Source: Clostridia bacterium (GTDB lineage: Bacteria; Bacillota; Clostridia; UBA1381). Taken from it: a DNA stretch of 64,000 bases. Location of the stretch: NCBI GenBank assembly GCA_017443895.1, contig JAFSXU010000060.1, forward strand, positions 1 through 64,000, written 5' to 3'. Below, piece after piece: positions 1-64,000 of this stretch. The translations under genes were made by a program, and so were the position numbers. The notes beneath the pieces were generated by a model. It was not told the origin of the DNA. It did not search any database and saw nothing but the letters and a program-made list of their open reading frames with translations. Within the stretch, counting starts at the first letter, position 1. The number at the start of each line of letters is the position of its first letter.

Positions 1-21
1 AAAACCTTCATACAAGAGAAT

Positions 22-139
<118 letters not shown>

Positions 140-144
140 TTGAC

Positions 145-170
145 TTATCCCTATCAAAAGATAGGGATAA
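145..170 (+). other. perfect hairpin after 5S rRNA
   Basis: TTATCCCTATC (145-155) pairs perfectly with 160-170 around an AAAA loop. Only a weak pyrimidine tail (ATCTCTTTT) follows and a tRNA begins 14 bp later, so this is more likely an RNA-processing or partial termination hairpin than a full terminator. Confidence 0.6.
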
Positions 171-183
171 ATCTCTTTTAAAC

Positions 184-258
184 GGCCCGTTGGTCAAGAG
201 GTTAAGACACGGCCCTTTCACGGCTGTAACGCGAGTTCGATTCTCGCACGGGTCACCA
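184..258 (+). tRNA. tRNA-Glu (anticodon TTC)
   Basis: Cloverleaf with acceptor GGCCCGT pairing ACGGGTC (one G-U pair), anticodon TTC at 217-219 in loop 215-221, a GAGTTCGATTCTC T-arm, and CCA encoded at 256-258. It reads glutamate codons GAA/GAG. It is co-oriented with the 5S gene upstream and tRNA-Met downstream, probably in one transcript. Confidence 0.95.
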
Positions 259-268
259 AGAAGGCATA

Positions 269-296
269 ATATGTCCTCTCAAGAGAGAGGACATAT
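269..296 (+). other. perfect hairpin between tRNA genes
   Basis: ATATGTCCTCTC (269-280) pairs with 285-296 around AAGA. No T tract follows. It resembles the hairpin after the 5S gene in stem length and purine tetraloop, so both may be processing signals separating stable RNAs. Confidence 0.55.
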
Positions 297-323
297 ATAT
301 GTATCAAACATAGCAAAAGCTAT

Positions 324-400
324 GGGCCATTAGCTCAGTTGGTTAGAGCTCCCGGCTCATAACCGGATGGTCCGGGGTTCGAGTCCCTGATGGCCCACCA
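324..400 (+). tRNA. tRNA-Met (anticodon CAT)
   Basis: Acceptor GGGCCAT pairs with ATGGCCC, anticodon CAT is at 358-360, the T-arm is GGGGTTCGAGTCCC, and CCA is encoded at 398-400. It looks like an elongator tRNA-Met; a lysidine-modified tRNA-Ile(CAT) cannot be excluded by sequence alone. The top pair of the anticodon stem (351/367) is a C-A mismatch. The 3' end is the apparent insertion point of the mobile element to its right, whose recombinase frame runs antisense into the tRNA. Confidence 0.92.
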
Positions 401-1893
401 ATCACTTTTAAAGGCGAACTCTGATAATCGTTTGGATTATCGGAGTTCTTCTTTTTTTCAATTTTTTCTATGTCTGAAAAATCAATGCTTTTTTCGCCGT
501 CTTTGTAATTGAATGTGATTATAATATTATCTTCATAAACGTAAACACTGTTTATAAACACATCAATAAGCTTTTGTTTCTGTATCTGATCTGTTATATC
601 GGTATTTTGGAACCGACATATCCAAAACTCTATTTGCTCTTTTGTTAATACCGGGTGCTTCATCTGTTCTCTGGCAATAGATGTTTGCAAATCGTTCTTT
701 TCCGCTTCCAAACTCGATAGTTCAGTCTTTGTGCTTTCGGTTATAATCCCCTGCTTGATTGCGGCTATCATATTGCCGATTTCTTTTTCAATTTGTTTGA
801 GACGGTTTTCCATAGAGTTTAGCACAGAACTTGTATCCGATTGCATTTTGTAGCATGTATTGACGATTTGTTTAATCAGCTTCTTGTCTTTCAGCATTTC
901 CAATGTACTGATAAGGACAATATTTTCAAGTAAATCCTTCTTGATTCTTTTCTTGTTGCAAGATTTTTTGCTTTTTGCGTTGTGGCAGTAATAATATCTG
1001 TGTTTCGTGCCTGTCTTGCTCGTTCCGCTGACGCCTATCATGGAATTACCGCAAAGTCCGCAGAATATCTTACCTGTCAGAATATATTTATCTTCCACTT
1101 TCTTAAAATGGGCAGGCTTTTGCTTGTTTGCTTCCAAACGCTTTTGGCATTTGTCAAACAATTCTTGTGATACAATCGGTTCAAATGCGTTTTCGACAAC
1201 GGTATCTTTGAAACGATATTCGCCTAAATATCGTCTGTTTTTAAGAATTGTTGTTATAAAGTTATATCCGGGAATTTTGCCCCTGCCGTTCTTGATACCA
1301 CTTGCCTTTAATGAGTTTAATATACTCTTTGTTCCTTCGCCGTCTGCATAGCGTGTAAATATTTATTTGACAATAGGTGCATTTGTTGGATCAATCTGAA
1401 AATGTTTGTTCTCATCTATGATATATCCAAAAGTTTTGCAACCTCCGTTGAACTTTGCATTTAATGCATTTTCCGTCATACCACGAATAATTTTTTGCGA
1501 TAATTCTGCTGAATAATACTCCGCATACCCTTCAAGCATGGATTCGAGAATAATCCCTTCGGGACCATCCGATATTGTTTCCTTTGCCGATATAACTCTA
1601 ACACCGTTCTTTTTAAGTTGTGCTTTGTAATATGCGGAGTCATAACGGTTGCGAGCAAAACGGTCTAACTTCCACACAAGGATGATGTCAAATAATCCCA
1701 ATGTACTGTCTTTTATCGTTCGTTGAAACTCCGGGCGATTATCTGTCTTTGCGGATAATGCACGGTCAATATATGTGTTCACAATCAGCATATCATTTTT
1801 CTCGGCATATTCTTTACATTCTCTAAGCTGTCCTTCAATGGATTCTTCACGCTGATTATCTGAACTGTATCTTGCATAAATTACTGCTTTCAT
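343..1893 (-). pseudogene. large serine recombinase with an in-frame stop
   Basis: Integrase/excisionase of the resolvase superfamily, broken by a single TAA at 1363-1365. Both halves share one frame: residues 1-176 hold the resolvase catalytic domain (MKAVIYARYSSDNQR, with the nucleophilic Ser in the YARYSSD motif, then WKLDRFARN), and after the stop come the recombinase domain (RYADGEGTKS, NRRYLGEYRF), a zinc ribbon (CGLCG ... YYYC) and a coiled coil. Restoring the codon, plausibly GAA, would give about 516 residues, like TnpX-type recombinases. The frame runs through the insertion junction and stops inside antisense tRNA-Met, so the true C-terminus may differ. Unless a suppressor or sequencing error is involved, the element can no longer move itself. 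Confidence 0.85.
416..459 (+). terminator. intrinsic terminator after tRNA-Met, carried by the inserted element
   Basis: GAACTCTGATAAT (416-428) pairs with 436-448 (one T-G pair), followed by TTCTTTTTTTT. It ends the tRNA transcript 16 bp past CCA but lies inside the 3' coding end of the element's recombinase, so the insertion probably supplied the tRNA operon's terminator. The same terminator recurs in the copy at 41643-41769. Confidence 0.75.
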
Positions 1894-1989
1894 AAAATAA
1901 CCACCTCAACATAATCATAATTTTTCGAAAAAATATTTGCAAGAGAGTTGACAAATCGGAGCAAGATGTATCTCACTCCGATTTAAACT

Positions 1990-2232
1990 GATGTCTTATG
2001 TCTTTGTCTTATATCTTGTGTCTTTGCTCTTCTTCCACGCCTCGAATTCTTTCTGCCCTTTTTCGCTTTCAAAGAATAAAAGTATATCCGGCAAAAGACA
2101 CCGTGCGAGCGATTCGATTTCGGACTGTGGAAGCTCAAATCTTTCTGTCGTTTCTTTCACAAGAACCGCTCCTTCCAATTGATGTTATAGATATTGAGCG
2201 TCTTATGTCTTGTGTCCGATGTCTTATGTCTT
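1990..2232. repeat. clusters of AAGACAT-type short repeats
   Basis: On the minus strand, short AAGACA(T/A/C) units occur in two clusters, 1990-2026 and 2199-2232, flanking the small gene at 1996-2160. They could be iteron-like protein-binding sites, transcription-spacer DNA, or a simple microsatellite. Units are imperfect and some lie in coding sequence. Confidence 0.4.
1996..2160 (-). CDS. small hypothetical protein upstream of the recombinase
   Basis: A 54-residue acidic protein begun by GTG at 2160, chosen because GGAG lies 8 bases upstream; a TTG seven codons earlier has no such site. It includes LPQSEIESLARCLLPDI and a charged helix around FFESEKGQKEFEAWKK, with no membrane segment or signal. 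It is transcribed toward the recombinase, the usual place for a small accessory protein in Tn4451-like elements. Its last ten codons lie in a run of AAGACAT/AAGACAA repeats, so the C-terminus looks like repeat-encoded tail. Function unknown. Confidence 0.5.
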   Translation of the reverse strand: MKETTERFELPQSEIESLARCLLPDILLFFESEKGQKEFEAWKKSKDTRYKTKT

Positions 2233-2380
2233 AAAATATAAGCTAATACGCTTATATTTTAGAATTATAGCAGATTATTCTATGTTTGTCAATAGAAAAT
2301 AAACATTTTTGTATATTTTATTGATTTTGAAAAACAGTTGTGATAAAATGAGTGTATTAAACTGTATTGGAGATAAGAAA

Positions 2381-2896
2381 ATGGCGATTGGTGAAAGGAT
2401 AAGATATATACGAAAATTAAGGAAATTAACGCAAACCCAGCTCGGAGTAAAACTCGGATTTCCGGAAAGTTCTGCCGAGGTCAGAATAACACAGTATGAA
2501 ACGGGCACGCGAACACCGAAAGAGAATGGTATAAAAGTGATAGCTGATATTCTTGAAGTATCGCCCCTTGCTTTGAAAGTGCCGGACATTGATAGCAATC
2601 TGGGATTGATGCACACATTTTTCGCTTTGGAGGACATGTACGGCTTGGAGATAAAAGCCGAAGATGATAAATTGATATTTCAATTCAAAGATGAACGAAA
2701 ACTTGACCCGTCATTTCACCAAATGCTTTTTGCATGGGCGCAGCAGACAGAAAAACTCAAAAATGGTGAGATAACAAAAGAGGAGTATGACAAGTGGAGA
2801 TATAACTATCCTAAGTATGATAACTCGCAAATTTTTAAAGAAATTCCATCGCAAGGATTATCCGATTTAATTACTGATAAAGTGAAGAAAAACTAA
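2381..2896 (+). CDS. XRE-family transcriptional regulator of the mobile element
   Basis: A 171-residue DNA-binding protein. Residues 1-65 form a Cro/C1-type helix-turn-helix (ERIRYIRKLRKLTQTQLG ... ITQYETGTRTPKE), and the acidic C-terminal part may mediate dimerisation or sensing. The ATG at 2381 is chosen because GGAG lies 8 bases upstream and the HTH begins at once; earlier in-frame starts only add a hydrophobic run without a ribosome site. It is divergent from the recombinase side, the normal place for an element repressor, and is followed by a terminator at 2911-2945. Confidence 0.85.
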   Translation: MAIGERIRYIRKLRKLTQTQLGVKLGFPESSAEVRITQYETGTRTPKENGIKVIADILEVSPLALKVPDIDSNLGLMHTFFALEDMYGLEIKAEDDKLIFQFKDERKLDPSFHQMLFAWAQQTEKLKNGEITKEEYDKWRYNYPKYDNSQIFKEIPSQGLSDLITDKVKKN

Positions 2897-2910
2897 AAAC
2901 ATGAGAGAAG

Positions 2911-2945
2911 GCATTACGGAGAATCAAATCTGTAATGCTTTTTCT
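2911..2945 (+). terminator. intrinsic terminator after XRE gene
   Basis: GCATTACGGA (2911-2920) pairs with TCTGTAATGC (2929-2938), followed by TTTTTCTTTT. Confidence 0.75.
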
Positions 2946-3018
2946 TTTGCTCAACAACGCTAATTCAGCAGAAATCATTCTTGGCAAGCGATGCAAATGT
3001 ATGTACATTTACAGAAAG

Positions 3019-3054
3019 CGGGCAATTTCACTATGCTTTGAAATTGCTCGTTTT
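3019..3054 (+). terminator. hairpin in the XRE-TnpV gap
   Basis: CGGGCAATTTCA (3019-3030) pairs with 3039-3050, followed by TTTT. Nothing else that looks like a gene was found between 2946 and 3207; a pyrimidine-rich stretch near 3115-3140 precedes TnpV. It may be a leftover of the element's modular structure. Confidence 0.4.
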
Positions 3055-3207
3055 GCTCGTTGAGACTACCGCCCCAAACCCTGAAAACGCAGAAATTACT
3101 TCTGCGACCTACGCTCTTTTTTGGAGCTTTTTTAAATTTGACATCGTTGTGTGTTTTGAAAGTTTTATTTAAAATGGAATCATCAAAATATGAAAGGATG
3201 AGGTTTT

Positions 3208-3558
3208 ATGAAAGAACTAACTTACAGAAAAGTGGAAGATTATGATTTGCCAAATTTGGATTATCCTAAAATAAAACCCACATACGGAAAATATGGAATG
3301 ATGCGGGAGGAATATTTGAAAAATCACAAACCGGGACTATGGAACAGACTTATACTTCACGGAGAATTAGTGCCTTACCTTAATGAAATTGACAGAATTG
3401 CAAGAGAAAGGCTCGAAAGCATCTTGCCTGATTTGATGAAATCCGCAGGAGTAACAGAAGAACTGAAACAAAAAGATCAGCTTAAATGGGTTGGACTTGC
3501 AAACGCCTGCAATGCGCAGGCGGAAGAAATAATTTTTGATGAAATCATATTTTCTTAA
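3208..3558 (+). CDS. tnpV: TnpV family transposon protein
   Basis: A 116-residue protein matching the TnpV family of Tn4451-type elements: MKELTYRKVEDYDLPNL at the start, GKYGMMREEYLKNHK in the middle, the YLNEIDRIARERLE helix and an AEEIIFDEIIF end. Length fits the family. A GGATGAGG site lies just upstream of the ATG at 3208. The role of TnpV is not established; it occurs beside TnpX-type recombinases, which supports classing this region as a Tn4451-like mobilisable element. The relaxase expected nearby (TnpZ/Mob) is absent. Confidence 0.8.
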   Translation: MKELTYRKVEDYDLPNLDYPKIKPTYGKYGMMREEYLKNHKPGLWNRLILHGELVPYLNEIDRIARERLESILPDLMKSAGVTEELKQKDQLKWVGLANACNAQAEEIIFDEIIFS

Positions 3559-3567
3559 AAGTAAAAA

Positions 3568-3836
3568 CAACTTCGGACCAAGTTGGACTGAAGTTGCAAA
3601 AAGCCGAATTTAACGCGATTTTCGACTTTGTGCCATTGTGGCACAAAGTGGATTTTAGCATTCTGTTATATGATTATTTTTCACTTTCCGCCAAATTGGC
3701 GGAAAGTTAATTTCTGTCTTATAAACTGCTACATTATAAGCACCGCAAGGGGCGTAGCTCAAAGATGAAATCTTTGTTTTTCGGGTTTGGGGAAATATCC
3801 TCAACAAGCAAAAATGAAAATTCTACGCTTCTGCGG
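3568..3836 (+). other. palindrome-rich, oriT-like region
   Basis: Three palindromes follow TnpV: 3568-3596 (CAACTTC/GAAGTTG), 3626-3648 (10-bp stem, TTG loop) and 3683-3707 (perfect, 25 nt). A larger fold follows at 3743-3836, where CCGCA and GCGTAG pair with CTACGC and TGCGG around an inner CAAAGAT/ATCTTTG hairpin. Such DNA commonly precedes relaxase genes of Firmicutes mobilisable elements, so a transfer-origin remnant is plausible. The relaxase is missing, so this is inference. Confidence 0.4.
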
Positions 3837-3975
3837 GATTTTTATTTTTTAGGCTTTTAGGTCATAAAAGCATTGCTTGCTATAATATGTTTAGACCGAA
3901 AACAATATATCCAATATCGATAGATTAAAAAAAATAAATAAAAGATTGTAAAAGTCGAATATATACACTAACAAA

Positions 3976-4164
3976 TTGTTGATTCAGGCAGTAGACTGTA
4001 CCATTGCAGGCCATACCGACAGAATAGTGGATATGCTTTTCAAATTTGCTGTCAGCATGAAGAAACATAACCTTATAAGCAGCGGTGAATATAGCGATTG
4101 CTATGAAGGTTATATTGAAGAACTTGCAATCAAAAATGTTAAGAAATGGCATGGAAAATTGTAG
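3976..4164 (+). CDS. short hypothetical ORF, possibly a gene remnant
   Basis: A 62-residue frame beginning at TTG codons with no good ribosome site. It includes DCTIAGHTDRIVDML, SSGEYSDCYEGYIEEL and NVKKWHG, reads like an intact helical protein end, and is open a few codons further upstream, so it may be the 3' end of a lost gene. It lies between the palindromic region and the AbiE pair, in the element's cargo position. I do not recognise the family. Confidence 0.35.
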   Translation: MLIQAVDCTIAGHTDRIVDMLFKFAVSMKKHNLISSGEYSDCYEGYIEELAIKNVKKWHGKL

Positions 4165-4307
4165 TAATTTTAATCAGTTACTGACAGTTTGTCAGCAACT
4201 GAAGCGTATAAATATTTTTTAATTTCTATTCCAGATTGATAAATTATCGGAAATAGAATACAATGCATACAAAGTTACCACAATACAAAATTGTTTGAGG
4301 TGGAAAT

Positions 4308-4916
4308 ATGAGTAGAACAATTAAAAATTATAATAAGATAATTGAAACATTCTCTTCCCGTCTGATTCGCACAGCAGAGCTTAACAATATAGGTATTTAT
4401 TCAAAAGATATAGGAGAACTCATAAATGCCGAATATATTGAACGGGTAAAGCAGGGTTATTATAGACTTGTTGAGCATGCAGAAAACGATAGTGAAGCAA
4501 AGCTTATCAGTGAGCTTTATCCTGACGGAATTATTTGTATGACCTCTGCCCTGTTCTACTATGGGTACAGTGACAGGACTCCGCTTACATGGGATATTGC
4601 AATAGACAGAAATGTTTCCAAAGCAAGATTTAATATAGATTATCCTTATGTAAAACCCTATTATATAGATAGGGCACATCTTGAATACGGGGTTACGGAA
4701 GCAGAATATGAAGATTGCACTCTGAAAATTTTTGACAAAGACAGGCTTATTTGCGATTGTATCAAACACGAGAACAAAATGGAACGGGAAATTTATAACA
4801 AGGCGATTATTAGCTATATAAATGATACTGCTAAAAATATAACTCACCTTTTGGAATATGCTAAAAAACGAAATATTCACAAAAAAGTAAGAGAACGGAT
4901 TGGAGTGTGGCTGTAA
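4308..4916 (+). CDS. abiEi: AbiEi-type antitoxin / transcriptional repressor
   Basis: A 202-residue antitoxin of type IV toxin-antitoxin systems. The N-terminal winged-helix part (residues about 1-55, ending RVKQGYYRLV) binds DNA in this family and usually represses its own operon; the rest (ICMTSALFYYGYSDRTP, DRLICDCIKHENKM) is the AbiEi domain that counters the toxin. TGAGGTGGAAAT just upstream of the ATG provides ribosome binding. It overlaps the toxin gene by one base (TAATG), so translation is probably coupled. Known AbiE systems abort phage infection and stabilise mobile elements. Family assignment from motifs and pairing. Confidence 0.85.
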   Translation: MSRTIKNYNKIIETFSSRLIRTAELNNIGIYSKDIGELINAEYIERVKQGYYRLVEHAENDSEAKLISELYPDGIICMTSALFYYGYSDRTPLTWDIAIDRNVSKARFNIDYPYVKPYYIDRAHLEYGVTEAEYEDCTLKIFDKDRLICDCIKHENKMEREIYNKAIISYINDTAKNITHLLEYAKKRNIHKKVRERIGVWL

Positions 4917-5809
4917 TGGATAAAGGAGCATCAGTTATTGCAAAACTTAAAAACAAATCAAAACACACAGGCAAACCATTGCAGATGTATTTGCAATTAT
5001 TTTGCCAGGAAGAATTTTTACGGAAACTATCTATGTCAAAATATGCTGACAATCTTGTTTTAAAAGGCGGACTTTTTATTTATACGCTGACAAATTTTGA
5101 GAGCAGAGCAACAATAGATGTTGACTTCCTAATGTGCAGTCTCCCCAATAGTGTTGAAGAAATAGAGAAAATAGTATTAGATATTTTGGCAGTAGATACC
5201 GGAAATGACTTCATTGAACTTTCGGCAAAAGCATTTGAAACTATATCTCCCCAAAGAAAATATACAGATGTTTCATTTCAGATAATTGGTAAAATAAAAA
5301 ATACACGAACTCCTTTTAGTGTTGATTTGGGTATAGGTGATATTATAGTCCCCAAATCAGAAAAGAGGGTTATTCCGGTTCAGCTTGATGAATTTACCAA
5401 ACCTGAGGTAAGTACATATTCTCTTGAGAGTACCATTGCAGAAAAATTTGATGCAATGCTTCAAAGACTTGAAATGACAAGCAGAATGAAAGATTTTTAT
5501 GATATATATTATCTTTCAAATATCTTTGATTTTGACGGGCGGAAGTTGCAGAAAGCGATTTTTGAAACGCTTCAAAATAGAGGCACATCATATAGCAGAG
5601 ATGCTCTAAATCAAATTGCCGAATTTGCAAATGATGCAGAAATGATTACAAAATGGATTTACTTTTTAAAGACTATTAAGATGAGCGAGCTTGATTTCGG
5701 TGAAGTTATTGACACAATAGTATATTTCATATCCCCTGTATGGCAAGCTGTTATTGATGAAGATGAACTTTTGAAGAAGTGGGATAAAGAAAAAAGAGAA
5801 TGGATTTAA
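4916..5809 (+). CDS. abiEii: AbiEii/AbiGii-family nucleotidyltransferase toxin
   Basis: A 297-residue toxin partner of the preceding antitoxin. The ATG at 4916 shares its first base with the antitoxin stop; a GTG three codons earlier is less likely. The nucleotidyltransferase core is visible as LKGG (Gly51-Gly52) followed by RATIDVDFL with Asp68 and Asp70, and KFDAMLQR and RMKDFYDIYYL carry later conserved residues. Members of this family transfer nucleotides to RNA, for example tRNA in the mycobacterial relative MenT, and stop growth. Catalytic residues look intact, so the pair may still be active although the element has lost mobility. Confidence 0.87.
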   Translation: MDKGASVIAKLKNKSKHTGKPLQMYLQLFCQEEFLRKLSMSKYADNLVLKGGLFIYTLTNFESRATIDVDFLMCSLPNSVEEIEKIVLDILAVDTGNDFIELSAKAFETISPQRKYTDVSFQIIGKIKNTRTPFSVDLGIGDIIVPKSEKRVIPVQLDEFTKPEVSTYSLESTIAEKFDAMLQRLEMTSRMKDFYDIYYLSNIFDFDGRKLQKAIFETLQNRGTSYSRDALNQIAEFANDAEMITKWIYFLKTIKMSELDFGEVIDTIVYFISPVWQAVIDEDELLKKWDKEKREWI

Positions 5810-5831
5810 TCGAATATTTAAAAGATAAAAA

Positions 5832-6044
5832 ATGGGAAAAACAAAAGTTGAATATGATATTTTAATATCTTGCCTCGGCAATGTATCCGAGGAATTAAAA
5901 ACAATAGAAAATGCAGTAAAAAGATTTAATGATACATATTCAGATATCTTAATGATTCGACTCAACACAAAGCATTGGTTAAAGGATTTCCATAATCAGT
6001 CTGGAGGGAAAGCACAAGACCTTTTGTACAAAAAAATCCAATAG
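5832..6044 (+). pseudogene. N-terminal fragment of a TIR-like effector protein
   Basis: A 70-residue frame with a weak ribosome site: KVEYDILISCLGNVSEEL, NAVKRFNDTYSDI and a final HNQSGGKAQDLLYKK. This order resembles the first segment of a larger family in which ILISCPGDV, FN..YSD and SGGKPQ.L.N.Q precede a nucleotide-binding, TIR-like domain of suspected defence effectors. The rest is missing: the frame stops at 6044 and no continuation was seen by eye. A decayed defence gene beside the AbiE pair fits; a genuine small protein is possible. Family recall is moderate. Confidence 0.45.
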
Positions 6045-6247
6045 ACAAGCCATTTTCAGCGGTCTACAGTTGTAAATCGCCGCCGTATTTACTCATTTTT
6101 ACAAACTCATTTAATGACACCTTTTCGCCTTTTCAAAAGTAATCGTATCTTTACTGAAAGAAACAATATGAATAGGGTATTTTATATTCCTGTTCTGCAA
6201 TAGAATGGTCATAATTTGAGTTTTGTATATCAGAAATTGTGGTTGTG
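6045..6247. other. no gene seen; probable right edge of the element
   Basis: A/T-rich DNA with no frame that has a ribosome site. It separates decayed element cargo from the polysaccharide locus, so the original right end of the element probably lies here or was deleted. I found no clear repeat of the tRNA-Met 3' end in it. Confidence 0.4.
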
Positions 6248-6276
6248 TTGACTAAAAAATGTTGTGATGATATAAT
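6248..6276 (+). promoter_or_regulatory. sigma-A type promoter of the toroid enzyme gene
   Basis: TTGACT (6248-6253), 17-base spacer, TATAAT (6271-6276), about 55 bases before the start codon at 6331. Near-consensus, so the gene is probably transcribed on its own. Confidence 0.75.
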
Positions 6277-6330
6277 CAGGGTGCGGTACGCGATTATAAA
6301 ATTCAGCATATAAGTGACGGAGGGTTTACA

Positions 6331-8019
6331 ATGAAGGAAATGTATATTGATATGATGGAATCCGTTATCGGTGCTTATACCGACGAGCATATAAAAAAAT
6401 ATACACAAAAGGTTTGTGAAAATGGTTTGACAGAGCATGGGTATCCAAGATTAACAGCTAATCTTGGTATTCTTATTGCGCATGGCAGAAAAACCGATAT
6501 GAGAAATGAATTTGTTAAAATGATGGATATATGCTGTGATAATATACCAACTGCATTAAAAACACACCATGGGGTGGGAAACGATTTTTCGGTAAAAGAG
6601 ATTGTATTCTGCTTGTTAGAGCTTGAAGATGCAGGGGGTTTTGAAAAGAGCATGACTGACAAGTGGCGTGAAAAATTAGCTCTTATTAACCCGTATACAA
6701 CTTATGATGAAATAGCTGATATTCCGCCTAAAAGGATAGGAAATTGGGCGGCATTCGGCGCTGCCAGCGAGCAGCTTCGTAAATACGCAAAAATCGGAGA
6801 CGAAAGTGAATTTATTGAAAACCAAATAAAATCGCAGTTGCTTTCTTTTGATGAAAACGGAATGTACAGAGATCCCAACGAGCCTGTGGTGTATGATATG
6901 GTTACAAGACTGCAGCTTGCTGTAGCGTTATATTTCGGATTTGACGGAGAATCGCGCAGAGAGCTTGAAGAAGTATTGATGAAATCAGCCGATATTACTT
7001 TATATATGCAGTCGGTCAGCGGTGAAATTCCGTTTGGCGGGAGAAGTAATCAATTTTTACATAATGAGGCATTTTTTGCCGCACTGTGTGAATTTTATGC
7101 TGTACAACTGAAAAAATACGGCAATACCGAGCTTGCAGGGCAATTTAAGCGTGCTGCACGAATTGCGTATGAAAGTATAAGTCCATGGCTTGGAGCTGAA
7201 CATATACATCATGTGAAAAACTTTTTTGATATAGACAGCTTATATGGCTGTGAGAGATACGCTTATTTTGATAAATATATGATAACAACTGCTTCATGGT
7301 TGTATATAGCGTATATTATGGCAGATGATACAATACCGGAATTGCCATGCCCTGCTCAGAACGGAGGATATATATGCGAAACTTCAAAGCACTTCCACAA
7401 GCTGTTTTGTAATTTCGGCGGGTATTTTGTTGAGCTTGACACAGATGCCGACACACATTATGATTCAAGCGGTATAGGAAGAATTCACCGTAAAGGTGCA
7501 CCGCCTGCTATCTGCTTGTCTGTCCCGTTTGCTGAAAACCCCAATTACAGCATTGACGTCAAAAATCCGTCAATGCTGTCAATTTGCAGTGGAATAAAAT
7601 GCGGTAAAGAATACCTTTATACATATAATAAAACAACCGGATACAGGATAACCGACAAACGAGCAACTGATGAATATTTGTTTATCCGAATGGAATGTAT
7701 ACTTGAAAACGGTATGATTATACACCAAGAATGTATAATTTCAGAAACCGGAGTGGAGATATGTGCGGAAAGTCAAGGGGAGTTGAGTATATTATTTCCT
7801 GCTTTTGAATTTGACGGGGAAACGCACACCGTAATTGACAGTACTGGAAACTCAACCGAGGTTTTATACAAGGGCTGGAAATGCCATTACTTTACAGATA
7901 GTCATATAAAAGATACAGGACAGGTTTATGCTAACAGAAACGGACATTATAAATGCTTTGCTGTTTATGGCAAAAACCGGGTCTCGTTAAAAATCAGCAT
8001 AGAAAAAGATATGCAATGA
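6331..8019 (+). CDS. putative heparinase-like / alpha-toroid polysaccharide-active enzyme
   Basis: A 562-residue protein without signal peptide or membrane segment, so probably cytosolic. Residues about 1-330 are helix-rich with conserved-looking TRLQLAVALYFGF, GGRSNQFLHNEAFFA and YITTASWLY-like blocks, as in (alpha/alpha)-toroid enzymes; residues about 340-560 are beta-rich, the layout of heparinase II/III-like and related lyases or hydrolases. GGAGG lies 10 bases before the ATG. It is convergent with the AraC regulator gene and separated from it by a shared terminator. Substrate not determinable; an oligosaccharide-degrading role is inferred from context. I could not assign a CAZy family. 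Confidence 0.55.
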   Translation: MKEMYIDMMESVIGAYTDEHIKKYTQKVCENGLTEHGYPRLTANLGILIAHGRKTDMRNEFVKMMDICCDNIPTALKTHHGVGNDFSVKEIVFCLLELEDAGGFEKSMTDKWREKLALINPYTTYDEIADIPPKRIGNWAAFGAASEQLRKYAKIGDESEFIENQIKSQLLSFDENGMYRDPNEPVVYDMVTRLQLAVALYFGFDGESRRELEEVLMKSADITLYMQSVSGEIPFGGRSNQFLHNEAFFAALCEFYAVQLKKYGNTELAGQFKRAARIAYESISPWLGAEHIHHVKNFFDIDSLYGCERYAYFDKYMITTASWLYIAYIMADDTIPELPCPAQNGGYICETSKHFHKLFCNFGGYFVELDTDADTHYDSSGIGRIHRKGAPPAICLSVPFAENPNYSIDVKNPSMLSICSGIKCGKEYLYTYNKTTGYRITDKRATDEYLFIRMECILENGMIIHQECIISETGVEICAESQGELSILFPAFEFDGETHTVIDSTGNSTEVLYKGWKCHYFTDSHIKDTGQVYANRNGHYKCFAVYGKNRVSLKISIEKDMQ

Positions 8020-8065
8020 TCGGATTTGCGTGTCCGAACATATAAGGAGTTCCGTATTATAAAGT

Positions 8066-8116
8066 AAAAAAGGAGCGTACACAGCTCAATCAATTAAGCT
8101 GAATATGCTCCTTTTT
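8066..8116. terminator. bidirectional terminator
   Basis: AAAAAAGGAGC (8066-8076) pairs with GCTCCTTTTT (8107-8116), with an inner CAGCT/AGCTG stem (8082-8086 with 8097-8101). T tracts on both strands serve the two convergent genes. Confidence 0.8.
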
Positions 8117-8126
8117 GTGTATGTAT

Positions 8127-10331
8127 TCATGACTTGTCAAGTATTCTGTTGCGAAATTTTCCGGGCTGTATTCCGCAGTGTTTTACGAAAGCTCTTGAAA
8201 AGGTTGTGGTGTTATCATAGCCAACCGCCTCCGCAACAGACTGTATGCTTCTTACAGGGTTTTCTCTGAAAAGCTGCACTGCCTGTTCAATCCTATAGGC
8301 AGTCAGATAATCCTTAAAGTTTTCACCCGTAAGCTGTTTAAACTGTTTGCTTATATATGACTGAGACATATTAAGAGCCTCAGACATAGAGGTCAAAGAA
8401 ATAGCTTTGTTATAGTTTTTATGTATGTATTCAAGCATTTCATGCTTAGATTGCTCCTTGCGTGTGGTTTTTACATTTTTGATATGATTGATTATCACGG
8501 TAATTATATCGCATACCTCATGTATAAGCTGCTCGGGTGTGCGGCAGTTTTTAATTCTATCATATATAATATTATCGTTAAAATCACCGTGTTCAGGACG
8601 GTGGGTAGTGTAGAGTATTTTTTGTATTGTAAAATAAAGCATTACCGTAAGCTGAATATACGAATCTTTTTCTATTGTTCTGTCGGATATGTTTCTCGTT
8701 ATAATTTCTTTTATAATCTCGCATACAGCGGTTCTGTCGCAGGATAGGGTCAGATTGATTATCAGATCTTCCTCCTGTGGCGAATACAGAGGGAAACTGT
8801 TGGTGTAAGGAATATCCTCAGGGGTCAGAACTATTGTATAATCGGAATTATCAATAAATCTCCGCTGTAAATCCATAGCTACAGAGAATGAGTTATACAA
8901 GTCATACAGATTTTCTGCAGGGCATCCGACGGTTCCTGTTATGCTCGTGCCAAGCTGTGAATATATTTGAGAAATCACGGTTATGAGCAGATTTCTTATA
9001 TCTGTATAGTTATGATAGGGAGCTATGAGTATAAATGTGTGTATGTCGTAATCAATCAGACGGCAATTACACAGATTTAAAAAAGTCTCATCTAAAATGC
9101 ATTTGGATGCAGAGTGGATTGCAAAAAGCTCGTCTGAATCAATGTGTTCTACCGGTGTACCCATGCCTTTTGAGCGCATAATGCATACAACTGCCGGGAA
9201 TTGGATATCACCAAGTTCCTTGTCATATATATGCTTCTGCACCTCGTCATACGAAACAGTTCTGTTCATAACATTTAGTAGGAACTGGTTGGTAAGAAGC
9301 GATTGATAATCGGTAATTGAAGATGAAAGTGCATTCTTTTCTGACACAAGTCCTTTAAACAGTGTTTCAATATGGCTAAACTCACTTGCTGAGTCGTCGT
9401 TTATCTGAGGAAGATTTTTCATCAGTGCCTTTACCGGTGCATATATATCTGTTATGCTCTTGCGTGAGGAATATATAACTATAAAAATAATAACACACAA
9501 AAACAGCCAAAACACAATCAGAAAGCTGTTGACACAAGCGTAGTAATAGAGGCGCTTTGCAATAAATGTGCATTGCACATCGCATATCCTGTGTGTTGAC
9601 TGGGATATACATACCTCTTTTGTGCTGAATTTCCCGGGAATTACGGTTGATTCGGGATTATTGACCGTTATACTCTCGGAATTAATATTAATAAGCATAG
9701 CACAGCTGTCCGGAAATTCGTTGGGAATATTGAGAAATTTGTCAGCGTTGTAAACAAATATGATGGGTATAGGCCTGCTTCCGCTGTTAATGCTTGATAT
9801 CATGATAAAATATCTGCCGGAATAGGGAGCATGATCCGTATTGGTTATTTTCATAAATGTGTAGGTCTTTTTTTTTGAAGTCATGTTGGTAAGACAGTCT
9901 TTCATCTGCTTTACATCAAGCCCATACATTGATGCAAAAAATGAAAGATTGTAGCTACCGGAGCTTGATGTTACCATATTCGCTGAAAGATTTGCCAACG
10001 CTACATTCTCCAAGGCATATTGCGATGAAACACAGCTTGCCTTGAGGTATCCAAAGGTTTGTAGCGCAGCGTAGTTAATATCGGCTTTATCCGTGCAGTA
10101 CACATAATTGCCTATTATATCCGAATCGCTAAGGACTGAGGACATATACATCGAATAGTCTATTGCAGAAATAATATTTTCCGCAGTAGCATCTGCAATT
10201 ATTAACGATTTGCTCTTGTAATTCCGTATTGAAGAAAAAAGGCACACAAAATACATAATCATTGCAAACAGAACTATGTAAAAGATGTAGGATCTCATCA
10301 GCCGTTTTGTTAAAAAATTATAATATCTCAT
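8127..10331 (-). CDS. membrane-bound AraC-family sensor-regulator (YesS/YtdP-like)
   Basis: A 734-residue transcription regulator. One membrane segment near residues 13-33 (FYIVLFAMIMYFVCLF) and another near 265-290 (FLIVFWLFLCVIIFIVIY) enclose an extracytoplasmic sensing domain; a GGDEF-like middle region follows, then a C-terminal AraC helix-turn-helix pair over the last 100 residues (TSMSEALNMSQSYISKQF ... VAEAVGYDNTTTFSRAF). Architecture and size match B. subtilis YesS and YtdP, which sit beside pectin-type CUT1 transporters. It is divergent from the GH43-permease operon, so that is its likely target, with a sugar as signal. The start follows GGAG and a strong promoter at 10383-10411. Confidence 0.88.
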   Translation of the reverse strand: MRYYNFLTKRLMRSYIFYIVLFAMIMYFVCLFSSIRNYKSKSLIIADATAENIISAIDYSMYMSSVLSDSDIIGNYVYCTDKADINYAALQTFGYLKASCVSSQYALENVALANLSANMVTSSSGSYNLSFFASMYGLDVKQMKDCLTNMTSKKKTYTFMKITNTDHAPYSGRYFIMISSINSGSRPIPIIFVYNADKFLNIPNEFPDSCAMLININSESITVNNPESTVIPGKFSTKEVCISQSTHRICDVQCTFIAKRLYYYACVNSFLIVFWLFLCVIIFIVIYSSRKSITDIYAPVKALMKNLPQINDDSASEFSHIETLFKGLVSEKNALSSSITDYQSLLTNQFLLNVMNRTVSYDEVQKHIYDKELGDIQFPAVVCIMRSKGMGTPVEHIDSDELFAIHSASKCILDETFLNLCNCRLIDYDIHTFILIAPYHNYTDIRNLLITVISQIYSQLGTSITGTVGCPAENLYDLYNSFSVAMDLQRRFIDNSDYTIVLTPEDIPYTNSFPLYSPQEEDLIINLTLSCDRTAVCEIIKEIITRNISDRTIEKDSYIQLTVMLYFTIQKILYTTHRPEHGDFNDNIIYDRIKNCRTPEQLIHEVCDIITVIINHIKNVKTTRKEQSKHEMLEYIHKNYNKAISLTSMSEALNMSQSYISKQFKQLTGENFKDYLTAYRIEQAVQLFRENPVRSIQSVAEAVGYDNTTTFSRAFVKHCGIQPGKFRNRILDKS

Positions 10332-10382
10332 AGCTTTTTCTCCGTTAAATAGTCAAGTTGAATATAAATATCCGCATAATAA

Positions 10383-10411
10383 ATTATAGCAACCCCCTAT
10401 ACTTTTGTCAA
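10383..10411 (-). promoter_or_regulatory. promoter of the AraC regulator
   Basis: On the minus strand TTGACA (10411-10406), 17-base spacer, TATAAT (10388-10383): both boxes are consensus. Confidence 0.78.
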
Positions 10412-10473
10412 CAATCAACTTTTGTGCATCAAATATGAACAAAAAACGATGCAAGATAAACAAATTTTGACGC

Positions 10474-10503
10474 TTGATTTCAAATAAAATTGTGTGTTAT
10501 ACT
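10474..10503 (+). promoter_or_regulatory. promoter of the GH43-ABC transporter operon
   Basis: TTGATT (10474-10479), 18-base spacer, TATACT (10498-10503), 36 bases before the start of GH43. The -35 box is weak, as expected of a promoter needing an AraC activator. Upstream, TGCATC and GATGCA form a loose inverted repeat (about 10425-10453) that could be part of an activator site. Confidence 0.55.
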
Positions 10504-10539
10504 CAATTTGTAAAAAAGTCACACATGGAGTTGTTTTAA

Positions 10540-11418
10540 ATGTTGAAGATTAGTGACATTCATTTGCGCGACCCATACATACTGCCGTATAACGGAATAT
10601 ATTATCTGTACGGAACGCGCGGAGAAAATGCAAGAGGGAAGTGTAGCGGTCTGGACGTTTATATGAGTGACAATCTTGTTGACTGGAGCGAGGCATATGA
10701 GGTATTTACAAAACCTGATGGCTTTTGGTCGGATATGGATTATTGGGCACCGGAGGTGCACATATATAAGGGGAGCTTTTATATGTTTGCAACCTTTAAG
10801 AGTGCAGAGAGAAGGCGTGGCACGCAGATACTAAAAGCTGACAGCCCAATGGGTCCGTTTCTTCCGATAAGTGAGTACCCACAGACTCCTCCGGGTTGGG
10901 AGTGTTTGGACGGAACATTTTATGTCAGTAAAAAAGGAACCCCTTATATGGTTTTCAGTCATGAGTGGAAGCAGATAACGGACGGAGAAATATGTGCGCT
11001 TAGGCTTTCTGAGGATTTGACGAGGGCGGTTGGCGAGCCGTTTGTACTGTTTTGCGGATCTTCTCCCGAATGGGCAGGAAATCAGAAATACTATGTTACG
11101 GACGGCCCGTTTATGTATCGCACAAAAAGCGACAGACTTATCATGATATGGTCGGGATTTACCGGCGGTGCAGAAAGAAAATATGTTGAATCGGTTGCGT
11201 ATTCGGATAATGGTGAAATAGATGGTGAGTGGAAACATGAGGAAACACTTCTGTTTGAGAACGACGGAGGGCACGGTATGATTTTTAAAAGCTTTACAAA
11301 TGAGGTGTGCTTTATAATGCATACCCCAAACCATAGTCCCGATGAAAGGCCTGTGATTATAAAGCTTAGGGAAACGGACAAGGGCCTGATGTGGGAAAAG
11401 GAGATAAGGGATGAGTAA
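10540..11418 (+). CDS. glycoside hydrolase family 43 enzyme
   Basis: A 292-residue five-bladed beta-propeller hydrolase of the arabinosidase/xylosidase type. Visible GH43 markers: RDPY with the base Asp11, WAPEV, LDGTF with Asp124 as probable pKa modulator, and TDGPF at Asp188, where most GH43 enzymes carry Glu (EGP) as general acid. Asp there is unusual and may mark a subfamily. No signal peptide, so it should act on imported oligosaccharides in the cytosol. It opens the operon and overlaps the first permease gene by 8 bases, so it is co-expressed with the transporter. GGAG lies 9 bases before the ATG. Confidence 0.85.
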   Translation: MLKISDIHLRDPYILPYNGIYYLYGTRGENARGKCSGLDVYMSDNLVDWSEAYEVFTKPDGFWSDMDYWAPEVHIYKGSFYMFATFKSAERRRGTQILKADSPMGPFLPISEYPQTPPGWECLDGTFYVSKKGTPYMVFSHEWKQITDGEICALRLSEDLTRAVGEPFVLFCGSSPEWAGNQKYYVTDGPFMYRTKSDRLIMIWSGFTGGAERKYVESVAYSDNGEIDGEWKHEETLLFENDGGHGMIFKSFTNEVCFIMHTPNHSPDERPVIIKLRETDKGLMWEKEIRDE

Positions 11419-12370
11419 AACAAGGACGCTAAGAAGGCTTACATCAGAGGAAAAGAAGTTAAAAAGGTACAAACTATGGCAGGGAATTAAACGAGATAAG
11501 CTGCTTTATATAATGCTTATTCCATTCGTATTGTACTACATATTATTTTTCTATATGCCAATGTTCGGACTGCAGCTTGCGTTTAAGGACTACAGTCCGT
11601 TGCGTGGTATAATCGGAAGTCAATGGGTGGGAATGAAGCATTTTGTGAATTTCTTTACCGGACCTTATGCGTGGAGAGTTATACGCAACACCTTCATGAT
11701 AAATATTTATGATTTGCTTATTAACTTCACAGCCACCATTGTAGTGGCTTTGATGCTTAACGAGGTCATAAACAAGCATATCAGGTCGGCTATCCAAACG
11801 GTTATATATATGCCACATTTTGTTTCGACGGTTGTTGCTGCAGGAATGGTAGTTTCACTGCTTTCGCCAAGCTCGGGTATTATAAATACCATACTTGTAA
11901 AGCTGGGTATGGAAAAGATTTATTTTCTCGCAGAGCCTAAATATTTCAGAGGCATATATACGGCAATGAACGGTTGGCAGTCGATAGGCTTCGGCACGAT
12001 TATTTACACTTCGGCAATATGTGCCATTGATGACAGCTTGTATGAGGCGGCGTCTATAGACGGAGCGGGAAGACTTCAGAAAATAATACATATAACGCTG
12101 CCGGGGATTGCTATGACAATAACTGTAATGCTGATTATGAAAATAGGTCATATGCTCAGCTCCAGTGCTGAGAGTGTTCTTTTGCTGTATCAGCCGATAA
12201 CCTACGAAACGGCGGATGTTATTAACACATATGTTTACCGAGAGGGACTTGAAAGTGCGAACTATTCATATTCAACAGCGGTAGGTTTGTTCAACGGTAT
12301 TGTATCGTTTATCTTGGTTATAGGAGCCAACAAGCTCTCGCACAAGGTAAATAACGCCGGATTATGGTAA
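11411..12370 (+). CDS. CUT1 ABC sugar transporter permease, LplB type
   Basis: A 319-residue inner-membrane protein with six likely membrane helices, beginning with YIMLIPFVLYYILFFYMPMF. The EAA loop that docks the ATPase is EAASIDGAGRLQKIIHITLP. This matches LplB/YtcO-like permeases for complex oligosaccharides. It pairs with the next gene as a heterodimer and with the lipoprotein at 13311-14852. No ATPase gene is present; such systems typically share an MsmX-like ATPase encoded elsewhere. The start overlaps the GH43 stop and is preceded by GGAG. Confidence 0.92.
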   Translation: MSKTRTLRRLTSEEKKLKRYKLWQGIKRDKLLYIMLIPFVLYYILFFYMPMFGLQLAFKDYSPLRGIIGSQWVGMKHFVNFFTGPYAWRVIRNTFMINIYDLLINFTATIVVALMLNEVINKHIRSAIQTVIYMPHFVSTVVAAGMVVSLLSPSSGIINTILVKLGMEKIYFLAEPKYFRGIYTAMNGWQSIGFGTIIYTSAICAIDDSLYEAASIDGAGRLQKIIHITLPGIAMTITVMLIMKIGHMLSSSAESVLLLYQPITYETADVINTYVYREGLESANYSYSTAVGLFNGIVSFILVIGANKLSHKVNNAGLW

Positions 12371-12390
12371 ATAGGGGGTGTCGTTTTGAA

Positions 12391-13263
12391 ATGAAAATGA
12401 GTAATAGCGAGAAAACAGCAAATATTGTGATTTACCTTATTATGTTTGTTATGGTATTGGTTGTACTGTATCCTATGTGGTACATATTGATAGCCTCATT
12501 CTCCGGAGCGGCTGAGGTATCTGCAGGAAATGTAATCCTGAAGGTACACGACTTTAACATGGGAGCATATAAACGGGTATTTGCAATGAACGGTATCGCA
12601 AAGGCATATTTCAATACAATATTCTATACAGTATTTGGAACGCTTTTGAGTATATCGCTTACGATACTTGGTGGCTATGCACTCTCGAAAAGCCGATTGT
12701 ACGGCAGGCGAGGTCTGTTGCTGTTTATAACCTTTACCATGTGGTTTAACGCAGGCATGATGCCTACATATCTTACATACCAAACGCTTAATCTTGTAAA
12801 CACACGCATGGGAATACTCTTGTGCGGTGCGGTTTCAACCTTTTATGTGATTATAATGCGAACCTGCTTTGAGGCAATTCCGGATTCTATGGAGGAGTCA
12901 GCAAAGCTGGACGGTGCGAATGATTTTCAGATTCTGTGCTCTGTCTATCTTCCGCTTGCAAAGCCTACAATTATGACTTTGGTGTTGTATTATATGGTAA
13001 GCAGATGGAATGGATATTTCTGGTCAATGATATTGTTAAAGGATGACAACCTTATACCGCTGCAGGTTGTGCTTAAAAAGCTTATAGTAACGATGAGCGG
13101 TTTATACGATAACGGAAGTACAAATGCAGATACTACTCAGACGTCGGCTGAAACAGTTGTCTATGCAACGATTGTAATAGCGGCGGCGCCCATGCTTTTG
13201 GTATACCCGTTTATACAGCGTTTCTTTGCTAAAGGCATAATGGTAGGCGCAGTAAAGGGTTGA
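12391..13263 (+). CDS. CUT1 ABC sugar transporter permease, YtcP type
   Basis: A 290-residue second permease with six membrane helices (IVIYLIMFVMVLVVLYPMWY first) and the EAA-type loop EESAKLDGANDFQILCSVY. The ATG at 12391 is chosen because GGGGGTG lies 12 bases upstream; an in-frame ATG at 12364 overlaps the previous stop but has no ribosome site and only adds nine polar residues. It forms the transport channel with the LplB-type partner. Confidence 0.9.
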   Translation: MKMSNSEKTANIVIYLIMFVMVLVVLYPMWYILIASFSGAAEVSAGNVILKVHDFNMGAYKRVFAMNGIAKAYFNTIFYTVFGTLLSISLTILGGYALSKSRLYGRRGLLLFITFTMWFNAGMMPTYLTYQTLNLVNTRMGILLCGAVSTFYVIIMRTCFEAIPDSMEESAKLDGANDFQILCSVYLPLAKPTIMTLVLYYMVSRWNGYFWSMILLKDDNLIPLQVVLKKLIVTMSGLYDNGSTNADTTQTSAETVVYATIVIAAAPMLLVYPFIQRFFAKGIMVGAVKG

Positions 13264-13310
13264 GCGGTAATATAAAAACAGATTATAAGAACATAAAGGA
13301 GCGAAAAATC

Positions 13311-14852
13311 ATGAAAAAAAGAGAAAAAATAATTTCAGGTATACTGTTGGCTGTAATGTCTGCAACTATGCTTTCCTCATGTGGCAGCTTGCACAAGAGT
13401 GGCGATGTTAAGGAATTAAGCCTTTATGCTGTGTCGCAGGATGTGGCATATGACCAGAATTTGCCGATATGGAAAAAAGCAGAGGAGCTTACGGGAATAC
13501 GCCTTATAAATACAGTATCAAGCTCGGTTACAGATGAAAATTCCGCTTTCGGCACAATGCTGCTCAGTAAAAAGCTTCCTGATATTATCAGAAGCAAAAA
13601 CAGAAAATTAAGAGATATGGCAAAGGATGACGGTCTTATTGCGTTGGATGAATATTTTGATATTGCACCCAATCTCAAAGCGTTTTTTGAAGCTTGTCCC
13701 GATGCGGTGGATGTTGCAACAGTAAATGACGGGCATATTTATTTTGTGCCGGGAACAACAACGGATCTTGATAAGCAGGATACCCCGTCAACAGGCTTCT
13801 TTATCAGAAAGGACTGGCTTGAAAAGCTGAATCTTGATATTCCTACTACCATAGAGGAGCTTCACAATGTGCTTTACGCCTTTAAGACGCAGGACCCCAA
13901 CGGAAACGGGACTGCTGACGAGATACCTTTCTTCCAGCGTGAAAAGTCTATAAATGTATTGCTTAACCTGTATTGTACATCAAAAGGCTTCATGAAGAGC
14001 GAGGACGGCAAGGATGTTGTATTTGGTGGCACAACCGACAACTACAGGAAGGCGATCAAGGAGTATTCAAAGTGGTATAAGGAAGGACTTATCGACAATG
14101 AGATATATACCCGTAACCAGGCAAGAGAACAGCTTCTCGGTCAAAATGTGGGCGGTTGTACGGCAGACTGGTTCTCATCAACGGGTAAGTTTAACGATTC
14201 CTATGCAGATATGGTAGAGGGACTTGATTTCTCACCCATACTCCCGCCACAAAATATAAACGGTGAAATCACATGGCCGGACACCCGTGGAGCCTTGCAC
14301 GGTATGGGCTGGGGCATATCAAAGGATTGCAACAAGGACGATATAGAGGACGCAGTGAAATATCTCGACTTCTGGATGAGTGAAGAGGGCTGCAAGCTTA
14401 TGGCATACGGTGTCGAGGGCATAAGCTACACTATTGGCAGTGATGGCAGCATCATATGGAGCGATGAGGCGCTTGCTTATGCGGACGGACTTCCGGGCTA
14501 CCGCCGTTCCATAGGCTTTATGGAAACCGGAACAGTGGGAATTATGGAGGCCGAAAAGGCAGGAATGAATGAGACTGCTCTGGAAGGCTATGATATGTAT
14601 GAGAGCATAGTAAAAAATACAAAGCTGCCTGATCTTAATTACACTGATGAGGAACAGGAAATATATAACAAGTACTATAACGACATCAATACATATGTAG
14701 GAGAACAGCAACAGAAATGGATTATGGGTAAGGGCGATATTGACTCCGAATGGGATTCATATATTTCGACCCTCAACTCAATGGGACTTGATGAACTGAA
14801 AAAGATAACACATGATGCTTATGTAAGGCGTCTTAAAAATATAGGCAAATAA
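13311..14852 (+). CDS. extracellular solute-binding lipoprotein (LplA type)
   Basis: A 513-residue sugar-binding lipoprotein of the CUT1 class. The signal peptide ends in the lipobox LSSC with Cys24 as lipidation site, so the protein sits on the outer face of the membrane. Later blocks typical of the family include TGFFIRKDWLEKLNL, DPNGNGTADEIPFF and WGISKDC. Start chosen at 13311 after AAGGAG; the frame opens 51 bases earlier without a site. It delivers an oligosaccharide to the two permeases upstream. The SLH protein gene begins 13 bases after its stop, the same pairing seen in reverse order at locus 2. Confidence 0.92.
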   Translation: MKKREKIISGILLAVMSATMLSSCGSLHKSGDVKELSLYAVSQDVAYDQNLPIWKKAEELTGIRLINTVSSSVTDENSAFGTMLLSKKLPDIIRSKNRKLRDMAKDDGLIALDEYFDIAPNLKAFFEACPDAVDVATVNDGHIYFVPGTTTDLDKQDTPSTGFFIRKDWLEKLNLDIPTTIEELHNVLYAFKTQDPNGNGTADEIPFFQREKSINVLLNLYCTSKGFMKSEDGKDVVFGGTTDNYRKAIKEYSKWYKEGLIDNEIYTRNQAREQLLGQNVGGCTADWFSSTGKFNDSYADMVEGLDFSPILPPQNINGEITWPDTRGALHGMGWGISKDCNKDDIEDAVKYLDFWMSEEGCKLMAYGVEGISYTIGSDGSIIWSDEALAYADGLPGYRRSIGFMETGTVGIMEAEKAGMNETALEGYDMYESIVKNTKLPDLNYTDEEQEIYNKYYNDINTYVGEQQQKWIMGKGDIDSEWDSYISTLNSMGLDELKKITHDAYVRRLKNIGK

Positions 14853-14865
14853 AAATGGAAACGGG

Positions 14866-17800
14866 ATGGAAATCAATATGATAAGTTATAAAAGATGCCT
14901 CAGCACTCTGCTTGCATCTTCAATACTCATATCCCTTTTTGCAATACCGTCCGTATCGGTTTGTGCAGCTGAAAGTATGCAGGCATACAGCGGTAACGGT
15001 GTTATAGAGGCTCAGGGAAGTATAAGCGGTGCGGCAAACAAAAATTATATAATGGCTGTGCGCAGTGACTCAGATGCTTCAATAACGGACGGTAATATAG
15101 ATGATATAATAATCGGGTGGGAACAGTCTGTAACGGATAATGACGGCGGTTTTTTGGCAGTAATCCCTATAGCGGCAGATATACCATCGGGATATTACAG
15201 AGTAGAGCTTACCCTTGCAGGAAGTGATGAGATAAACGCATCGTCAGACTGTTATTATATGAGCAGTGCTGACGCTGCGTCATTGCTACAACAGTTTAAG
15301 AATGCATCCGGCACAGGTGAAATAAACTCATTCATAGATACCAATGAAGAAATATTGAGTATAGATAAAAGTGCCATATATCAGGGACTTAAAGTAAAAT
15401 CCAAGGTATATGAAAAAATGCTGTATCAGAAAGGTATAAATAGATATACCGCTGTTTCGGATATTGCAAAAAGTTTTAATGAGAGCTGTATTCTCGAAAA
15501 GCTTGCCGAAGCTGACGGTGAAAATGAATATCTTAATGTGCTAAATAGCTATCAGACAAGTCTTGGAATAGATCTATCTGCACTTAATTCTTTTGACAGC
15601 CCAGTTAAGGTGGCTGAGATTCTTATGCTTACAGATTACAGTTCAAGACAGGCGCTTGAGGATAAACTGCCCGAGGCAATATGTGTTGCCTCATTTAATG
15701 CTTGCTCAAGATCGGATGCGGCGGAGCTTATAAGTAAGTACATTGCAAATCTGAATATATCCTCTGCTTATGGCTCTCTTGGCTCATCTGCAAGAGCGGA
15801 GCTTTACAAGAGCTTAGAAACGCACACAAGTTTCAAAAGCTATTTGGATATTTCTGCATTTATAAATAATCATATATCCTCCGCTTCCAAGGGAACAGTA
15901 AGCTCAGGCGGCGGCGGTACAGGTGGCAGTGTAAACACGAATTTTCAGGCATTGCCCCAAGATACCCAAGCTATACAGACTCCACAGCCCCAGACCGATA
16001 CGGAACAAGAGGGCTTTACAGATATGGATACTGCCGCATGGGCTATCCCGGCGGTTGATTATCTGGCGGCAAAGGGGATAGTGGCAGGAATAAGCCAGAG
16101 CAAGTTTGCCCCCAACAGAAACATAACCCGAGAGGAATTTACCGCACTTCTTATACGAGCTATAGGTATACCCGACAGCACAAAAGCACTTTCGTTTAAG
16201 GACACGGATAATGATGAATGGTATGCGCCGTATATTCGTGCGGCGTTAAGTGCCGGTATTGTAAACGGCATATCAGATACATGGTTTGGAGTAGGAGAGC
16301 CGATAACAAGGCAGGATATGGCTCTTATGCTAAGCAATGCCATAACATCGCAGAATATAGAGCTTGCCCAAAACGGTTCAGTGCCGGATTTCGCCGATAA
16401 GAATGCCATTTCCGATTATGCTGTGGAAGCAGTGGAAAGGCTTTGCTTATGCGGAATAATGAACGGTGTGAGCGATACTGAGTTTGCGCCGCATGCAAAT
16501 GCGACAAGGGCAATGGCGGCAAAGGTTTTATACTCTGTGCTTCTGCCAAAGACATCATCTGCGACAGTAAACGAGAATGTTGAGACGGCGGATTTTGCGC
16601 TCCAGGTGGGGTTGCTTGTGCCGGATTCTGAAAACAATCTCGTTCTTGCCGACAAGGTGACGCGTGCTGAGTTGGCAAGGATTATATGTGTTACAATGAA
16701 TTATGATACCGGAGTCGGCACGGGCACAGGATTTCCCGATATGAGTAGCCAAGATGCCTTGTTTCCTTATGCTGTAACGGCAGTATCTATAGGAATAATG
16801 GATGCGCCCGGCGGTGCGTTCAGACCAAATGAAGAGGTAAGCGTTTATGAGCTTGTAAACGCAATGATTGGGATTTTGGGCTATAACAATATCATGGACG
16901 AGGTAACAAAGGAAACCGTATGGCAAAAGGCAGCGGAGCTGGGGCTTATGAAAGGAGCTTCCCTAAAGCCGGATATGATTCTTACAAAGGGCGCAGCTGC
17001 AATTATCTGCTACAATGCGTTTAATACGGATATGGTTCTCTGGGATACCAACGGAGGTAACACATCATATACGACAAGTAAAGATGCAACGATCTTTACG
17101 GAATACTGGGATGCTAAGAAGTCAAAAGGAATAATAACCGAAAACAACAGGACGGGACTTTCGTGGAGCACTCATTATATGAACGATATGGTAGTAATAA
17201 ACGATATAGGATATGCCGTAGGGAATACTCATGCCGATGAGCTTCTGGGTTACTATGTTGAATATTACTATTCTGAGGAGGAAAACGAACTTATTTATGT
17301 AAGGCCCACATCGAGAAACAATACGATGCGGATAAAAGCTTCCGAACTTGATAAGTTCATGTCGGATTATACAATAAAGTATTTCAAAACTGAGGATTCA
17401 AGCAGGAGTACATCAGTAAGAGTTTCGCCGGAGGCTGATATAATATATAACGATTCATCATATTTTGAGTTTGAAAAGGACGGAGGATTTAGCGCACTCG
17501 TACCTAAAACAGGGTATATAGATCTTATAGATAACAATGCAGACGGCAGATACGATGTTGTAAAAATCTATGAATACAAAAACTATTTTGTCGGAGGTAT
17601 CAACAGAGAGGATAAACAGATACGGGATAAAATACGCAGCCGTCTTGTTGATTTGGACGAGAATGAAATTGACAGGCTGGAAATCAATATATGGAATGAA
17701 AATACTCAATCTGCTTTCCCGGGAGACTTTTCGGATATAAGCAAGGGTAACACCATATCCGTTTTTGCCGATAAAGACGGTAACGGAGTATATGCTGTTG

Positions 17801-19122
17801 TAAATAACGGTTTTATCTCCGGAAATATTACGGCGTACAGCCAAAAGCGCAATACTATAGCGATAGGTGAAGAGGTTTTTGATATTTCCGCTGATTATAT
17901 CAGAGAGCTTGACTTAGGTAATGCAAATATAAAAATTCCCGAAACGGGAGAGGAAGCAACTGTTTATTTTGACTACTGTAATGAGATTTCGTATATCGAA
18001 ACGGATAACACATCAAAGCAGTACGCATTTCTTGATCATATATACCTTGATAATGCCGGCGAAAAGCTTGGGTTCAAGATGTATACCGAGGCGGATATGT
18101 GGGAGCGTATTCCGGCGGCGGATAAGGTCAAGGTCAACGGAACGGTATACAAATCCAATCAGGAAGCCTACCAAGCTCTGGGTGGAGAGAGCTTTTACTC
18201 AGATGTAGTAAGATATACATTGAATCTTGCAGGAGAGCTTACGGCAGTAGAGATTGCCAAAAATATGACATCAGCAAGTGCTTATCTGGGCTATGATGAG
18301 GATAACTTCACAAAGGACAGCATATTAACCAACGCAACCTATAAGTCAAGAGATAAGGAGCTTGCGCATAAATACACATTTGAGCTGGGAACAACAACCA
18401 TTCTCTTTATATCTGCAAACAACAGAGGCGAAAACGGGCGTTTAATAGATGACGAGGACATATTTGTTGCTGATGCAGGCTATTTTGTAAACGACAAGAC
18501 CTATAGTGTGGAGGTATATGACTCAGATAAATACTATATGTCAAGAGTGCTTGTGATAACCGACACAAAGAATGAACCGTATGACTACAATCTTTTATTT
18601 GTAAACGAAAACAGTGAATACGCAAATTCCGACCATGAGATGGTGTATGCTCTTACAGGCTATCTTAACGGTGCTGTTGTAACATATGAAACTGATGACA
18701 AGGAGCTTGTACGGGGCATAAACAAGGGTGATGTTGTAAAAATGCTTATAAAGTCCGACGGTAAAACCATAAGAAGGGCTCAAAAGGTTGCTTCTATCAA
18801 TGAGAATACAAAGGATAATAGCGTATTTACACTTGATACACCGGCAATCAACACAAGCAATACTGCATATGCACTGTATTCGGGTATTCTGTATGATGTT
18901 GACTATGAAAGATCGGCATATATGGTTTACACAGACGGTATTTACACAATGAGGCGCTTTGGCGGAAATCTTCTCAAGCTGATGATATGGGATTCGGAAA
19001 AAGAGGAGTTCAGGCTTGCGGACATAAATGAAATTGACGGTGAAAAGACACTTGGCACACAGCAGAGAGTATTTATACATGACCGTTATAACGAAACACG
19101 GGCTATGGTTGTAATAAAATAA
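14866..19122 (+). CDS. large SLH-domain surface protein with uncharacterised C-terminal module
   Basis: A 1418-residue exported protein. Signal peptide about 1-34 ending VCAAES; beta domain about 40-130; helical region about 135-340; SSGGGGTGGS linker near 345; three SLH domains about 382-558 (TREEF, TRQDM and TRAMA motifs), which bind cell-wall polymer; two diverged SLH-like units about 575-725; then about 690 residues matching no family I know, with repeated beta blocks such as YFVGGIN and GFISGNI. Residues 35-560 match 735-1273 of the 56466-60287 product and 575-1418 match the 60302-62980 product. The ATG at 14878 is an equally possible start. Probably a wall-anchored organiser of locus 1; no catalytic motif seen. 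Confidence 0.8.
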   Translation: MEINMISYKRCLSTLLASSILISLFAIPSVSVCAAESMQAYSGNGVIEAQGSISGAANKNYIMAVRSDSDASITDGNIDDIIIGWEQSVTDNDGGFLAVIPIAADIPSGYYRVELTLAGSDEINASSDCYYMSSADAASLLQQFKNASGTGEINSFIDTNEEILSIDKSAIYQGLKVKSKVYEKMLYQKGINRYTAVSDIAKSFNESCILEKLAEADGENEYLNVLNSYQTSLGIDLSALNSFDSPVKVAEILMLTDYSSRQALEDKLPEAICVASFNACSRSDAAELISKYIANLNISSAYGSLGSSARAELYKSLETHTSFKSYLDISAFINNHISSASKGTVSSGGGGTGGSVNTNFQALPQDTQAIQTPQPQTDTEQEGFTDMDTAAWAIPAVDYLAAKGIVAGISQSKFAPNRNITREEFTALLIRAIGIPDSTKALSFKDTDNDEWYAPYIRAALSAGIVNGISDTWFGVGEPITRQDMALMLSNAITSQNIELAQNGSVPDFADKNAISDYAVEAVERLCLCGIMNGVSDTEFAPHANATRAMAAKVLYSVLLPKTSSATVNENVETADFALQVGLLVPDSENNLVLADKVTRAELARIICVTMNYDTGVGTGTGFPDMSSQDALFPYAVTAVSIGIMDAPGGAFRPNEEVSVYELVNAMIGILGYNNIMDEVTKETVWQKAAELGLMKGASLKPDMILTKGAAAIICYNAFNTDMVLWDTNGGNTSYTTSKDATIFTEYWDAKKSKGIITENNRTGLSWSTHYMNDMVVINDIGYAVGNTHADELLGYYVEYYYSEEENELIYVRPTSRNNTMRIKASELDKFMSDYTIKYFKTEDSSRSTSVRVSPEADIIYNDSSYFEFEKDGGFSALVPKTGYIDLIDNNADGRYDVVKIYEYKNYFVGGINREDKQIRDKIRSRLVDLDENEIDRLEINIWNENTQSAFPGDFSDISKGNTISVFADKDGNGVYAVVNNGFISGNITAYSQKRNTIAIGEEVFDISADYIRELDLGNANIKIPETGEEATVYFDYCNEISYIETDNTSKQYAFLDHIYLDNAGEKLGFKMYTEADMWERIPAADKVKVNGTVYKSNQEAYQALGGESFYSDVVRYTLNLAGELTAVEIAKNMTSASAYLGYDEDNFTKDSILTNATYKSRDKELAHKYTFELGTTTILFISANNRGENGRLIDDEDIFVADAGYFVNDKTYSVEVYDSDKYYMSRVLVITDTKNEPYDYNLLFVNENSEYANSDHEMVYALTGYLNGAVVTYETDDKELVRGINKGDVVKMLIKSDGKTIRRAQKVASINENTKDNSVFTLDTPAINTSNTAYALYSGILYDVDYERSAYMVYTDGIYTMRRFGGNLLKLMIWDSEKEEFRLADINEIDGEKTLGTQQRVFIHDRYNETRAMVVIK

Positions 19123-19138
19123 AGTGAGGAACAACGCT

Positions 19139-20872
19139 ATGAAAAATAAAATAATATTATTATCGGCGATTTTTCTTTTATCGGTGTCCGCCGTGTTTGC
19201 GTCGGAGCCACAACTGCTGACGGACAATGTATACTATAGTGATGTTCATTTCTATAAAGAGCAGAACGGAAAACTGACAGAGCAGTTTAAAGCAAACGAG
19301 GGTGATATGATATGCCGATATACCGTTACAAACAACAATGGGAGTACAGGTTTATATTCGGCGGTATGCGGTGTTTATGACAGTGGCAATGCGATGGTTT
19401 CGGTAAAGTCCTCGTCTGCACTGCTGGCAAGCGGTGAAAGCAGAGTGTTTTCACTTAATGCCGATGTCCCTTCAGGCGGAAGCGTAAAAGTATATCTTGT
19501 TAGCAACCTGAATGTAAGGACTCCTATTACGGCACTTGAAGCATTAACCGATAAAAGCTCCGATAAAGCGCTCACTGCCTTTACGGCAGGTGAATATGAG
19601 GGTGTTATAGATAGGGAATCGCACAGAATTACATTAGAGCTTCCGTTTGGCAAGTCGCTTTCAGATTACGATGTAAATACCAAGGTCAGCGAAGGCGCAA
19701 GTGCGGAGCTTAACAACGATGTACTTACGGTTATTGCCGAGGACAAAACAACAGCAAGGTATGCGGTAGAAATAAAGTCATTACCCAGCAGCCTCATTAT
19801 TGACTGTGAGAATGCGCAGATTGGTATGTCCGCTGTGGATATGAATCCCGATATCTGGACTCAAAGCAGTCGTACTGCAATAGCAGAAGAGGACGGGAAT
19901 AAATTTATTAAGCAGATTGATGATGACGGAGATGGCTCGTCGGGAGGTCGTGCGGAGTTAAGGGCAAATAACAAGCTTGCATTTAACGCTCCGTTTATTA
20001 TAAGCTGCCGTGTACGCTATGGGTATATTGACGGAGTAACCGCTCGTGATACTGTCAATAACTATACCTCCTGTTCTTTCCAGGCGCGCAGCGGAGGCGG
20101 AACGGACACACTGTGTGGCTTTCAGGCGGCACAGTCAGGTGCGGGGTATGTGTTCCAGTATCTTAATAACGGTTCCTATAAGGGCTTAAACGGAAGTGCT
20201 GTAAACCCCGGGGAATGGTATACCGTGACTATGAAATATTACCGGGACGGCGATAAGATGTATGTGGATTACACATTCACAGATGAGAATGGGAACACGC
20301 TGGAGGCATCAAAGATACCGTCAAACAGAACTGAAACCCAGCTCAACACTCTGTATGCGCCTACATCTACCGGACGCCGGGCGGTAATATCATATGATGA
20401 TATTACAGTACAAGAAATAAGCACTGATAACACTGAGCCGTATTTTGGCGGAAATTTTGACATAAGCGCAGAGAAAACAATAATAACAGATGTGTTTGGC
20501 GGGTCTGTGCAGACGGATTTTGATATAACAATGGACAGCACGGACGGAATGTACGACCTGTATTCATTCGGCAACACATCGCATAATATAAGCAGAATAA
20601 TAATGAATGACGGAGCGTTGGAGTATATATACGACAATGAAGAGTACCCATTTTACATTTCACTCTCTGAAGGGCAGAAATATCACTTCAGTATAAGGAA
20701 TATTGATGATGCGGTGTCTAAAAAGAGCAGGATAGCCGTGTATCTTGACGGCTTATGTATAGGCGAGCTTATTCCGTATTATGAAACTGACAGCTTGAGC
20801 CGTTTCACATTTGGGGAGCCAATATCAGGTACCAATCATATAGAAGGCTTTACGGTTAAGAGATGTTCATAA
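19139..20872 (+). CDS. secreted lectin-like (LamG-type) protein
   Basis: A 577-residue exported protein: signal peptide about 1-22 ending AVFA, an N-terminal beta domain (about 25-130), a short bridging domain (about 135-205), and two concanavalin-like beta-sandwich modules (about 210-420 and 430-575) shown by patterns such as NPGEWYTVTMKYY, ISYDDITV and SRIAVYLDG. Such modules often bind glycans. The ATG at 19139 follows GAGG; an upstream ATG five codons earlier is poorer. The N-terminal plan recurs in the 26690 and 29697 proteins. No wall anchor seen, so it may be free or held by the SLH protein encoded just upstream. Confidence 0.7.
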   Translation: MKNKIILLSAIFLLSVSAVFASEPQLLTDNVYYSDVHFYKEQNGKLTEQFKANEGDMICRYTVTNNNGSTGLYSAVCGVYDSGNAMVSVKSSSALLASGESRVFSLNADVPSGGSVKVYLVSNLNVRTPITALEALTDKSSDKALTAFTAGEYEGVIDRESHRITLELPFGKSLSDYDVNTKVSEGASAELNNDVLTVIAEDKTTARYAVEIKSLPSSLIIDCENAQIGMSAVDMNPDIWTQSSRTAIAEEDGNKFIKQIDDDGDGSSGGRAELRANNKLAFNAPFIISCRVRYGYIDGVTARDTVNNYTSCSFQARSGGGTDTLCGFQAAQSGAGYVFQYLNNGSYKGLNGSAVNPGEWYTVTMKYYRDGDKMYVDYTFTDENGNTLEASKIPSNRTETQLNTLYAPTSTGRRAVISYDDITVQEISTDNTEPYFGGNFDISAEKTIITDVFGGSVQTDFDITMDSTDGMYDLYSFGNTSHNISRIIMNDGALEYIYDNEEYPFYISLSEGQKYHFSIRNIDDAVSKKSRIAVYLDGLCIGELIPYYETDSLSRFTFGEPISGTNHIEGFTVKRCS

Positions 20873-20882
20873 GAGGTGTTTT

Positions 20883-23774
20883 ATGAAACGATTTGAAAAA
20901 ATTTTAGCTATATTGCTTGCATTAGTGATTCTTTCGGGAATATGTCAAATCGCATATGCCGAGGAGAGCGGTGCCACTGAAACAGCACAGACCTTTACAG
21001 AGGAAGTTGTTGATGATACGGAAAATACCGTTGAAGAGGAGCGTAAAAGCGAGGAGTATGATGAAACTGTTGATATGACTTTGTATGAATCCTCCGTTAT
21101 TGCAAGCGAAAGTCAGGACGGAAATCCGGCTGTGCAGGCAATGGACGGCTCTCTTGCAACAAAATGGGCAGCGGAGGGACCGGGCCAATGGCTTAGGATA
21201 AGGCTTGAGCAGGAAACGGAGCTTAAAAGCGTGGGACTTTCGTTTACCTCCGGCGATACGCGTCTTTATCAATTTGAACTCCAGACCTCTGTAGACGGTG
21301 AAAATTGGACTACCGTATACAGTGGCACAAACAGCAAAACTACTGCCGGTATAGAAATATATGAGTTAACTCCTACCCGTGCTAATTATTTTCGTTTTTT
21401 AGGAAATGGCTCTGATGTAAATATGTGGAACAATATCAATGAAATAACAGGGTTAAAACCGAAAATGATTGAGTACAGGCTCACGGTAGACGGTATAAAA
21501 ACGGGCTATAAGCATGAAACAACGGCGGGCGAGGGGACATATTTCATTCCTCTGATTGAAACTGCCTTAGATATGGAAAAGGAGCTTACCTGCGATTGGG
21601 ACAAAGACTTACAAAAAGCACTCATAAAGACCGAAACCCAAACCATGACTATTGATTTTCATAACAAAACCGCAGTTATGGACGGAAGAAATATACCTGA
21701 CGGCAGTCTGGTGAAAATAGCCGAGGACGGCGAACCGCTTATCCCATATACCCTTTTTGGGGAGCTTGACGCGGTAACAGTTAAATACAGCAGTGAAGAA
21801 AAGACGGTTTATATCACTACAGATTACTATGACAAAATACTTACTGCTTATGAAACGATCGACAATGAATTTTTGAATGTCATGGATTGGCTTGTAGGAC
21901 TGTATGACCCCGAAACAGGAGGCTTTTATAATACAACGAGCGGAGCAAAGCATGAAGGATATTATCCCTCAATAGAGGCAACAGGCTTCTTCTACGCGAT
22001 GTGCAGTAAATCTGAGTCAGGAGCTGTTGCTGCTATGCCGGATGAGTTTAAGCACAAGCTTATAAGTTTTTTCCAAAGTCGGCAGGATCCCGAAACAGGG
22101 TGGTTTACAGAAGAATATCCTAAAGCACCAAGCTATAGCGATCGTGATAAGATGCGTGTACATGAGCAGGCAGTAGATAAACTCAAGCAACTGGGCAGTA
22201 AGCCACTGTATCCGTTGCCGGGAGAGCAAAATTCAGTAGTTGAGGCAGGAGAAAAAACAGTTAGGCGGGGTAAGGCAAATATAATATTAACAAACCCTGA
22301 GCCCTCTTCCACACCACTAAAGGAATCGGCGGTATTAAGAAATGAAGCAAAAAATGAAAACTCTAAATCAGACAAATCATATTCATCGGGCTTTACCAAG
22401 AATACAGTTGTAAATCTGCCGAGCGGCGTGCCTGAATACTGCATGACGGTTAATGCCTTTATTGAGAATATGGCAAGCAGAAATTGGGATACGGATACAT
22501 GGAGTGCAGGCGATAAAGCATACGAGGACTTGAGCTATGTGGAAATGCTTCCGGCTGATGTGCGCCAATATTATATTGATGCGGCACTTGAATGGCTTAA
22601 TGAGCGTCAGGATCCGGAAACCGGCTACTGGGCGGCTGACGGTTCTATAAATTTTAACGATGTTTCGGGAGCATTTAAGGTCTGTAGGATTTATAACAGG
22701 TACGGACTGTGCCCTCCAAATGCTATGACTATAGCAGATACTGTACTCAAAACGCTGAGGCAGGGTTACAATGCAAACGCTGCTTGCTATGTAAGAAATC
22801 CAATATCAATATTTGAGATACTTATAAAATATGACCCTGAAGTGAAGAGAATGATACGCGAGAATGAGTGTGAAATTGTCGAGCTTTATTCCAAATATAT
22901 CCATGATATGTTCACAAAGGACGGAGCGGCTGCAACCAAGCTTATGAATGCCGTGGGTAAATTCGGAGGACTTTTAACGGGTACAACAGGCGCAGAGGGC
23001 GATATGGACGGAATGCAGCAGATGTGGCTTGCAAGGAGTTACCTTGCACAGGTATTCGGCAGAGCACTTTCCAATGACTTGCTTGCGGAGCATTACGACG
23101 AGTTCTGGAATAAGCTCATGACAAAGGAGCCGATTGTAAAAGAACCGTACGATGCAAAGCAGGGTGTAGTTTTTGAGGAGAATTTTGACAAAATAAATGA
23201 CATAAGTGAGCTTAGCTCTAAGTCATGGGGATTTATGAGCTTTAATAACTATCTTAAATCACGCAGTGTGGGCAACAATTATCTTTTAATAGATGACCGT
23301 ATAATAGCGGATGTTGAAGGCTGTTGCGGATACTTTCCCCGTGTGAAGAACGGTACGGTAGAGTGTGATATTATGTTCAACAGAAAGGATAAATATGTAT
23401 CAAAGGGTGATGATTGCAGTTATACATATTTCAGATTGTATTCAGATGAGGCCAATTCTGTTGAGCTCCATGCCGTAGACAACGGCACAGACAGGCTGGA
23501 GCTTGCCGTGGCATATATGGTAAACGGAACAAAGGTATATAAAAAGTTCACAACCGTCACTCGCGGTGAATGGGTGAAGCTTAAAATAGATTTTAGCTTT
23601 AACGGTGATGGAACGGCAAAGGTGCGATACTATGTCAACGGAAAATTGTATAATATGGTTAATGATATGCTGACACGCACAGGCTACAGTTATATAACGG
23701 GAGTCGGTCTGTATTCAAGCGCTCTGAGAGTTTCACAGCTTGCCATAGATAATATTAAAGTTACAGCACACTGA
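20883..23774 (+). CDS. secreted multidomain alpha/alpha-toroid protein with F5/8-type domain
   Basis: A 963-residue exported protein: signal peptide about 1-26; acidic stretch; F5/8 type C (CBM32-like) domain about 65-185 (AVQAMDGSLATKWAAEGPG, NYFRFLG); copper-amine-oxidase-N-like stalk domain about 195-315; helical toroid domain about 320-760 with repeated YDPETGGFY, RQDPETGWF and RQDPETGYW; and a C-terminal LamG-like sandwich about 765-963. The repeats recall prenyltransferase/terpene-cyclase-like toroids, a fold also used by many polysaccharide lyases. Paralogous to the next gene over the toroid and C-terminal parts. Enzyme activity is possible but not shown by any motif I can name. Confidence 0.65.
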   Translation: MKRFEKILAILLALVILSGICQIAYAEESGATETAQTFTEEVVDDTENTVEEERKSEEYDETVDMTLYESSVIASESQDGNPAVQAMDGSLATKWAAEGPGQWLRIRLEQETELKSVGLSFTSGDTRLYQFELQTSVDGENWTTVYSGTNSKTTAGIEIYELTPTRANYFRFLGNGSDVNMWNNINEITGLKPKMIEYRLTVDGIKTGYKHETTAGEGTYFIPLIETALDMEKELTCDWDKDLQKALIKTETQTMTIDFHNKTAVMDGRNIPDGSLVKIAEDGEPLIPYTLFGELDAVTVKYSSEEKTVYITTDYYDKILTAYETIDNEFLNVMDWLVGLYDPETGGFYNTTSGAKHEGYYPSIEATGFFYAMCSKSESGAVAAMPDEFKHKLISFFQSRQDPETGWFTEEYPKAPSYSDRDKMRVHEQAVDKLKQLGSKPLYPLPGEQNSVVEAGEKTVRRGKANIILTNPEPSSTPLKESAVLRNEAKNENSKSDKSYSSGFTKNTVVNLPSGVPEYCMTVNAFIENMASRNWDTDTWSAGDKAYEDLSYVEMLPADVRQYYIDAALEWLNERQDPETGYWAADGSINFNDVSGAFKVCRIYNRYGLCPPNAMTIADTVLKTLRQGYNANAACYVRNPISIFEILIKYDPEVKRMIRENECEIVELYSKYIHDMFTKDGAAATKLMNAVGKFGGLLTGTTGAEGDMDGMQQMWLARSYLAQVFGRALSNDLLAEHYDEFWNKLMTKEPIVKEPYDAKQGVVFEENFDKINDISELSSKSWGFMSFNNYLKSRSVGNNYLLIDDRIIADVEGCCGYFPRVKNGTVECDIMFNRKDKYVSKGDDCSYTYFRLYSDEANSVELHAVDNGTDRLELAVAYMVNGTKVYKKFTTVTRGEWVKLKIDFSFNGDGTAKVRYYVNGKLYNMVNDMLTRTGYSYITGVGLYSSALRVSQLAIDNIKVTAH

Positions 23775-23846
23775 TGATTTTGAGTACCGTTGTGAAAGCA
23801 GACTAAAAACAGAGATACGGTATACAACTGATGTGTGAAAACATAA

Positions 23847-23873
23847 TATGGGATAGTCATATACTATCCCATA
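23847..23873 (+). other. perfect intercistronic hairpin
   Basis: TATGGGATAGT (23847-23857) pairs with 23863-23873 around CATAT and ends 23 bases before the next start codon. No T tract follows, so it is more likely an mRNA stability or processing element than a terminator. Confidence 0.5.
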
Positions 23874-23896
23874 ATGGAAAGGACTGGGAGCGTGAT

Positions 23897-26671
23897 ATGA
23901 AAAAAAACATAATATCGGTTATATCGCTTCTGTGTATGTGGACTGTAGCAATAAACACATATGCAGCAGAGGTATGCCTGTGGTATTACAAAGACGGAGT
24001 GCCTGTAAATTCCGACAGCAAAGGGAATATATCTGCAAGAGTTGCAATAAATGATGCGGAAGAGGGCAAGCAATACTCGCTGTTCTTAGCGTCATATAAT
24101 GGCGACGGCAAACTTCACGATGTGCTCTTAACAAAAAGCAGTGGCAACGGTATGTTTGAAATATCGGCACCGGACAACTCTGACGGCGGAACGGTAAAAG
24201 CATTTGCGTGGGACAGTATGCGGCCGCTTGAGGAGCGAAAGTTTTATATAGAAGACTTTGAAAATGACAAAGATGAAAAGCCTCCGTCATACAACAAGTG
24301 GAGCATAACAGCTCCGGAGGGGACTGAGGCTGTTGTGGCAGAAGATCCGAAAAACAGTGCAAACAAGGTATTAAAGCTTAGCGATAACACTACATCGGGC
24401 AGATTGTCGGCAATATATCATCTGAGTGAACAGGCAAATGATGTGTACTCTGTAAGCTGGCGGATATATTACGCTCGTGACGGTGCATATAAGAGCGGTG
24501 AGAATGATACGGGTTATAGCTGGTTTCATGCACGAACGGCAAAAAATGAAACTATAATGTCTATGGCTATGCTGGACAACAGCAGTGGCAACGGCAATGT
24601 TATGACCAAGGCGCAGGACGGTGAGGTAAAAAATTTCAAAAATATCACTGTTAATGAATGGCATGATATGGCTATGGTATACTACGGCAGTGAAAAGGTG
24701 AGTTTTTACCTGGACGGGCACTATATCGGCTCAAAAACTCCGCTTACGGCGGGGAATATGAGCAGAATATGCTTTTTCTCAACCGATAAGCGCATAAACA
24801 CAACCTACATAGACGATATAACAGTCCATTATGAAATCCCTCAATACTCGGAGCGGTACGAGGAATATGACATAATTGACAGTTGCTTTGTAAATACTCT
24901 GGATTGGCTTGTAGATGTGTATGACCCCGAAAGTGGGGGTTTCTATACAACAAAGAGTGCGGCGCTCACAAAAGGGTATGTACCATCGCTTGAATCAACC
25001 GCACTTGCGATTGCAATGCTTAAAAAGGGTGAATCGGGAATATGCAATAATGTAAAAACCGACATACCCGTGGATATACGAAATAAGCTTATCAATTTCT
25101 TCCAATCAAGGCAGAATCCTGATGACGGATATTTTTATGATACGGGAAAGACCGGTGCAGACTACAATTCAAGAGATAGAATGAGAGTCTATGAACAATG
25201 TGTCTCAAAACTGGCGGATTTGGGGGCAAAACCGCTCTATCCTCTGCCGGGCTCGTCCTCATCGGCAACAGTATCAGTAAAAAGTAGCGTAAAGCTTATG
25301 ACAGCATCGGTGAGCTATCCGTCAGGTTTCCCCGAGGAGTATAAAACCGTTGACGGCTTTATGTCATATGTAACATCACAGAATTGGGACAGCAACTCAT
25401 GGACCGCAGGAGACAGAACCTATGAGGCATACAGTTATATATTGATGCTCCCCGATGAAGCGCAGACAGAGTACCGTCAAGCACTGCTTGAGTGGCTTGA
25501 AAGCCGTCAGGATCCGATAACAGGTTACTGGGGCGAGAGTGGTGATTATGGGTTTAATGCCCTTTCCGGTGCATTCAAGGTAGCGAGAATATATGAGCGG
25601 TTTAATATTGGTATCCCTAAACCGGAGCTGATACTTCAGTCGGTAATAAAAACTGTATCGGACGGTGGGTTCCCATCAGAGGCGTTCTATGTGCGTAATC
25701 CGGTTGATCTTGCCCGGATAGTTAAGAACTATTATCCGGAGGTGTTTAAAGAAACCTTTAACGGCACGGAAAATATGTTTGTTGAAAATTATAGCAGATA
25801 TATAAGAGAGTTTATCAAAGCCGACGGTGGCGCATCATCATATATTTATATGGCAAGCCAAAGCTTTGGCGGAATATCGTCAGGTAGACAGCTGTGCGAG
25901 AGCGATATGGACGCAACTCAGCAAATGTGGCTTGCACGTCAATACCTTTGCAGTCTGTTTGGAATGGAGCTGGACTATTCACAGCTTGCCGATAGCTATG
26001 AGGGTTTTTGGGATAGGCTCAGAAATAAGGAAAAAATTGAAAAAACACAGTATTTGCTTAACGGTGGCACTGTAAGTCATAGCTTTGAGGGTATATCAAG
26101 GAATGATATATTTGATTGTGGCTTTGCAGCGAGCGTTGCTGATATAGAGCTCAAGTCAGAGGGTAGCAATACATTCCTAAGAGTAGGGGACAGCTCTCTA
26201 ACTGAGTCTTCAAAGTTGCGTTTGGTTATTCCCGAAATAACAAAAACGGGTACAATACGCATGAAGCTCAGATATAACCGTGCCAACACTTATTCTTCGC
26301 AGGTCAATGATGCAAGCTATAACTATATAAGACTAAGGTCGGGCAATGAGAATTTTATAGAGCTTGTTGTTGTGGATACGGGAAGCACGATGACACTGCG
26401 CACGCTTAAACAGCCAAGCACCGTGAGCACATCAAGCTATGAAAATCTCGGAAGCATGAAAAACGGCGTGTGGTTTACGCTTGAAATAAACTTTGACAAA
26501 ACGGATACCGAAACAGCGGTGAGCTATAAATTCAACGGCAGTCAATGTATTAACGCTACAAATGTTACTACAGGCAGATATAACGGTTCGGTTGGAGCTA
26601 TCAATTTTGAATCATCTAAACCTCGTCTCTCATCGCTAAGCGTTGATGACATTTACATAACGGGAAATTAA
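23897..26671 (+). CDS. secreted alpha/alpha-toroid protein, paralog of the preceding gene
   Basis: A 924-residue exported protein started at the ATG at 23897, where GGGAG and a signal peptide (MKKNIISVISLLCMW ... TYAAEV) follow; the frame opens 22 codons earlier inside the intercistronic hairpin. A beta domain about 25-100 and LamG-like module about 110-315 precede the toroid domain (about 330-735; YDPESGGFY, RQNPDDGYFYD, RQDPITGYW) and a C-terminal LamG-like domain. Compared with its upstream paralog the F5/8 and stalk domains are replaced by a LamG-like domain while the toroid core is kept, pointing to different binding targets for the same core. Confidence 0.65.
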   Translation: MKKNIISVISLLCMWTVAINTYAAEVCLWYYKDGVPVNSDSKGNISARVAINDAEEGKQYSLFLASYNGDGKLHDVLLTKSSGNGMFEISAPDNSDGGTVKAFAWDSMRPLEERKFYIEDFENDKDEKPPSYNKWSITAPEGTEAVVAEDPKNSANKVLKLSDNTTSGRLSAIYHLSEQANDVYSVSWRIYYARDGAYKSGENDTGYSWFHARTAKNETIMSMAMLDNSSGNGNVMTKAQDGEVKNFKNITVNEWHDMAMVYYGSEKVSFYLDGHYIGSKTPLTAGNMSRICFFSTDKRINTTYIDDITVHYEIPQYSERYEEYDIIDSCFVNTLDWLVDVYDPESGGFYTTKSAALTKGYVPSLESTALAIAMLKKGESGICNNVKTDIPVDIRNKLINFFQSRQNPDDGYFYDTGKTGADYNSRDRMRVYEQCVSKLADLGAKPLYPLPGSSSSATVSVKSSVKLMTASVSYPSGFPEEYKTVDGFMSYVTSQNWDSNSWTAGDRTYEAYSYILMLPDEAQTEYRQALLEWLESRQDPITGYWGESGDYGFNALSGAFKVARIYERFNIGIPKPELILQSVIKTVSDGGFPSEAFYVRNPVDLARIVKNYYPEVFKETFNGTENMFVENYSRYIREFIKADGGASSYIYMASQSFGGISSGRQLCESDMDATQQMWLARQYLCSLFGMELDYSQLADSYEGFWDRLRNKEKIEKTQYLLNGGTVSHSFEGISRNDIFDCGFAASVADIELKSEGSNTFLRVGDSSLTESSKLRLVIPEITKTGTIRMKLRYNRANTYSSQVNDASYNYIRLRSGNENFIELVVVDTGSTMTLRTLKQPSTVSTSSYENLGSMKNGVWFTLEINFDKTDTETAVSYKFNGSQCINATNVTTGRYNGSVGAINFESSKPRLSSLSVDDIYITGN

Positions 26672-26689
26672 AAATCAAGGAGGCAGAAT

Positions 26690-29674
26690 ATGAAGAGTAA
26701 ACGAATAATATCAATGATTGCGGCGGTGGCCATGATTTGTCCCGCAGCGGTACAGGCGGCAACGGTTACACAGCCTGATATGCAAATTTATGTAAATACG
26801 TTGCCGGCGGATTCGCTGGATAATATTACATCCGGCGATGTAACAGTGAGGAAACTACTTGCAAACAACAGCGACCGGACAAAAACAATAGCATTTGCGC
26901 TTGCCCGATACAGTGATACAGGAGAGCTTATGGGGGTTAGCTGGGACAGTGTAGAGCTCACAGCAGGCGATAGCAACTATGCTTCGGCAAGGCTTTTGTC
27001 AGAATCGGGCGGAAAACTCAAAACCTTTGAATGGGAAATGCCGAGCCAGGTTCCATCAGAGCTAAAATCGCCGTGTAATGTTCTCTCTTCGCTAAAAGTA
27101 AGAGGTTGTGCGGCGGCTGTTGACAGTGCGTCTAACAAGGTATTGGTGAAAAGTACAGGTATTTCTGCCGATGATATATCCGATATTAAGGTGTCGGAGG
27201 GTGCGCAGGCAGTCGTATCCCAAGACGGCAAAATCATAACCGTCACGGCCGAAAATGGCAGTGATCGTGTTTATACGGTAGAAACTGCTGATTTCACCAT
27301 GATAGACTTTGATAGTGATACGGTAGGCAGTGCGCCGACTGAAGGGTCAGTTGCACCCGTAAAATCTGACGATACACGCTCTGTTTCAGTCGTACCAGAT
27401 CCCGATGATGAGGGAAATAATGTACTAAGGGTTTTGGATAATAGTACGGAGAACTCTTGTTCATATGTTTATGACTTGAAGACGCCGGTTGAATATCCAT
27501 ATGTTGTAAGCACAAAGGTAAGATATGAGCGTAATAATGAATACAGCCAGGGTGAGGACGATATAAGCTATAGCTGGTTCAGGCTCAGGAACAGAGAAAG
27601 AGCTGATGAGACAAGTAACTGGGTAGATACAAATATATATCATTTTGCCGCAATGGAGACCGGTGCCGGCAGGTATCCCCTTACAATGCCGTCTGCAGCG
27701 GGTTCGTCAAGTGAATCTGCAGTAAGTAACACTGAATGCGGAATAGGACAGTGGCATCAGGTGGATATGGTATGTAATTCCTATGATGATATAAAGGTTT
27801 ATTTTGACGGCAGACTTGTAAGAAGCGTAGGATCTGAAACAGCAAGCGATGTTGCTCTTACAAGAATAGGTCTGTTTACAACTGCTACAAGAAAGAATAC
27901 AACATACCTTGATGATATTGTGGTTTATCCGATAGAAAGAGGGTCACTTACCGAGGCGGTATTCAATGTTCCGTCATTGATGGCTGACGGTAAAATATAT
28001 ATACAGGCATCGGATATTTCAAAGGTAACTATAGATAAAGCAAAATCAAAATACATCGGAGCAGATATTGAGCTTGATACAAATATTCCGGCGGTAGTGG
28101 TAACAAAGGACTCTGATTCTGTAAGCTATCCGTTGGTTTTAAAGCCTGCTGATGAGTTCTATACCGATGATTATGAGACTTGGAGTGAAACTACTCTGTC
28201 ATCAACCGCAGTAACAGCACCCGGCGGAACGGTTAAATATACAATGAGCTCTCCGTCTAAAGCAAATGCCGTTGACGGTGTTTACAGTAAAATAACAGAG
28301 GTAGACGGCAATAAGCTGCTCAAGATGAACGCAGGAGCGGGCGATGGAAGTAATCACCGTGTCGGAATAACTATCTCAAATGTTCCGTCAGCTTCATCAT
28401 ATGCAATAACTTATGATGTTATGTATTCCATTCCAGAGAATACTACATTCAATGACGGCGATGTATCGGGTCAGAGCGTAACACCGTCCCGATTTGTAAT
28501 CTACGGACGAAATGCAGCTAATACAAATCTTGTAACCTTCCAGCCCGGCGGAATTATAAGCGGAACTCAAATTTTCAAGGCTAATACCGGCTCTGATATA
28601 ACAGGTACGAGAATAGCGTTGGATACATGGTATGAGGTTAAGATTATAGTAAAAGAAGGAACGGCAACCTACTATCTGGATGGTGAGGTTATTGATGAAA
28701 AGACTGTTAGTACAGATGATTTAAGCAAGCTTGCAATCTGGTCATCGGATAACAGAAAAGCACTTGTGCATCTTGATAATCTGACAGTAGTGTCCTTGAC
28801 CGAGCCAAAGCCCGTCTGCGAGCTTATTTCTGCGGAATTTAATAAGGATTCGGAGATTATAGGAAATACGATATATGTTGACGCAGAAGAGCTTTCCGAG
28901 GTTGAGCTTGTTAATGCGGAGGTATCTTTCGGTGCAGAATATACATATGAGGACGGTGTCCTTACTGTTACGGCAAAGGGCGCCGAACAGAGTATTTATT
29001 CTGTAAAGACGGTTAGCTTCTTTAAGGACGATTTTGAGAGCTATGATGCTGAAACTGTCATCGGTTCGGGCAGCAAGGCTTTGGGCAGATATTCCAATTC
29101 TACGAGCGGAGCAGACGAGACTGATGTATATGCAAAGATAGCCAAGGAGTCGGACAATCAGTTTATGGAGCTTTATGACGGACTAAACAGTGCCGCACAG
29201 CGGGTTTCGCTTACAATAGGAAGTATTCCGCAGGCATCGTCATTTATTCTTGAGTATGATGTAAAATACGATATTCCCAAAAATCAGGAATATGATGTCG
29301 ATAGTTGGAACTGCACATATTTTGCTACAAATGTGAGAAATTCCGCTAATACAAACCTTGCCGCATTCCAGACCTATACGACAGTAAAAAGCTCTGAGCC
29401 GTACAGGCTTGCACCGCATGCGTATTACGGCGGACAGTTCACCAAGGTGGATAACAGCAAGTATTATATGAAGCTCGGAGAGTGGAGTCATATCAAAATC
29501 GTATATAATAACGGAACAGACAGTGCTGCGGTTACATACTATCTTGACGGCGAAGTTGTAGCCGAAAATCAGACGGCGGAGCAGGGTGAGCTTGCTAAGC
29601 TCCAGATTTTCTCGTCAACAACGAGAAAGGCAGTTGCTTCGTTTGATAATTTCAGATTAGTTCCGATTATATAA
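26690..29674 (+). CDS. secreted triple LamG-like module protein
   Basis: A 994-residue exported protein with signal peptide about 1-23 (AAVQAAT). An N-terminal beta domain about 25-145 and a bridging domain about 150-205 are followed by LamG-like modules at about 205-415, 490-705 and 780-994, each ending in a YLDDIVV or LDNLTV-type strand. Two short linker beta domains lie between them. Tandem modules suggest multivalent glycan binding. Parts are nearly identical in DNA to the next gene, including runs of about 40 identical bases. AGGAGG lies just before the ATG. No wall anchor or catalytic motif seen. Confidence 0.68.
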   Translation: MKSKRIISMIAAVAMICPAAVQAATVTQPDMQIYVNTLPADSLDNITSGDVTVRKLLANNSDRTKTIAFALARYSDTGELMGVSWDSVELTAGDSNYASARLLSESGGKLKTFEWEMPSQVPSELKSPCNVLSSLKVRGCAAAVDSASNKVLVKSTGISADDISDIKVSEGAQAVVSQDGKIITVTAENGSDRVYTVETADFTMIDFDSDTVGSAPTEGSVAPVKSDDTRSVSVVPDPDDEGNNVLRVLDNSTENSCSYVYDLKTPVEYPYVVSTKVRYERNNEYSQGEDDISYSWFRLRNRERADETSNWVDTNIYHFAAMETGAGRYPLTMPSAAGSSSESAVSNTECGIGQWHQVDMVCNSYDDIKVYFDGRLVRSVGSETASDVALTRIGLFTTATRKNTTYLDDIVVYPIERGSLTEAVFNVPSLMADGKIYIQASDISKVTIDKAKSKYIGADIELDTNIPAVVVTKDSDSVSYPLVLKPADEFYTDDYETWSETTLSSTAVTAPGGTVKYTMSSPSKANAVDGVYSKITEVDGNKLLKMNAGAGDGSNHRVGITISNVPSASSYAITYDVMYSIPENTTFNDGDVSGQSVTPSRFVIYGRNAANTNLVTFQPGGIISGTQIFKANTGSDITGTRIALDTWYEVKIIVKEGTATYYLDGEVIDEKTVSTDDLSKLAIWSSDNRKALVHLDNLTVVSLTEPKPVCELISAEFNKDSEIIGNTIYVDAEELSEVELVNAEVSFGAEYTYEDGVLTVTAKGAEQSIYSVKTVSFFKDDFESYDAETVIGSGSKALGRYSNSTSGADETDVYAKIAKESDNQFMELYDGLNSAAQRVSLTIGSIPQASSFILEYDVKYDIPKNQEYDVDSWNCTYFATNVRNSANTNLAAFQTYTTVKSSEPYRLAPHAYYGGQFTKVDNSKYYMKLGEWSHIKIVYNNGTDSAAVTYYLDGEVVAENQTAEQGELAKLQIFSSTTRKAVASFDNFRLVPII

Positions 29675-29696
29675 AAATATAAAGGAGGATTCTTTC

Positions 29697-31865
29697 ATGA
29701 AAAAAACAAGTAAGGCACTTATCTGCATGGGAATTGTCGCATCAATGCTCACTCCTGCGTTAGGTGCATCGGCGGCTACGGTTTCTCAGCCGCAGCTTGC
29801 AATCTATCAGGGCACACTTCCCGTGTCCGGCCTTGGCAGTCTTAGTGCCGGCACAGAAGCGACCTTAAAAAAGCAGTTGGTAAATAATACGGACTCGCCA
29901 AAGAGAATGGCACTCATTGCCGCAGAGTATGACAATGGACGCATTATACAGACGCGGACAAGCGATATAACAGTTCCTGCAAATTCAACGGTATTTGCAA
30001 CGGTAAAAATCACACCGACAAATCCGGCTAATATTAAGGTGTTCACATGGGAGCTTCCGAGTGCGACACCTAATGATGCATTACCGTATAACACGCTTTC
30101 ATCGGTAAAAATAGGTAACTACTCAACCTATGTTGAGGGCGCATCAAAGACCGTTTATGTAAATACTACAGACGATATTTCTTCTGCTCAGGTTAGTGAT
30201 GTAAAGGTTTCACCGAATGCAACCTACACTGTAGCTCAGGGTAACAGTGCCATAACAGTAACTGCACAGGACGGAACCACAGAGGTCTATGCCGTAAAAA
30301 CAGGAGGCTTTACAAAGCTTGACTTTGATAGTGATACGGTAGGCAGTGTTCCAACGACTACAACAGGAGAAACCACAATTTCGCCTGACAGCAGCAGTAC
30401 TCGTAAAGTCATAGTTGCTACGGATCCGGATGATGCGAATAATAAGGTACTCAAGGTTTGGGATAATTATTCCGCTGCCTCAGCCGCAGCCTGCGAGTAT
30501 AGATATGATCTTGCAGAGCCTGTATCATATCCATATGTTGTAAGTACAAAGGTAAGATACGATCGTGAAAATACATATAGTGCGAATGCGGATAATATAA
30601 ACTATAACTGGTTCAGACTAAGAAACAGAGAAAACAATGTAGATACAAATATATATCATTTCGGCGCGGAGGAGACCGGCGATGGCGAGTATCTCCTTAA
30701 AATGCCGTATGAAGCGGGTACTTCAACAGAGTCTACAGTAGATGCCGCTCAAGGCGGAATAGGACAGTGGCATCAGGTGGATATGGTATGTAAGTCCGCT
30801 GCTGATATAAAGGTTTATTTTGACGGCAGACTTGTAAGAAGCGCAGGAGCGGAAACAGTAAGTGATGTTGCTCTTACGAGAATATATTTTATCACCGGAC
30901 ATGCAAGAAAGAATACAACATACCTTGATGATATTGTAATCCGGCCGATGGAAAAGGCATCGCTTACCGAGGCGGTATTTAATGTCCCGTCTCTGATGGT
31001 TGACGGTACTGTGTATGTACAGGCAGATAACCTTTCGGGTGTTACTCTTGATGCGTCAAAATCAACCTATACAGGAACTGATATTGATGTTGTAAATTCA
31101 GCAGTTGTGGTAACAAGCGAGAGCGGTACGGCAACCTATCCTATAGTGCTAAAGACGGCAGCCAACTTCTTTGCTGACGATTATGAAGGGGTTGTTTGGA
31201 CAGGAGAAAAGCAAAATGCTGTCTATGTAGGTAGTGGTGATATTAATAGCAACAAGGTTTATTATGACCGTCAGAACCGCAGTGCAGGTGATGATGTATA
31301 TATGATGACTGTTAGTGAGAACGGAAATAAGGTTCTCAAAATGAATGCGGGAGTAGGTACAGCAACCGGTAATCGGTTTGGATTGAATATAACGAATATT
31401 CCTTCATCAAGCTCTTATGTGATCGATTATGATGTTAAGTATTCAATTCCGGCAGGCACTACATTTAATAATGTAGATAAATCAGGTGAAGGCGTAACAC
31501 CGGTGGCATTTTCGATCAATGGGAGAAACACGAATAGTAAAGATTTGGTAGGCTTCAGACCGGCGAATTACAATAGCACAACAGAAACATTCAATGCGAG
31601 CAGACAAACATCAAGCAATACCGGTAACAATGTTACTTCAAGTTGGGCTAACATATCCGGAACATCAATAGCGATGAATACATGGTATAAAGTTAAGATT
31701 GTTGTAAAAGCAGGAAAGGCGACCTATTATTTGGATGATGTAGCTATCGCGTCGGATGTGAGCGTTAGTTCAGATGCTTTGAACAGAATTTCGATCTGGT
31801 CATCGACAAACAGAAAAGCAACTGTATATCTTGACAACCTGAAGGTACTTGATCTTACTGAATAA
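29697..31865 (+). CDS. secreted double LamG-like module protein, recent paralog of preceding gene
   Basis: A 722-residue exported protein with signal peptide about 1-26 (GASAAT), the same N-terminal and bridging domains as its upstream neighbour, and two LamG-like modules (about 205-415 and 490-720); the third module of the neighbour is missing. High DNA similarity in patches (for example 30756-30850 against 27739-27833) points to recent duplication or gene conversion. AAAGGAGG precedes the ATG. Its stop codon lies one base before the start of the next gene, suggesting coupled translation with a cytosolic toroid protein. Confidence 0.68.
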   Translation: MKKTSKALICMGIVASMLTPALGASAATVSQPQLAIYQGTLPVSGLGSLSAGTEATLKKQLVNNTDSPKRMALIAAEYDNGRIIQTRTSDITVPANSTVFATVKITPTNPANIKVFTWELPSATPNDALPYNTLSSVKIGNYSTYVEGASKTVYVNTTDDISSAQVSDVKVSPNATYTVAQGNSAITVTAQDGTTEVYAVKTGGFTKLDFDSDTVGSVPTTTTGETTISPDSSSTRKVIVATDPDDANNKVLKVWDNYSAASAAACEYRYDLAEPVSYPYVVSTKVRYDRENTYSANADNINYNWFRLRNRENNVDTNIYHFGAEETGDGEYLLKMPYEAGTSTESTVDAAQGGIGQWHQVDMVCKSAADIKVYFDGRLVRSAGAETVSDVALTRIYFITGHARKNTTYLDDIVIRPMEKASLTEAVFNVPSLMVDGTVYVQADNLSGVTLDASKSTYTGTDIDVVNSAVVVTSESGTATYPIVLKTAANFFADDYEGVVWTGEKQNAVYVGSGDINSNKVYYDRQNRSAGDDVYMMTVSENGNKVLKMNAGVGTATGNRFGLNITNIPSSSSYVIDYDVKYSIPAGTTFNNVDKSGEGVTPVAFSINGRNTNSKDLVGFRPANYNSTTETFNASRQTSSNTGNNVTSSWANISGTSIAMNTWYKVKIVVKAGKATYYLDDVAIASDVSVSSDALNRISIWSSTNRKATVYLDNLKVLDLTE

Positions 31866-31866
31866 T

Positions 31867-32862
31867 ATGCACAGAATTGATGAACTTATAAAACAAATAA
31901 AGGCGGCGGTGGACTCGCATTGCTTAGGGCGTACCGGCGAGTATGCACGGTGGATAATAAAAGAGCCAAACAGGAATATGGGGCTTAACGAATACGGCTG
32001 CGCAGATGCGGCAAATATCCTGTATACTCTGTGCGAGTTCCCCGCAATAGCGGAGGAAAGAGCCAAGTGGGTTGGCGTTCTTCAGAGCTTTCAGAATGAG
32101 GATACGGGAATGTTCAGCGAGCGTACTCATTTCCCTCTACACACCACAGCGCATTGTACGGCGGCACTGGAGCTTTTTGAGGCAAAGCCGAAATATCGCT
32201 TTAAACAGCTTGAAGCGGAGATTAAAAAAAGAGGAATTGAGAACTTTCTTGACGGTCTTGACTGGATAAACGACCCTTGGAGTAATTCACATCTCGGCGC
32301 AGGAATATACGCATCACTTAAACTTGTCGGGGATATGACGCCGGAGCTTGAGGAAAGGTATTTTACATGGCTTTGGAATGAATCCGACCCTGAAACGGGA
32401 CTGTGGCGAAAGGACAGTGTGCAGAGCGGAAATGCGCCTATATATTATCATATGGCGTCAACATTCCACTATCTGTTTAACCATGAATACGCAAGGCGTC
32501 CGATACCATACCCCGAGCGGCTTGTTGATACTTGTCTTGATATGTATTATAACAGTCTTTTAAGGGAGGATTTTGGAAAAACGGTAAGCTTCCTGGAGAT
32601 GGATTGGGTATACTGTCTTAACCGTGCGATGCGTTTGAGCGGTTATCGCATAGCGGAGGGTAGAGCTGCGCTTAAAGGGTTTGCCGATGAATTTATTGAA
32701 TACCTTTATTCAATAGATAAAGAGCGCGATACTGCGTGGGACGATTTGCATAATCTGTTTGGTACATTATGCGCATTGGCGGAGCTTGAGCAGGCGTTAT
32801 ACGGATATATAATTACAGACAAGCCGCTTCGGCTTGTGCTTGACCGCCGGCCTTTTATTTAA
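31867..32862 (+). CDS. cytosolic alpha/alpha-toroid protein of unknown activity
   Basis: A 331-residue protein with no signal peptide. It repeats the QNEDTGMFSE and SDPETGLWRK type motif of the two large toroid proteins, with conserved-looking HTTAHCTAALELF, SNSHLGAGIYASL and ASTFHYLFNHE blocks, so it looks like a stand-alone toroid domain. The ATG at 31867 has no good ribosome site but sits one base after the previous stop, so translational coupling is likely. A cytosolic member beside secreted relatives suggests that each works on the same glycan at a different chain length or location. Lyase, hydrolase or epimerase activity are all possible. Confidence 0.6.
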   Translation: MHRIDELIKQIKAAVDSHCLGRTGEYARWIIKEPNRNMGLNEYGCADAANILYTLCEFPAIAEERAKWVGVLQSFQNEDTGMFSERTHFPLHTTAHCTAALELFEAKPKYRFKQLEAEIKKRGIENFLDGLDWINDPWSNSHLGAGIYASLKLVGDMTPELEERYFTWLWNESDPETGLWRKDSVQSGNAPIYYHMASTFHYLFNHEYARRPIPYPERLVDTCLDMYYNSLLREDFGKTVSFLEMDWVYCLNRAMRLSGYRIAEGRAALKGFADEFIEYLYSIDKERDTAWDDLHNLFGTLCALAELEQALYGYIITDKPLRLVLDRRPFI

Positions 32863-32895
32863 AAACTAAATATGAAATTGAAATGGAGGATAATA

Positions 32896-33531
32896 ATGAA
32901 AAGATTATTAGCTAAAAAAGTAATAGCTTGTGTGGCACTTGCGTTATCTGTGCAAGCAGGAGTAACGGCATTTGCTGCAGAATACAACAGCATTGATAAC
33001 TCCGTCAGTGAGTCTCAGGCTTTGGGTTACAAAACGGTTATTATAACCAAGGGTGAAACTTTTCCTGCAACACTTACAGACGCCGATATTGTTTATGCTG
33101 ATCAGGCAGCAAGCGCATTTGATGCCGCTGCATCATTTATGCTAAAGGGTGAGACGGTAGATGATGGGACATATCTTATAACCCTTGGTAATGCTCAAGG
33201 AGTTCCCAAAAGCATTACCTTTACGGTAAGCAATAAGGAGTCTGCAATAGATGATGTCGGCTTTACACCTGTGGGATTAGAGCTTCAGGAAGAGACGGAC
33301 GGAACAAAGCTTTACAAGAAAGGCTTTATAGCAACCGTAGATGATATTAAGAACTATAACATAATAAAAATATCAAACGGAACACAAACAGGAATTCTTA
33401 ACACTGATAATTATTTTGGCGCTGTTCTCAAAGATGAAGAAGCCGGTAACTACATAGTAGGTATCCAGATTTATAATATCCCCGAAGAGGTAAAAGATAA
33501 TTTATCAATTTCGTTCAGTGCAGGGGAATAA
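32896..33531 (+). CDS. small secreted protein of unknown function
   Basis: A 211-residue exported protein. The ATG at 32896 follows GGAGG and leads a signal peptide about 1-29 (ALALSVQAGVTAFAAE); an upstream in-frame ATG is ignored. The mature part looks like two beta domains (about 30-115 and 120-211) with blocks DGTYLITLGNAQGVP and DEEAGNYIVGIQIYNIP, which resemble each other and may be a duplicated Ig-like fold. No anchor or catalytic motif. It precedes the 54-residue gene in the same operon. I do not recognise the family. Confidence 0.6.
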   Translation: MKRLLAKKVIACVALALSVQAGVTAFAAEYNSIDNSVSESQALGYKTVIITKGETFPATLTDADIVYADQAASAFDAAASFMLKGETVDDGTYLITLGNAQGVPKSITFTVSNKESAIDDVGFTPVGLELQEETDGTKLYKKGFIATVDDIKNYNIIKISNGTQTGILNTDNYFGAVLKDEEAGNYIVGIQIYNIPEEVKDNLSISFSAGE

Positions 33532-33548
33532 TTAGGAGGTAAGCGGTT

Positions 33549-33713
33549 ATGAAAAAATATAAGACTCCCGAGGTCAATATTATCTGGTTCGGTGAAGAAG
33601 ATATTCTTACATCAAGCGTTGCACCGGATTATGTGGAGGGCTTGTCGGAACAGGCTTTGGCAGTAGAAAATCGGGCAAACATTGACTATAACTCTATTGA
33701 AGCATTTAACTAA
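33549..33713 (+). CDS. 54-residue peptide with a DILTSS motif
   Basis: A short gene with a strong site (AGGAGG, 33533-33538) 10 bases before its ATG. The product starts MKKYKTPEVNIIWFGEEDIL and continues TSSVAPDYVEGL with an acidic tail. Short peptides beginning MKKY.(A/K)P and carrying a D(I/V)(I/L)T(T)S motif are common and uncharacterised in Clostridia. It has no signal peptide or membrane segment. No peptide-modifying enzyme (radical SAM, LanM, YcaO) or exporter was seen nearby, so a modified-peptide precursor role is only a possibility. A strong hairpin follows at 33721-33750. Confidence 0.65.
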   Translation: MKKYKTPEVNIIWFGEEDILTSSVAPDYVEGLSEQALAVENRANIDYNSIEAFN

Positions 33714-33720
33714 CATTGAA

Positions 33721-33750
33721 TACGGGTAATGGCCTGTGCCATTACCCGTA
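33721..33750 (+). other. perfect 13-bp hairpin after the 54-residue gene
   Basis: TACGGGTAATGGC (33721-33733) pairs with 33738-33750 around CTGT. It lacks a T tract and the next ribosome site begins 13 bases later, so it probably protects the upstream mRNA or lowers downstream expression rather than fully ending transcription. Confidence 0.55.
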
Positions 33751-33775
33751 TATATTATGAAAAGGAGCTGACAAA

Positions 33776-34882
33776 ATGAATTTTGCAGAGGAATGTTGGA
33801 GTAAGTTAGATACAAAGCTGTCACGCACAGCAGTTTCATCATATGACAAGCTTCCTTATACAACACAAAACGGTGTGCATAATGATATGATGAAAAAAAA
33901 CAAAAGCTGGTGGACAAACGGATTTTGGCCTGCGTTAATGGTTCTTATGTATGCCGGAACAAAAAAGGAGCAGTATCTTAAAACTGCAAGACACGGTATG
34001 GAGCTTTTGGACAGTGCGCTTTATACCTATAACGGTCTGCATCACGATGTGGGATTTATGTGGAATATATCCGCAGGAGCGGATTATCGCATAACAGGAG
34101 ACCAGGAGGAAAGAAACAGGTTTATGATTGCGGCAAATCATATGATGGGCCGTTTTAACTGTGACGGAGAATTTTTCAGAGCTTGGAACGGAGACAATAC
34201 AGAGGGCTGGGCAATCATAGATTGTATGATGAATATTCCGTTGCTTTACAGGGCTACGGAGGAAACGGGAGACCCACGCTTTGCCATGGCGGCGATAAAG
34301 CACGCGGACAAGACAATGAAATATCATGTGCGGCCCGACGGCTCGTGTAATCATATAAATGAATATAACCATATCACAGGTGAATTTATAAAGGCTCATA
34401 CAGGTCAGGGCGTTGCGCCGAATTCGTCATGGTCAAGAGGGCAGGCATGGGGACTTTACGGCTTTGCGCTTTCCTACAGATACACAAAAAAACCGGAATA
34501 TCTTGCAACCGCAAAAAGAATTGCGCATTATTTTATAGCGAATGTACAGAGTACGGGTTGGCTCTCATTATGTGATTTCCGACAGCCGTCAGAGCCTGTT
34601 ATTTATGATTCAACCGCTGCGGCGTGTGCGGCGTGCGGTCTTTTGGAGATTGAACGGCTTGTTCCCGAATGTGAAAGAAAAATATATTATGATGCCGCAG
34701 TCAATATACTTAAAACACTTAATGAACGATGTTGTGATTGGAGTCATGACGAGGATTCAATACTTCAGTTAGGCACAGGAGCATATAACAGTGAGATACA
34801 TATACCCATTATTTACGGCGATTATTTCTTCGCCGAGGGAATTTACCGTCTTATGGGATTTGACGCCGGTATGCTCTGGTAG
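33776..34882 (+). CDS. GH88 unsaturated glucuronyl hydrolase
   Basis: A 368-residue cytosolic (alpha/alpha)6-barrel enzyme that removes the unsaturated uronic acid left at the non-reducing end of oligosaccharides by polysaccharide lyases. Markers: HHDVGFMW with Asp91 and IIDCMMN with Asp149, matching the two active-site Asp of characterised unsaturated glucuronyl hydrolases (Asp88 and Asp149 in the Bacillus enzyme), then SWSRGQAWGLYGF and YGDYFFAEG. Length fits the family; GH105 is less likely. AAAGGAG precedes the ATG. Its presence implies a lyase upstream in the pathway, yet no known lyase family is recognisable in the operon. Confidence 0.88.
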   Translation: MNFAEECWSKLDTKLSRTAVSSYDKLPYTTQNGVHNDMMKKNKSWWTNGFWPALMVLMYAGTKKEQYLKTARHGMELLDSALYTYNGLHHDVGFMWNISAGADYRITGDQEERNRFMIAANHMMGRFNCDGEFFRAWNGDNTEGWAIIDCMMNIPLLYRATEETGDPRFAMAAIKHADKTMKYHVRPDGSCNHINEYNHITGEFIKAHTGQGVAPNSSWSRGQAWGLYGFALSYRYTKKPEYLATAKRIAHYFIANVQSTGWLSLCDFRQPSEPVIYDSTAAACAACGLLEIERLVPECERKIYYDAAVNILKTLNERCCDWSHDEDSILQLGTGAYNSEIHIPIIYGDYFFAEGIYRLMGFDAGMLW

Positions 34883-34897
34883 GGGAGGCGTTATATC

Positions 34898-37060
34898 ATG
34901 GTTGATATAAAGAAGATACTTAAAAGAATGACTGTTCGGGAGAAAATAGGACAACTGTCGCAATACAATGCAAATTTATTTCTTGATACGGACGCTATGG
35001 TAACAGGGAATATGGATATGCTTGTAATCAGTGGCGAAGACTTAAAATATGTCGGTCATGTGCTGAATTTCAAAAGTCCTGCTGAGATGAGGCAAATTCA
35101 AAAGGAGCATCTTCAAAATGACAGAAACAAAATACCTATGCTGTTTATGATGGATGTTATCCACGGCTTCCGCACTATATACCCGATACCGTTGGCTTTG
35201 GGCTGTTCGTTTAATCCTGATCTGGTTACGGAGTGCAGCCGTATGGCGGCAAGGGAGGCAGTAAAGGGTGGTGTGCAGGTAACATTCACACCAATGGTCG
35301 ATTATGTGCGTGATGCACGCTGGGGCAGGGTAATGGAGAGCACCGGCGAGGATGCATATTTGAACAGCGTCATGGGAGAGGCGCAGGTAAGAGCCTTTCA
35401 GGGCGATGATCTTTCGGACAAAGAAAGCATTGCTGTGTGCGTCAAACACTTTGCCGCGTACGGTGGCGCAGAGGCAGGGCGTGACTATAATACTGTTGAG
35501 CTTTCGGAGCATACTCTGCGCGAGCATTATCTTCCGGCATATAAAGTGTGTCTTGATGCGGGTGCAGAGATAATAATGCCGTCCTTTAACACTTTGAACG
35601 GTGTTCCGGCAACAGCAAATTCATGGCTGATGAAAACGGTGTTAAAGGACGAGTGGGGCTTTGACGGTATCGTAATAAGCGATTTCGGCGCAATAAAGGA
35701 GCTTATTGATCACGGAGTTGCACAGGACGGTAAAGCGGCAGCAAGACTTGCTTTTGATAATAACTGTAATATAGAAATGTGTTCCGCAATGTATTTTAGT
35801 TATTTAGAGGAGCTTATTGGCGAAAATGTATTCAGTATGGCACAGCTTGATGAGGCGGTATTGAAGGTGCTTGATCTTAAAAAACGGCTTGGAATGTTTG
35901 ACAATCCATACCGTGGTGCAGATGTAACGGATATTGAAATAACTCACGAAAACAGAGAGGTTTCACGGCGCGCTGCAGAGGAATGTGCTGTACTGTTAAA
36001 GAATAACGGAGTGTTGCCCTTTAAAAAATCAACAAAAAAATTAGCAGTTATAGGACCGTTTGCGGATAATCATAATATAATCGGCTTCTGGTCATGTAAC
36101 GGTAAAAACGAGGAAAGTGTTACTGTTGCAGATGGTATAAAAGCACTGCTGCCTGATGCTGAAATAACAGTTATTGAAGGTTGCGGTGATGAATGGAATG
36201 ATACCGATACAAGCGGTTTTGATGAAGCTGTAAATGCGGCAAAAGCATCGGAGGTGGTTATACTATGCCTTGGTGAACCGCAGGATTACAGCGGTGAGGG
36301 AAATTCAAGGCTTGAACTGGAGCTTCATAAAATACAGCTCGAGCTTGCAAAAGCTGTTATAGGAGTGAATAGAAACACAGCGGTTCTGACCTTCAGTGGC
36401 AGACCAATGGTGCTTACGGAGCTTGAAAAAACAGCTCCGGCAATACTTCATATGTGGTTTCCGGGCACTGAGGGCGGAATGGCTGTGGCAAATTTGTTGT
36501 TCGGTTTTGCAAATCCCTGCGGTAAGCTGTCGATGACATTTCCGAGATCTACAGGACAATGCCCAATCTATTATAATCACACAAATATTATTAAATACGG
36601 CAAGCCGGGCGCTCATAAGCCGTATTGTGCAAGCTATATAGAGCATGATAATCTGCCACTCTATTCATTCGGACATGGCTTGTCATATTCGGATTTTGCT
36701 TATGAAGAGCTTGCACTGTCGAAGGACGCTATGACGGCTGATGAAAGTATAGAGGTGAGCATAACAGTCCATAACACATCTGACATAGCAGGAAAAGAGA
36801 CGGTAATGCTTTATATGTGTGATATGGTAGCTTCAACTGCAAGACCTGTACAGCAGCTTATAGCTTTCAAGAAGATATATTTTGAGCCGAGTGAAAGAAA
36901 AGTTATAAAATTCACAGTAACAGAACCCATGTTAAGGTTCTGGAATAATAACAACGAATATGTTTCTGAACCGGGTGAGTTCCGGCTTTGGACCGGTTAT
37001 GCGGATCATCTGGTATTGGAGAAAAAATTCAGTTTAATGATTGGCAGTTCTGATGTATAA
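34898..37060 (+). CDS. GH3 beta-glycosidase
   Basis: A 720-residue cytosolic enzyme (no signal peptide) of the BglX-like GH3 class. The (beta/alpha)8 domain carries KHFAAYGG and the nucleophile motif VISDFGA (Asp near 259); the alpha/beta sandwich domain follows (GEPQDYSGEGNSR), and a fibronectin-III-like domain fills about 610-715 (YSFGHGLSYSDFAY just before). Such enzymes remove beta-linked glucose, xylose or related sugars from oligosaccharide ends. It starts 15 bases after GH88, closing the locus 1 operon; together with GH43 it would finish degradation of imported oligosaccharides. Confidence 0.9.
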   Translation: MVDIKKILKRMTVREKIGQLSQYNANLFLDTDAMVTGNMDMLVISGEDLKYVGHVLNFKSPAEMRQIQKEHLQNDRNKIPMLFMMDVIHGFRTIYPIPLALGCSFNPDLVTECSRMAAREAVKGGVQVTFTPMVDYVRDARWGRVMESTGEDAYLNSVMGEAQVRAFQGDDLSDKESIAVCVKHFAAYGGAEAGRDYNTVELSEHTLREHYLPAYKVCLDAGAEIIMPSFNTLNGVPATANSWLMKTVLKDEWGFDGIVISDFGAIKELIDHGVAQDGKAAARLAFDNNCNIEMCSAMYFSYLEELIGENVFSMAQLDEAVLKVLDLKKRLGMFDNPYRGADVTDIEITHENREVSRRAAEECAVLLKNNGVLPFKKSTKKLAVIGPFADNHNIIGFWSCNGKNEESVTVADGIKALLPDAEITVIEGCGDEWNDTDTSGFDEAVNAAKASEVVILCLGEPQDYSGEGNSRLELELHKIQLELAKAVIGVNRNTAVLTFSGRPMVLTELEKTAPAILHMWFPGTEGGMAVANLLFGFANPCGKLSMTFPRSTGQCPIYYNHTNIIKYGKPGAHKPYCASYIEHDNLPLYSFGHGLSYSDFAYEELALSKDAMTADESIEVSITVHNTSDIAGKETVMLYMCDMVASTARPVQQLIAFKKIYFEPSERKVIKFTVTEPMLRFWNNNNEYVSEPGEFRLWTGYADHLVLEKKFSLMIGSSDV

Positions 37061-37584
37061 TCTTATTTAAAAATCGCTTGGTTGTGGCATTTTTTGTTTT
37101 TATGGCTTTAGGGGCGGATGACAACACCTTTCAGATGCAGAAAATAAAACAGGTGGAAGTAAATAAAACCGTAAAAATAAGCAAGTCCATAAATGGTAAT
37201 TGGGTTGAAGAAAAAAAAGACAAACCATCAAGATGCCGCAACTGCGGAATTAGTTAAATCAGAGCTTAAACAATAAAATGATAATATATTTCTTAAATAT
37301 GAGGATTTGCAGTGCATGTAAAATTGCAGTTTATCCACTGACGCGAGGCTGTATGTATAAACTAAATACAAATTGTTAAAATTAAAGGGATCCTCTCTTT
37401 CTCTCTCTAACCGCATATATTGCCAGCTTAAATTGTGCATATAATCCAAAATCCATGTCGTTATCGGCCGGGGACAAATAAAGTCGGCAATCACATACAT
37501 ATAGCCTTCTCGTGAGTGGATAAACAAAAAAGGAAGAATTAACTATATGTAAATATTCTAAAAAAAATAATGATAATTAAAATC

Positions 37585-37631
37585 AATCCGAATTTGTTAA
37601 AAAACTTTATTGACAAATTCGGATTTTTTGC
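37585..37631 (+). terminator. hairpin terminator
   Basis: AATCCGAATTTGT (37585-37597) pairs with 37613-37625, followed by TTTTTG. Possibly a late terminator for the locus 1 operon or a leftover from a deleted gene. Confidence 0.6.
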
Positions 37632-37762
37632 ATTTTAGTGCGAAATTTGTTTATTTATTCTATAAATATATCTCAAAAATCACATTATGCCTTTTTTTAG
37701 GCTAAACATATTGAATTTTCAGAGAAAATACCATTAACTAAGTCTATTCTAACCATAACAAA

Positions 37763-37807
37763 AATCCGAACCCTTCACCGATCGGTATAAGGTTCGGATT
37801 ATTCTTA
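37763..37807. terminator. hairpin terminator with inner palindrome
   Basis: AATCCGAACC (37763-37772) pairs with 37791-37800 around an inner ACCGATCGGT palindrome; ATTCTTATTT follows. The sequence resembles the preceding terminator (shared AATCCGAA), suggesting related origin. Confidence 0.5.
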
Positions 37808-37909
37808 TTTGGTGCGCCGACAGTAGCCATATTCGATTATTCAAAAACGATTACCATTCCCCAAACACCGCCTACAACAAATAGTTCGCATTTGTAACGG
37901 TTTGCTCCA

Positions 37910-38329
37910 CCAATAAAAAAAGTCCGAATGGACTTTTTTTATTGGTGGTTATTCTCGGCATACGCCTCGACGGGTTCAAACTTCGCCAAGACTCGTTTTC
38001 ACCTCGCAGGGACTCTCGAGCTACAAAATATGCCACCGGCATATTTTGCTTAACGCTCTCGTCTGATGACCCACCAGAAAGAACCGTCAATCTTGATACG
38101 AGATTGGCGGTTTTTTCAACGAAATAAATCCTTTCAGGATTTGTGAAAAGCCCTTCGGGCGTGAAATACGCCTTCGGCGTGTGAAATGCCTGTGGGCGTG
38201 AGTGGATTTATTTCATTTCACATAAAGCGTCAGCTTTATATTTCACAATTTATGCAGTAAATTATTTCACATTTTGCGCAAGCAAAATATTTCACTCAAA
38301 ACTTTTGAATCTAAACCGTTCGGCTTTTT
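37910..38329 (+). repeat. hairpin-array repeat, copy A
   Basis: First of two ~420-bp near-identical direct copies (the other at 41224-41642). Order: a 16-bp hairpin at 37910-37945 (loop GAAT), a GC-richer stretch open in both strands, a palindrome around AAATATGCC.GGCATATTT, a terminator-like hairpin (CCGTCAATCTT/AAGATTGGCGG-type, then TTTTTT), then an array of small hairpins separated by GTGAAAT on the left and ATTTCAC on the right. An 11-base stem, GAAATAAATCC (38121-38131) with GGATTTATTTC (38204-38214), encloses the left hairpins. It looks like a mobile or element-end non-coding repeat or structured RNA. Confidence 0.75.
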
Positions 38330-38410
38330 CACGTAAGAAATTACATTTGTATACCAAGCAGATGTGTTTTCTTTTTTGCATATAAACCGCACAACGACGC
38401 GCTTTTGATA

Positions 38411-38561
38411 TGCACCCCAAAAGTTAGACACTTTTGGGGTGCATATTTTTATGGGAAAGAAAGGACAAATGTACAGAAAATACTCGCCAGAATTCAAATT
38501 GTCTGTTATACTGGATATGCGAGATAACCACTTAGGATACCCAAACCCGTATATGAAATAG
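38411..38561 (+). mobile_element. truncated IS3-family insertion sequence (left end and start of OrfA)
   Basis: The left end begins TGCACCCCAAAAG (38411-38423), repeated inverted at 38431-38443. An ATG at 38451 opens MGKKGQMYRKYSPEFKLSVI, the start of an IS3/IS150-type OrfA transposase, which continues LDMRDNHLGY and then departs from the family near 38540, ending at 38561. Only about 30 residues of transposase remain, so the element is dead; the break joins it to the fragment that follows. Confidence 0.75.
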
Positions 38562-38926
38562 ATGCAACCGGAATTATGCTTCAATTTAAAGCTATTGTAG
38601 ATTGGGACGGAAATAAAGTTGAGTATGATAATAAGGGGAATAAAATTAGCAACACCCCCCAAGTCGATATTCGATTCAAGCACTTAATGGAAATATGTAT
38701 TGAGCCAAAAAGTCGTAAAGAAATGCAAACAGCAATGAAGTTAAAAGATAAAAAGAACTTCGTGCAAAACTATATTAAATCGATGATAAGCGAAGGACTT
38801 TTGGAGATGACTATACCGGAAAAACCAAATAGTCAGAATCAAAAGTATAGAACGAGTGACATTTATGTAAGTCAAGAGTTGACAAACGGAAAAGTCATTA
38901 AGAAAATTAAAAACATCTTTGTGTGA
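38543..38926 (+). pseudogene. 3' fragment of an AlbA_2/Fic-type regulator
   Basis: A frame open from the IS3 breakpoint, with a possible ATG at 38576, giving about 116 residues: YEIDATGIMLQFKAIV, then TPQVDIRFKHLMEIC, EPKSRKEMQ and MTIPEKPNSQNQKYR. The latter blocks are typical of the C-terminal winged-helix domain that ends many Fic and AlbA_2 ATP-binding proteins of Clostridia. The catalytic N-terminal part is missing, replaced by the truncated insertion sequence, so this is a remnant. No ribosome site is visible at the internal ATG. Confidence 0.65.
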
Positions 38927-38945
38927 TAGATTTGATTTGTTAATT

Positions 38946-39431
38946 TCACTTATTATTTAAATTCTCTAACTTTGCTTTAATAAAAACTTGAATATCACAA
39001 AACTTTTGATGACATAAATTAAAGTCATCGTCTAACTCTAATTTGTCGCTAACCAATATTGCGCCCGTAACAAAGGAATTTATATAGTGATCTATTTTAA
39101 TTTCTTGAGTATTTAATATATTGTTTATTTCTTTAACGTCATTGGCAGGTAGAGTATCTCTTATCTTATTTATAGAGTCTCTAATCATTTCTCCGTGTTT
39201 GCGAATTTCTATTAAAAGACTTGTTCCTCGTTTTCTATTATTCGCTAATTTTAACAATTCAGTTAGTGTTGAAATGATGTTTTTTGTTTCTATCAAAGCA
39301 GCGTTTGTATTTGCATATATATTTAATTGTTTACTTTGATTAGAGTATTTATTGGAACGATATGCGCCAATAATAGATGCAAGTGTACAAATAGCACTTA
39401 TTACCGTCAATATAATATCTATACTCTTCAT
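38946..39431 (-). CDS. membrane-anchored hypothetical protein, second gene of a two-gene unit
   Basis: A 161-residue protein started at the ATG at 39431, after AAGGGG 8 bases upstream. One N-terminal membrane helix (SIDIILTVISAICTLASIIG) is followed by a charged helical cytoplasmic part with probable coiled-coil character (LIETKNIISTLTELLKLA, EIRKHGEMIRDSINKIRDTL). The start lies one base after the stop of the upstream gene, so the two are almost certainly co-translated. I do not recognise a family. Single-helix anchored partner proteins are common in small membrane-acting defence or signalling pairs, but nothing here proves that. Confidence 0.6.
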   Translation of the reverse strand: MKSIDIILTVISAICTLASIIGAYRSNKYSNQSKQLNIYANTNAALIETKNIISTLTELLKLANNRKRGTSLLIEIRKHGEMIRDSINKIRDTLPANDVKEINNILNTQEIKIDHYINSFVTGAILVSDKLELDDDFNLCHQKFCDIQVFIKAKLENLNNK

Positions 39432-39432
39432 T

Positions 39433-40125
39433 TTATATGCCCCTTGTTTTCTTGTAGTAATGAAGTATATTACATAAAGCTTCGTATTCTGAGGCCAACT
39501 TATGAGCATGTTCCTCGTTCCATGCGAATTTGCCAACAACACCTATAAAATCTTTTGGTTTTTCTCCCCAATAGGTTTCATCTTTCAAAAACTTAGCTAA
39601 ATCATCACAACTAAATTCCATACCATCATCAACTGTTTGACAAATAAAATCAAACCATCTTTCTTCATCGCATGGGTGGGAAGAACCTGTAGACTTGTTT
39701 GCACAATAGCAAAATTGTTCTAACTTTTTTAATGCTGTCTCAGAGATTACTGATAATGGATTAAAAATATCATCAGTTGGTTGAGAAATATCCACATCTG
39801 CTCCATTTTCTTTATATGGTTTAATTATATCATTGTAAAATTGTATTAAAACTGCATTATACTCATCAATGCTAAGTTGATTTTTCTCTAAAGGCACAAT
39901 ATTGTCAACGCGGAGTTGTCCTGTTTCTATGTGTTGTTCTACGTCTATAAAGACACGCGCATTGTCAACTGCCGAGCCGATATAATCAAAAGAAATATAA
40001 TCTCTTAGTTGCTCAGTACATTCTACCTGCCGCCAGTCGCCAATCACAAAATTACCAATTTGCTTTGTAAATTTTCTTAATTGTTGGCTTGTACCTTTAA
40101 AGTATAATTCTCGATATGTTTTCAT
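39433..40125 (-). CDS. hypothetical protein, first gene of a two-gene unit
   Basis: A 230-residue soluble protein. The ATG at 40125 follows GGAGG (complement of 40134-40138), so the five codons read before it are discarded. Start: MKTYRELYFKGTSQQLRKF; later YISFDYIGSAVDNARVFIDV, a Cys/His/Asp-rich block CYCANKSTGSSHPCDEERW, and a helical end. Two segments, roughly 1-110 and 115-230, may be separate domains. It has its own promoter at 40203-40231 and is followed with a one-base gap by the membrane protein gene. I do not recognise the family; the accessory neighbourhood suggests a cargo module. Confidence 0.55.
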   Translation of the reverse strand: MKTYRELYFKGTSQQLRKFTKQIGNFVIGDWRQVECTEQLRDYISFDYIGSAVDNARVFIDVEQHIETGQLRVDNIVPLEKNQLSIDEYNAVLIQFYNDIIKPYKENGADVDISQPTDDIFNPLSVISETALKKLEQFCYCANKSTGSSHPCDEERWFDFICQTVDDGMEFSCDDLAKFLKDETYWGEKPKDFIGVVGKFAWNEEHAHKLASEYEALCNILHYYKKTRGI

Positions 40126-40202
40126 AATATAGTCCTCCATTGCATTAATCTTTATTAAATTTTCGGTGTTACTAGCACTCTTTATGTTCGAGTGTTAAAT
40201 AT

Positions 40203-40231
40203 ATTTTAGCTTGTAATACTTTCTATGTCAA
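40203..40231 (-). promoter_or_regulatory. promoter of the two-gene unit
   Basis: Minus strand TTGACA (40231-40226), 17-base spacer, TAAAAT (40208-40203). Between it and the gene lies a small inverted repeat (CACTC/GAGTG, about 40178-40196) that might bind a regulator. Confidence 0.65.
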
Positions 40232-40426
40232 TTATATATGAAATAAATTTACATAGTGTTTACAATTTACAATATTTATACTAGAAAAGGGTTTGGGAAT
40301 TTCCCCAGAACTAATCGAATTTGGGGGCGAGTGTAGCTACACTCACTTTGCTTGTTATTCTGCGAATTTAATCAATTCAACATAAATTGACATTAGATAT
40401 AAGCCGTTGTTTATTAGGTAAAAGAG

Positions 40427-40454
40427 TAAAAAAGGGCTACGGTGTGTAGCCCTT
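40427..40454 (-). terminator. terminator of the zinc-ribbon gene
   Basis: On the minus strand AAGGGCTAC pairs with GTAGCCCTT (40446-40454 with 40432-40440), followed by TTTTT. It lies 17 bases past the stop of the gene at 40471-40791. Confidence 0.75.
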
Positions 40455-40470
40455 CGGGGTATTATTTGAT

Positions 40471-40791
40471 TTACCAAATATAGTTACATTTAGGACATTT
40501 ATATGTTTTTCCTATTTTATCGCTTGCAAGTCCTGTCAATCCTACAGATACAGCACGGCTAGTTGTAGAAATTTTCTTGACATTAACCTGTCCACAGTTA
40601 GGACATTTAATACCATATCCTTTGCCATATTCTTGTTTCTTTAAATTCTCATTTATCTGTTCTTTATAAGCTTTGTAATATGCGTCTCCCTTGGCTTTTG
40701 CTTGTTCGTCTTGATTCCGCACAAAAGCAAGAGCAAAAAAAGCAACAAGCAAGCAAACCACAATAAATCCTAAAGTAAAACCTACATCCAT
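40471..40791 (-). CDS. small membrane protein with a zinc ribbon
   Basis: A 106-residue protein: an N-terminal membrane helix (GFIVVCLLVAFFALAF), a charged linker, and a C-terminal zinc ribbon with CPNCG and CPKC pairs. GGAGG lies 7 bases before the ATG. Clear gene structure with its own terminator, function unknown. Such short membrane zinc-ribbon proteins are frequent in Firmicutes accessory regions. Confidence 0.65.
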   Translation of the reverse strand: MDVGFTLGFIVVCLLVAFFALAFVRNQDEQAKAKGDAYYKAYKEQINENLKKQEYGKGYGIKCPNCGQVNVKKISTTSRAVSVGLTGLASDKIGKTYKCPKCNYIW

Positions 40792-40883
40792 TTACAATTC
40801 CTCCTCAAATAATTCTATACAACTCACAATACAAGGATTTCCATAACCATTATGTTTCATTATAAACAATTACAACTAAAAAG

Positions 40884-41093
40884 TCAAGCAGATGGCTTAT
40901 TCCAATTAAAATGATTAAGAACCCAATCAACACATAAAATTTCATTTCCATTGTCATCTACTGTTGTAAGTTCATCGCAATTTTCGACTACGAAAATAAC
41001 AATAGCGTCCGTATAATATTCTTTAGTCACATAATCTTCATCGCAAGTATTCCATTCTTCTTGCAAGTCTTTCAATAATTGTTCCTTTGTCAT
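40884..41093 (-). CDS. small acidic hypothetical protein
   Basis: A 69-residue, strongly acidic protein (DLQEEWNTCDEDYVTKEYY, ENCDELTTVDDNGNEI) with GAGG before its ATG and no membrane segment. Size and charge are like those of immunity or anti-restriction proteins and phage-type cargo, but no family is recognised. Same strand as the zinc-ribbon gene, about 90 bases upstream of it. Confidence 0.5.
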   Translation of the reverse strand: MTKEQLLKDLQEEWNTCDEDYVTKEYYTDAIVIFVVENCDELTTVDDNGNEILCVDWVLNHFNWNKPSA

Positions 41094-41223
41094 CGTATTG
41101 CCTCACTGTATAATGAGTAATCATATTGTGAATTACTAAATCATCACTTATTATATATAATATATGCAAATAAGCCAAGGAGAATAGTTTATTTTTGTGT
41201 ATTCATCTAAATCATTCTGCCAA

Positions 41224-41642
41224 CCAAAAAAAAGTCCGAATGGACTTTTTTTTATTGGGGGTTATTTTCGGAATACGCCTCGACGGGTTCAAACTTCGCC
41301 AAGACTCGTTTTCACCTCGCAGGGACTCTCGAGCTACAAAATATGCCACCGGCATATTTTGTTTAACGCTCTCGTCTGATGGCCCACCAGAAAGAACCGT
41401 CAATCTTGATACAAGATTGGCGGTTTTTTCAACGAAATAAATCCTTTCAGGATTTGTGAAATACGCCTTCGGGCGTGAAATACGCCTTCGGCGTGTGAAA
41501 TGCCTGTGGGCGTGAGTGGATTTATTTCATTTCACATAAAGCGTCAGCTTTATATTTCACAATTTACGCAGTAAATTATTTCACATTTTGCGCAAGCAAA
41601 ATATTTCACTCAAAACTTTTGAATCTAAACCGCTCGGCTTTT
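41224..41642 (+). repeat. hairpin-array repeat, copy B
   Basis: Second copy of the array at 37910-38329, same orientation, differing by scattered bases. The hairpin replaced between copies is ACGCC-TTCG-GGCGT here and GCCC-TTC-GGGC in copy A, so pairing is kept although sequence changed. The enclosing 11-base stem is at 41434-41444 with 41518-41528. CTGATGGCCCACCA at 41376-41389 is identical to the last 14 bases of tRNA-Met (387-400), while copy A has one mismatch there. Copy B runs directly into a copy of the recombinase tail. Confidence 0.75.
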
Positions 41643-41769
41643 CCAATCACTTTTAAAGGCGAACTTTGATAATTGTTTGGATTATCGGAGTTCTTCTTTT
41701 TTGCAATTTTTTCTAAGTCTGAAAAATCAATGTTTTTTCGCCGTCTTTGTAATTAAATGTGATTATAAT
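41643..41769 (+). repeat. copy of the tRNA-proximal end of the mobile element (recombinase 3' tail)
   Basis: This stretch aligns with 398-524, starting at the CCA that ends tRNA-Met, with only a few substitutions and small indels; it includes the terminator hairpin and the last codons of the recombinase frame. No tRNA and no rest of the recombinase accompany it. It is a remnant of a second, related element or of a rearrangement of the same one. Confidence 0.8.
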
Positions 41770-41843
41770 TTTAATTATACAAATAGTATATAACAATTTA
41801 TTTGCATACATAACATTAAAATCAAGAAATTATTATCCGTTTT

Positions 41844-42086
41844 CTAATCTTCTAAAAGCTCACTGTACGATTTATTAAGAACTTTTGAAAAAGCACAGAT
41901 TTCAATGTCCGTAACAAATCGCTTTCCACATTCAATCCGTTGTATTGCGTTTTTGTCTACATCAAGCCCGAATATTTGCAGTTTATCTGCAAGTGCACGC
42001 TGTGAGATATTTAACTCTTTTCTGAAATTTGCAATATTTTTTCCGCAGATGTTATTGAGACCGTCCTTGTTTTTGTTTATAAACAT
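41844..42086 (-). CDS. XRE-family transcriptional regulator (small)
   Basis: An 80-residue Cro/C1-type helix-turn-helix protein (NIANFRKELNISQRALADKL ... AIQRIECGKRFVTD), essentially the DNA-binding domain alone. AAAGGAG precedes the ATG. It is divergent from the DUF4352 gene, and the gap holds two near-palindromic sites, each overlapping one promoter, so it probably represses both itself and its neighbour. Confidence 0.85.
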   Translation of the reverse strand: MFINKNKDGLNNICGKNIANFRKELNISQRALADKLQIFGLDVDKNAIQRIECGKRFVTDIEICAFSKVLNKSYSELLED

Positions 42087-42102
42087 AAAAAATTACTCCT
42101 TT

Positions 42103-42121
42103 TGACATTTAGTGCTTGTCA
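42103..42121. promoter_or_regulatory. operator 1 overlapping the rightward promoter
   Basis: TGACATTTAGTGCTTGTCA, a 19-base imperfect palindrome. It overlaps the -35 box TTGTCA (42116-42121) of a promoter with a 17-base spacer and TATTAT (42139-42144), reading toward the gene at 42193. Bound repressor would block it. Confidence 0.65.
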
Positions 42122-42155
42122 ATATAGGAATTATATGATATTATATATACAAATA

Positions 42156-42174
42156 TGACATTTAGTAAATGTCA
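42156..42174. promoter_or_regulatory. operator 2 overlapping the leftward promoter
   Basis: TGACATTTAGTAAATGTCA, a near-perfect palindrome sharing TGACATTTAGT with operator 1. It overlaps the minus-strand -35 box TTGACA (42175-42170), with TGTATA (42151-42146) as probable -10 for the XRE gene. Operator starts are 53 bases apart, about five helical turns. Confidence 0.65.
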
Positions 42175-42192
42175 AAAAGGAGGGTATTTCAT

Positions 42193-42831
42193 ATGTCAAA
42201 AATGATAAAGTGTAAGAGTTGTAATGCAGATATTGCGAGTTCTGCGAAAGTGTGTCCATCGTGTGGCGCAAAAAACAAAAAGCCCATTTTTAAAAGGTGG
42301 TGGTTCTGGGTTATAATTGGTGTAGCTGTTATTTGTATTGTTTCGGGAAATACAAATAAAGAAGAAAACAGTACAGTATCGGTAACCAAAGGCGAAAATA
42401 GCCAAAAAGAAGATACTTGTAAAATTGGCGATACGATAACGACGGATAAATTTGAAGTTACAATAAATGGAATTACTACTAAAAACAGTGTAGGTAATGA
42501 ATACCTTTCTGCAACTCCGTCTGAAGGTGGGATTTATGTATGTATAGATTTTGCATATAAAAATATTACGGATCAGCCAATATCATCTTTTTCCTGTCCG
42601 CAAATAAAGCTTGTTGACGATAAGGGGACAAAATATTCAAGTGATATAGAGGCATCATCGTATTATGCAACGGAAACCGATCCTGATAGAAAGATTTTGA
42701 GCGATCTGAATCCGGGGATTAAGGTAAAAGATTCTGCGGTATTTGAAATTTCACAGGAAATATATAAGCCTGAAAATTTCCGCATATCCGTTGATGCCGA
42801 TAAGGACTTTACAGTTAGTATAAGCGAGTAA
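42193..42831 (+). CDS. membrane zinc-ribbon protein with DUF4352 domain
   Basis: A 212-residue protein: N-terminal zinc ribbon (CKSCNADI ... CPSCGAK), one membrane helix (WWFWVIIGVAVICIVSG), then an extracytoplasmic DUF4352-type beta sandwich (KFEVTINGITT, GGIYVCIDFAYKNITDQPI, NPGIKVKDSAVFEI). The ATG at 42193 follows AAGGAGG; an earlier in-frame ATG lies inside operator 2. It is controlled by the divergent XRE protein. DUF4352 proteins are small surface or lipoproteins of unclear role, often on mobile elements. It ends at a strong terminator. Confidence 0.8.
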   Translation: MSKMIKCKSCNADIASSAKVCPSCGAKNKKPIFKRWWFWVIIGVAVICIVSGNTNKEENSTVSVTKGENSQKEDTCKIGDTITTDKFEVTINGITTKNSVGNEYLSATPSEGGIYVCIDFAYKNITDQPISSFSCPQIKLVDDKGTKYSSDIEASSYYATETDPDRKILSDLNPGIKVKDSAVFEISQEIYKPENFRISVDADKDFTVSISE

Positions 42832-42840
42832 AGGTGCACA

Positions 42841-42867
42841 AAATCCTGTCGAAAGACAGGATTTTTC
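42841..42867 (+). terminator. terminator of the DUF4352 gene
   Basis: AAATCCTGTC (42841-42850) pairs with GACAGGATTT around GAAA, followed by TTC. The same stem sequence recurs at 43100-43126 and partly at 43142-43158. Confidence 0.75.
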
Positions 42868-43176
42868 AGACTGTCGAAAAACTTCCCAGACCGCACAAAA
42901 CTTAAATAATATGGTTTGCATCTATATCTGACTTATTACCATAAATAATACTGCCGTTCTTTACAAAAACGACAGTATTATGTGCTTTTTGCTCAAATAA
43001 ACCCTACCGTACCATCGTACTGCTACGGGTTCATTTTCACAAAATCTGCTTTGTTTTTCGATGTCTGCCAGCGTGTCGATACCTTTATCGACACGCTGCA
43101 AAATCCTGTAAAAAGACAGGATTTTTGTGTATTATCCATTAAGCTCGACAGGATTTTTAATGATAAATAACAGGAG
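42868..43176. other. gene-free stretch with successive hairpins
   Basis: Holds hairpins at about 42946-42982 (ATAATACTG ... CAGTATTAT), 43069-43098 (CAGCGTGTCGATA with its complement) and 43100-43126 (AAATCCTGT-type terminator). No supported gene. It looks like terminator remnants from deleted genes. Confidence 0.5.
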
Positions 43177-43204
43177 TTGAAATTTAGAAAAAATATGGTA
43201 TAAT
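43177..43204 (+). promoter_or_regulatory. luxS promoter
   Basis: TTGAAA (43177-43182), 16-base spacer, TATAAT (43199-43204), about 42 bases before the start of luxS. No SAM riboswitch-like fold seen upstream. Confidence 0.65.
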
Positions 43205-43246
43205 TAGTCGTAGAAACTAAAAATTGCAACAAAAGGAGATATAACC

Positions 43247-43771
43247 ATGGAAATGATACAAAGCTTTTCTGTTGACCATACGCAAATTGTTCCGGGAATT
43301 TTTGTAAGCCGTGAGGACAGAATGGGGGAAAATGTTATAACTACATATGATATACGGCTTAAAAGACCTAACAGGGAGCCTGTAATTGATGTTGCGGCAA
43401 TGCATTCTTTGGAGCATATCATAGCTACAACGCTTAGAAATAACCCTGACTGGAAGGACGAAGTTATTTATTGGGGACCGATGGGGTGTTTAACAGGATT
43501 TTATCTTATTCTCAAAAATAGCCGTTCACCGCAGGATATTTATGAGCTTATATTGAACGCTTTTAAGGCGGTAAATGATGCAAAAGAGGTTCCGGGCTCT
43601 ACAGCGGTCAATTGCGGGCATTATCTTATGCACAATCTTGAAATGGCAAAATTTTATGCACAGGAGTTTGTTGACTATCTTGAGGCAAATGCCCAAAATC
43701 CCGAAATATTTAACTATCCTAAAACAAACCGTCTTGAAATAAATGACGGAACACTGTTTTATGATTCGTAA
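43247..43771 (+). CDS. luxS: S-ribosylhomocysteine lyase
   Basis: A 174-residue metalloenzyme that splits S-ribosylhomocysteine to homocysteine and the autoinducer-2 precursor DPD, part of the activated methyl cycle. Metal ligands: HSLEH (His53, His57) and Cys123 in VNCGHY, with the catalytic Cys81 in GPMGCLTGF and Glu56 between the histidines. All key residues are present. It is slightly longer than the usual about 155 residues because of a C-terminal extension. GGAG precedes the ATG, and it is a single-gene unit between its own promoter and terminator. Neither pfs nor metabolic partners are next to it. Confidence 0.96.
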   Translation: MEMIQSFSVDHTQIVPGIFVSREDRMGENVITTYDIRLKRPNREPVIDVAAMHSLEHIIATTLRNNPDWKDEVIYWGPMGCLTGFYLILKNSRSPQDIYELILNAFKAVNDAKEVPGSTAVNCGHYLMHNLEMAKFYAQEFVDYLEANAQNPEIFNYPKTNRLEINDGTLFYDS

Positions 43772-43830
43772 ATAGATTTTCTTTGTATGCTTATAGCTTT
43801 GTATTTAAGATAAGCGCTATATTCATAGGC

Positions 43831-43864
43831 AAAACCGTTCTGAATTTTTCGGAACGGTTTTTTT
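43831..43864 (+). terminator. luxS terminator
   Basis: AAAACCGTTC (43831-43840) pairs with GGAACGGTTTT, followed by a T run. It lies 60 bases after the stop codon. Confidence 0.8.
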
Positions 43865-44038
43865 GTGCTGTAATAGGTGCAGATTAAAGGTCTTTGGAAA
43901 AATTATCACCCAAACTGGAAAAGATCATCATATTTAAAACACAATACAATAATGGTAAAATGTATATAAGCAGAGATATACTATTGATGCCGGAATGCGT
44001 ATGCATTTTCAGCTAACTACTAAGGACTGTGATAAACT

Positions 44039-45718
44039 ATGAAAAAAGACATGAAATTCAGTGCAGAAAAAAATGATATTACGGTAAAATATATATTACC
44101 CGTAAGGATAATCGGCTGTGAAGGTGCGCAAGACGCGGAGGTGCTTTTAAAGGATCTTCCGTCGCAGGCAATTCGTGGCGGAGAGCCTGAGTGTGCCGTT
44201 TTAGAGAGGGGCGGATACATACTCCTTGATTTTGGTACAGAGCTTGTCGGAGGTATAAGAATTACGGTGCGCTATCTAAAAGACGACGGTGATAGGGAAA
44301 ACTCAAATCCGTCGCTTAGGGTTGTGTTTGGCGAAAGTGTTTCAGAGGCAATGTCCGTTTGCGGTGAGAAAAACTTTATAAACGACCACAGTATGCGCGA
44401 CATTACAAGGGAATACGGATTTATGTCCACATTCAGAGTCGGTGAAACGGGTTTTCGGTTTGCAAAAATCCAATCGTGTGATGCGGAGGTTGAAATACTT
44501 TCCGTTAAGGGCGCGTTTGAATACCGTGATATACCGTATATAGGTGAGTTTTCCTGCAGCGATAAAAGATTAGAGGATATTTGGAATGTAGGTGCATATA
44601 CTGTGCATTTGAATATGCAGGATTATCTGTGGGACGGCATAAAAAGGGACAGAATGGTCTGGATTGGTGATATGCATCCCGAGATGCTTACCGTGTGCGC
44701 AGTTTTCGGCGGTAACGACTGTGTTACAAAAAGTATAGATATTGTAAAAAACATAACTCCGTATACGGAGTGGATGAACGGGCATTTAAGCTACAGTATG
44801 TGGTGGATTTCGCTCCAGCGTGACTGGTATTTCCAAAACGGTGACAGGGCGTATCTTGAAGAGAACAGGGATTATCTGTTTAAACTGCTTGAAAGGGCAG
44901 TATCTCTAATTGATGACGACGGGAATTTTACATATGACGGGCATATGTTTGTTGACTGGAGCTCAAAAAACACTCCGTATGCCAAAACGGGAGTAATTGC
45001 GACGGTTGCACTTGCGCTTAAAAATGGTGCGGAGCTTGCACGGATTTTGGGTAATGAAGTTCTTGCCGATGCGTGCCAAGAAGCATATAACAGGATAGAT
45101 ACCGATAAGCTAAGTTATCAGGGCAATAAACAGGTGGCGGCATTGGTTGCCGTATCGGGACTCAAAACTGCCCGTGAGATAAATGAAACGGTGCTGTCAA
45201 AAAATCCGCTTGACGGACTTTCGACATTCATAGGCGGATATGTCCTTGAGGCAAGAGCCAAAGCCGGCGACATTGACGGAGCGCTTGAAGTAGTGCGCAA
45301 ATACTGGGGCGCAATGCTGGATTTCGGAGCTACAACTTTTTGGGAGGACTTTGACCTGGCATGGACGGAAAACGCCTCACCTATAGACGCGCCTGTGCCG
45401 ACAGGCAAGCGTGATATTCACGGCGACTGCGGAAAGTTTTGCTATAAGCAGTTTCGGCATAGCCTTTGCCACGGCTGGGCAAGCGGACCTACATGGTTTT
45501 TGTCAAGGTATGTGCTTGGTATAAGGATATTGGAGCCTGGCTGTAAGAAGCTTTTGATAAAACCATGCCTTTCAAATCTCGACCATGTAAAAGGTAAATA
45601 TCCTACTCCCTACGGTGCGGTAGAGGTGGAGCATACACGGGATAAGTCGGGAAAGATAAAAACCTGCGTCCATGCTCCAAAGGAAATAGAAATCGTAATG
45701 GCAGATAATGCAGTATAA
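44039..45718 (+). CDS. GH78-like alpha-L-rhamnosidase
   Basis: A 559-residue protein without signal peptide, so cytosolic. An N-terminal beta region (about 1-175) is followed by an (alpha/alpha)6 barrel (about 180-480) with GH78 motifs: DGIKRDRMVWIGDMHPE, giving candidate acidic residues Asp199, Asp211 and Glu215, and HSLCHGWASGPTWFLSRY near the end, then a small C-terminal beta domain (PCLSNLDHVKGKYPTPYGA). GH78 enzymes cleave alpha-L-rhamnose from pectic rhamnogalacturonans and glycosides. It is shorter than many GH78 proteins because accessory N-terminal domains are absent. It stands alone ahead of locus 2. Confidence 0.8.
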   Translation: MKKDMKFSAEKNDITVKYILPVRIIGCEGAQDAEVLLKDLPSQAIRGGEPECAVLERGGYILLDFGTELVGGIRITVRYLKDDGDRENSNPSLRVVFGESVSEAMSVCGEKNFINDHSMRDITREYGFMSTFRVGETGFRFAKIQSCDAEVEILSVKGAFEYRDIPYIGEFSCSDKRLEDIWNVGAYTVHLNMQDYLWDGIKRDRMVWIGDMHPEMLTVCAVFGGNDCVTKSIDIVKNITPYTEWMNGHLSYSMWWISLQRDWYFQNGDRAYLEENRDYLFKLLERAVSLIDDDGNFTYDGHMFVDWSSKNTPYAKTGVIATVALALKNGAELARILGNEVLADACQEAYNRIDTDKLSYQGNKQVAALVAVSGLKTAREINETVLSKNPLDGLSTFIGGYVLEARAKAGDIDGALEVVRKYWGAMLDFGATTFWEDFDLAWTENASPIDAPVPTGKRDIHGDCGKFCYKQFRHSLCHGWASGPTWFLSRYVLGIRILEPGCKKLLIKPCLSNLDHVKGKYPTPYGAVEVEHTRDKSGKIKTCVHAPKEIEIVMADNAV

Positions 45719-45751
45719 ATTTTGGTTTAAACGGGTATTAACCCAATGTAT

Positions 45752-45826
45752 TGTAGGGCAGGGGCTTGCTCCTGCCGTATCCCTGATGCCGTATGTGGGC
45801 GGTTGGAGCAAGCCCCAACCCTACGA
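45752..45826. repeat. palindromic intergenic element with two alternative folds
   Basis: Left arm 45752-45776 (TGTAGGGCA...GGGGCTTGCTCC...) and right arm 45799-45826 (CGGTTGGAGC...AAGCCCC...CTACGA) can pair as one long stem or fold separately as GGCAGG/CCTGCC and GGTTGG/CCAACC hairpins. A MITE-like or dispersed REP-type sequence is likely. It follows the rhamnosidase gene and may limit read-through. Confidence 0.55.
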
Positions 45827-46067
45827 TATACCAATTAACCATAAATTAAATGGTACCATAAACCAAAATTTACCTTCTCTCAATATTTTTGGTATTATGC
45901 CCCCTGCCTTGTAAGACACCGTTTGCCGTAATGCAAATGCCGTGTAAAACCTAATTTAACCGACAAGGGCAACTAAAAACGGCGATTAGTTTATATTACC
46001 AAAAAAATATAGTATAATATGTTGCAATATGTTAATTTTGTCTACTAAATAGGTAAAGATTGTAACC
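45827..46067. other. intergenic stretch before locus 2 promoter
   Basis: No gene seen. A/T-rich, with several TATAATA-like runs around 46010-46030 that could be extra promoters or regulator sites. Confidence 0.4.
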
Positions 46068-46096
46068 TTGTTTTGGTGATTTTGCAATGGTATAAT
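46068..46096 (+). promoter_or_regulatory. probable promoter of the locus 2 operon
   Basis: TTGTTT (46068-46073), 17-base spacer, TATAAT (46091-46096), 125 bases ahead of the first gene, leaving a long A-rich leader. Confidence 0.55.
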
Positions 46097-46221
46097 AGTT
46101 ATATAAAGTGATGATGGGGTATTTTGGGGCATTTTAGTCTGCAAATTATCCGACAAAAATACTAATAATGTACGGAAAAATTTTAAGAAAAAAAATAATT
46201 ATAACGAAAGGGGACTTTTAA

Positions 46222-48069
46222 ATGAAACTAAGGAAAATTATGAGCTTGACAGCTGCACTTGCAGTGGTGATGACCTGTATCGCAACCGTCTTTACACCTG
46301 TCGCATCTGCTGAAACGGGACCAGAAGTAAATACGGAGGTTGCCTATAGCGAGAGCTTTAACAGCTATGGCAATAAAGATTATTCGAACACATTGACTGC
46401 TTTAAGAGATTATGGCTGGTATTTATCGAATCATACCCAGCTTTATACAAGTGGAAGTATTTATTCGCAAATTAACAACACATTGGCGGATATTGAGTCC
46501 AATAGGCTTAAAATTGTTTCTGCCGGCAACACTTCTGGCAACAATGTTACACCTCTTGGTTATGGCAAAACTTTCCCCGGGGTAAGTGCAAATGAGGCAG
46601 TGACGGGATCTTGGGAAATAAATTTTGATTTTGTGCCACTTTTAAACGGTGGTAAGGCTCAATTTGCATTTACTTTGAATGCGGCGGATGGTTCAGCCTC
46701 GGGTGCGGCAGCCGCTAATAATATTATAGCATGTAGTGGAACCACTTTCTATCTCGGTTATCATAGTTATACCGATATTGCGAGCGGGAGCGTTGCGCAA
46801 TATTCAATACCTGCTGCGGAAGTTGGTGGTCAAACTTGGTACAAGGTTAAGGTTTATTTAAACTGTGATGAGAAATATTATTCTGTAGAACTGTATAAAT
46901 CAACAGGCGAGCTTATTGCACGCAGAAGCCCGATAAGTTTGGGTACCGATACAATTAGCTTTTTAAAATTTTCAGCCCTTGGTTCAGATAAAGTGTATTC
47001 TGTATATATTGACAATGTTTCGATAGAGAAAACCGAGAGAGAAACCTTAATATATAATGAAGATTTTGAGAGCTATTCCAGTGTTACATTAGCTAAATCC
47101 GGAGTAACAACAGGTGGAGCAACTGAAGATGTGTCAGGAAATAGTTATTTTGAAGGCTATACACCATGGCGTGCATACAATTATAAAGGCAGTACGATTT
47201 GTAAGGCGTATGAGTGGGGGACTGACGCTTCCGAAGGAAATGCAGTACGGCTTACCGGCAGCCCCGGCTCGGGCTTGGTATATATGCCCGTTAAGGAAGA
47301 TTTAGTGACAGCCTCCACACAGCCTGTGCGTGGATTTTTGAAGGTGAGCTTTAAGGTTATGCCTAACAGTGTCAAAGGTACTGGACTCAATGCCTTTAAT
47401 GTATTTGTTGCCCCGACTTACGGGAGTGATTTTACAAGCTTATCGGCATTCACGATTGCAAAAAGCAATAACATAACCGCAATTATGAAAAATTCCGGCA
47501 CTCAAACGATAAGTGCTTCAAAGTGGTATAATGTTGATCTGGTATTTGATGTTGTAAACAGCAAGGTAGTCACTACCGTAACAGATATTGCCGCATCTCA
47601 GAAATTTACATTTGAAAAAACGATTAGCGATCTTAACGCTGTAAAGGGTATAATGTTTGAGTCGTTAGGCGGCGATGTTTCCGTAGATGATATAAACATA
47701 GGATATACCCCTAAGATGAAGGTTACTTCAGTAACGGTTAATGATATTGCCGCAACAAGCGCATCAGATTTCTTTACTCACACAGGTACAACTTATGACA
47801 TTGATAGCAGTACGAATATATCAGTAGAGTACAGTAATCCGACAGACGCTTCAATAAGCGGGTTTGTGGCAATAGTGTATTTTGGTGCAGATGGTAGATT
47901 TTTGTATGCTCGCCACGCAACAAAAACCGTTGAGCCCGGCGAATTGGGTACTATATCTTTCAAACCAAAAACAATAGGACTTGAGGAAGAACCACAAAAA
48001 GTCGCAATATATCTTTGGGATAGTCTTACAAACGCTAATCCGTATTATGACCCTATTGTTTTTGAATAA
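46222..48069 (+). CDS. secreted protein with two LamG-like modules
   Basis: A 615-residue exported protein. Signal peptide about 1-31 (TPVASAET), LamG-like module about 40-272 (SYGNKDYSNTL, WYKVKVYLNCDEKYYSVEL, SVYIDNVSIEK), second module about 278-495 opening ETLIYNEDFESYS and containing YFEGYTPWRA, then a C-terminal beta domain about 500-615. Modules and order match the 48123 and 56466 products, so all three are paralogs. GAAAGGGG precedes the ATG. Probable glycan-binding surface protein; no wall anchor or catalytic motif. Confidence 0.7.
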   Translation: MKLRKIMSLTAALAVVMTCIATVFTPVASAETGPEVNTEVAYSESFNSYGNKDYSNTLTALRDYGWYLSNHTQLYTSGSIYSQINNTLADIESNRLKIVSAGNTSGNNVTPLGYGKTFPGVSANEAVTGSWEINFDFVPLLNGGKAQFAFTLNAADGSASGAAAANNIIACSGTTFYLGYHSYTDIASGSVAQYSIPAAEVGGQTWYKVKVYLNCDEKYYSVELYKSTGELIARRSPISLGTDTISFLKFSALGSDKVYSVYIDNVSIEKTERETLIYNEDFESYSSVTLAKSGVTTGGATEDVSGNSYFEGYTPWRAYNYKGSTICKAYEWGTDASEGNAVRLTGSPGSGLVYMPVKEDLVTASTQPVRGFLKVSFKVMPNSVKGTGLNAFNVFVAPTYGSDFTSLSAFTIAKSNNITAIMKNSGTQTISASKWYNVDLVFDVVNSKVVTTVTDIAASQKFTFEKTISDLNAVKGIMFESLGGDVSVDDINIGYTPKMKVTSVTVNDIAATSASDFFTHTGTTYDIDSSTNISVEYSNPTDASISGFVAIVYFGADGRFLYARHATKTVEPGELGTISFKPKTIGLEEEPQKVAIYLWDSLTNANPYYDPIVFE

Positions 48070-48122
48070 CTAATAGAGTTTATCGTAAATGTGATTCAAT
48101 ATTAAAACAGGAGGTAATCAAA

Positions 48123-50315
48123 ATGAAATTGCGTAAACTTATGAGTTTAGCTGTTACGGCGGCTATGGTTATGACAAGTATGGCAATGTCGGTGCCTATG
48201 GCGTCGGCGGAAACGAACCCCGAAACATACACATTCACCGAGGATTTTGAGGGAATGCCAATTACAAACAGTTCAAATGCCGCAGCTACAATGGATGCAT
48301 TATTTGGCGACGGCTGGTATCCGGTAACAAACAACTATGCTTATGCAAGTGTTGATACTACTCAGTCCATTTACCAGTTTGCGGCGGTTATGGGCGATGA
48401 CACAAACCATTATTTAAGAATTATTACACCCGGCAGTAGTACGGCAAACTACAAATACGGTCTTGGACGGCCGTTCCCCGGTCAGGGTGCAAATGCAAGA
48501 GGCATTTGGGAGATAAACTTTAAGTTTAAACCTTATAAGGCAGCAAACGGTGCACAGTTTAATTTTGGCTTAAACACGCTTGGAGCAACTGTCGATGAAA
48601 CAGTCGCTCAGCATAACATTCTTTCAGCATATGCAAACAAGATGTATTTGGGTTACCGTGACTTTATGCCTCTTTATCAGGGCGGCGGTGTTCCACAGGG
48701 CAGAATTGACAAAAACATTTCGCTTGATTGGTGGTACGATGTCAAGGTTATAGTAAACTGTGACGCTCGCTATTATTCGGTAGAATTAAAGCATGACAAC
48801 ACTGTTATGGCGCGCAGAAGTGCAATCAGCTTTTCCGGCAATGAAACAATAGGATTTTTTAAGCTGTCTGCTCTTGGAATGGGTAAGCCTTCGGCTGTAT
48901 ATGTTGATGATATTTCAATCAAACCTGCAAAAAGAGAAACTTTAATATACAATGACGATTTTGAAAGCTATTCAAATGTTGAGTTAGCTACTGCCGGTAT
49001 GGAAACCGGTGGTGAAACAGAAGATGTTTCGGGTACAAGCTACTTTGAGGGCTTTACACCTTGGCGTGCGCATAAGAGGATAGGAAATTACTATGATTTA
49101 CAGATTGATCCCGATCTTACAAGTCAGGTAGTAAGGCTTGGTGACGGTGAAACGGCAGGTTCGGGACTTGTATATATGATAGCATACGAGAAATTGTTGG
49201 AGGCAGCAACCCAAACAACCCGTGGTATGGTAAAGACGAGCTTTAAGATTAAGCCCGAAACTATCGTGGGTACAGGCGCTACGGTTAATGCCATTGCAGA
49301 CTACACACAGGATATTGCAGACAACAAGGCCGTAATATTCAGAATTCAGGACAACGAAGGTACACCTGCTCTTTTAACACCTGAAGGAAATGTCGATCTT
49401 AATTCCGAAGCATGGTACAATGTAGACCTTACATTCGATGTTATAAACCACAATATCGAAACTAAGGTAGCAGAGTATGGTACAGAAGAAGAAATTGCAA
49501 GCTTTACAAGAAATGTTTCGTCACTTACGGCTCTAAAGGGCTTAATGTTTGCCGTACCGACAGGCTCGTCTGTTTTGGCAGACGATATAAACATAGAATA
49601 TTATGCGCCTGCTCCTGTTATTGATGAGAACGGAATAGTTTTAACTGATGCATTCGGTAACGAAGTAGCGGATATAAACAGTGTTACACCTGCGCTAAAG
49701 TCAATTAAAATTCCTGTTGGCTGTACAGTAAAGCCTGAAACGGCAAGTGCCGAAACAATCAAGTTAAAAGACCAAAACGGCAATGAAGTAACATATGCTC
49801 CGTCAAGAGTTGACAATGCATACACTCTTCTTCTTGATAAGCTGCTTGCACCTAATACAACCTATACCGTAACAGTACCGAAAACTCTTGCAAATACTTT
49901 CGGTGATGAGCTGGGTGAGGACTTTACATTGACATTTAAAACAACCAATGCTTTGCCTTACCTTATGAATATAAGCGCCGTAAAGCTTGGCGGTCAGGAG
50001 GTTACGGAATTATCTCAGATCAGCGCCGGCTCAACAATAAATGTTGAAACAGAATATGCAAACAGCACCGCAGAAGCTATAGACGGAACAGTAATCGTAG
50101 TGTTCTACAGCGAGGATAAAATGGAGGCTGTGCTTACAAAGGATACAACTATAGCATCAGGCGCTTGCGGAAAAGATACGGCAACCTTTGCATTTGATGT
50201 ACCCGAGGGGCTTGATATGACAAATGTGAGCAAGGTATCGGTAATGCTTTGGGATGGATTTAGCGACATCACACCTTATTGTGGGGCGGTAGACATTCCG
50301 GCACAAGCAGAATAA
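48123..50315 (+). CDS. secreted protein with two LamG-like modules and an Ig-like domain
   Basis: A 730-residue exported protein. Signal peptide about 1-29 (MASAET), LamG-like module about 30-270, second module about 278-500 with the same ETLIYNDDFESYS opening and YFEGFTPWRA motif as its upstream paralog, a bacterial SbsA-like Ig domain about 515-610 (KPETASAETIKLKDQNGN, NTTYTVTVP), and a C-terminal beta domain about 620-730. The Ig domain is the main difference from the upstream protein and is shared with the 56466 product. AGGAGG precedes the ATG. Glycan binding is inferred. Confidence 0.7.
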   Translation: MKLRKLMSLAVTAAMVMTSMAMSVPMASAETNPETYTFTEDFEGMPITNSSNAAATMDALFGDGWYPVTNNYAYASVDTTQSIYQFAAVMGDDTNHYLRIITPGSSTANYKYGLGRPFPGQGANARGIWEINFKFKPYKAANGAQFNFGLNTLGATVDETVAQHNILSAYANKMYLGYRDFMPLYQGGGVPQGRIDKNISLDWWYDVKVIVNCDARYYSVELKHDNTVMARRSAISFSGNETIGFFKLSALGMGKPSAVYVDDISIKPAKRETLIYNDDFESYSNVELATAGMETGGETEDVSGTSYFEGFTPWRAHKRIGNYYDLQIDPDLTSQVVRLGDGETAGSGLVYMIAYEKLLEAATQTTRGMVKTSFKIKPETIVGTGATVNAIADYTQDIADNKAVIFRIQDNEGTPALLTPEGNVDLNSEAWYNVDLTFDVINHNIETKVAEYGTEEEIASFTRNVSSLTALKGLMFAVPTGSSVLADDINIEYYAPAPVIDENGIVLTDAFGNEVADINSVTPALKSIKIPVGCTVKPETASAETIKLKDQNGNEVTYAPSRVDNAYTLLLDKLLAPNTTYTVTVPKTLANTFGDELGEDFTLTFKTTNALPYLMNISAVKLGGQEVTELSQISAGSTINVETEYANSTAEAIDGTVIVVFYSEDKMEAVLTKDTTIASGACGKDTATFAFDVPEGLDMTNVSKVSVMLWDGFSDITPYCGAVDIPAQAE

Positions 50316-50350
50316 AGATATAAATTTAATTGAAAGTTAATCTGTCATAT

Positions 50351-50570
50351 GTTCGCGCATAGTGTGCGGACACAGAGGATCGTGCGACTTAATAATGAGC
50401 GTTAAGTATGGTTTTGAATTTTAAGCACCGTCTTATGCATGCCACGCCTGTTAGCGGAATTTATTTTCACACCGGTGGTTTATGCGCGCCTGCTAAGACG
50501 CACGATCCTTTTATTCCTAAAAATCACATATTATTCTACTTAACTTTACGGTCCTCTGTTAGGAAAGGAG
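50351..50570 (+). promoter_or_regulatory. structured leader with alternative pairings before the first clan-A hydrolase
   Basis: Hairpin 50351-50371 (GTTCGCGCA/TGTGCGGAC), small hairpin ACTTAA/TTAAGT at 50387-50407, and a closing stem AGGATCGTGCG (50376-50386) with CGCACGATCCT (50499-50509), followed by TTTTATT as in a terminator. ACAGAGGA (50372-50379), overlapping that stem, is also complementary to TCCTCTGT (50552-50559) directly before the ribosome site AGGAAAGGAG. The two pairings exclude each other, as in an attenuator. It matches no riboswitch class I know. Confidence 0.5.
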
Positions 50571-50580
50571 TATTGGCAAA

Positions 50581-52905
50581 ATGAAAAAAAGAATTTTAGC
50601 AATGCTGTGTGTTATGTGCATGGTTATTACAAATGTCAGTATGCTATCGGCTATCACAGCTTTGGCGGAGCAATCAGACTCACTTGTGCAGTGTGATTAT
50701 ATAACAAGTGAAAAAACGGGCAATATTTTTGCCAATACAGACGATATTTCGTTTACTCAGACTGTAAAAAATACAGCTTCGGAAACAGTTTTTTCAAAAT
50801 ACAGCTGGAATATAACCGATGAGACAGGCACTTTGGTTAAGTCATACTCATGGACAGAAACATTTAGTGCAAACGAAACGAAAAATCGTAGTATTTCAAT
50901 TGAAAATCCTAAAAAGTTCGGGATATATACAATAAATGTAAGAGAAGAAAACTACGCATCTTCAAAACCAAACAGAAAATATACAGATACATATTCAGAG
51001 GAATTTTCAGTTTGTATTTCACTTAATGCAAATAATATCGACCCTGATTTTGGATTTAACCAGGTCATGGTAAACGGCGGTGACTATAAGAGCGCCGTAC
51101 CGCTTATGAAGGGCGCAGGCGCAAAATGGCACCGTGAGAGCGTTATGTGGCAGGGCGTTGAGCCAAAGGTAAAGGGTACATATATTGATTTGGGCCCCTA
51201 CAAGGAAAAGCTCCGCCAAATAAAAGAAAGCAATATGGAAAGCCTTTGCGTGCTTACAGGTCGTAATCCGCTGTATGATAACGGAAACTGTCCTTCCTCG
51301 GATGAGGCGATAGAGGCTTTTGCCGATTTCTGCGCACATATTGCACAGGAGTTTAAGGGGATTGTAAATTATTACGAAATATGGAACGAATGGAATGCAA
51401 AAAACTTTAACCCGACGCTTGAGCCAGCCTCAACCTATGCAAAGGTTTTAAGAGCGGCATATAAGGCAATAAAGGCGGTTGATCCCAATATTGTGGTTAT
51501 AGGCTGTGACAGCGCAGGTATAGTTCCGAGTTGGATTCAGTCGGTTCTGGTATCTCCTGCCTTAAATGACGGCACCGGCAACATTTATATGGACGCCATA
51601 AGCGTACACTGCTATGATTATTCGGCGACCGATGCATTCCCCGAAGAACAGTTTATTGACGAGGTAAAAAGCCTTAAGGCATTGCTTGACACCTATAAGA
51701 TTGATATTCCCATATGGCTTAGTGAAATAGGCTTTAGTACTTACGACAATTCAAATCCGGGATTTGTTCCGGGTTGTACAAGGGAAACACAGCTAAATTC
51801 AATGGTAATGCTTCACGCAATAAATAAGGCATACGGCTTGGTTGATAAGCTGATACAGTATTGCCTGTGCGATAATGCCGACAAATCGTATATCGAGGCT
51901 AACTGGGGAGTCGTAAACTGCTGGCAGCGCGACTACACCACAAGGCCCGAGGCAAAGCTCTTGCCAAACGGCGCAAAGCCGTCATATCTCGGCGTTGCGG
52001 CAATGAATTATTTTATAGGCGGTAATTGCGACTATGTAAATATGACAAAAGACGACAGAAGCTATGAATTTGAATTTTATAACCACAATTTAGACAAGAA
52101 GGTTATTCTTGCAATAAACGGCGGTTTTAATAATATCCAAACAAAAGAGTTTAAGTTAGGCTGTACAAGTATTGATATATACGATAAATACGGAAATCTG
52201 ACAAAGCATATGGAGTCGCCTACGGGTGATTACATTGTGGACACATATTCCGATCCTATTTACATAACAGGTAATTTTACAGAGTCGGATGTGTATTATC
52301 CCGATATCAAGCTTAGTGCATCAATTGACCTTAACACTCAGAAAGTAACAATAACAGGAAAAACACATGAGCCAAACGATCCCGTTTCCGTTATGGTTGT
52401 AACCCAGGGCGAGGAGCTTAGCGCATATGATCCTGCAAGAGTAAAATACCTTGCGCAGACAGTATCGGATGCCGAGGGTAATTTTAAGATAGTCTACAGT
52501 GCCGATTCATATGACGGCGCGTATAAAATATATGCAAATTCTCAAAAACGCCGTTCAAAGGTAGTTGAGGATCTTGAATTTGTATATAATGTACCTAAGA
52601 TTGCGGTTACGAAAAACGGCACACCGCTAAGTCAAATGTCCGAGGTATCGGCAGGCGACAGGCCGATAGTAAGGCTCACGGGAGTTGAAACGACTGATAC
52701 TCAGACGCCAAAGCTAATCGTGGCACAGTATGAGGGAAATAACCTCAAAAATGTAAAAATGGTTGACGCAGTCGGCTCATTTAAAACATTGGGCGATGAA
52801 TTTTTGACAGATTTCACCGTTGTATCGGGTGCGGACAGAATAAAGCTTGTCTATTGGGATATGGACAGCCTCACACCGATGGTTGCATATTATGAAATCA
52901 AATAA
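50581..52905 (+). CDS. secreted clan-A glycoside hydrolase (GH39-like)
   Basis: A 774-residue exported enzyme. Signal peptide about 1-29 (ITALAEQ), an N-terminal beta-sandwich (about 35-150), then a (beta/alpha)8 barrel about 155-500 with acid/base Glu270 in EIWNEWN and nucleophile Glu382 in WLSEIGF, the two-glutamate pattern of retaining clan-A enzymes (GH39, GH5, GH51 and relatives). C-terminal beta domains about 510-774 may bind carbohydrate. Family is uncertain: GH39-like is my best reading. It is paralogous to the next gene, which has an extra C-terminal module. Likely an extracellular cutter of the locus 2 polysaccharide. Confidence 0.72.
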   Translation: MKKRILAMLCVMCMVITNVSMLSAITALAEQSDSLVQCDYITSEKTGNIFANTDDISFTQTVKNTASETVFSKYSWNITDETGTLVKSYSWTETFSANETKNRSISIENPKKFGIYTINVREENYASSKPNRKYTDTYSEEFSVCISLNANNIDPDFGFNQVMVNGGDYKSAVPLMKGAGAKWHRESVMWQGVEPKVKGTYIDLGPYKEKLRQIKESNMESLCVLTGRNPLYDNGNCPSSDEAIEAFADFCAHIAQEFKGIVNYYEIWNEWNAKNFNPTLEPASTYAKVLRAAYKAIKAVDPNIVVIGCDSAGIVPSWIQSVLVSPALNDGTGNIYMDAISVHCYDYSATDAFPEEQFIDEVKSLKALLDTYKIDIPIWLSEIGFSTYDNSNPGFVPGCTRETQLNSMVMLHAINKAYGLVDKLIQYCLCDNADKSYIEANWGVVNCWQRDYTTRPEAKLLPNGAKPSYLGVAAMNYFIGGNCDYVNMTKDDRSYEFEFYNHNLDKKVILAINGGFNNIQTKEFKLGCTSIDIYDKYGNLTKHMESPTGDYIVDTYSDPIYITGNFTESDVYYPDIKLSASIDLNTQKVTITGKTHEPNDPVSVMVVTQGEELSAYDPARVKYLAQTVSDAEGNFKIVYSADSYDGAYKIYANSQKRRSKVVEDLEFVYNVPKIAVTKNGTPLSQMSEVSAGDRPIVRLTGVETTDTQTPKLIVAQYEGNNLKNVKMVDAVGSFKTLGDEFLTDFTVVSGADRIKLVYWDMDSLTPMVAYYEIK

Positions 52906-52929
52906 TTATATCCTTAACAGATAATAAAA

Positions 52930-52965
52930 GCGGACAGATAGAAAAATCCGGGATTTTTCTTCCGC
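52930..52965 (+). other. intercistronic hairpin
   Basis: GCGGA (52930-52934) pairs with TCCGC (52961-52965) around an inner GAAAAATCC/GGATTTTTC stem. No clear T tract after it. It may lower or stabilise expression of the flanking hydrolase genes. Confidence 0.45.
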
Positions 52966-53002
52966 AATTATTCATTATCTAAAAGTACAAGGGGGTTTTT
53001 AC

Positions 53003-56000
53003 ATGAAGTTTTTGGAAAAAAGTATTGCGTATATCCTGGCATTGTGTATGTCGGGTATGAGCATATCAGCTTTTGCCGCCGATAATAAGCAGGAGGAGGG
53101 TGAATACTATCCAAAGGTAACACTCGGCACCTCTGTAAAAGAGGACGGACTGCGCATTATAACACAATTTACGCCGGCAACAAGGGACGGTCGTGAAGGA
53201 CTTATGTCAGGCGAAAAGGCGGGCGGTGGAAATCCCGAATATATAAATGTTGATGTAGACGATAATTATATGTACGATGTACCGCCTTTTACGGCGGTAG
53301 AGGTAAGCGTTGAATATTTTGACGACGATAGGGGTAAATTCAACCTTACATATAATACACATAACCCCGAAAGCGGTAAATATATAGCAAACAATGACAG
53401 ATACGGCGGTTCAACGCTCGTAGTCAACCTTACGGGAACACATGAGTGGCTGACCCACACATTTTACCTTGAAGACGCCAAGTTTGCAAATGAGTTAAGC
53501 GCAGCAACGGATTTCAGAGTCGGAATTTGGAGCCCGTCCATGGGTTCCTCAAACGGAGCTGTAGTTTTTGGCTCAATATCAGTTAAAAAAGTACCTATCC
53601 GCGATATTTTTAAATATAACGGACTAAAGTCACAAAAGGTGGGAAATATTTTTTCAAATACCGATGAAATAAAGGTGTATAATGACCTTAGAGTAAAAAC
53701 AAATGATTCCGTTTCATCGACAGTCAAATGGGAGGTATACGACGCTCGCAATCAACTGATTTTTGAAAAGGAAGAGGAGGCGTCATTTGAGGCAGATGAG
53801 TCCAAACAATTGGAGCTTGACATTCCAAATCCCAAGACATTCGGCATATACACCGTAAAAACTGAGATAAAATCCAAAAACAATTCCACAGGTCAGGAAT
53901 TTACCGATAACTACAGCGATGAGTTTTCCGTGTGCGATGTTGTAAAGGACGAGGACGGAAACCCAATGATGGGTTATGCATCGCAGGTTTTTCACGGAAA
54001 AGGTACTCCTGATGAGACTCCGGGGCTTATAATGCAGGCAGGAGGTACATGGGTAAGAATTGACGGTATTGCGTGGAATGAGCTTGAAAGAAGCAAGGGT
54101 GTATATACTTTCCCGACCGAAGCAAAAGAATGGGCTTTGAAGATGAAAGAGCGCGGTATAAACATTATGGGCATTTTCAAGGGCAGAGTTTCATTTTATG
54201 ATAACGGTAACAACCCGTCCTCTCCCGAGGGAATTGCCGCTTTTGCAAACTATGCCGCATATGTGGCAAACGAGTTTAAAGGTATTATCGACCAGTGGGA
54301 GGTCTGGAACGAGTGGAATATACAGAGCTTTAACCCATCGCTTGAACCGCCCGAGGTTTATGCAAAAGTCTTAAAGGCGGTTTATACGGCGGTTAAAAAG
54401 GTAAACCCAAATGCGGTTATTATCGGTCTTGATACGGCAGGTCTTCCGCATAAAAAAGCATCAACGAGCGTATATGACTGGGTAAGCCGTGTAATGGCGG
54501 CAGGCGCATACGATTATATGGACGCGGTAAGCGGTCACCATTACGACTGGGGAAAAGAGTGGGTAGATGAGACAAGGCTTATGGAGTCTGTACAGACTCT
54601 TCGTGATATTGTCGGCCAATACGGTCCTCCAAAGCCCGTTGTCATTTCGGAAATTGGCTGTGCGACCGATCATCAAGGTTCGCCGCTTTTGGAACAGCCC
54701 GGAGCACTCGCCCTTTATTACCAGGTTTTAAGGGCATACGGTCTTGCAGATTTGATGACTTACTATTGCTTGTACGACAGAGCTGACGATTCATATGTTG
54801 AGTCGAGCTGGGGCGCTGTAAACTGCTGGCAGTATGATTATAACACAAACCCCGAAGCCAAAAGGACGGCAAGCGGTGCAAAACCGTCATATTTGGCGTT
54901 AGCCGCAATGAATAATTTTACAGGCGCTACTGCCGATTTTGAAAAGGTTTTAGACAAAGACAGAGCCTATGCCATGAAATATTACAACAGGGCAATGAAT
55001 AAAAATGTTGTAACGGCATTGGCAGGCTACACCGGCGAGCAGGAGGGAAGAGCGGTAAGCTACGATTTTGGAACCAATAGTGTCGAAGTATATGATATGT
55101 ACGGAAACAAGGTTTCAGACCTTACCTCTGATGACGGAACATATACCTTCTATGTAAACAGACAGCCCATTTATATTGTAGGCGATATAAATAAATTCGA
55201 GTTTGCAAGTGAAGGAAGCGCAATCGTTACGGTAGATAAGAACGAAAAAAGCTCCATTGCAGGAGATATTGTTGAATTTACATACACAAAGCATACCGAC
55301 AAGGATTTAACACTCTCGTGCGATTTGCCAAGCACTGCCGAATTGGTAGAGCAACCCGTCTTTAACGGCAACACAGCAAATATCAGAATACGGATTTTGC
55401 GAAACGAGGGCGATGTCAGGTTTACGGTAAATGCTTTATCGAACTCGGGAGCTTTGGTATATTCACAAAATCATAAGATAGTGCTTGGCGCTCCCGTATC
55501 GGTGGAGATAACCTCAGGGCAGTTTATTCATAACTCAAACCATTGGCGTGCGGAGGTTAAAATAAAGAGCCTGTGCAGTTCTCTTACTATGGCAGGCAGT
55601 GTAAAAATCACCGCACCTGAGGAAATGCTGCCCACAGCGCAAGAGCGGAAATTTGTTTTAGAGCCGGGCAAGGATATAGTATTCTATTATCCTATCCCCG
55701 AAAAAACAATACAGAATATTATGAATGTAAGCGCAGTTGTAAACTGTGATAACGGTGAGGTAATCACCAAGGATGCGGCGCTTGACTTTACATCGGCGGC
55801 GTATACCAAAACCCCGCCAAAGATTGACGGAATTTTGGAGCAGGGCGAATGGAACTCTATATGGGTAGGCGCAAATACGAAAAAGGATGTCCTGCAAATC
55901 ACGGACTGGCGCGGACCTGAGGATTTGTCGTTTGGCGGTACAATGCAATGGGACGAGGAAAACTTCTATTTGGCGGCGGTAGTAACGGACGATTACCATT

Positions 56001-56440
56001 CCGTAATATACACGCCGTCGGGCGCAAAAAATATGTGGCGTGGCGACGGTATCCAGTTTGGTATTGACGACCATCAGGAGATAAACTCCGCAGATAAAGT
56101 CCGATTTACCGAAATAGGTATTGCGCAGGTTCCTGACGAGGGAGATATTGCCTACAGGTCTAAATCCGCATATGAATTGGACATGAATGTCTGTGTGGAC
56201 AAGGCAGACCTTGTGGTTAAGCGAATGGACGGCTATACTGTTTACGAGCTTTCCATACCGTGGGCAGAACTGTTTTATGAAGGCTATGTACCCGATCCTG
56301 ACAAAGAATATCATTTCTCACTTATGGCAAATGATAACGACGGTCAGGGCAGACGGGGCTGGATTGAGTATTGCTCAGGAGTGGGCACACATAAAGATGT
56401 AACGCTGTTTGGTACGATGAAATTATTGAGTGCTAAATAG
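53003..56440 (+). CDS. secreted clan-A glycoside hydrolase with CBM9-like C-terminal domain
   Basis: A 1145-residue exported enzyme. Signal peptide about 1-25 (ISAFAAD); a carbohydrate-binding-like beta domain about 30-200; a second beta domain about 205-305 shared with the upstream paralog (KVGNIFSNTDE, NPKTFGIYTV); a (beta/alpha)8 barrel about 310-670 with acid/base Glu437 (EVWNEWN) and nucleophile Glu550 (VISEIGC); bridging beta domains; and a CBM9-like domain about 930-1145 (PPKIDGILEQGEW, WRGDGIQFGIDD, YELSIPWAEL). The paralog pair suggests division of labour on one glycan, this member carrying extra binding modules. AAGGGGG precedes the ATG. Confidence 0.75.
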   Translation: MKFLEKSIAYILALCMSGMSISAFAADNKQEEGEYYPKVTLGTSVKEDGLRIITQFTPATRDGREGLMSGEKAGGGNPEYINVDVDDNYMYDVPPFTAVEVSVEYFDDDRGKFNLTYNTHNPESGKYIANNDRYGGSTLVVNLTGTHEWLTHTFYLEDAKFANELSAATDFRVGIWSPSMGSSNGAVVFGSISVKKVPIRDIFKYNGLKSQKVGNIFSNTDEIKVYNDLRVKTNDSVSSTVKWEVYDARNQLIFEKEEEASFEADESKQLELDIPNPKTFGIYTVKTEIKSKNNSTGQEFTDNYSDEFSVCDVVKDEDGNPMMGYASQVFHGKGTPDETPGLIMQAGGTWVRIDGIAWNELERSKGVYTFPTEAKEWALKMKERGINIMGIFKGRVSFYDNGNNPSSPEGIAAFANYAAYVANEFKGIIDQWEVWNEWNIQSFNPSLEPPEVYAKVLKAVYTAVKKVNPNAVIIGLDTAGLPHKKASTSVYDWVSRVMAAGAYDYMDAVSGHHYDWGKEWVDETRLMESVQTLRDIVGQYGPPKPVVISEIGCATDHQGSPLLEQPGALALYYQVLRAYGLADLMTYYCLYDRADDSYVESSWGAVNCWQYDYNTNPEAKRTASGAKPSYLALAAMNNFTGATADFEKVLDKDRAYAMKYYNRAMNKNVVTALAGYTGEQEGRAVSYDFGTNSVEVYDMYGNKVSDLTSDDGTYTFYVNRQPIYIVGDINKFEFASEGSAIVTVDKNEKSSIAGDIVEFTYTKHTDKDLTLSCDLPSTAELVEQPVFNGNTANIRIRILRNEGDVRFTVNALSNSGALVYSQNHKIVLGAPVSVEITSGQFIHNSNHWRAEVKIKSLCSSLTMAGSVKITAPEEMLPTAQERKFVLEPGKDIVFYYPIPEKTIQNIMNVSAVVNCDNGEVITKDAALDFTSAAYTKTPPKIDGILEQGEWNSIWVGANTKKDVLQITDWRGPEDLSFGGTMQWDEENFYLAAVVTDDYHSVIYTPSGAKNMWRGDGIQFGIDDHQEINSADKVRFTEIGIAQVPDEGDIAYRSKSAYELDMNVCVDKADLVVKRMDGYTVYELSIPWAELFYEGYVPDPDKEYHFSLMANDNDGQGRRGWIEYCSGVGTHKDVTLFGTMKLLSAK

Positions 56441-56465
56441 CCGGCATTTGGGGAGGTATTACTAA

Positions 56466-59400
56466 ATGAGCATAAAGAAAATTATAAGCATGGTATCTGC
56501 TTTGGCTCTTGCAATGACGGGCTCGGCAGTAACCACTTTAGTATCCGCTGATGAGGATACTCAAATCGGATTTTTTGAGGACTTTGAGGGTTATGAGGAG
56601 ATAAGCGACACATATACCCTTGTTGATATAATGAACGATTTGTATGCGGACGGCTGGAGCGTTGCTACAGATAACAAGTTTACGGCGCGAAACGAGTCTG
56701 ATAAAAACCAGAAGTTTGCGCAGATTGTAAAAGACGGCGATAACAAGGTTTTGGAGCTTACAACATCAAAGGCTCTTGGCAGAATGTTAGAGCCGTCAAA
56801 TGAAACGCCGTCAGGCTCGTATGAGATTTCATTTAAGTTTAAGCCTGTTGATTTAGGCAAACCGCAAATGCTTTTTGACCTGTCTTTAAACAGCTTTAAT
56901 GAAACCACCGCTGTTGCAAAGCATAACATACTTTATTCATATAACGGTATCAAAATGGGACACCGTACAAGCAATATCGGAGTTCCGACCTCTATTGTCG
57001 GAACGGCAGAGGATGTTTGGTACGATGTTAAGTGCGTTGTAAACAACGACGGCGGTTACTATTCGGTAGAGCTTTACAAAGAAGGCGAATTTGTAGCACG
57101 CAGAGGCGGAATAAACTATGCAGGCGAGGAAAAAATAGGCTTCTTAAAACTGAGCGGATTTGGAACAACCATTTATGTTGATGATGTTTCAATAAAGCCT
57201 TGTGAGCCTGAAACCTTGATATATGAGGATAATTTTGACTCATATAAAAATGTTGTGCCGGCGTCAACCATGTTAAGCGTGGGTACAGATGTTTCCGAGG
57301 CGCAGTCAAGAGAGGGCGATTGCTTCTTTGACGGATATTCGCCATGGCGTGCGTTAAGGACATTCGGTAACACCTATGACTTGGTATATGATGAACTGCT
57401 TGAGAGTCAGGTTGTAAGATTGGGTGATGATACCGCAACTTCTGTGCAGGAGTCAACAGGTATGATTCTTATGCCGTTAGAGGGCGAGTATCTTACAAAG
57501 GACACTCAGACAAAGCGCGGTAAATTACGGCTTACATATAAATTCAAGCACTATTCCAAAAACGGCTACGCATCGGCTATTGATATTATAAGCAGTTATA
57601 ATTATAACAGTAAGTGGGATTATCCGCCACAGCTGGCAATTCAGGAAAAGGGCTTGCCCCGACCTGCGGTTGCAGGCTTGCCGTATCTTAGAACAAGCGA
57701 CGCGCCTGTTAAGATTGAGCAGTCAATGTGGTATGATGCAGAGGTTATATTTGATGTTATAAACGATGATGTAACCATTATCGTAAAAGAGAACAGCACA
57801 GGAAAAGAGATTGCACACTTTACTCACGATACAAACTGGATAAATCCGGGAGTTGCACCGACCTTTGATAAGGTAAAGGCTATTAACTTCAGAGCTATGA
57901 GCGGAAGCTCGGTGTATATTGATGATGTAAGGCTTGAATACTATATTCCAAAGCCTGAAATTTCGGGAAACCGTGTCATTATTACAGACTACAGAGACGA
58001 AAGCGTAACGGACAAAAATAATGTTCCTGCCGCAATAAAGAGCATAGAGCTCCCGTTTGATAGCGATATGACAAAGGAAAGCACAAACCCCGATACCGTT
58101 ACATTTAAGGATAATAACGGAAACAGCGTCAGCTATTCACCTGTTTACAGCTCGGGTTCATATACGATTATTCCCGACGGATTTTTAACTGCCGGAAAGA
58201 CCTATACCATTACCGTTCCCGCAACTGCTGTCAACACATTCGGGTATGAGCTTGGAAAGACCTTTGAATATTCGTTTACCGTATCATCGGAAAGCCCCGA
58301 GCTTATGACCCTGGCATCAACCTCGATTGCGTTTTTCTCAGATGTTGTAAACGGCTCGGAAATAACAGCTCAGATAGAGTATGCAAATACCTCCGATGAA
58401 GAGCTTAACGGTATGCCGTTTGTGGCATATTACGGTGATGATATGCTTTTGGCAACATCAAGTGCGAATTTGTCGCCTGTCGGCGCAGGGGAAATGGGAA
58501 AAACGACTGTTTCCTTTACAGTCCCAAGCTCCGAAAAGCTTGATATGAACAAGGTGGACAGGATTTCGGTATGTCTTTGGAAGGGCTTTAAAAATTCTGC
58601 TCCGTATTGCCGTTCAATAGATGCAACAAATAATTATGACGAGAAAGATACTACAGCTAATGCCACTTCATCAAAGCCTGTTGTTACATATTCATATAAC
58701 GACTCCGTGCTTAATATAAGCGGTAAGGCAGATGATGGCGGTAAGTATCTGACGGTTCAGATTTTAAAGCCGGGCAATACATTTGATGCAGGCGACGAGC
58801 TTACAGCCGATGCCGCCGATGATACAGTGTTCTACAGAGCGCAAGTACCTGTTAAAGACGGTGCTTATTCGCTTGATATAAGGTTTGACACTAAGGGTAA
58901 TACCGCATCAACTCTTGTAGCGGGCGATTATCCTACGGCAATGTACTTAGACGATAAAAAGCTTGATATAGACAGCGTATATTTAAGCTCGTATGCGGAT
59001 TTTGCAGATGTTTACAGTACTCTTAATTCTTCGGCAACATCTGACGACTTTGAAACCTTTAAAAATATTTTAAATACGAAGCGTTCTGCCCTTAACTTTA
59101 ACAGCAAGCTTTTAGGGGACGCTGATGTCGGAAATGAGATAAGACCGTATTTTGAATATGTAAAGAAAAATCCGTTAAATGCGCAGGATGAGGCCAACAA
59201 TGCCAAGATGTTTAACACATATGTTGTTATCGAGCAGCTTAACAGCAGTAAAATAGATAATGTCAAGGATGAAATAAGCAATTTGCTTATAAGCGATGAT
59301 GTTAAAACTCTTTGCACAAACAGTTTAACTACGAATGAAAAGGGTAAATATTTTACGAGCCTTATTTTAGGTAAAAGCATAAGCGACCCAAAACAGCTTG

Positions 59401-60287
59401 AGAGTAAAATAAAGGAAGCTATAATCCTTACAGCCGCAAAATACGGAAACGGATACGGTGAATTAAAGTCGGCGCTTGTAACCTGCGGTTTAGAAATCGG
59501 CATAAAAACACCTATATCCGATGCGGCATGCAGAAGCCTTATGGGTAAGACCTTTAAGGACAGTGCAAGCTTTAAGACTGCATATAACAGCGCTCTTTCG
59601 GCGGCACAGAACTCATCACAGTCTGTCTCCGGCGGAGGCGGCGGAGGCGGCGGAAGCACCAATAAAACACCGACAGTAGCATCTGTTCAGATGTCGGCAT
59701 CGGATTATACGCCTTCAAGCTCATTGACGCCCGTACAAAAGACCTTTAACGATATAGACAATTACGAGTGGGCAATGCCGGGAATTTTAGCACTTGCCGA
59801 CAGAAACATTATAAACGGAGTCGCCGAGGACAGATTTGACCCGTCAAGGAACATCACAAGAGAAGAATTTGCAAAAATCCTTGTCGGAGCGCTCGGAGCA
59901 TCAGATTACGCCTACAGCAATAATGTGTTCAGTGATGCCAAGGACAGCGATTGGTTTGTAAAGTATATAAATGTTGCCGCACAGCTTGGCATTGTAAAGG
60001 GCGTTGGTAACGGAGTATTCGGAACGGGCAATAACATTACAAGACAGGATATGGCGGTAATGATATATAATGCTCTAAAGTACCGAAACGCCAATATGTC
60101 AACAGGCACCTTCCGCTTTGATGATGATGCCCAGATTGCAGGCTATGCAAAGGATGCTGTCGGCGCGCTTCATGAGCTGGGTGCGATAAACGGAGTAACT
60201 GAAACTACCTTTGCACCTACAGGACTTGCAACAAGAGCGCAGGCGGCAAAGATAATATACAGCGTACTAAAAGGCTTACAAGGTTAA
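56466..60287 (+). CDS. SLH-anchored protein with LamG-like and Ig-like modules
   Basis: A 1273-residue exported protein. Signal peptide about 1-28 (LVSADED); LamG-like modules about 35-240 and 255-495 (YVDDVSIKP; CFFDGYSPWRA); Ig-like domain about 510-610; beta domain about 615-725; another beta domain about 735-850; helical region about 855-1055; Gly-rich linker SGGGGGGGGST near 1060; three SLH domains about 1090-1273 (TREEF, TRQDM, TRAQA), which hold it to the cell wall. Its first 725 residues are paralogous to the 48123 product, and residues 735-1273 match the N-terminal half of the 14866-19122 product. It is a binding protein joined to a wall anchor. GGGGAGG precedes the ATG. Confidence 0.82.
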   Translation: MSIKKIISMVSALALAMTGSAVTTLVSADEDTQIGFFEDFEGYEEISDTYTLVDIMNDLYADGWSVATDNKFTARNESDKNQKFAQIVKDGDNKVLELTTSKALGRMLEPSNETPSGSYEISFKFKPVDLGKPQMLFDLSLNSFNETTAVAKHNILYSYNGIKMGHRTSNIGVPTSIVGTAEDVWYDVKCVVNNDGGYYSVELYKEGEFVARRGGINYAGEEKIGFLKLSGFGTTIYVDDVSIKPCEPETLIYEDNFDSYKNVVPASTMLSVGTDVSEAQSREGDCFFDGYSPWRALRTFGNTYDLVYDELLESQVVRLGDDTATSVQESTGMILMPLEGEYLTKDTQTKRGKLRLTYKFKHYSKNGYASAIDIISSYNYNSKWDYPPQLAIQEKGLPRPAVAGLPYLRTSDAPVKIEQSMWYDAEVIFDVINDDVTIIVKENSTGKEIAHFTHDTNWINPGVAPTFDKVKAINFRAMSGSSVYIDDVRLEYYIPKPEISGNRVIITDYRDESVTDKNNVPAAIKSIELPFDSDMTKESTNPDTVTFKDNNGNSVSYSPVYSSGSYTIIPDGFLTAGKTYTITVPATAVNTFGYELGKTFEYSFTVSSESPELMTLASTSIAFFSDVVNGSEITAQIEYANTSDEELNGMPFVAYYGDDMLLATSSANLSPVGAGEMGKTTVSFTVPSSEKLDMNKVDRISVCLWKGFKNSAPYCRSIDATNNYDEKDTTANATSSKPVVTYSYNDSVLNISGKADDGGKYLTVQILKPGNTFDAGDELTADAADDTVFYRAQVPVKDGAYSLDIRFDTKGNTASTLVAGDYPTAMYLDDKKLDIDSVYLSSYADFADVYSTLNSSATSDDFETFKNILNTKRSALNFNSKLLGDADVGNEIRPYFEYVKKNPLNAQDEANNAKMFNTYVVIEQLNSSKIDNVKDEISNLLISDDVKTLCTNSLTTNEKGKYFTSLILGKSISDPKQLESKIKEAIILTAAKYGNGYGELKSALVTCGLEIGIKTPISDAACRSLMGKTFKDSASFKTAYNSALSAAQNSSQSVSGGGGGGGGSTNKTPTVASVQMSASDYTPSSSLTPVQKTFNDIDNYEWAMPGILALADRNIINGVAEDRFDPSRNITREEFAKILVGALGASDYAYSNNVFSDAKDSDWFVKYINVAAQLGIVKGVGNGVFGTGNNITRQDMAVMIYNALKYRNANMSTGTFRFDDDAQIAGYAKDAVGALHELGAINGVTETTFAPTGLATRAQAAKIIYSVLKGLQG

Positions 60288-60301
60288 GGGGGGCATGATT
60301 T

Positions 60302-62980
60302 ATGATTAAAATGTACAAGAAATTACTTGCAATTTTAATGGCAATCACCGTATCGTGCAGTTGTGCTGTGATGAATGTAAGCGCCGAGGGCGAGGGTGAT
60401 GTTGCGGGGGAAATTGCAAAAACCTTGACTCAGACACCGGAAGATAACATTTCTCCCCAGATACGGAAGATGATGGATGTTTTAAGAACATTCAGTATAA
60501 TACCCGACTATTACGACTATAATGTTCCGCTCACATATGAGGTACCCCGTTCTGATTTTGCGGCATCAGTTGCGAGAATGATGGGTAAAACCGCATACGG
60601 CGGTTCAGAGGTATATTTTTACGATGTGCCGAAGAACTACTGGGCATTTAATGAGATTTCAAATCTTACCCAGATGGGCATTATAAACGGAGCAGGGGAC
60701 AAGCTTTTCCATCCGAGTGACCCGATAACAAAGGGCGCTGCATATAAAATGCTCCTGTGCGCCATGGGATACAGTGGATATGCAGAGCGTATGGGCGGTT
60801 ATCCTACAGGCTACACATCAACCGCCGCACATATAAAATTATCAAGCGGTGTAAGCAGTTTGGACAAGGTTACAATGTCGGATATGCTCTATATCCTGTA
60901 TAATGCACTTACGGTAAACATCATGAAGGTAAAATCTTCAACGGGTACTGCCATGACATATGAGGTAAGCGATGATGAAACGCTCGTATCAACCTACAGG
61001 GATATTTACTATGATGAGGGCAATGTAAACGGTGCAAATTCAATCGTGATTAACGGCGGAGCTTTAAAAGATAATGCTACATTGATAGGCGCTGTGATAT
61101 ATAACAGTGAAGGCTTTAATATGATAGACTATCTTGGTGAAAAGGTTGAATTTTTCTACGAGGACAAAGGCTCATCGGACGAGAAAAAGCTTTTATGGGT
61201 AGGCTTGAGTAAAAAAGCATCTTCGGAAAAAACAAAAACCATATCCGTTGACGGTGATGCACAGCTTGATACAAACTCTTTTGTTTACACATACTACGAT
61301 GAAAAGGACAGGAAGCAAAAGATAACTCTTGATAAGAGCATATTGCTTGTATATAACGGCTCCATTGTTGATTCGGGGTATGACAGGATTTTAAATAACA
61401 AGAGATACCAAATAAAATTAGTTTCCAATAACGGCAGATATACCGTTATGATTGTAAGAGCGTATGAGGACTATGTTGTCGGTAATATAAACACAGTAGA
61501 CCGCATAATCTACGACAAAAACAGACCTCATGAGTTTATAAGCCTTAACGATGCTGATTATGATACCTTCAGCCTGAGGGTTATGGGTAATGACGAAATG
61601 CCGTTTGAGGACCTCAAGGAGGGCGCCGTTTTATCGGTTTACCGTTCAAAGGACAATAAGCATATCGAGGCATATGTAAGCTACGGTACGGTAACGGGCG
61701 AAATTGAATATATCAACACGAAAGACTACACCAAGGTTTCTATAAACGGAAATCCGTACCGTGTTGATGACAGAGTGCCAACCACCGATTATTCAACAGG
61801 TGATGATGTTACGGCATATACCGATATTTACGGTGAGATTGCCTATATCAAGGTAAATACAGGAAGCGCAAAGGGTGCGTTTTTGTTAAAAGCCATATTG
61901 GATGACAGGGAGGATGCACCGCTCGTCATAAAGCTGCTCGGCGAGGACAGCAATGTAAGCCGTATTCCTTGCGCCAAAAAGCTTATAATAGACGGAGTAA
62001 GGTATACCACCGCAAAAGATGCATATAATGCAATCCTTGCCGGAGAGAATAAGCTCACAGCGCAGTTTGCGCTTATAAAGCTTGATCAGAACGGCGAAAT
62101 AAGGGAGATAGACACTGCAACATACAATGAACAAAATGAAACCTCGAATTCATTGCAGATTGATGTTCCGTTCTGGTACGGTGGCGAAACAACCTATACG
62201 CAAAGGCTTATAAGAGCAAATGCAAACGCTGCAAGAATTGGCGAAAAGATAGTATTTGATGCAAATACAAAGGTGTTTATAGTACCTTTTGTAACGGACT
62301 ATGACAATGTGCGCGACGATGACCTTTGGGTAACCGCAGGCTCAAGACTTGCAAACGATACAGGTACCTATGCACAGAGCTATAAAACATCGGAGAATAT
62401 AGGTATTACAAAGTACTTACTGCTAAAAGGCTATGACCCCAACCGCGTAAATGCAGAAATGCCGATACTTGCTCAGGAAATAAGCCGTGGTATTGACGAG
62501 GACGGAAACCCTGTCGAGGTACTGGAGGGCTATCAGGGCGCTGCGCCTGTAAGCATAAAGGCAGATGAGAGCGTAAGCAGTCTGTTTACAAAGAGCGGAG
62601 TAATGCCCGGCGATGTTGTAACCCTGACAAAGGACAGCTACGGTCATGTTAAGGGCTGTACGGTGGTATATAACTACAGAACGGGCGAGCATAAGGCAAT
62701 ATCGGCGCTCAATGATATTGTCGGACTGTTTGCAGGCTATGCACACAGCGTTGTTGACAATGTTGTAAAGATTGGCTTTACAAGCGGTGCAGAATGTGAC
62801 TTTGCAATCAATGCCATGTCAAGACCTGTTTTGGTTTACGACACATCAAAGACAATAAATGCAATTTCAGCCGGTACAACGGGCGATATTGTTACATACT
62901 TAAACGACCCTGAAAAATGTTCAACTGTATTTATAGTAACAAACAGAATGCAGCCTCAGATGTTTATAATTTATAGGTAG
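60302..62980 (+). CDS. SLH-related secreted protein with uncharacterised module
   Basis: An 892-residue exported protein. Signal peptide about 1-29 (MNVSAEG), two diverged SLH-like units about 70-205 (FYDVPKNYWAFNEISNL, MGIINGAGDKLFHPSD), then about 690 residues with no family I recognise, including AYEDYVVGNIN, GTVTGEIEYI and a late GVMPGDVVTL block. The whole protein matches residues 575-1418 of the 14866-19122 product. A start 14 bases after the anchored protein's stop suggests the two are made together and may act as one complex. No catalytic motif seen. GGGGGG precedes the ATG. Confidence 0.75.
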   Translation: MIKMYKKLLAILMAITVSCSCAVMNVSAEGEGDVAGEIAKTLTQTPEDNISPQIRKMMDVLRTFSIIPDYYDYNVPLTYEVPRSDFAASVARMMGKTAYGGSEVYFYDVPKNYWAFNEISNLTQMGIINGAGDKLFHPSDPITKGAAYKMLLCAMGYSGYAERMGGYPTGYTSTAAHIKLSSGVSSLDKVTMSDMLYILYNALTVNIMKVKSSTGTAMTYEVSDDETLVSTYRDIYYDEGNVNGANSIVINGGALKDNATLIGAVIYNSEGFNMIDYLGEKVEFFYEDKGSSDEKKLLWVGLSKKASSEKTKTISVDGDAQLDTNSFVYTYYDEKDRKQKITLDKSILLVYNGSIVDSGYDRILNNKRYQIKLVSNNGRYTVMIVRAYEDYVVGNINTVDRIIYDKNRPHEFISLNDADYDTFSLRVMGNDEMPFEDLKEGAVLSVYRSKDNKHIEAYVSYGTVTGEIEYINTKDYTKVSINGNPYRVDDRVPTTDYSTGDDVTAYTDIYGEIAYIKVNTGSAKGAFLLKAILDDREDAPLVIKLLGEDSNVSRIPCAKKLIIDGVRYTTAKDAYNAILAGENKLTAQFALIKLDQNGEIREIDTATYNEQNETSNSLQIDVPFWYGGETTYTQRLIRANANAARIGEKIVFDANTKVFIVPFVTDYDNVRDDDLWVTAGSRLANDTGTYAQSYKTSENIGITKYLLLKGYDPNRVNAEMPILAQEISRGIDEDGNPVEVLEGYQGAAPVSIKADESVSSLFTKSGVMPGDVVTLTKDSYGHVKGCTVVYNYRTGEHKAISALNDIVGLFAGYAHSVVDNVVKIGFTSGAECDFAINAMSRPVLVYDTSKTINAISAGTTGDIVTYLNDPEKCSTVFIVTNRMQPQMFIIYR

Positions 62981-63008
62981 ATAAAACGGAAAGGAAAGTG
63001 ATTACAAG

Positions 63009-64000
63009 ATGAAACTCAAGAAAATCTTATGCGCAGTGTTGGCCATTACAATGTGCAGTTCATTATTCGGCTGTGCAGGCTCCAACAAGGGACGGACGGA
63101 GGACGGCAGAATTGCCATTTCAACGAGCGGTTGGCCCGATCCCGACTCACCAAACTATCCCAAGGCTCTTGAAAGGGAGCAGGGCTTTGAAGAGGCAAAT
63201 CCCGATGTAGACTTAACAGGCGATACATGGACCTTTGATTTAAAGAGCTTTTATCCAAAGGCAGAGTCAGGCACGCTTCCTACAATTTACCGCTGTAACT
63301 TTACCGAGATACAGAGAATTATAGACGGTGAGTATGCCGCAGACATTACCGATGTTTTAAAGGACAGAGGCTATGAGGGTAAGTTTTCAAAGAAGGTTGA
63401 GGATGTAATCTCAAAAGACGGACGGATATATTCATTCCCGATATCTACATATATTCTCGGTCTTGCGGTAAATATGGATTTATTCAAAGCCGCAGGTCTT
63501 GTAGAGGCAGACGGCACGCCAAAACAGCCAAAGGATTGGTATGAAATGGCTGAGTTTGCAAAGCAAATCAAGGAAAAGACAGGTAAGGACGGCTTTATAT
63601 TACCTACAATGAACAATGCAGGCGGTTGGATATTCACCGTTATGGCATGGTCATTCGGTGCAGAATTTATGAAGCAGGACGAGAACGGAAAATGGATTGC
63701 AACCTTTGATTCGCCCGAATGTACCGAGGCATTGCAATTTATAAAGGATTTAAGATGGAAGTATAATGTACTGCCTCAAAATACCCTGATTGATAACAAC
63801 GGTACAGCAGAGTATCTTGCAACAGGTAAGGCGGCAATGATGCTTGGTTCGGGAACTATCGGAAACCAGGTGGCAACATACAGCATTAACCCCGATTCAT
63901 TGGGTATGATGGCTATTCCTGCAGGTCCAAAGCGTTATGTAACCCTGCTTGGCGGTGATACAAGAGCTATAGTAGACGACGCTACAGAGGAGCAGATTGA
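63009..64000 (+). CDS. extracellular solute-binding lipoprotein, partial at window edge
   Basis: At least 330 residues, open to the end of the window. The signal peptide ends in the lipobox LFGC with Cys22 as lipidation site. The family pattern of CUT1 sugar-binding proteins is clear: [64 protein letters not shown] precedes the ATG at 63009. It follows the SLH genes of locus 2, so its permeases should lie beyond the window. It is a different subfamily from the 13311-14852 lipoprotein. No stop is seen, so full length is unknown. Confidence 0.9.

Follow-up and report, generated by a model that had tools for sequence, protein, structure and literature searches.

Surface layers of the SLH type are formed by proteins such as Sap and EA1 of Bacillus anthracis and SpaA of Paenibacillus alvei, in which an SLH trimer provides anchoring for a large surface module. 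SlpA of Clostridioides difficile is synthesised as a single polypeptide that is later split. S-layers built from two components, one for assembly and one for attachment, include SlaA/SlaB of Sulfolobus and SlpA, which is one molecule of two subunits (PMC12175726). In the PULs of Bacteroidota, the adjacent SusC/SusD pair is the hallmark of each glycan locus and occurs as tens of divergent paralogues per genome. The gpPULs of Roseburia and Eubacterium comprise an ABC transporter, a solute-binding protein, glycoside hydrolases and a regulator (PMC5320581). Cel5I is an SLH-anchored enzyme (PMC4976890) and, together with cellulosome anchoring proteins, exemplifies SLH-anchored display of carbohydrate-active domains. 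Much less is understood of how the monoderm Firmicutes of gut and rumen handle polysaccharides at their surface than of SusCD systems in Bacteroidota.

The window analyzed here, 64,000 nucleotides from the genome of a Clostridia bacterium (G000, 2.72 Mb), contains two glycan loci and three SLH proteins, P0001 to P0003 (Table 1). The C-terminal half of P0002, termed the A part, consists of a beta-sandwich, a helical domain, a Gly linker and three SLH units; the B part, which makes up all of P0003, is a degenerate SLH trimer followed by an all-beta module. P0001 carries both in one chain, an A part and then a B part. The first-pass annotation had described this fusion and a 14-base spacer between the genes of P0002 and P0003, and the spacer (60288-60301) and all three open reading frames lie where it placed them. 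Pfam recognizes SLH alone in P0001, SLH and Big_5 in P0002, and a single SLH unit in P0003; an NCBIfam search of the window proteins returned SLH-related similarity only.

Table 1. Positions of the SLH proteins, their parts and the surrounding glycan-locus genes. Coordinates refer to the window unless another sequence is named.
Feature	Position	Strand	Evidence or detail
P0001, A-B fusion, 1418 aa	14866..19122	+	ORF; A domain 34-345, SLH 383-552, B 724-1418
A domain of P0001 (beta-sandwich and helical domain)	14965..15900	+	held-out profile score 97 bits
Canonical SLH trimer of P0001	16012..16521	+	Pfam PF00395, 3 units, E 1.3e-32; phmmer to Sap SLH
Degenerate SLH segment of P0001 (N-terminus of B part, signal peptide lost)	16558..17025	+	alignment to P0003 64-205
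B module of P0001	17035..19119	+	held-out profile score 414 bits
P0002, A protein, 1273 aa, lectin-like/Ig-like region at N-terminus	56466..60287	+	
A domain of P0002	58668..59621	+	profile; AlphaFold2 model pLDDT 85
Canonical SLH trimer of P0002	59742..60248	+	PF00395 E 5e-35; Foldseek TM 0.84 to Sap SLH
P0003, B protein, 892 aa	60302..62980	+	AlphaFold2 model pLDDT 83.9
Degenerate SLH trimer of P0003, PRSD / TKGA / TMSD replacing TRxE	60434..60916	+	Foldseek to SLH trimers TM ~0.7; motif columns
B module of P0003 (~690 aa; all-beta, probably small barrels in tandem)	60917..62977	+	held-out score 414 bits; secondary structure
Locus 1: GH43, two ABC permeases, solute-binding protein, directly 5' of P0001	10540..14852	+	Pfam
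Locus 1: GH88/105-type hydrolase, GH3	33776..37060	+	Pfam
Locus 2: GH78-type rhamnosidase, GH39, CBM9-containing and other secreted proteins	44039..56440	+	Pfam
WDxL domain copies, ~105 aa	47731-48066, 49971-50300, 52591-52902, 58296-58628, 19235-19549		
Stand-alone B relative, 1014 aa	L061 7475-10519, G000 contig C10		

The collinearity of P0001 with its two split counterparts, as the first-pass annotation proposed it, holds for both non-SLH parts. In BLASTP, P0001 matched P0002 with 147 bits over the helical part and SLH, and P0003 with 110 bits (816 aa aligned, 23% identical). Held-out profiles were built without P0001, the A profile leaving out both A-domain fusions of the set. Against these, the P0001 A domain without SLH (residues 36-345) scored 97 bits (E 8e-28), its beta part alone 26 bits and its helical part alone 62 bits, while the best of 200 shuffles gave 6.5 bits. 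From a profile of P0002 and its orthologues alone, the same domain went undetected at 1 bit, so that wider family profiles were needed to prove this half of the claim. The B module of P0001 (724-1418) reached 414 bits when compared with every other B module and 85 bits when the profile held just P0003 and its four orthologues (best of 200 shuffles, 8 bits), and each third of it separately matched the full B family. The B module of P0003 likewise scored 414 bits with its own clade left out of the profile. SLH repeats do match among the three proteins, and a spurious resemblance created by these common repeats was one candidate explanation; it is refuted by the held-out matches of the A domain and B module, each on its own, and is to be considered improbable in the extreme. 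Compared segment by segment, the similarity is therefore significant across the C-terminal module and not confined to SLH.

The AlphaFold2 model of P0003 (pLDDT 83.9, 53 sequences) corrects one detail of the first reading, which had counted two diverged SLH-like units at the N-terminus: the region is SLH-like, as stated, and looks in the model like a degenerate trimer at residues ~50-205, matching the SLH trimers of SpaA and Sap in Foldseek (TM ~0.7 on target). Beyond it the model is all-beta, with Foldseek matches to tandem OB-type barrels that are weak and none of them convincing. No match to the B module was found in Pfam or NCBIfam, a PDB sequence search with the B profile gave nothing real, and internal repeats were not significant by profile self-comparison; the description of an uncharacterised surface module is apt. 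In the model of the P0002 C-terminus (pLDDT 85), a beta-sandwich leads into ~11 helices, a disordered Gly linker and a canonical SLH trimer, in agreement with the layout first read from the sequence. The A domain is equally without Pfam or NCBIfam match, and its PDB sequence search yielded nothing but chance matches to helices and Gly-Ser linkers. The helical domain holds ~70-aa internal repeats by profile self-comparison and had no solved relative among the top Foldseek matches. In the window, the GH39-like protein has, at 52324-52587, an A-type beta domain without the helical or SLH parts.

A-B pairs are placed in distinct glycan-degradation loci. Locus 1 clusters an ABC sugar transporter, a solute-binding protein and glycoside hydrolases in the manner of a Gram-positive PUL, and several secreted proteins, lectin-like or F5/8C, also follow P0001. 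Enzymes of other A-B loci include GH127 with GH38, Hepar_II_III lyases, GH20 with GH141, and GH106, and an AraC regulator is also present. A-B loci share with gpPULs the transporter, solute-binding protein, glycoside hydrolases and regulator; we know of no A-B type SLH pair in gpPULs. ABC permeases lie ≤8 kb away in 24 of 56 paired or fused loci versus one of 33 unpaired loci (p 2e-5). As with SusC/SusD, the pair is adjacent within each glycan locus and expanded by paralogy. Unlike SusC/SusD, A-B comprises neither a TonB-dependent barrel nor a SusD fold, the models being SLH plus beta-sandwich/helical for A and SLH plus beta barrels for B with no such Pfam families; the setting is Gram-positive and SLH-anchored, and uptake is presumably by an ABC transporter.

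Front domains of A proteins include CBM4/9, F5/8C, a GDSL esterase or a weak cohesin, a form of display that recalls Cel5I and the cellulosome anchoring proteins. In contrast to those, most A proteins are just 520-600 aa long, lack a catalytic domain and are linked to the gene of a B partner. The searched window proteins also differ from a cellulosome scaffoldin in that Pfam found no cohesins or dockerins in them. The sole weak cohesin match belongs to the A protein of another locus (L159 4535-8305, residues 692-813), where it lies in the position of the usual beta-sandwich.

A second recurrent element is a ~105-aa "WDxL" domain (consensus ...VKVFLWDGLENMKPL...), without Pfam match, which recurs in secreted proteins of A-B loci. 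It is C-terminal in 62 of 95 cases and occurs in 80 of 534 ORFs of paired loci versus six of 376 ORFs of unpaired loci. A role as an A-B-specific docking tag was considered and rejected, as 41 copies occur in one genome (G060) in which no B passed the threshold; five further B-negative genomes have one or two copies each.

The genome of the window encodes 16 full B modules and 11 A-domain matches, eight of them resembling full A domains. Mutual identity among its B modules is just ~20%, whereas the four P0003 orthologues that a scan with this single protein found in other gut/rumen MAGs are 63-80% identical, indicating that each B copy is an old, locus-specific paralogue. Each of these orthologues is preceded by an SLH protein, 1281-1324 aa long. 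Across ~75 loci A usually comes before B, the minimal A proteins measuring 520-600 aa, and the 50 A>B loci have a median gap of 11.5 bp, with overlap in 15. Most of the genomes sampled are MAGs, and some loci stop at contig edges. Since loci fetched via B favour the finding of pairs, a survey of four genomes was seeded with the A domain alone. Here 58 of 65 A-domain proteins had B directly downstream or fused, and a further six had B inside 15 kb; the chance expectation per random position is ~39 x 2500 / 3.6 Mb / 2, or roughly 1-2%. In the 58 cases the B module began, on the same strand, 1.0-2.4 kb further downstream, a distance that mostly corresponds to the SLH trimer and the N-terminal part of B.

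Over 41 genomes, A and B counts correlate with a Spearman rho of 0.81 (0.78 with genome size partialled out), the B counts of two genomes being entered as at least 28. In ten of the 41, B is present without A, in one to seven copies. Unpaired SLH proteins encoded in the same genome as A-B pairs have no A domain. For some B proteins (L057, L058, L142 and L072), no A domain was detected in the partner. A variant architecture with the reverse order, B then an SLH protein, is seen at L056, L057, L058, L142 and L162, where the A domain of the partner is partial or not found.

In a Mantel comparison over 39 non-redundant pairs, the distances between A domains follow those between B modules with a correlation of 0.46 (p 2e-4), as against 0.19 for the A domain and the SLH trimer of its own polypeptide. 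Duplication of whole operons would produce such a correlation as well; what it shows is that A and B are inherited as a unit. Fused A-B proteins were found in five genomes (two in G000, and G010, G012, G013 and G017), and they account for six of the 96 B proteins in the B tree, where they stand in several places beside split relatives. A tree that unites the fusions in a single clade can be rejected (AU test, p = 0.009). Parsimony counts four changes on the tree and well-supported branches force at least two, so it is safe to say that the fusion arose more than once; a figure of four or more is not safe, as the branches are long.

These data bear on the possibility that A and B are operon neighbours only, linked by co-expression, and that the fusions are neutral losses of the stop codon between adjacent genes. 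A spacing of 4-20 bp would ease such events, and the fusions are a small minority. Fusion must, however, also delete the B signal peptide in frame, and neither the rejection of a single fusion origin, nor the closer tracking of the A domain by B than by A's own SLH trimer, nor the restriction of the A domain to B partners fits mere neighbourhood, which makes this account unlikely. The Rosetta-stone argument by which coupling was first predicted is strongly supported by the A-seeded pairing, the 50 adjacent loci, the correlated counts, the Mantel contrast and the repeated fusion, and A and B are very probably functionally coupled.

The relation of B to S-layers can be judged from copies that stand alone. 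The genome of the window encodes one such protein (locus L061), apparently outside any glycan locus. Its codon adaptation index of 0.78 (reference EF-Tu and EF-G) ranks first among 277 tested genes of the genome (mean 0.38, s.d. 0.07); this strongest bias of the tested genes makes it the main S-layer candidate and suggests that it is the major S-layer protein of this organism. Upstream of it, positions 3583-6483 of L061 encode a 966-aa protein without Pfam match that is highly codon-biased too. Many other genomes of the order have stand-alone B proteins of 853-884 aa whose N-terminus bears an SLH region; these form a clade with support 1.0 and are mostly among the more codon-biased genes nearby. 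The L061 protein groups with distant homologues outside this well-supported clade and may not be its orthologue. Its codon bias is what one would expect of a protein made in very large amounts, and it and the stand-alone clade fit the profile of a main S-layer protein. Paired B genes are mostly average in codon bias, L058 being the exception; P0003 and P0001 rank 65 and 191 of 277, and their codon usage does not point to the very high expression expected of an S-layer protein. Paired B is thus not bulk S-layer in default conditions.

The SLH trimer required of an S-layer protein is present in B, and the arginine of its third motif is lost in most paired copies. This residue is kept in 30 of 33 unpaired B proteins versus seven of 50 paired in A>B order, a comparison whose p value is inflated by shared descent, the unpaired set being mostly one orthologous clade. 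Paired B thus seems to anchor itself to the wall less fully than before; A has a canonical SLH trimer. B shares with Sap, EA1 and SpaA the combination of SLH trimer and large surface module. Its module has no detectable relation to the assembly domains of Sap and EA1: no homology to solved S-layer assembly domains was found, EA1 appearing just at a Foldseek probability of 0.03. Locus B copies further differ from SLH-type S-layer proteins in that they are numerous, show average codon bias and have A as a partner. On balance, descent of B as a paralogue of an S-layer protein is modestly favoured.

A and B are probably two halves of a cell-wall-anchored surface unit dedicated to one glycan-degradation locus, and the best reading is of a two-component, S-layer-like assembly per locus, in which we infer contact, a lattice and glycan handling. 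The canonical SLH trimer of A would likely hold the unit on the secondary cell-wall polymer, a task assigned to A rather than B because the arginine of the third SLH motif is missing from most paired B proteins. The earlier proposal of a wall-anchored assembly stands as to anchoring, given that trimer; as to assembly, we infer physical contact between A and B and regard it as likely. B would then be a co-opted S-layer subunit that sits in the S-layer or replaces a patch of it, for which the chances are about even. More speculatively, A, with a Gly linker that gives flexibility and N-terminal domains that vary among CBM, lectin, esterase and cohesin-like types, might display the polymer of its locus above the B patch, which would let products pass to the ABC transporter of the locus.

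Like SlaA/SlaB and SlpA, A-B would combine an attachment part with an assembly part, and the fused or split state of A-B recalls the single chain of SlpA that is later split. The likeness is one of organisation, no sequence relation having been seen, and dozens of A-B pairs per genome, each in a glycan locus, have no parallel in those systems. Counting against the two-component assembly are the weak B-module matches to tandem OB-type barrels, unlike solved S-layer proteins, and the B partners that lack a detectable A domain or are encoded in reversed order.

OB-type barrels can bind oligosaccharides, and together with the glycan-locus context these matches lend some weight to a different account, in which the barrels of B bind oligosaccharide, A bears enzymes or CBMs, and both are wall-anchored accessories needing contact neither with each other nor with the S-layer. 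Homologous, highly codon-biased proteins that stand alone outside such loci are unexpected for a substrate-specific lectin, and the recurrence of fusion and the covariation of A with B suggest something beyond co-regulation; we hold this account to be rather improbable. The boldest form of the preferred two-component assembly, that each glycan locus builds its own S-layer patch from B as a substrate-swapped S-layer subunit paralogue and A as its wall-anchored display partner, is offered tentatively and may well not hold. If it did, A-B would be a Gram-positive functional counterpart of SusC/SusD, and S-layer composition would be tied to diet. The pairs make modular, diet-responsive S-layers testable against one uniform coat, and A with B can serve as a sequence marker by which Gram-positive glycan loci are found and their limits drawn.

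A-B is a family-wide two-gene cassette whose B component is related to the likely major S-layer protein. B was found in all 41 genomes of the order sample and in 81 of 291 class genomes (28%), with up to ~40 copies per genome; a closed genome (G187, 2,757,678 bp) contains five. Outside the class, genomes of the phylum gave just seven weak, single-copy matches, N-terminal SLH proteins of 780-980 aa that mostly stand alone. Given these, the ancestor of B was plausibly an SLH surface protein that stood alone, and was multiplied and paired with A within a set of Clostridia families. Such an SLH pair was not found in the literature searched, on SLH, S-layers, PULs and Monoglobus, where an earlier mention as "SLH domain proteins" is possible.

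Two further features of the window lie near its start. Positions 4308-5809 hold two overlapping genes whose products we take to resemble an AbiEi/AbiEii-type toxin-antitoxin pair. At 343-1893 on the minus strand, the translations of two ORFs read as a site-specific serine recombinase that is apparently broken.

Follow-up and report, generated by a model that had tools for sequence, protein, structure and literature searches.

The window analysed here is a stretch of 64,000 nucleotides from a Clostridia bacterium (contig JAFSXU010000060.1) that contains an operon of carbohydrate-active genes (Table 1). Three of these genes encode proteins with a toroid domain, which we call Tor1, Tor2, and Tor3. 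The first-pass annotation described two secreted paralogs and one cytosolic protein of 331 residues, and all three open reading frames were confirmed. Tor1 and Tor2 are 37% identical over 667 aa and are predicted to be secreted paralogs, with Tor3 predicted to be cytosolic. Tor1 is laid out as a signal peptide, a CBM32-like F5/8 type C domain, a CuAO_N1 domain, the toroid (residues ~305-766), and a LamG-like C-terminus, and Tor2 as a signal peptide, a LamG-like domain, the toroid (residues 336-743), and a second LamG-like domain. The probable start of Tor2 is an inner ATG at 23897, downstream of which a signal-peptide-like stretch was read by eye. The Tor3 reading frame spans 31849-32862 and a start at the ATG at 31867 yields exactly 331 aa.

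Table 1. Features of the operon and its toroid proteins in the window.
Feature	Coordinates	Strand	Evidence
AraC-type regulator of 734 aa, oriented divergently to the operon	8127..10331	-	PF12833 7.2e-21
GH43, first gene of the operon	10540..11418	+	PF04616 2.6e-34
Two ABC permeases and a solute-binding protein	11411..14852	+	PF00528, PF01547
SLH surface protein, 1418 aa	14866..19122	+	PF00395 1.3e-32
Secreted LamG-like protein, 582 aa	19124..20872	+	weak sub-threshold PF13385
Tor1	20883..23774	+	Pfam, PDB CBM32 matches, Tor HMM
Toroid domain of Tor1	21795..23180	+	sequence comparison including Tor HMM
Tor2	23831..26671	+	ORF, Pfam, comparison with Tor1
Toroid domain of Tor2	24836..26059	+	predicted structure, pLDDT 91.1, pTM 0.90
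Two LamG-like secreted proteins of 994 aa and 722 aa	26690..31865	+	PF13385 1.4e-12 (first); sub-threshold (second)
Tor3, predicted cytosolic toroid protein of 331 aa from a divergent subfamily	31867..32859	+	ORF, model, profile comparison
GH88 unsaturated glucuronyl hydrolase, cytosolic	33776..34882	+	PF07470 1e-11; phmmer 7.4e-59 to 1vd5
GH3	34898..37060	+	PF00933 7.2e-59; BglX model 5.6e-205

A repeated (Q/D)(D/N)P(E/D)TG(Y/W/F) motif was originally attributed to all three proteins. In this strict form it is present in two copies in Tor1 and is absent from Tor2 and Tor3. A relaxed form of the motif is found three times each in Tor1 and Tor2 and twice in Tor3, where shuffled sequences are expected to contain 0.0015-0.01 copies (0/2000 shuffles reached the observed count). 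BLAST revealed only remote similarity for Tor3 (E 3e-4), and profile-profile comparison using hhalign ties it to the Tor family (probability 99.6, E 1.4e-23).

The GH88 assignment was upheld by the match to 1vd5, which is a solved unsaturated glucuronyl hydrolase (Table 1). No recognisable lyase is encoded in the operon, as had been noted: no lyase family passed its cut-off there and the sole weak match, a sub-threshold one to PF14099 (16.4 bits against a cut-off of 29.9), falls within the beta domain at the C-terminus of Tor1. The argument from the lack of any other lyase fails genome-wide, as the genome outside the operon contains 10 PF07940 (heparinase-II/III-like) and 8 PF18370 (PL11-like) matches. 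Given these other lyase candidates, GH88 does not need Tor. A search of this genome with PF02278 is no guide to absence, as the control genomes gave no match either.

Fold and family of the toroid domains

Structure models bear out the proposed alpha/alpha-toroid fold, with a confident prediction for the Tor2 toroid domain (Table 1) and a less confident one for Tor3 (pLDDT 68.9). The closest folds to the Tor2 model are prenyltransferase-beta and terpene-cyclase toroids (Z 17.2, rmsd 4.2, 283 aligned, 11% identity), with which it shares its overall fold, and the Tor3 model aligns with a toroid of the same type (Z 15.2, rmsd 4.3, 274 aligned, 14% identity). The best profile match, a weak one, was to squalene-hopene cyclase (E 0.061) at a Q-N-P-x-x-G-x-W-type repeat. 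What Tor has in common with protein prenyltransferase beta subunits and type II terpene cyclases is the fold only, as the gene context of Tor is plant-polysaccharide breakdown whereas theirs is isoprenoids. A Foldseek search of solved structures using the Tor2 model returned no matches at E <=0.001. Its best 50 rows include one labelled as a lyase (5noa, E 0.059) and weak rows to GH76, GH105, and GH88, while the weak Tor3 model gave PL17/alginate lyase and hyaluronate lyase rows at E 0.7-1.8. The suggested comparison with PL8, PL15, PL21, and GH88/GH105 folds gave no strong match, which does not amount to a lack of relation, and the modelled Tor fold is not specifically lyase-like.

The toroid proteins had also been put forward as candidate new enzymes, and searches against Pfam and NCBIfam indeed gave the domain no family name, nor did the PDB offer a confident match from which to name it. 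None of the Pfam or NCBIfam lyase models, PF09492 (PL10) among them, reached its cut-off in the three window proteins or in the relatives that were scanned, and PF07470 (GH88/GH105) did not match the toroids of Tor1, Tor2, Tor3, or L006-L008. No description of the Tor family was recognised in the titles and opening lines of abstracts from the literature searched.

Relatives, conserved residues, and gene neighbourhoods

A profile search of genome contigs identified 29 named loci. The search succeeded with a 12-sequence alignment as the query, and found none with the two window domains. Our candidate list comprises 38 Tor entries. It excludes the partial ORF of L059, as well as four Tor ORFs of L050 that are broken or split. 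Alignment A5 combines 34 of these 38 candidates with the two window domains to give 36 rows (L059, L064, L068, and one member of the pair of L075 copies were omitted). Y372, K583, N623, and D665 (Tor2 numbering throughout) are identical in all 36 sequences. At the E388 position 34 of them have Glu and the other two Gln, and E690 is Glu in 30/36. Two Cerasicoccus copies have Gln at both the E388 and E690 positions but retain the Lys, Asn, and Tyr, although these copies could be inactive. D692, D365, and D665 are further conserved acidic residues. The conserved polar residues E388, R452, K583, N623, and E690/D692 are located in or just ahead of the first halves of helices and Y372 is in a loop. 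The combination of invariant Lys, Tyr, and Asn with a Gln-tolerant Glu leans towards a lyase over a two-carboxylate hydrolase.

We defined core Tor proteins by a profile match together with the invariant Tyr, Lys, Asn, and Asp, all of which are found in Tor1 and Tor2. Tor3 matches the core Tor HMM (1e-5) over just 98 profile positions, and the positions of the invariant Lys and Asn hold other residues in the profile alignment. Tor3 was lumped with Tor1 and Tor2 in the first-pass annotation, but judged by its sequence it is a cousin in a divergent subfamily and is not a core Tor member.

Seven of the 29 loci (L049, L058, L059, L062, L064, L068, and L069) have the lengths of contigs already included and were omitted from the neighbourhood listings. 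In Bacilli, Tor is a cytosolic protein of ~365 aa encoded in operons with ABC transporter, GH43, GH28, GH105, and KduI-KduD genes, and a regulator of AraC type (~770 aa) is present in 7/7 clusters. Single-domain examples are the Tor of Gracilibacillus dipsosauri (L076:9986-11080) and that of Paenibacillus campinasensis (L060:9995-11128). The transporters of these operons are of a type like that of the window, a likeness that is not specific as paralogous permeases score as high; the window permeases were rejected as specific orthologs since a G853 permease encoded elsewhere scores equally (9e-83).

Four of the seven Bacilli loci have a GH105 gene within ~10 kb of Tor, and a fifth has one ~21 kb away within a single run of pectin genes. 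The probability of at least 4/7 is ~3.6e-6 under uniform placement, a significance that is inflated by clustering of sugar genes. One of the four is a fusion in Paenibacillus harenae, where a single 741-aa ORF encodes Tor (1-377) and GH88/105 (390-738, PF07470 1.5e-113), the latter matching the solved structure of YteR (4.5e-135). Two of the Bacilli genomes with GH105 near Tor have a single GH88/105 gene, the Tor-linked one. The link between toroids and GH88/GH105 that was offered as a hint of lyase activity recurs across genomes for the Tor1/Tor2 type. GH105/GH88 enzymes (YteR, UGL) are themselves alpha/alpha toroids of similar size to Tor, but have no profile relation to it (hhalign probability 3.6). 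Their co-occurrence with Tor suggests that Tor does another job.

KduI and KduD act after unsaturated-uronyl release, on its product, and are encoded at 3/7 Bacilli Tor loci. At least one of PL1, PL11, and PL22 is present in 5/7 Bacilli Tor genomes, but no match to any of these families was found in Gracilibacillus timonensis (G853) or Anaerobacillus alkalilacustris (G854), both of which have Tor, GH105, and KduI/KduD. These gene contexts and the two genomes without PL1, PL11, or PL22 matches support a uronate-glycan enzyme acting beside unsaturated-uronyl hydrolases. Outside Bacilli, L011 has a protein with the Tor1 architecture at a distance of two genes from an SLH-GH88 protein, and at L039 one gene separates Tor from a GH88 on the opposite strand that is close to that of the window (8e-95).

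Candidate role of the Tor proteins

We consider it plausible, though far from assured, that Tor1 and Tor2 are uncharted alpha/alpha-toroid enzymes that cut a uronic-acid plant polysaccharide, most likely by beta-elimination, and feed unsaturated-uronyl hydrolases. More tentatively, core Tor may represent the founding members of an uncatalogued lyase family on a prenyltransferase/terpene-cyclase-like toroid, working both outside and inside cells and in some genomes replacing PL1/PL11/PL22. Under this proposal, secreted Tor1 and Tor2, with their carbohydrate-binding domains, would cut the polymer outside the cell, the ABC transporter would import the oligosaccharides, the cytosolic GH88 would strip the unsaturated uronate, and GH43 and GH3 would trim neutral sugars. 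The toroid cavity may be the active site, in which the Lys (or Tyr) could serve as the base and Asn, Arg, and Glu could hold the carboxylate. Against this proposal stand the 17/22 named loci at which no GH88/105 was found in the examined DNA, and the 5/7 Bacilli genomes with at least one of PL1, PL11, and PL22.

A functional analogue would be the oligogalacturonate lyase PL22, whose cytosolic slot Tor would fill in Bacilli operons. The fold of PL22 is a beta-propeller, unlike the Tor toroid. Matches to PF14583 (PL22) are present in G851, G852, and G855, and a search of G850, G853, G854, G856, and G000 gave none. The KduI substrate is described as a product of oligogalacturonate lyases and YteR (PMC12838403).

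The main rival to the lyase reading is that core Tor is a new glycoside hydrolase family whose substrates are oligosaccharides or polysaccharides containing uronic acid, with an alpha-galacturonidase, a rhamnosidase, or a xylogalacturonan-type enzyme as examples. We regard this as a serious but rather doubtful possibility. Tor would then act before or after GH88/105, with unsaturated ends coming from lyases elsewhere in the genome, of which the window genome has many candidates, or from other bacteria. The conserved acidic residues E388, E690, D692, D365, and D665 and the weak Foldseek rows to glycoside hydrolases fit this reading. So do several gene neighbourhoods. Four non-redundant core loci (L035, L056, L063, and L070) have GH4, called via Pfam in one case and via similarity in the others, without GH88/105, an arrangement that would suit saturated products. 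At L053, the gene immediately before Tor encodes a PL10 pectate lyase (PF09492 2e-109), so the lyase step there is already supplied. PL10 is an alpha/alpha helical barrel pectin lyase, yet hhalign found no similarity between Tor and one PL10 domain compared as a single sequence (probability 0.8). Against a hydrolase stand the Gln substitutions in the possibly inactive Cerasicoccus copies and the genomes with KduI/KduD and GH105 that lack PL1/PL11/PL22, which need a source of unsaturated ends.

It is unlikely that the toroids modify a uronate glycan without cleaving it, as a C5-epimerase, an isomerase-like enzyme, or a transferase-associated domain. The weak fold matches include 2-epimerase toroids, and toroids fused to hexapeptide acyltransferases occur in Clostridia as well as on plasmids of Streptomyces and Rhizobium. 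However, these fusions are of the Tor3 type, whereas core Tor has a degradative GH105 as its fusion partner and is placed in catabolic operons. Less likely still, Tor1 and Tor2 could resemble the LamG proteins beside them in being non-catalytic surface binders, built in their case on a toroid scaffold. This would be in keeping with their CBM32, LamG, and CuAO_N1 domains and their place among secreted LamG proteins, but their single-domain relatives in operons are cytosolic, their polar residues are invariant, and there is the fusion to GH105.

The presence of Tor in pectin operons of cultured Bacilli and its fusion to a YteR-type enzyme make it a testable candidate for a missing uronate-polysaccharide step, for which the ~365-aa Bacilli proteins are good assay targets. 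Should Tor prove to be a lyase, genomes currently interpreted as lacking the means to produce unsaturated uronides could in fact have them; should it be a hydrolase, it would constitute a new GH family.

Tor3, presumably with a changed pocket, probably acts on an imported oligosaccharide. Searches for Tor3 relatives in 70 genomes of the family and 398 of the phylum returned Tor3 itself as the sole match. Plasmid records gave no relatives with the Bacilli Tor as a query, and with Tor3 they yielded relatives that include a full-length one, 46% identical, on a plasmid of Microvirga ossetica.

An operon encoding three toroid proteins

The three toroid ORFs proposed in the first-pass annotation, the secreted paralogs Tor1 and Tor2 and the cytosolic Tor3, were all recovered as described in an ORF listing. 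They lie in a same-strand gene run extending from a GH43 gene (10540) to a GH3 gene (end 37060), in the order GH43, two permeases, a solute-binding protein, SLH and LamG proteins, then GH88 and GH3, with an AraC-type regulator divergent from the operon. The GH88 assignment was upheld, the protein being near solved unsaturated glucuronyl hydrolases (7.4e-59). Tor1 and Tor2 are 37% identical across 667 aa. The repeat motif said to unite the three proteins occurs in its strict form in Tor1 (twice) but not in Tor2 or Tor3; looser repeats are present in all three (three, three and two, respectively), far exceeding the shuffled expectation.

Features of the window and of loci carrying related genes
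Location	Feature	Details
Window 4308-5809	AbiEi/AbiEii-like toxin-antitoxin pair	AbiEi match slightly below cut-off
Window 20883-23774	Tor1	963 aa; signal peptide (judged by eye), CBM32-like F5/8 type C domain, CuAO_N1 domain, toroid, LamG-like C-terminus
Window 23831-26671	Tor2	946 aa as listed, 924 aa from inner ATG; LamG-toroid-LamG
Window 31867-32859	Tor3	331 aa; no visible signal peptide
Window 44039-62980	Second downstream gene run	GH78-like rhamnosidase, GH39-like protein, CBM9 and SLH proteins
Window 46222-48069	ORF of second gene run	No Pfam match
Window 60302-62980	SLH gene	~23 kb downstream of operon
G000:C2:39869-43583 (window's own genome)	PF07940 (heparinase-II/III-like) match and another GH88/105 match	~2 kb apart
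L053:7524-11113	PL10 pectate lyase gene beside Tor gene	PL10 gene immediately upstream of Tor
L054:11206-16143, L056:10778-15529, L057:9356-13363, L063:3356-9931, L070:3392-9889	Very large Tor proteins (1335-2191 aa)	Each adjacent to another Tor gene with a shorter product (409-506 aa)
L077:9929-12154 (Paenibacillus harenae)	Single ORF	Complete Tor (1-377) and GH88/105 domain (390-738)
L099:11977-14059 (Microvirga ossetica plasmid NZ_CP016619.1)	Two tandem Tor3-type genes	Within ABC sugar-transporter gene set; both annotated hypothetical
L100:7245-8924, L101:7191-8840 (Streptomyces and Rhizobium plasmids)	Hexapeptide-repeat acyltransferase-Tor3-type toroid fusions	Also in Clostridia (L006, L008); the Streptomyces fusion adjoins two GH28 genes

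The Tor2 toroid was modelled from a 36-sequence alignment (pLDDT 91.1, pTM 0.90). Foldseek returned no PDB match at E <= 0.001, the best row being a squalene-hopene cyclase (E 1.5e-3, rmsd 9.8). A second structural aligner ranked the beta subunits of protein prenyltransferases highest (Z 17.2, rmsd 4.2, 283 aligned), followed by terpene cyclases at Z 13-14, although between helical models values up to ~14 may reflect a common arrangement only. The weaker Tor3 model (pLDDT 68.9) had neighbours of the same class (Z 15.2, rmsd 4.3, 274 aligned). This common fold is no indication of function. Pfam and NCBIfam scans covered the toroid domains with no family, and profile comparisons detected no relationship between Tor and either GH88/105 or PL10. 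Tor is a real, uncatalogued toroid family, linked to unsaturated-uronide metabolism.

Distribution and gene neighbourhoods

With Tor3 alone as the query, 70 genomes of its family and a phylum sample of 398 each yielded one positive genome, the match being Tor3 itself in both cases. At order level the Tor1/Tor2 profile matched 4 of 95 genomes; in widened form, at class level, it matched 11 of 391, several via weak Tor3-like cousins only. Scanning named genomes with a 12-row alignment gave 29 loci, from gut Clostridia MAGs, Paenibacillus, Gracilibacillus, Salipaludibacillus, Anaerobacillus and Cerasicoccus.

All seven Bacilli clusters (L060, L067, L071, L072, L074, L076 and L077) combine Tor with a regulator, a solute-binding protein and two permeases. 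GH43 is present in six, and in six an MFS-like gene, called by similarity and confirmed by Pfam in 4/4 tested, lies immediately 3' of Tor; KduI with KduD, and GH28, occur in three each. GH105 lies within ~10 kb of Tor in four clusters (one a fusion) and ~21 kb away in a fifth, which additionally carries a pectinesterase. Such proximity in at least four of seven has P ~3.6e-6 under uniform placement, which ignores sugar-gene clustering. In Gracilibacillus timonensis (G853) and genome G855, the Tor-cluster GH88/105 gene is the only one genome-wide.

The closest solved relative of the GH88/105 half of the P. harenae fusion is YteR (4.5e-135). Because enzymes joined in a single protein usually share a pathway, the oligosaccharide that YteR processes is very probably acted on by Tor as well, one step earlier or later. 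In Paenibacillus, GH105 enzymes of the cytoplasm are reported to act on lyase products (PMC7267202).

Outside Bacilli the link is patchier. GH88/105 was found in the flanking DNA examined of 5/22 non-duplicate named loci, four from Bacilli plus L053, where unrelated genes separate it from Tor; GH88 is also close to Tor in L011 and L039. GH4 occurs in four core Tor (Tor1/Tor2-type) loci (L035, L056, L063, L070). The adjoining large and short Tor genes suggest an outside/inside pair. Near Tor in seven gut Clostridia MAG loci (L035, L036, L037, L038, L041, L065, L066) is an SLH protein resembling the one encoded at window 60302-62980, accompanied in five by a ~380-aa secreted protein (one tested, no Pfam match).

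Conserved residues and the Tor3 subfamily

Across 36 core sequences (Tor2 numbering), Tyr372, Lys583, Asn623 and Asp665 are invariant, position 388 has Glu in 34 sequences but Gln in two, and Arg452 and Glu690 are each kept in 30. In the Tor2 model most fall within, or just ahead of, the first half of helices which, if taken as the inner ones, suggest a cluster at one mouth of the toroid. Asp365 and Asp665, which may have a structural role, belong to recurring motifs of the Q/Y-D-P-x-x-G type. Tor1 and Tor2 retain all of these residues.

Tor3 has other residues in place of the invariant Lys and Asn in the profile alignment. It groups with a 342-aa protein (L044) whose gene has a TRAP transporter upstream, with a 46% identical relative on the M. 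ossetica plasmid, and with the acyltransferase fusions of Clostridia, Streptomyces and Rhizobium. The operon position of Tor3 suggests that it acts on an imported oligosaccharide. The M. ossetica ABC gene set contains no other recognised glycan-cutting enzyme.

Candidate function and other lyases in the same genomes

Tor is likely an enzyme of uronic-acid glycan breakdown. For the core family a lyase is our tentative preference. G. timonensis and Anaerobacillus alkalilacustris (G854) have Tor, GH105, KduI and KduD with no match to PL1 (PF00544), PL22 (PF14583) or PL11 (PF18370), the three families searched, for each of which control genomes were positive. Five other Bacilli Tor genomes each have at least one of these families. 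For the window's genome, the argument that the lyase step has to come from a toroid is not a necessary conclusion: searches there with PF00544 and PF14583 were negative, but other contigs hold eight PF18370 and ten PF07940 matches. A core hydrolase is possible but less probable, and a function that is neither is unlikely.
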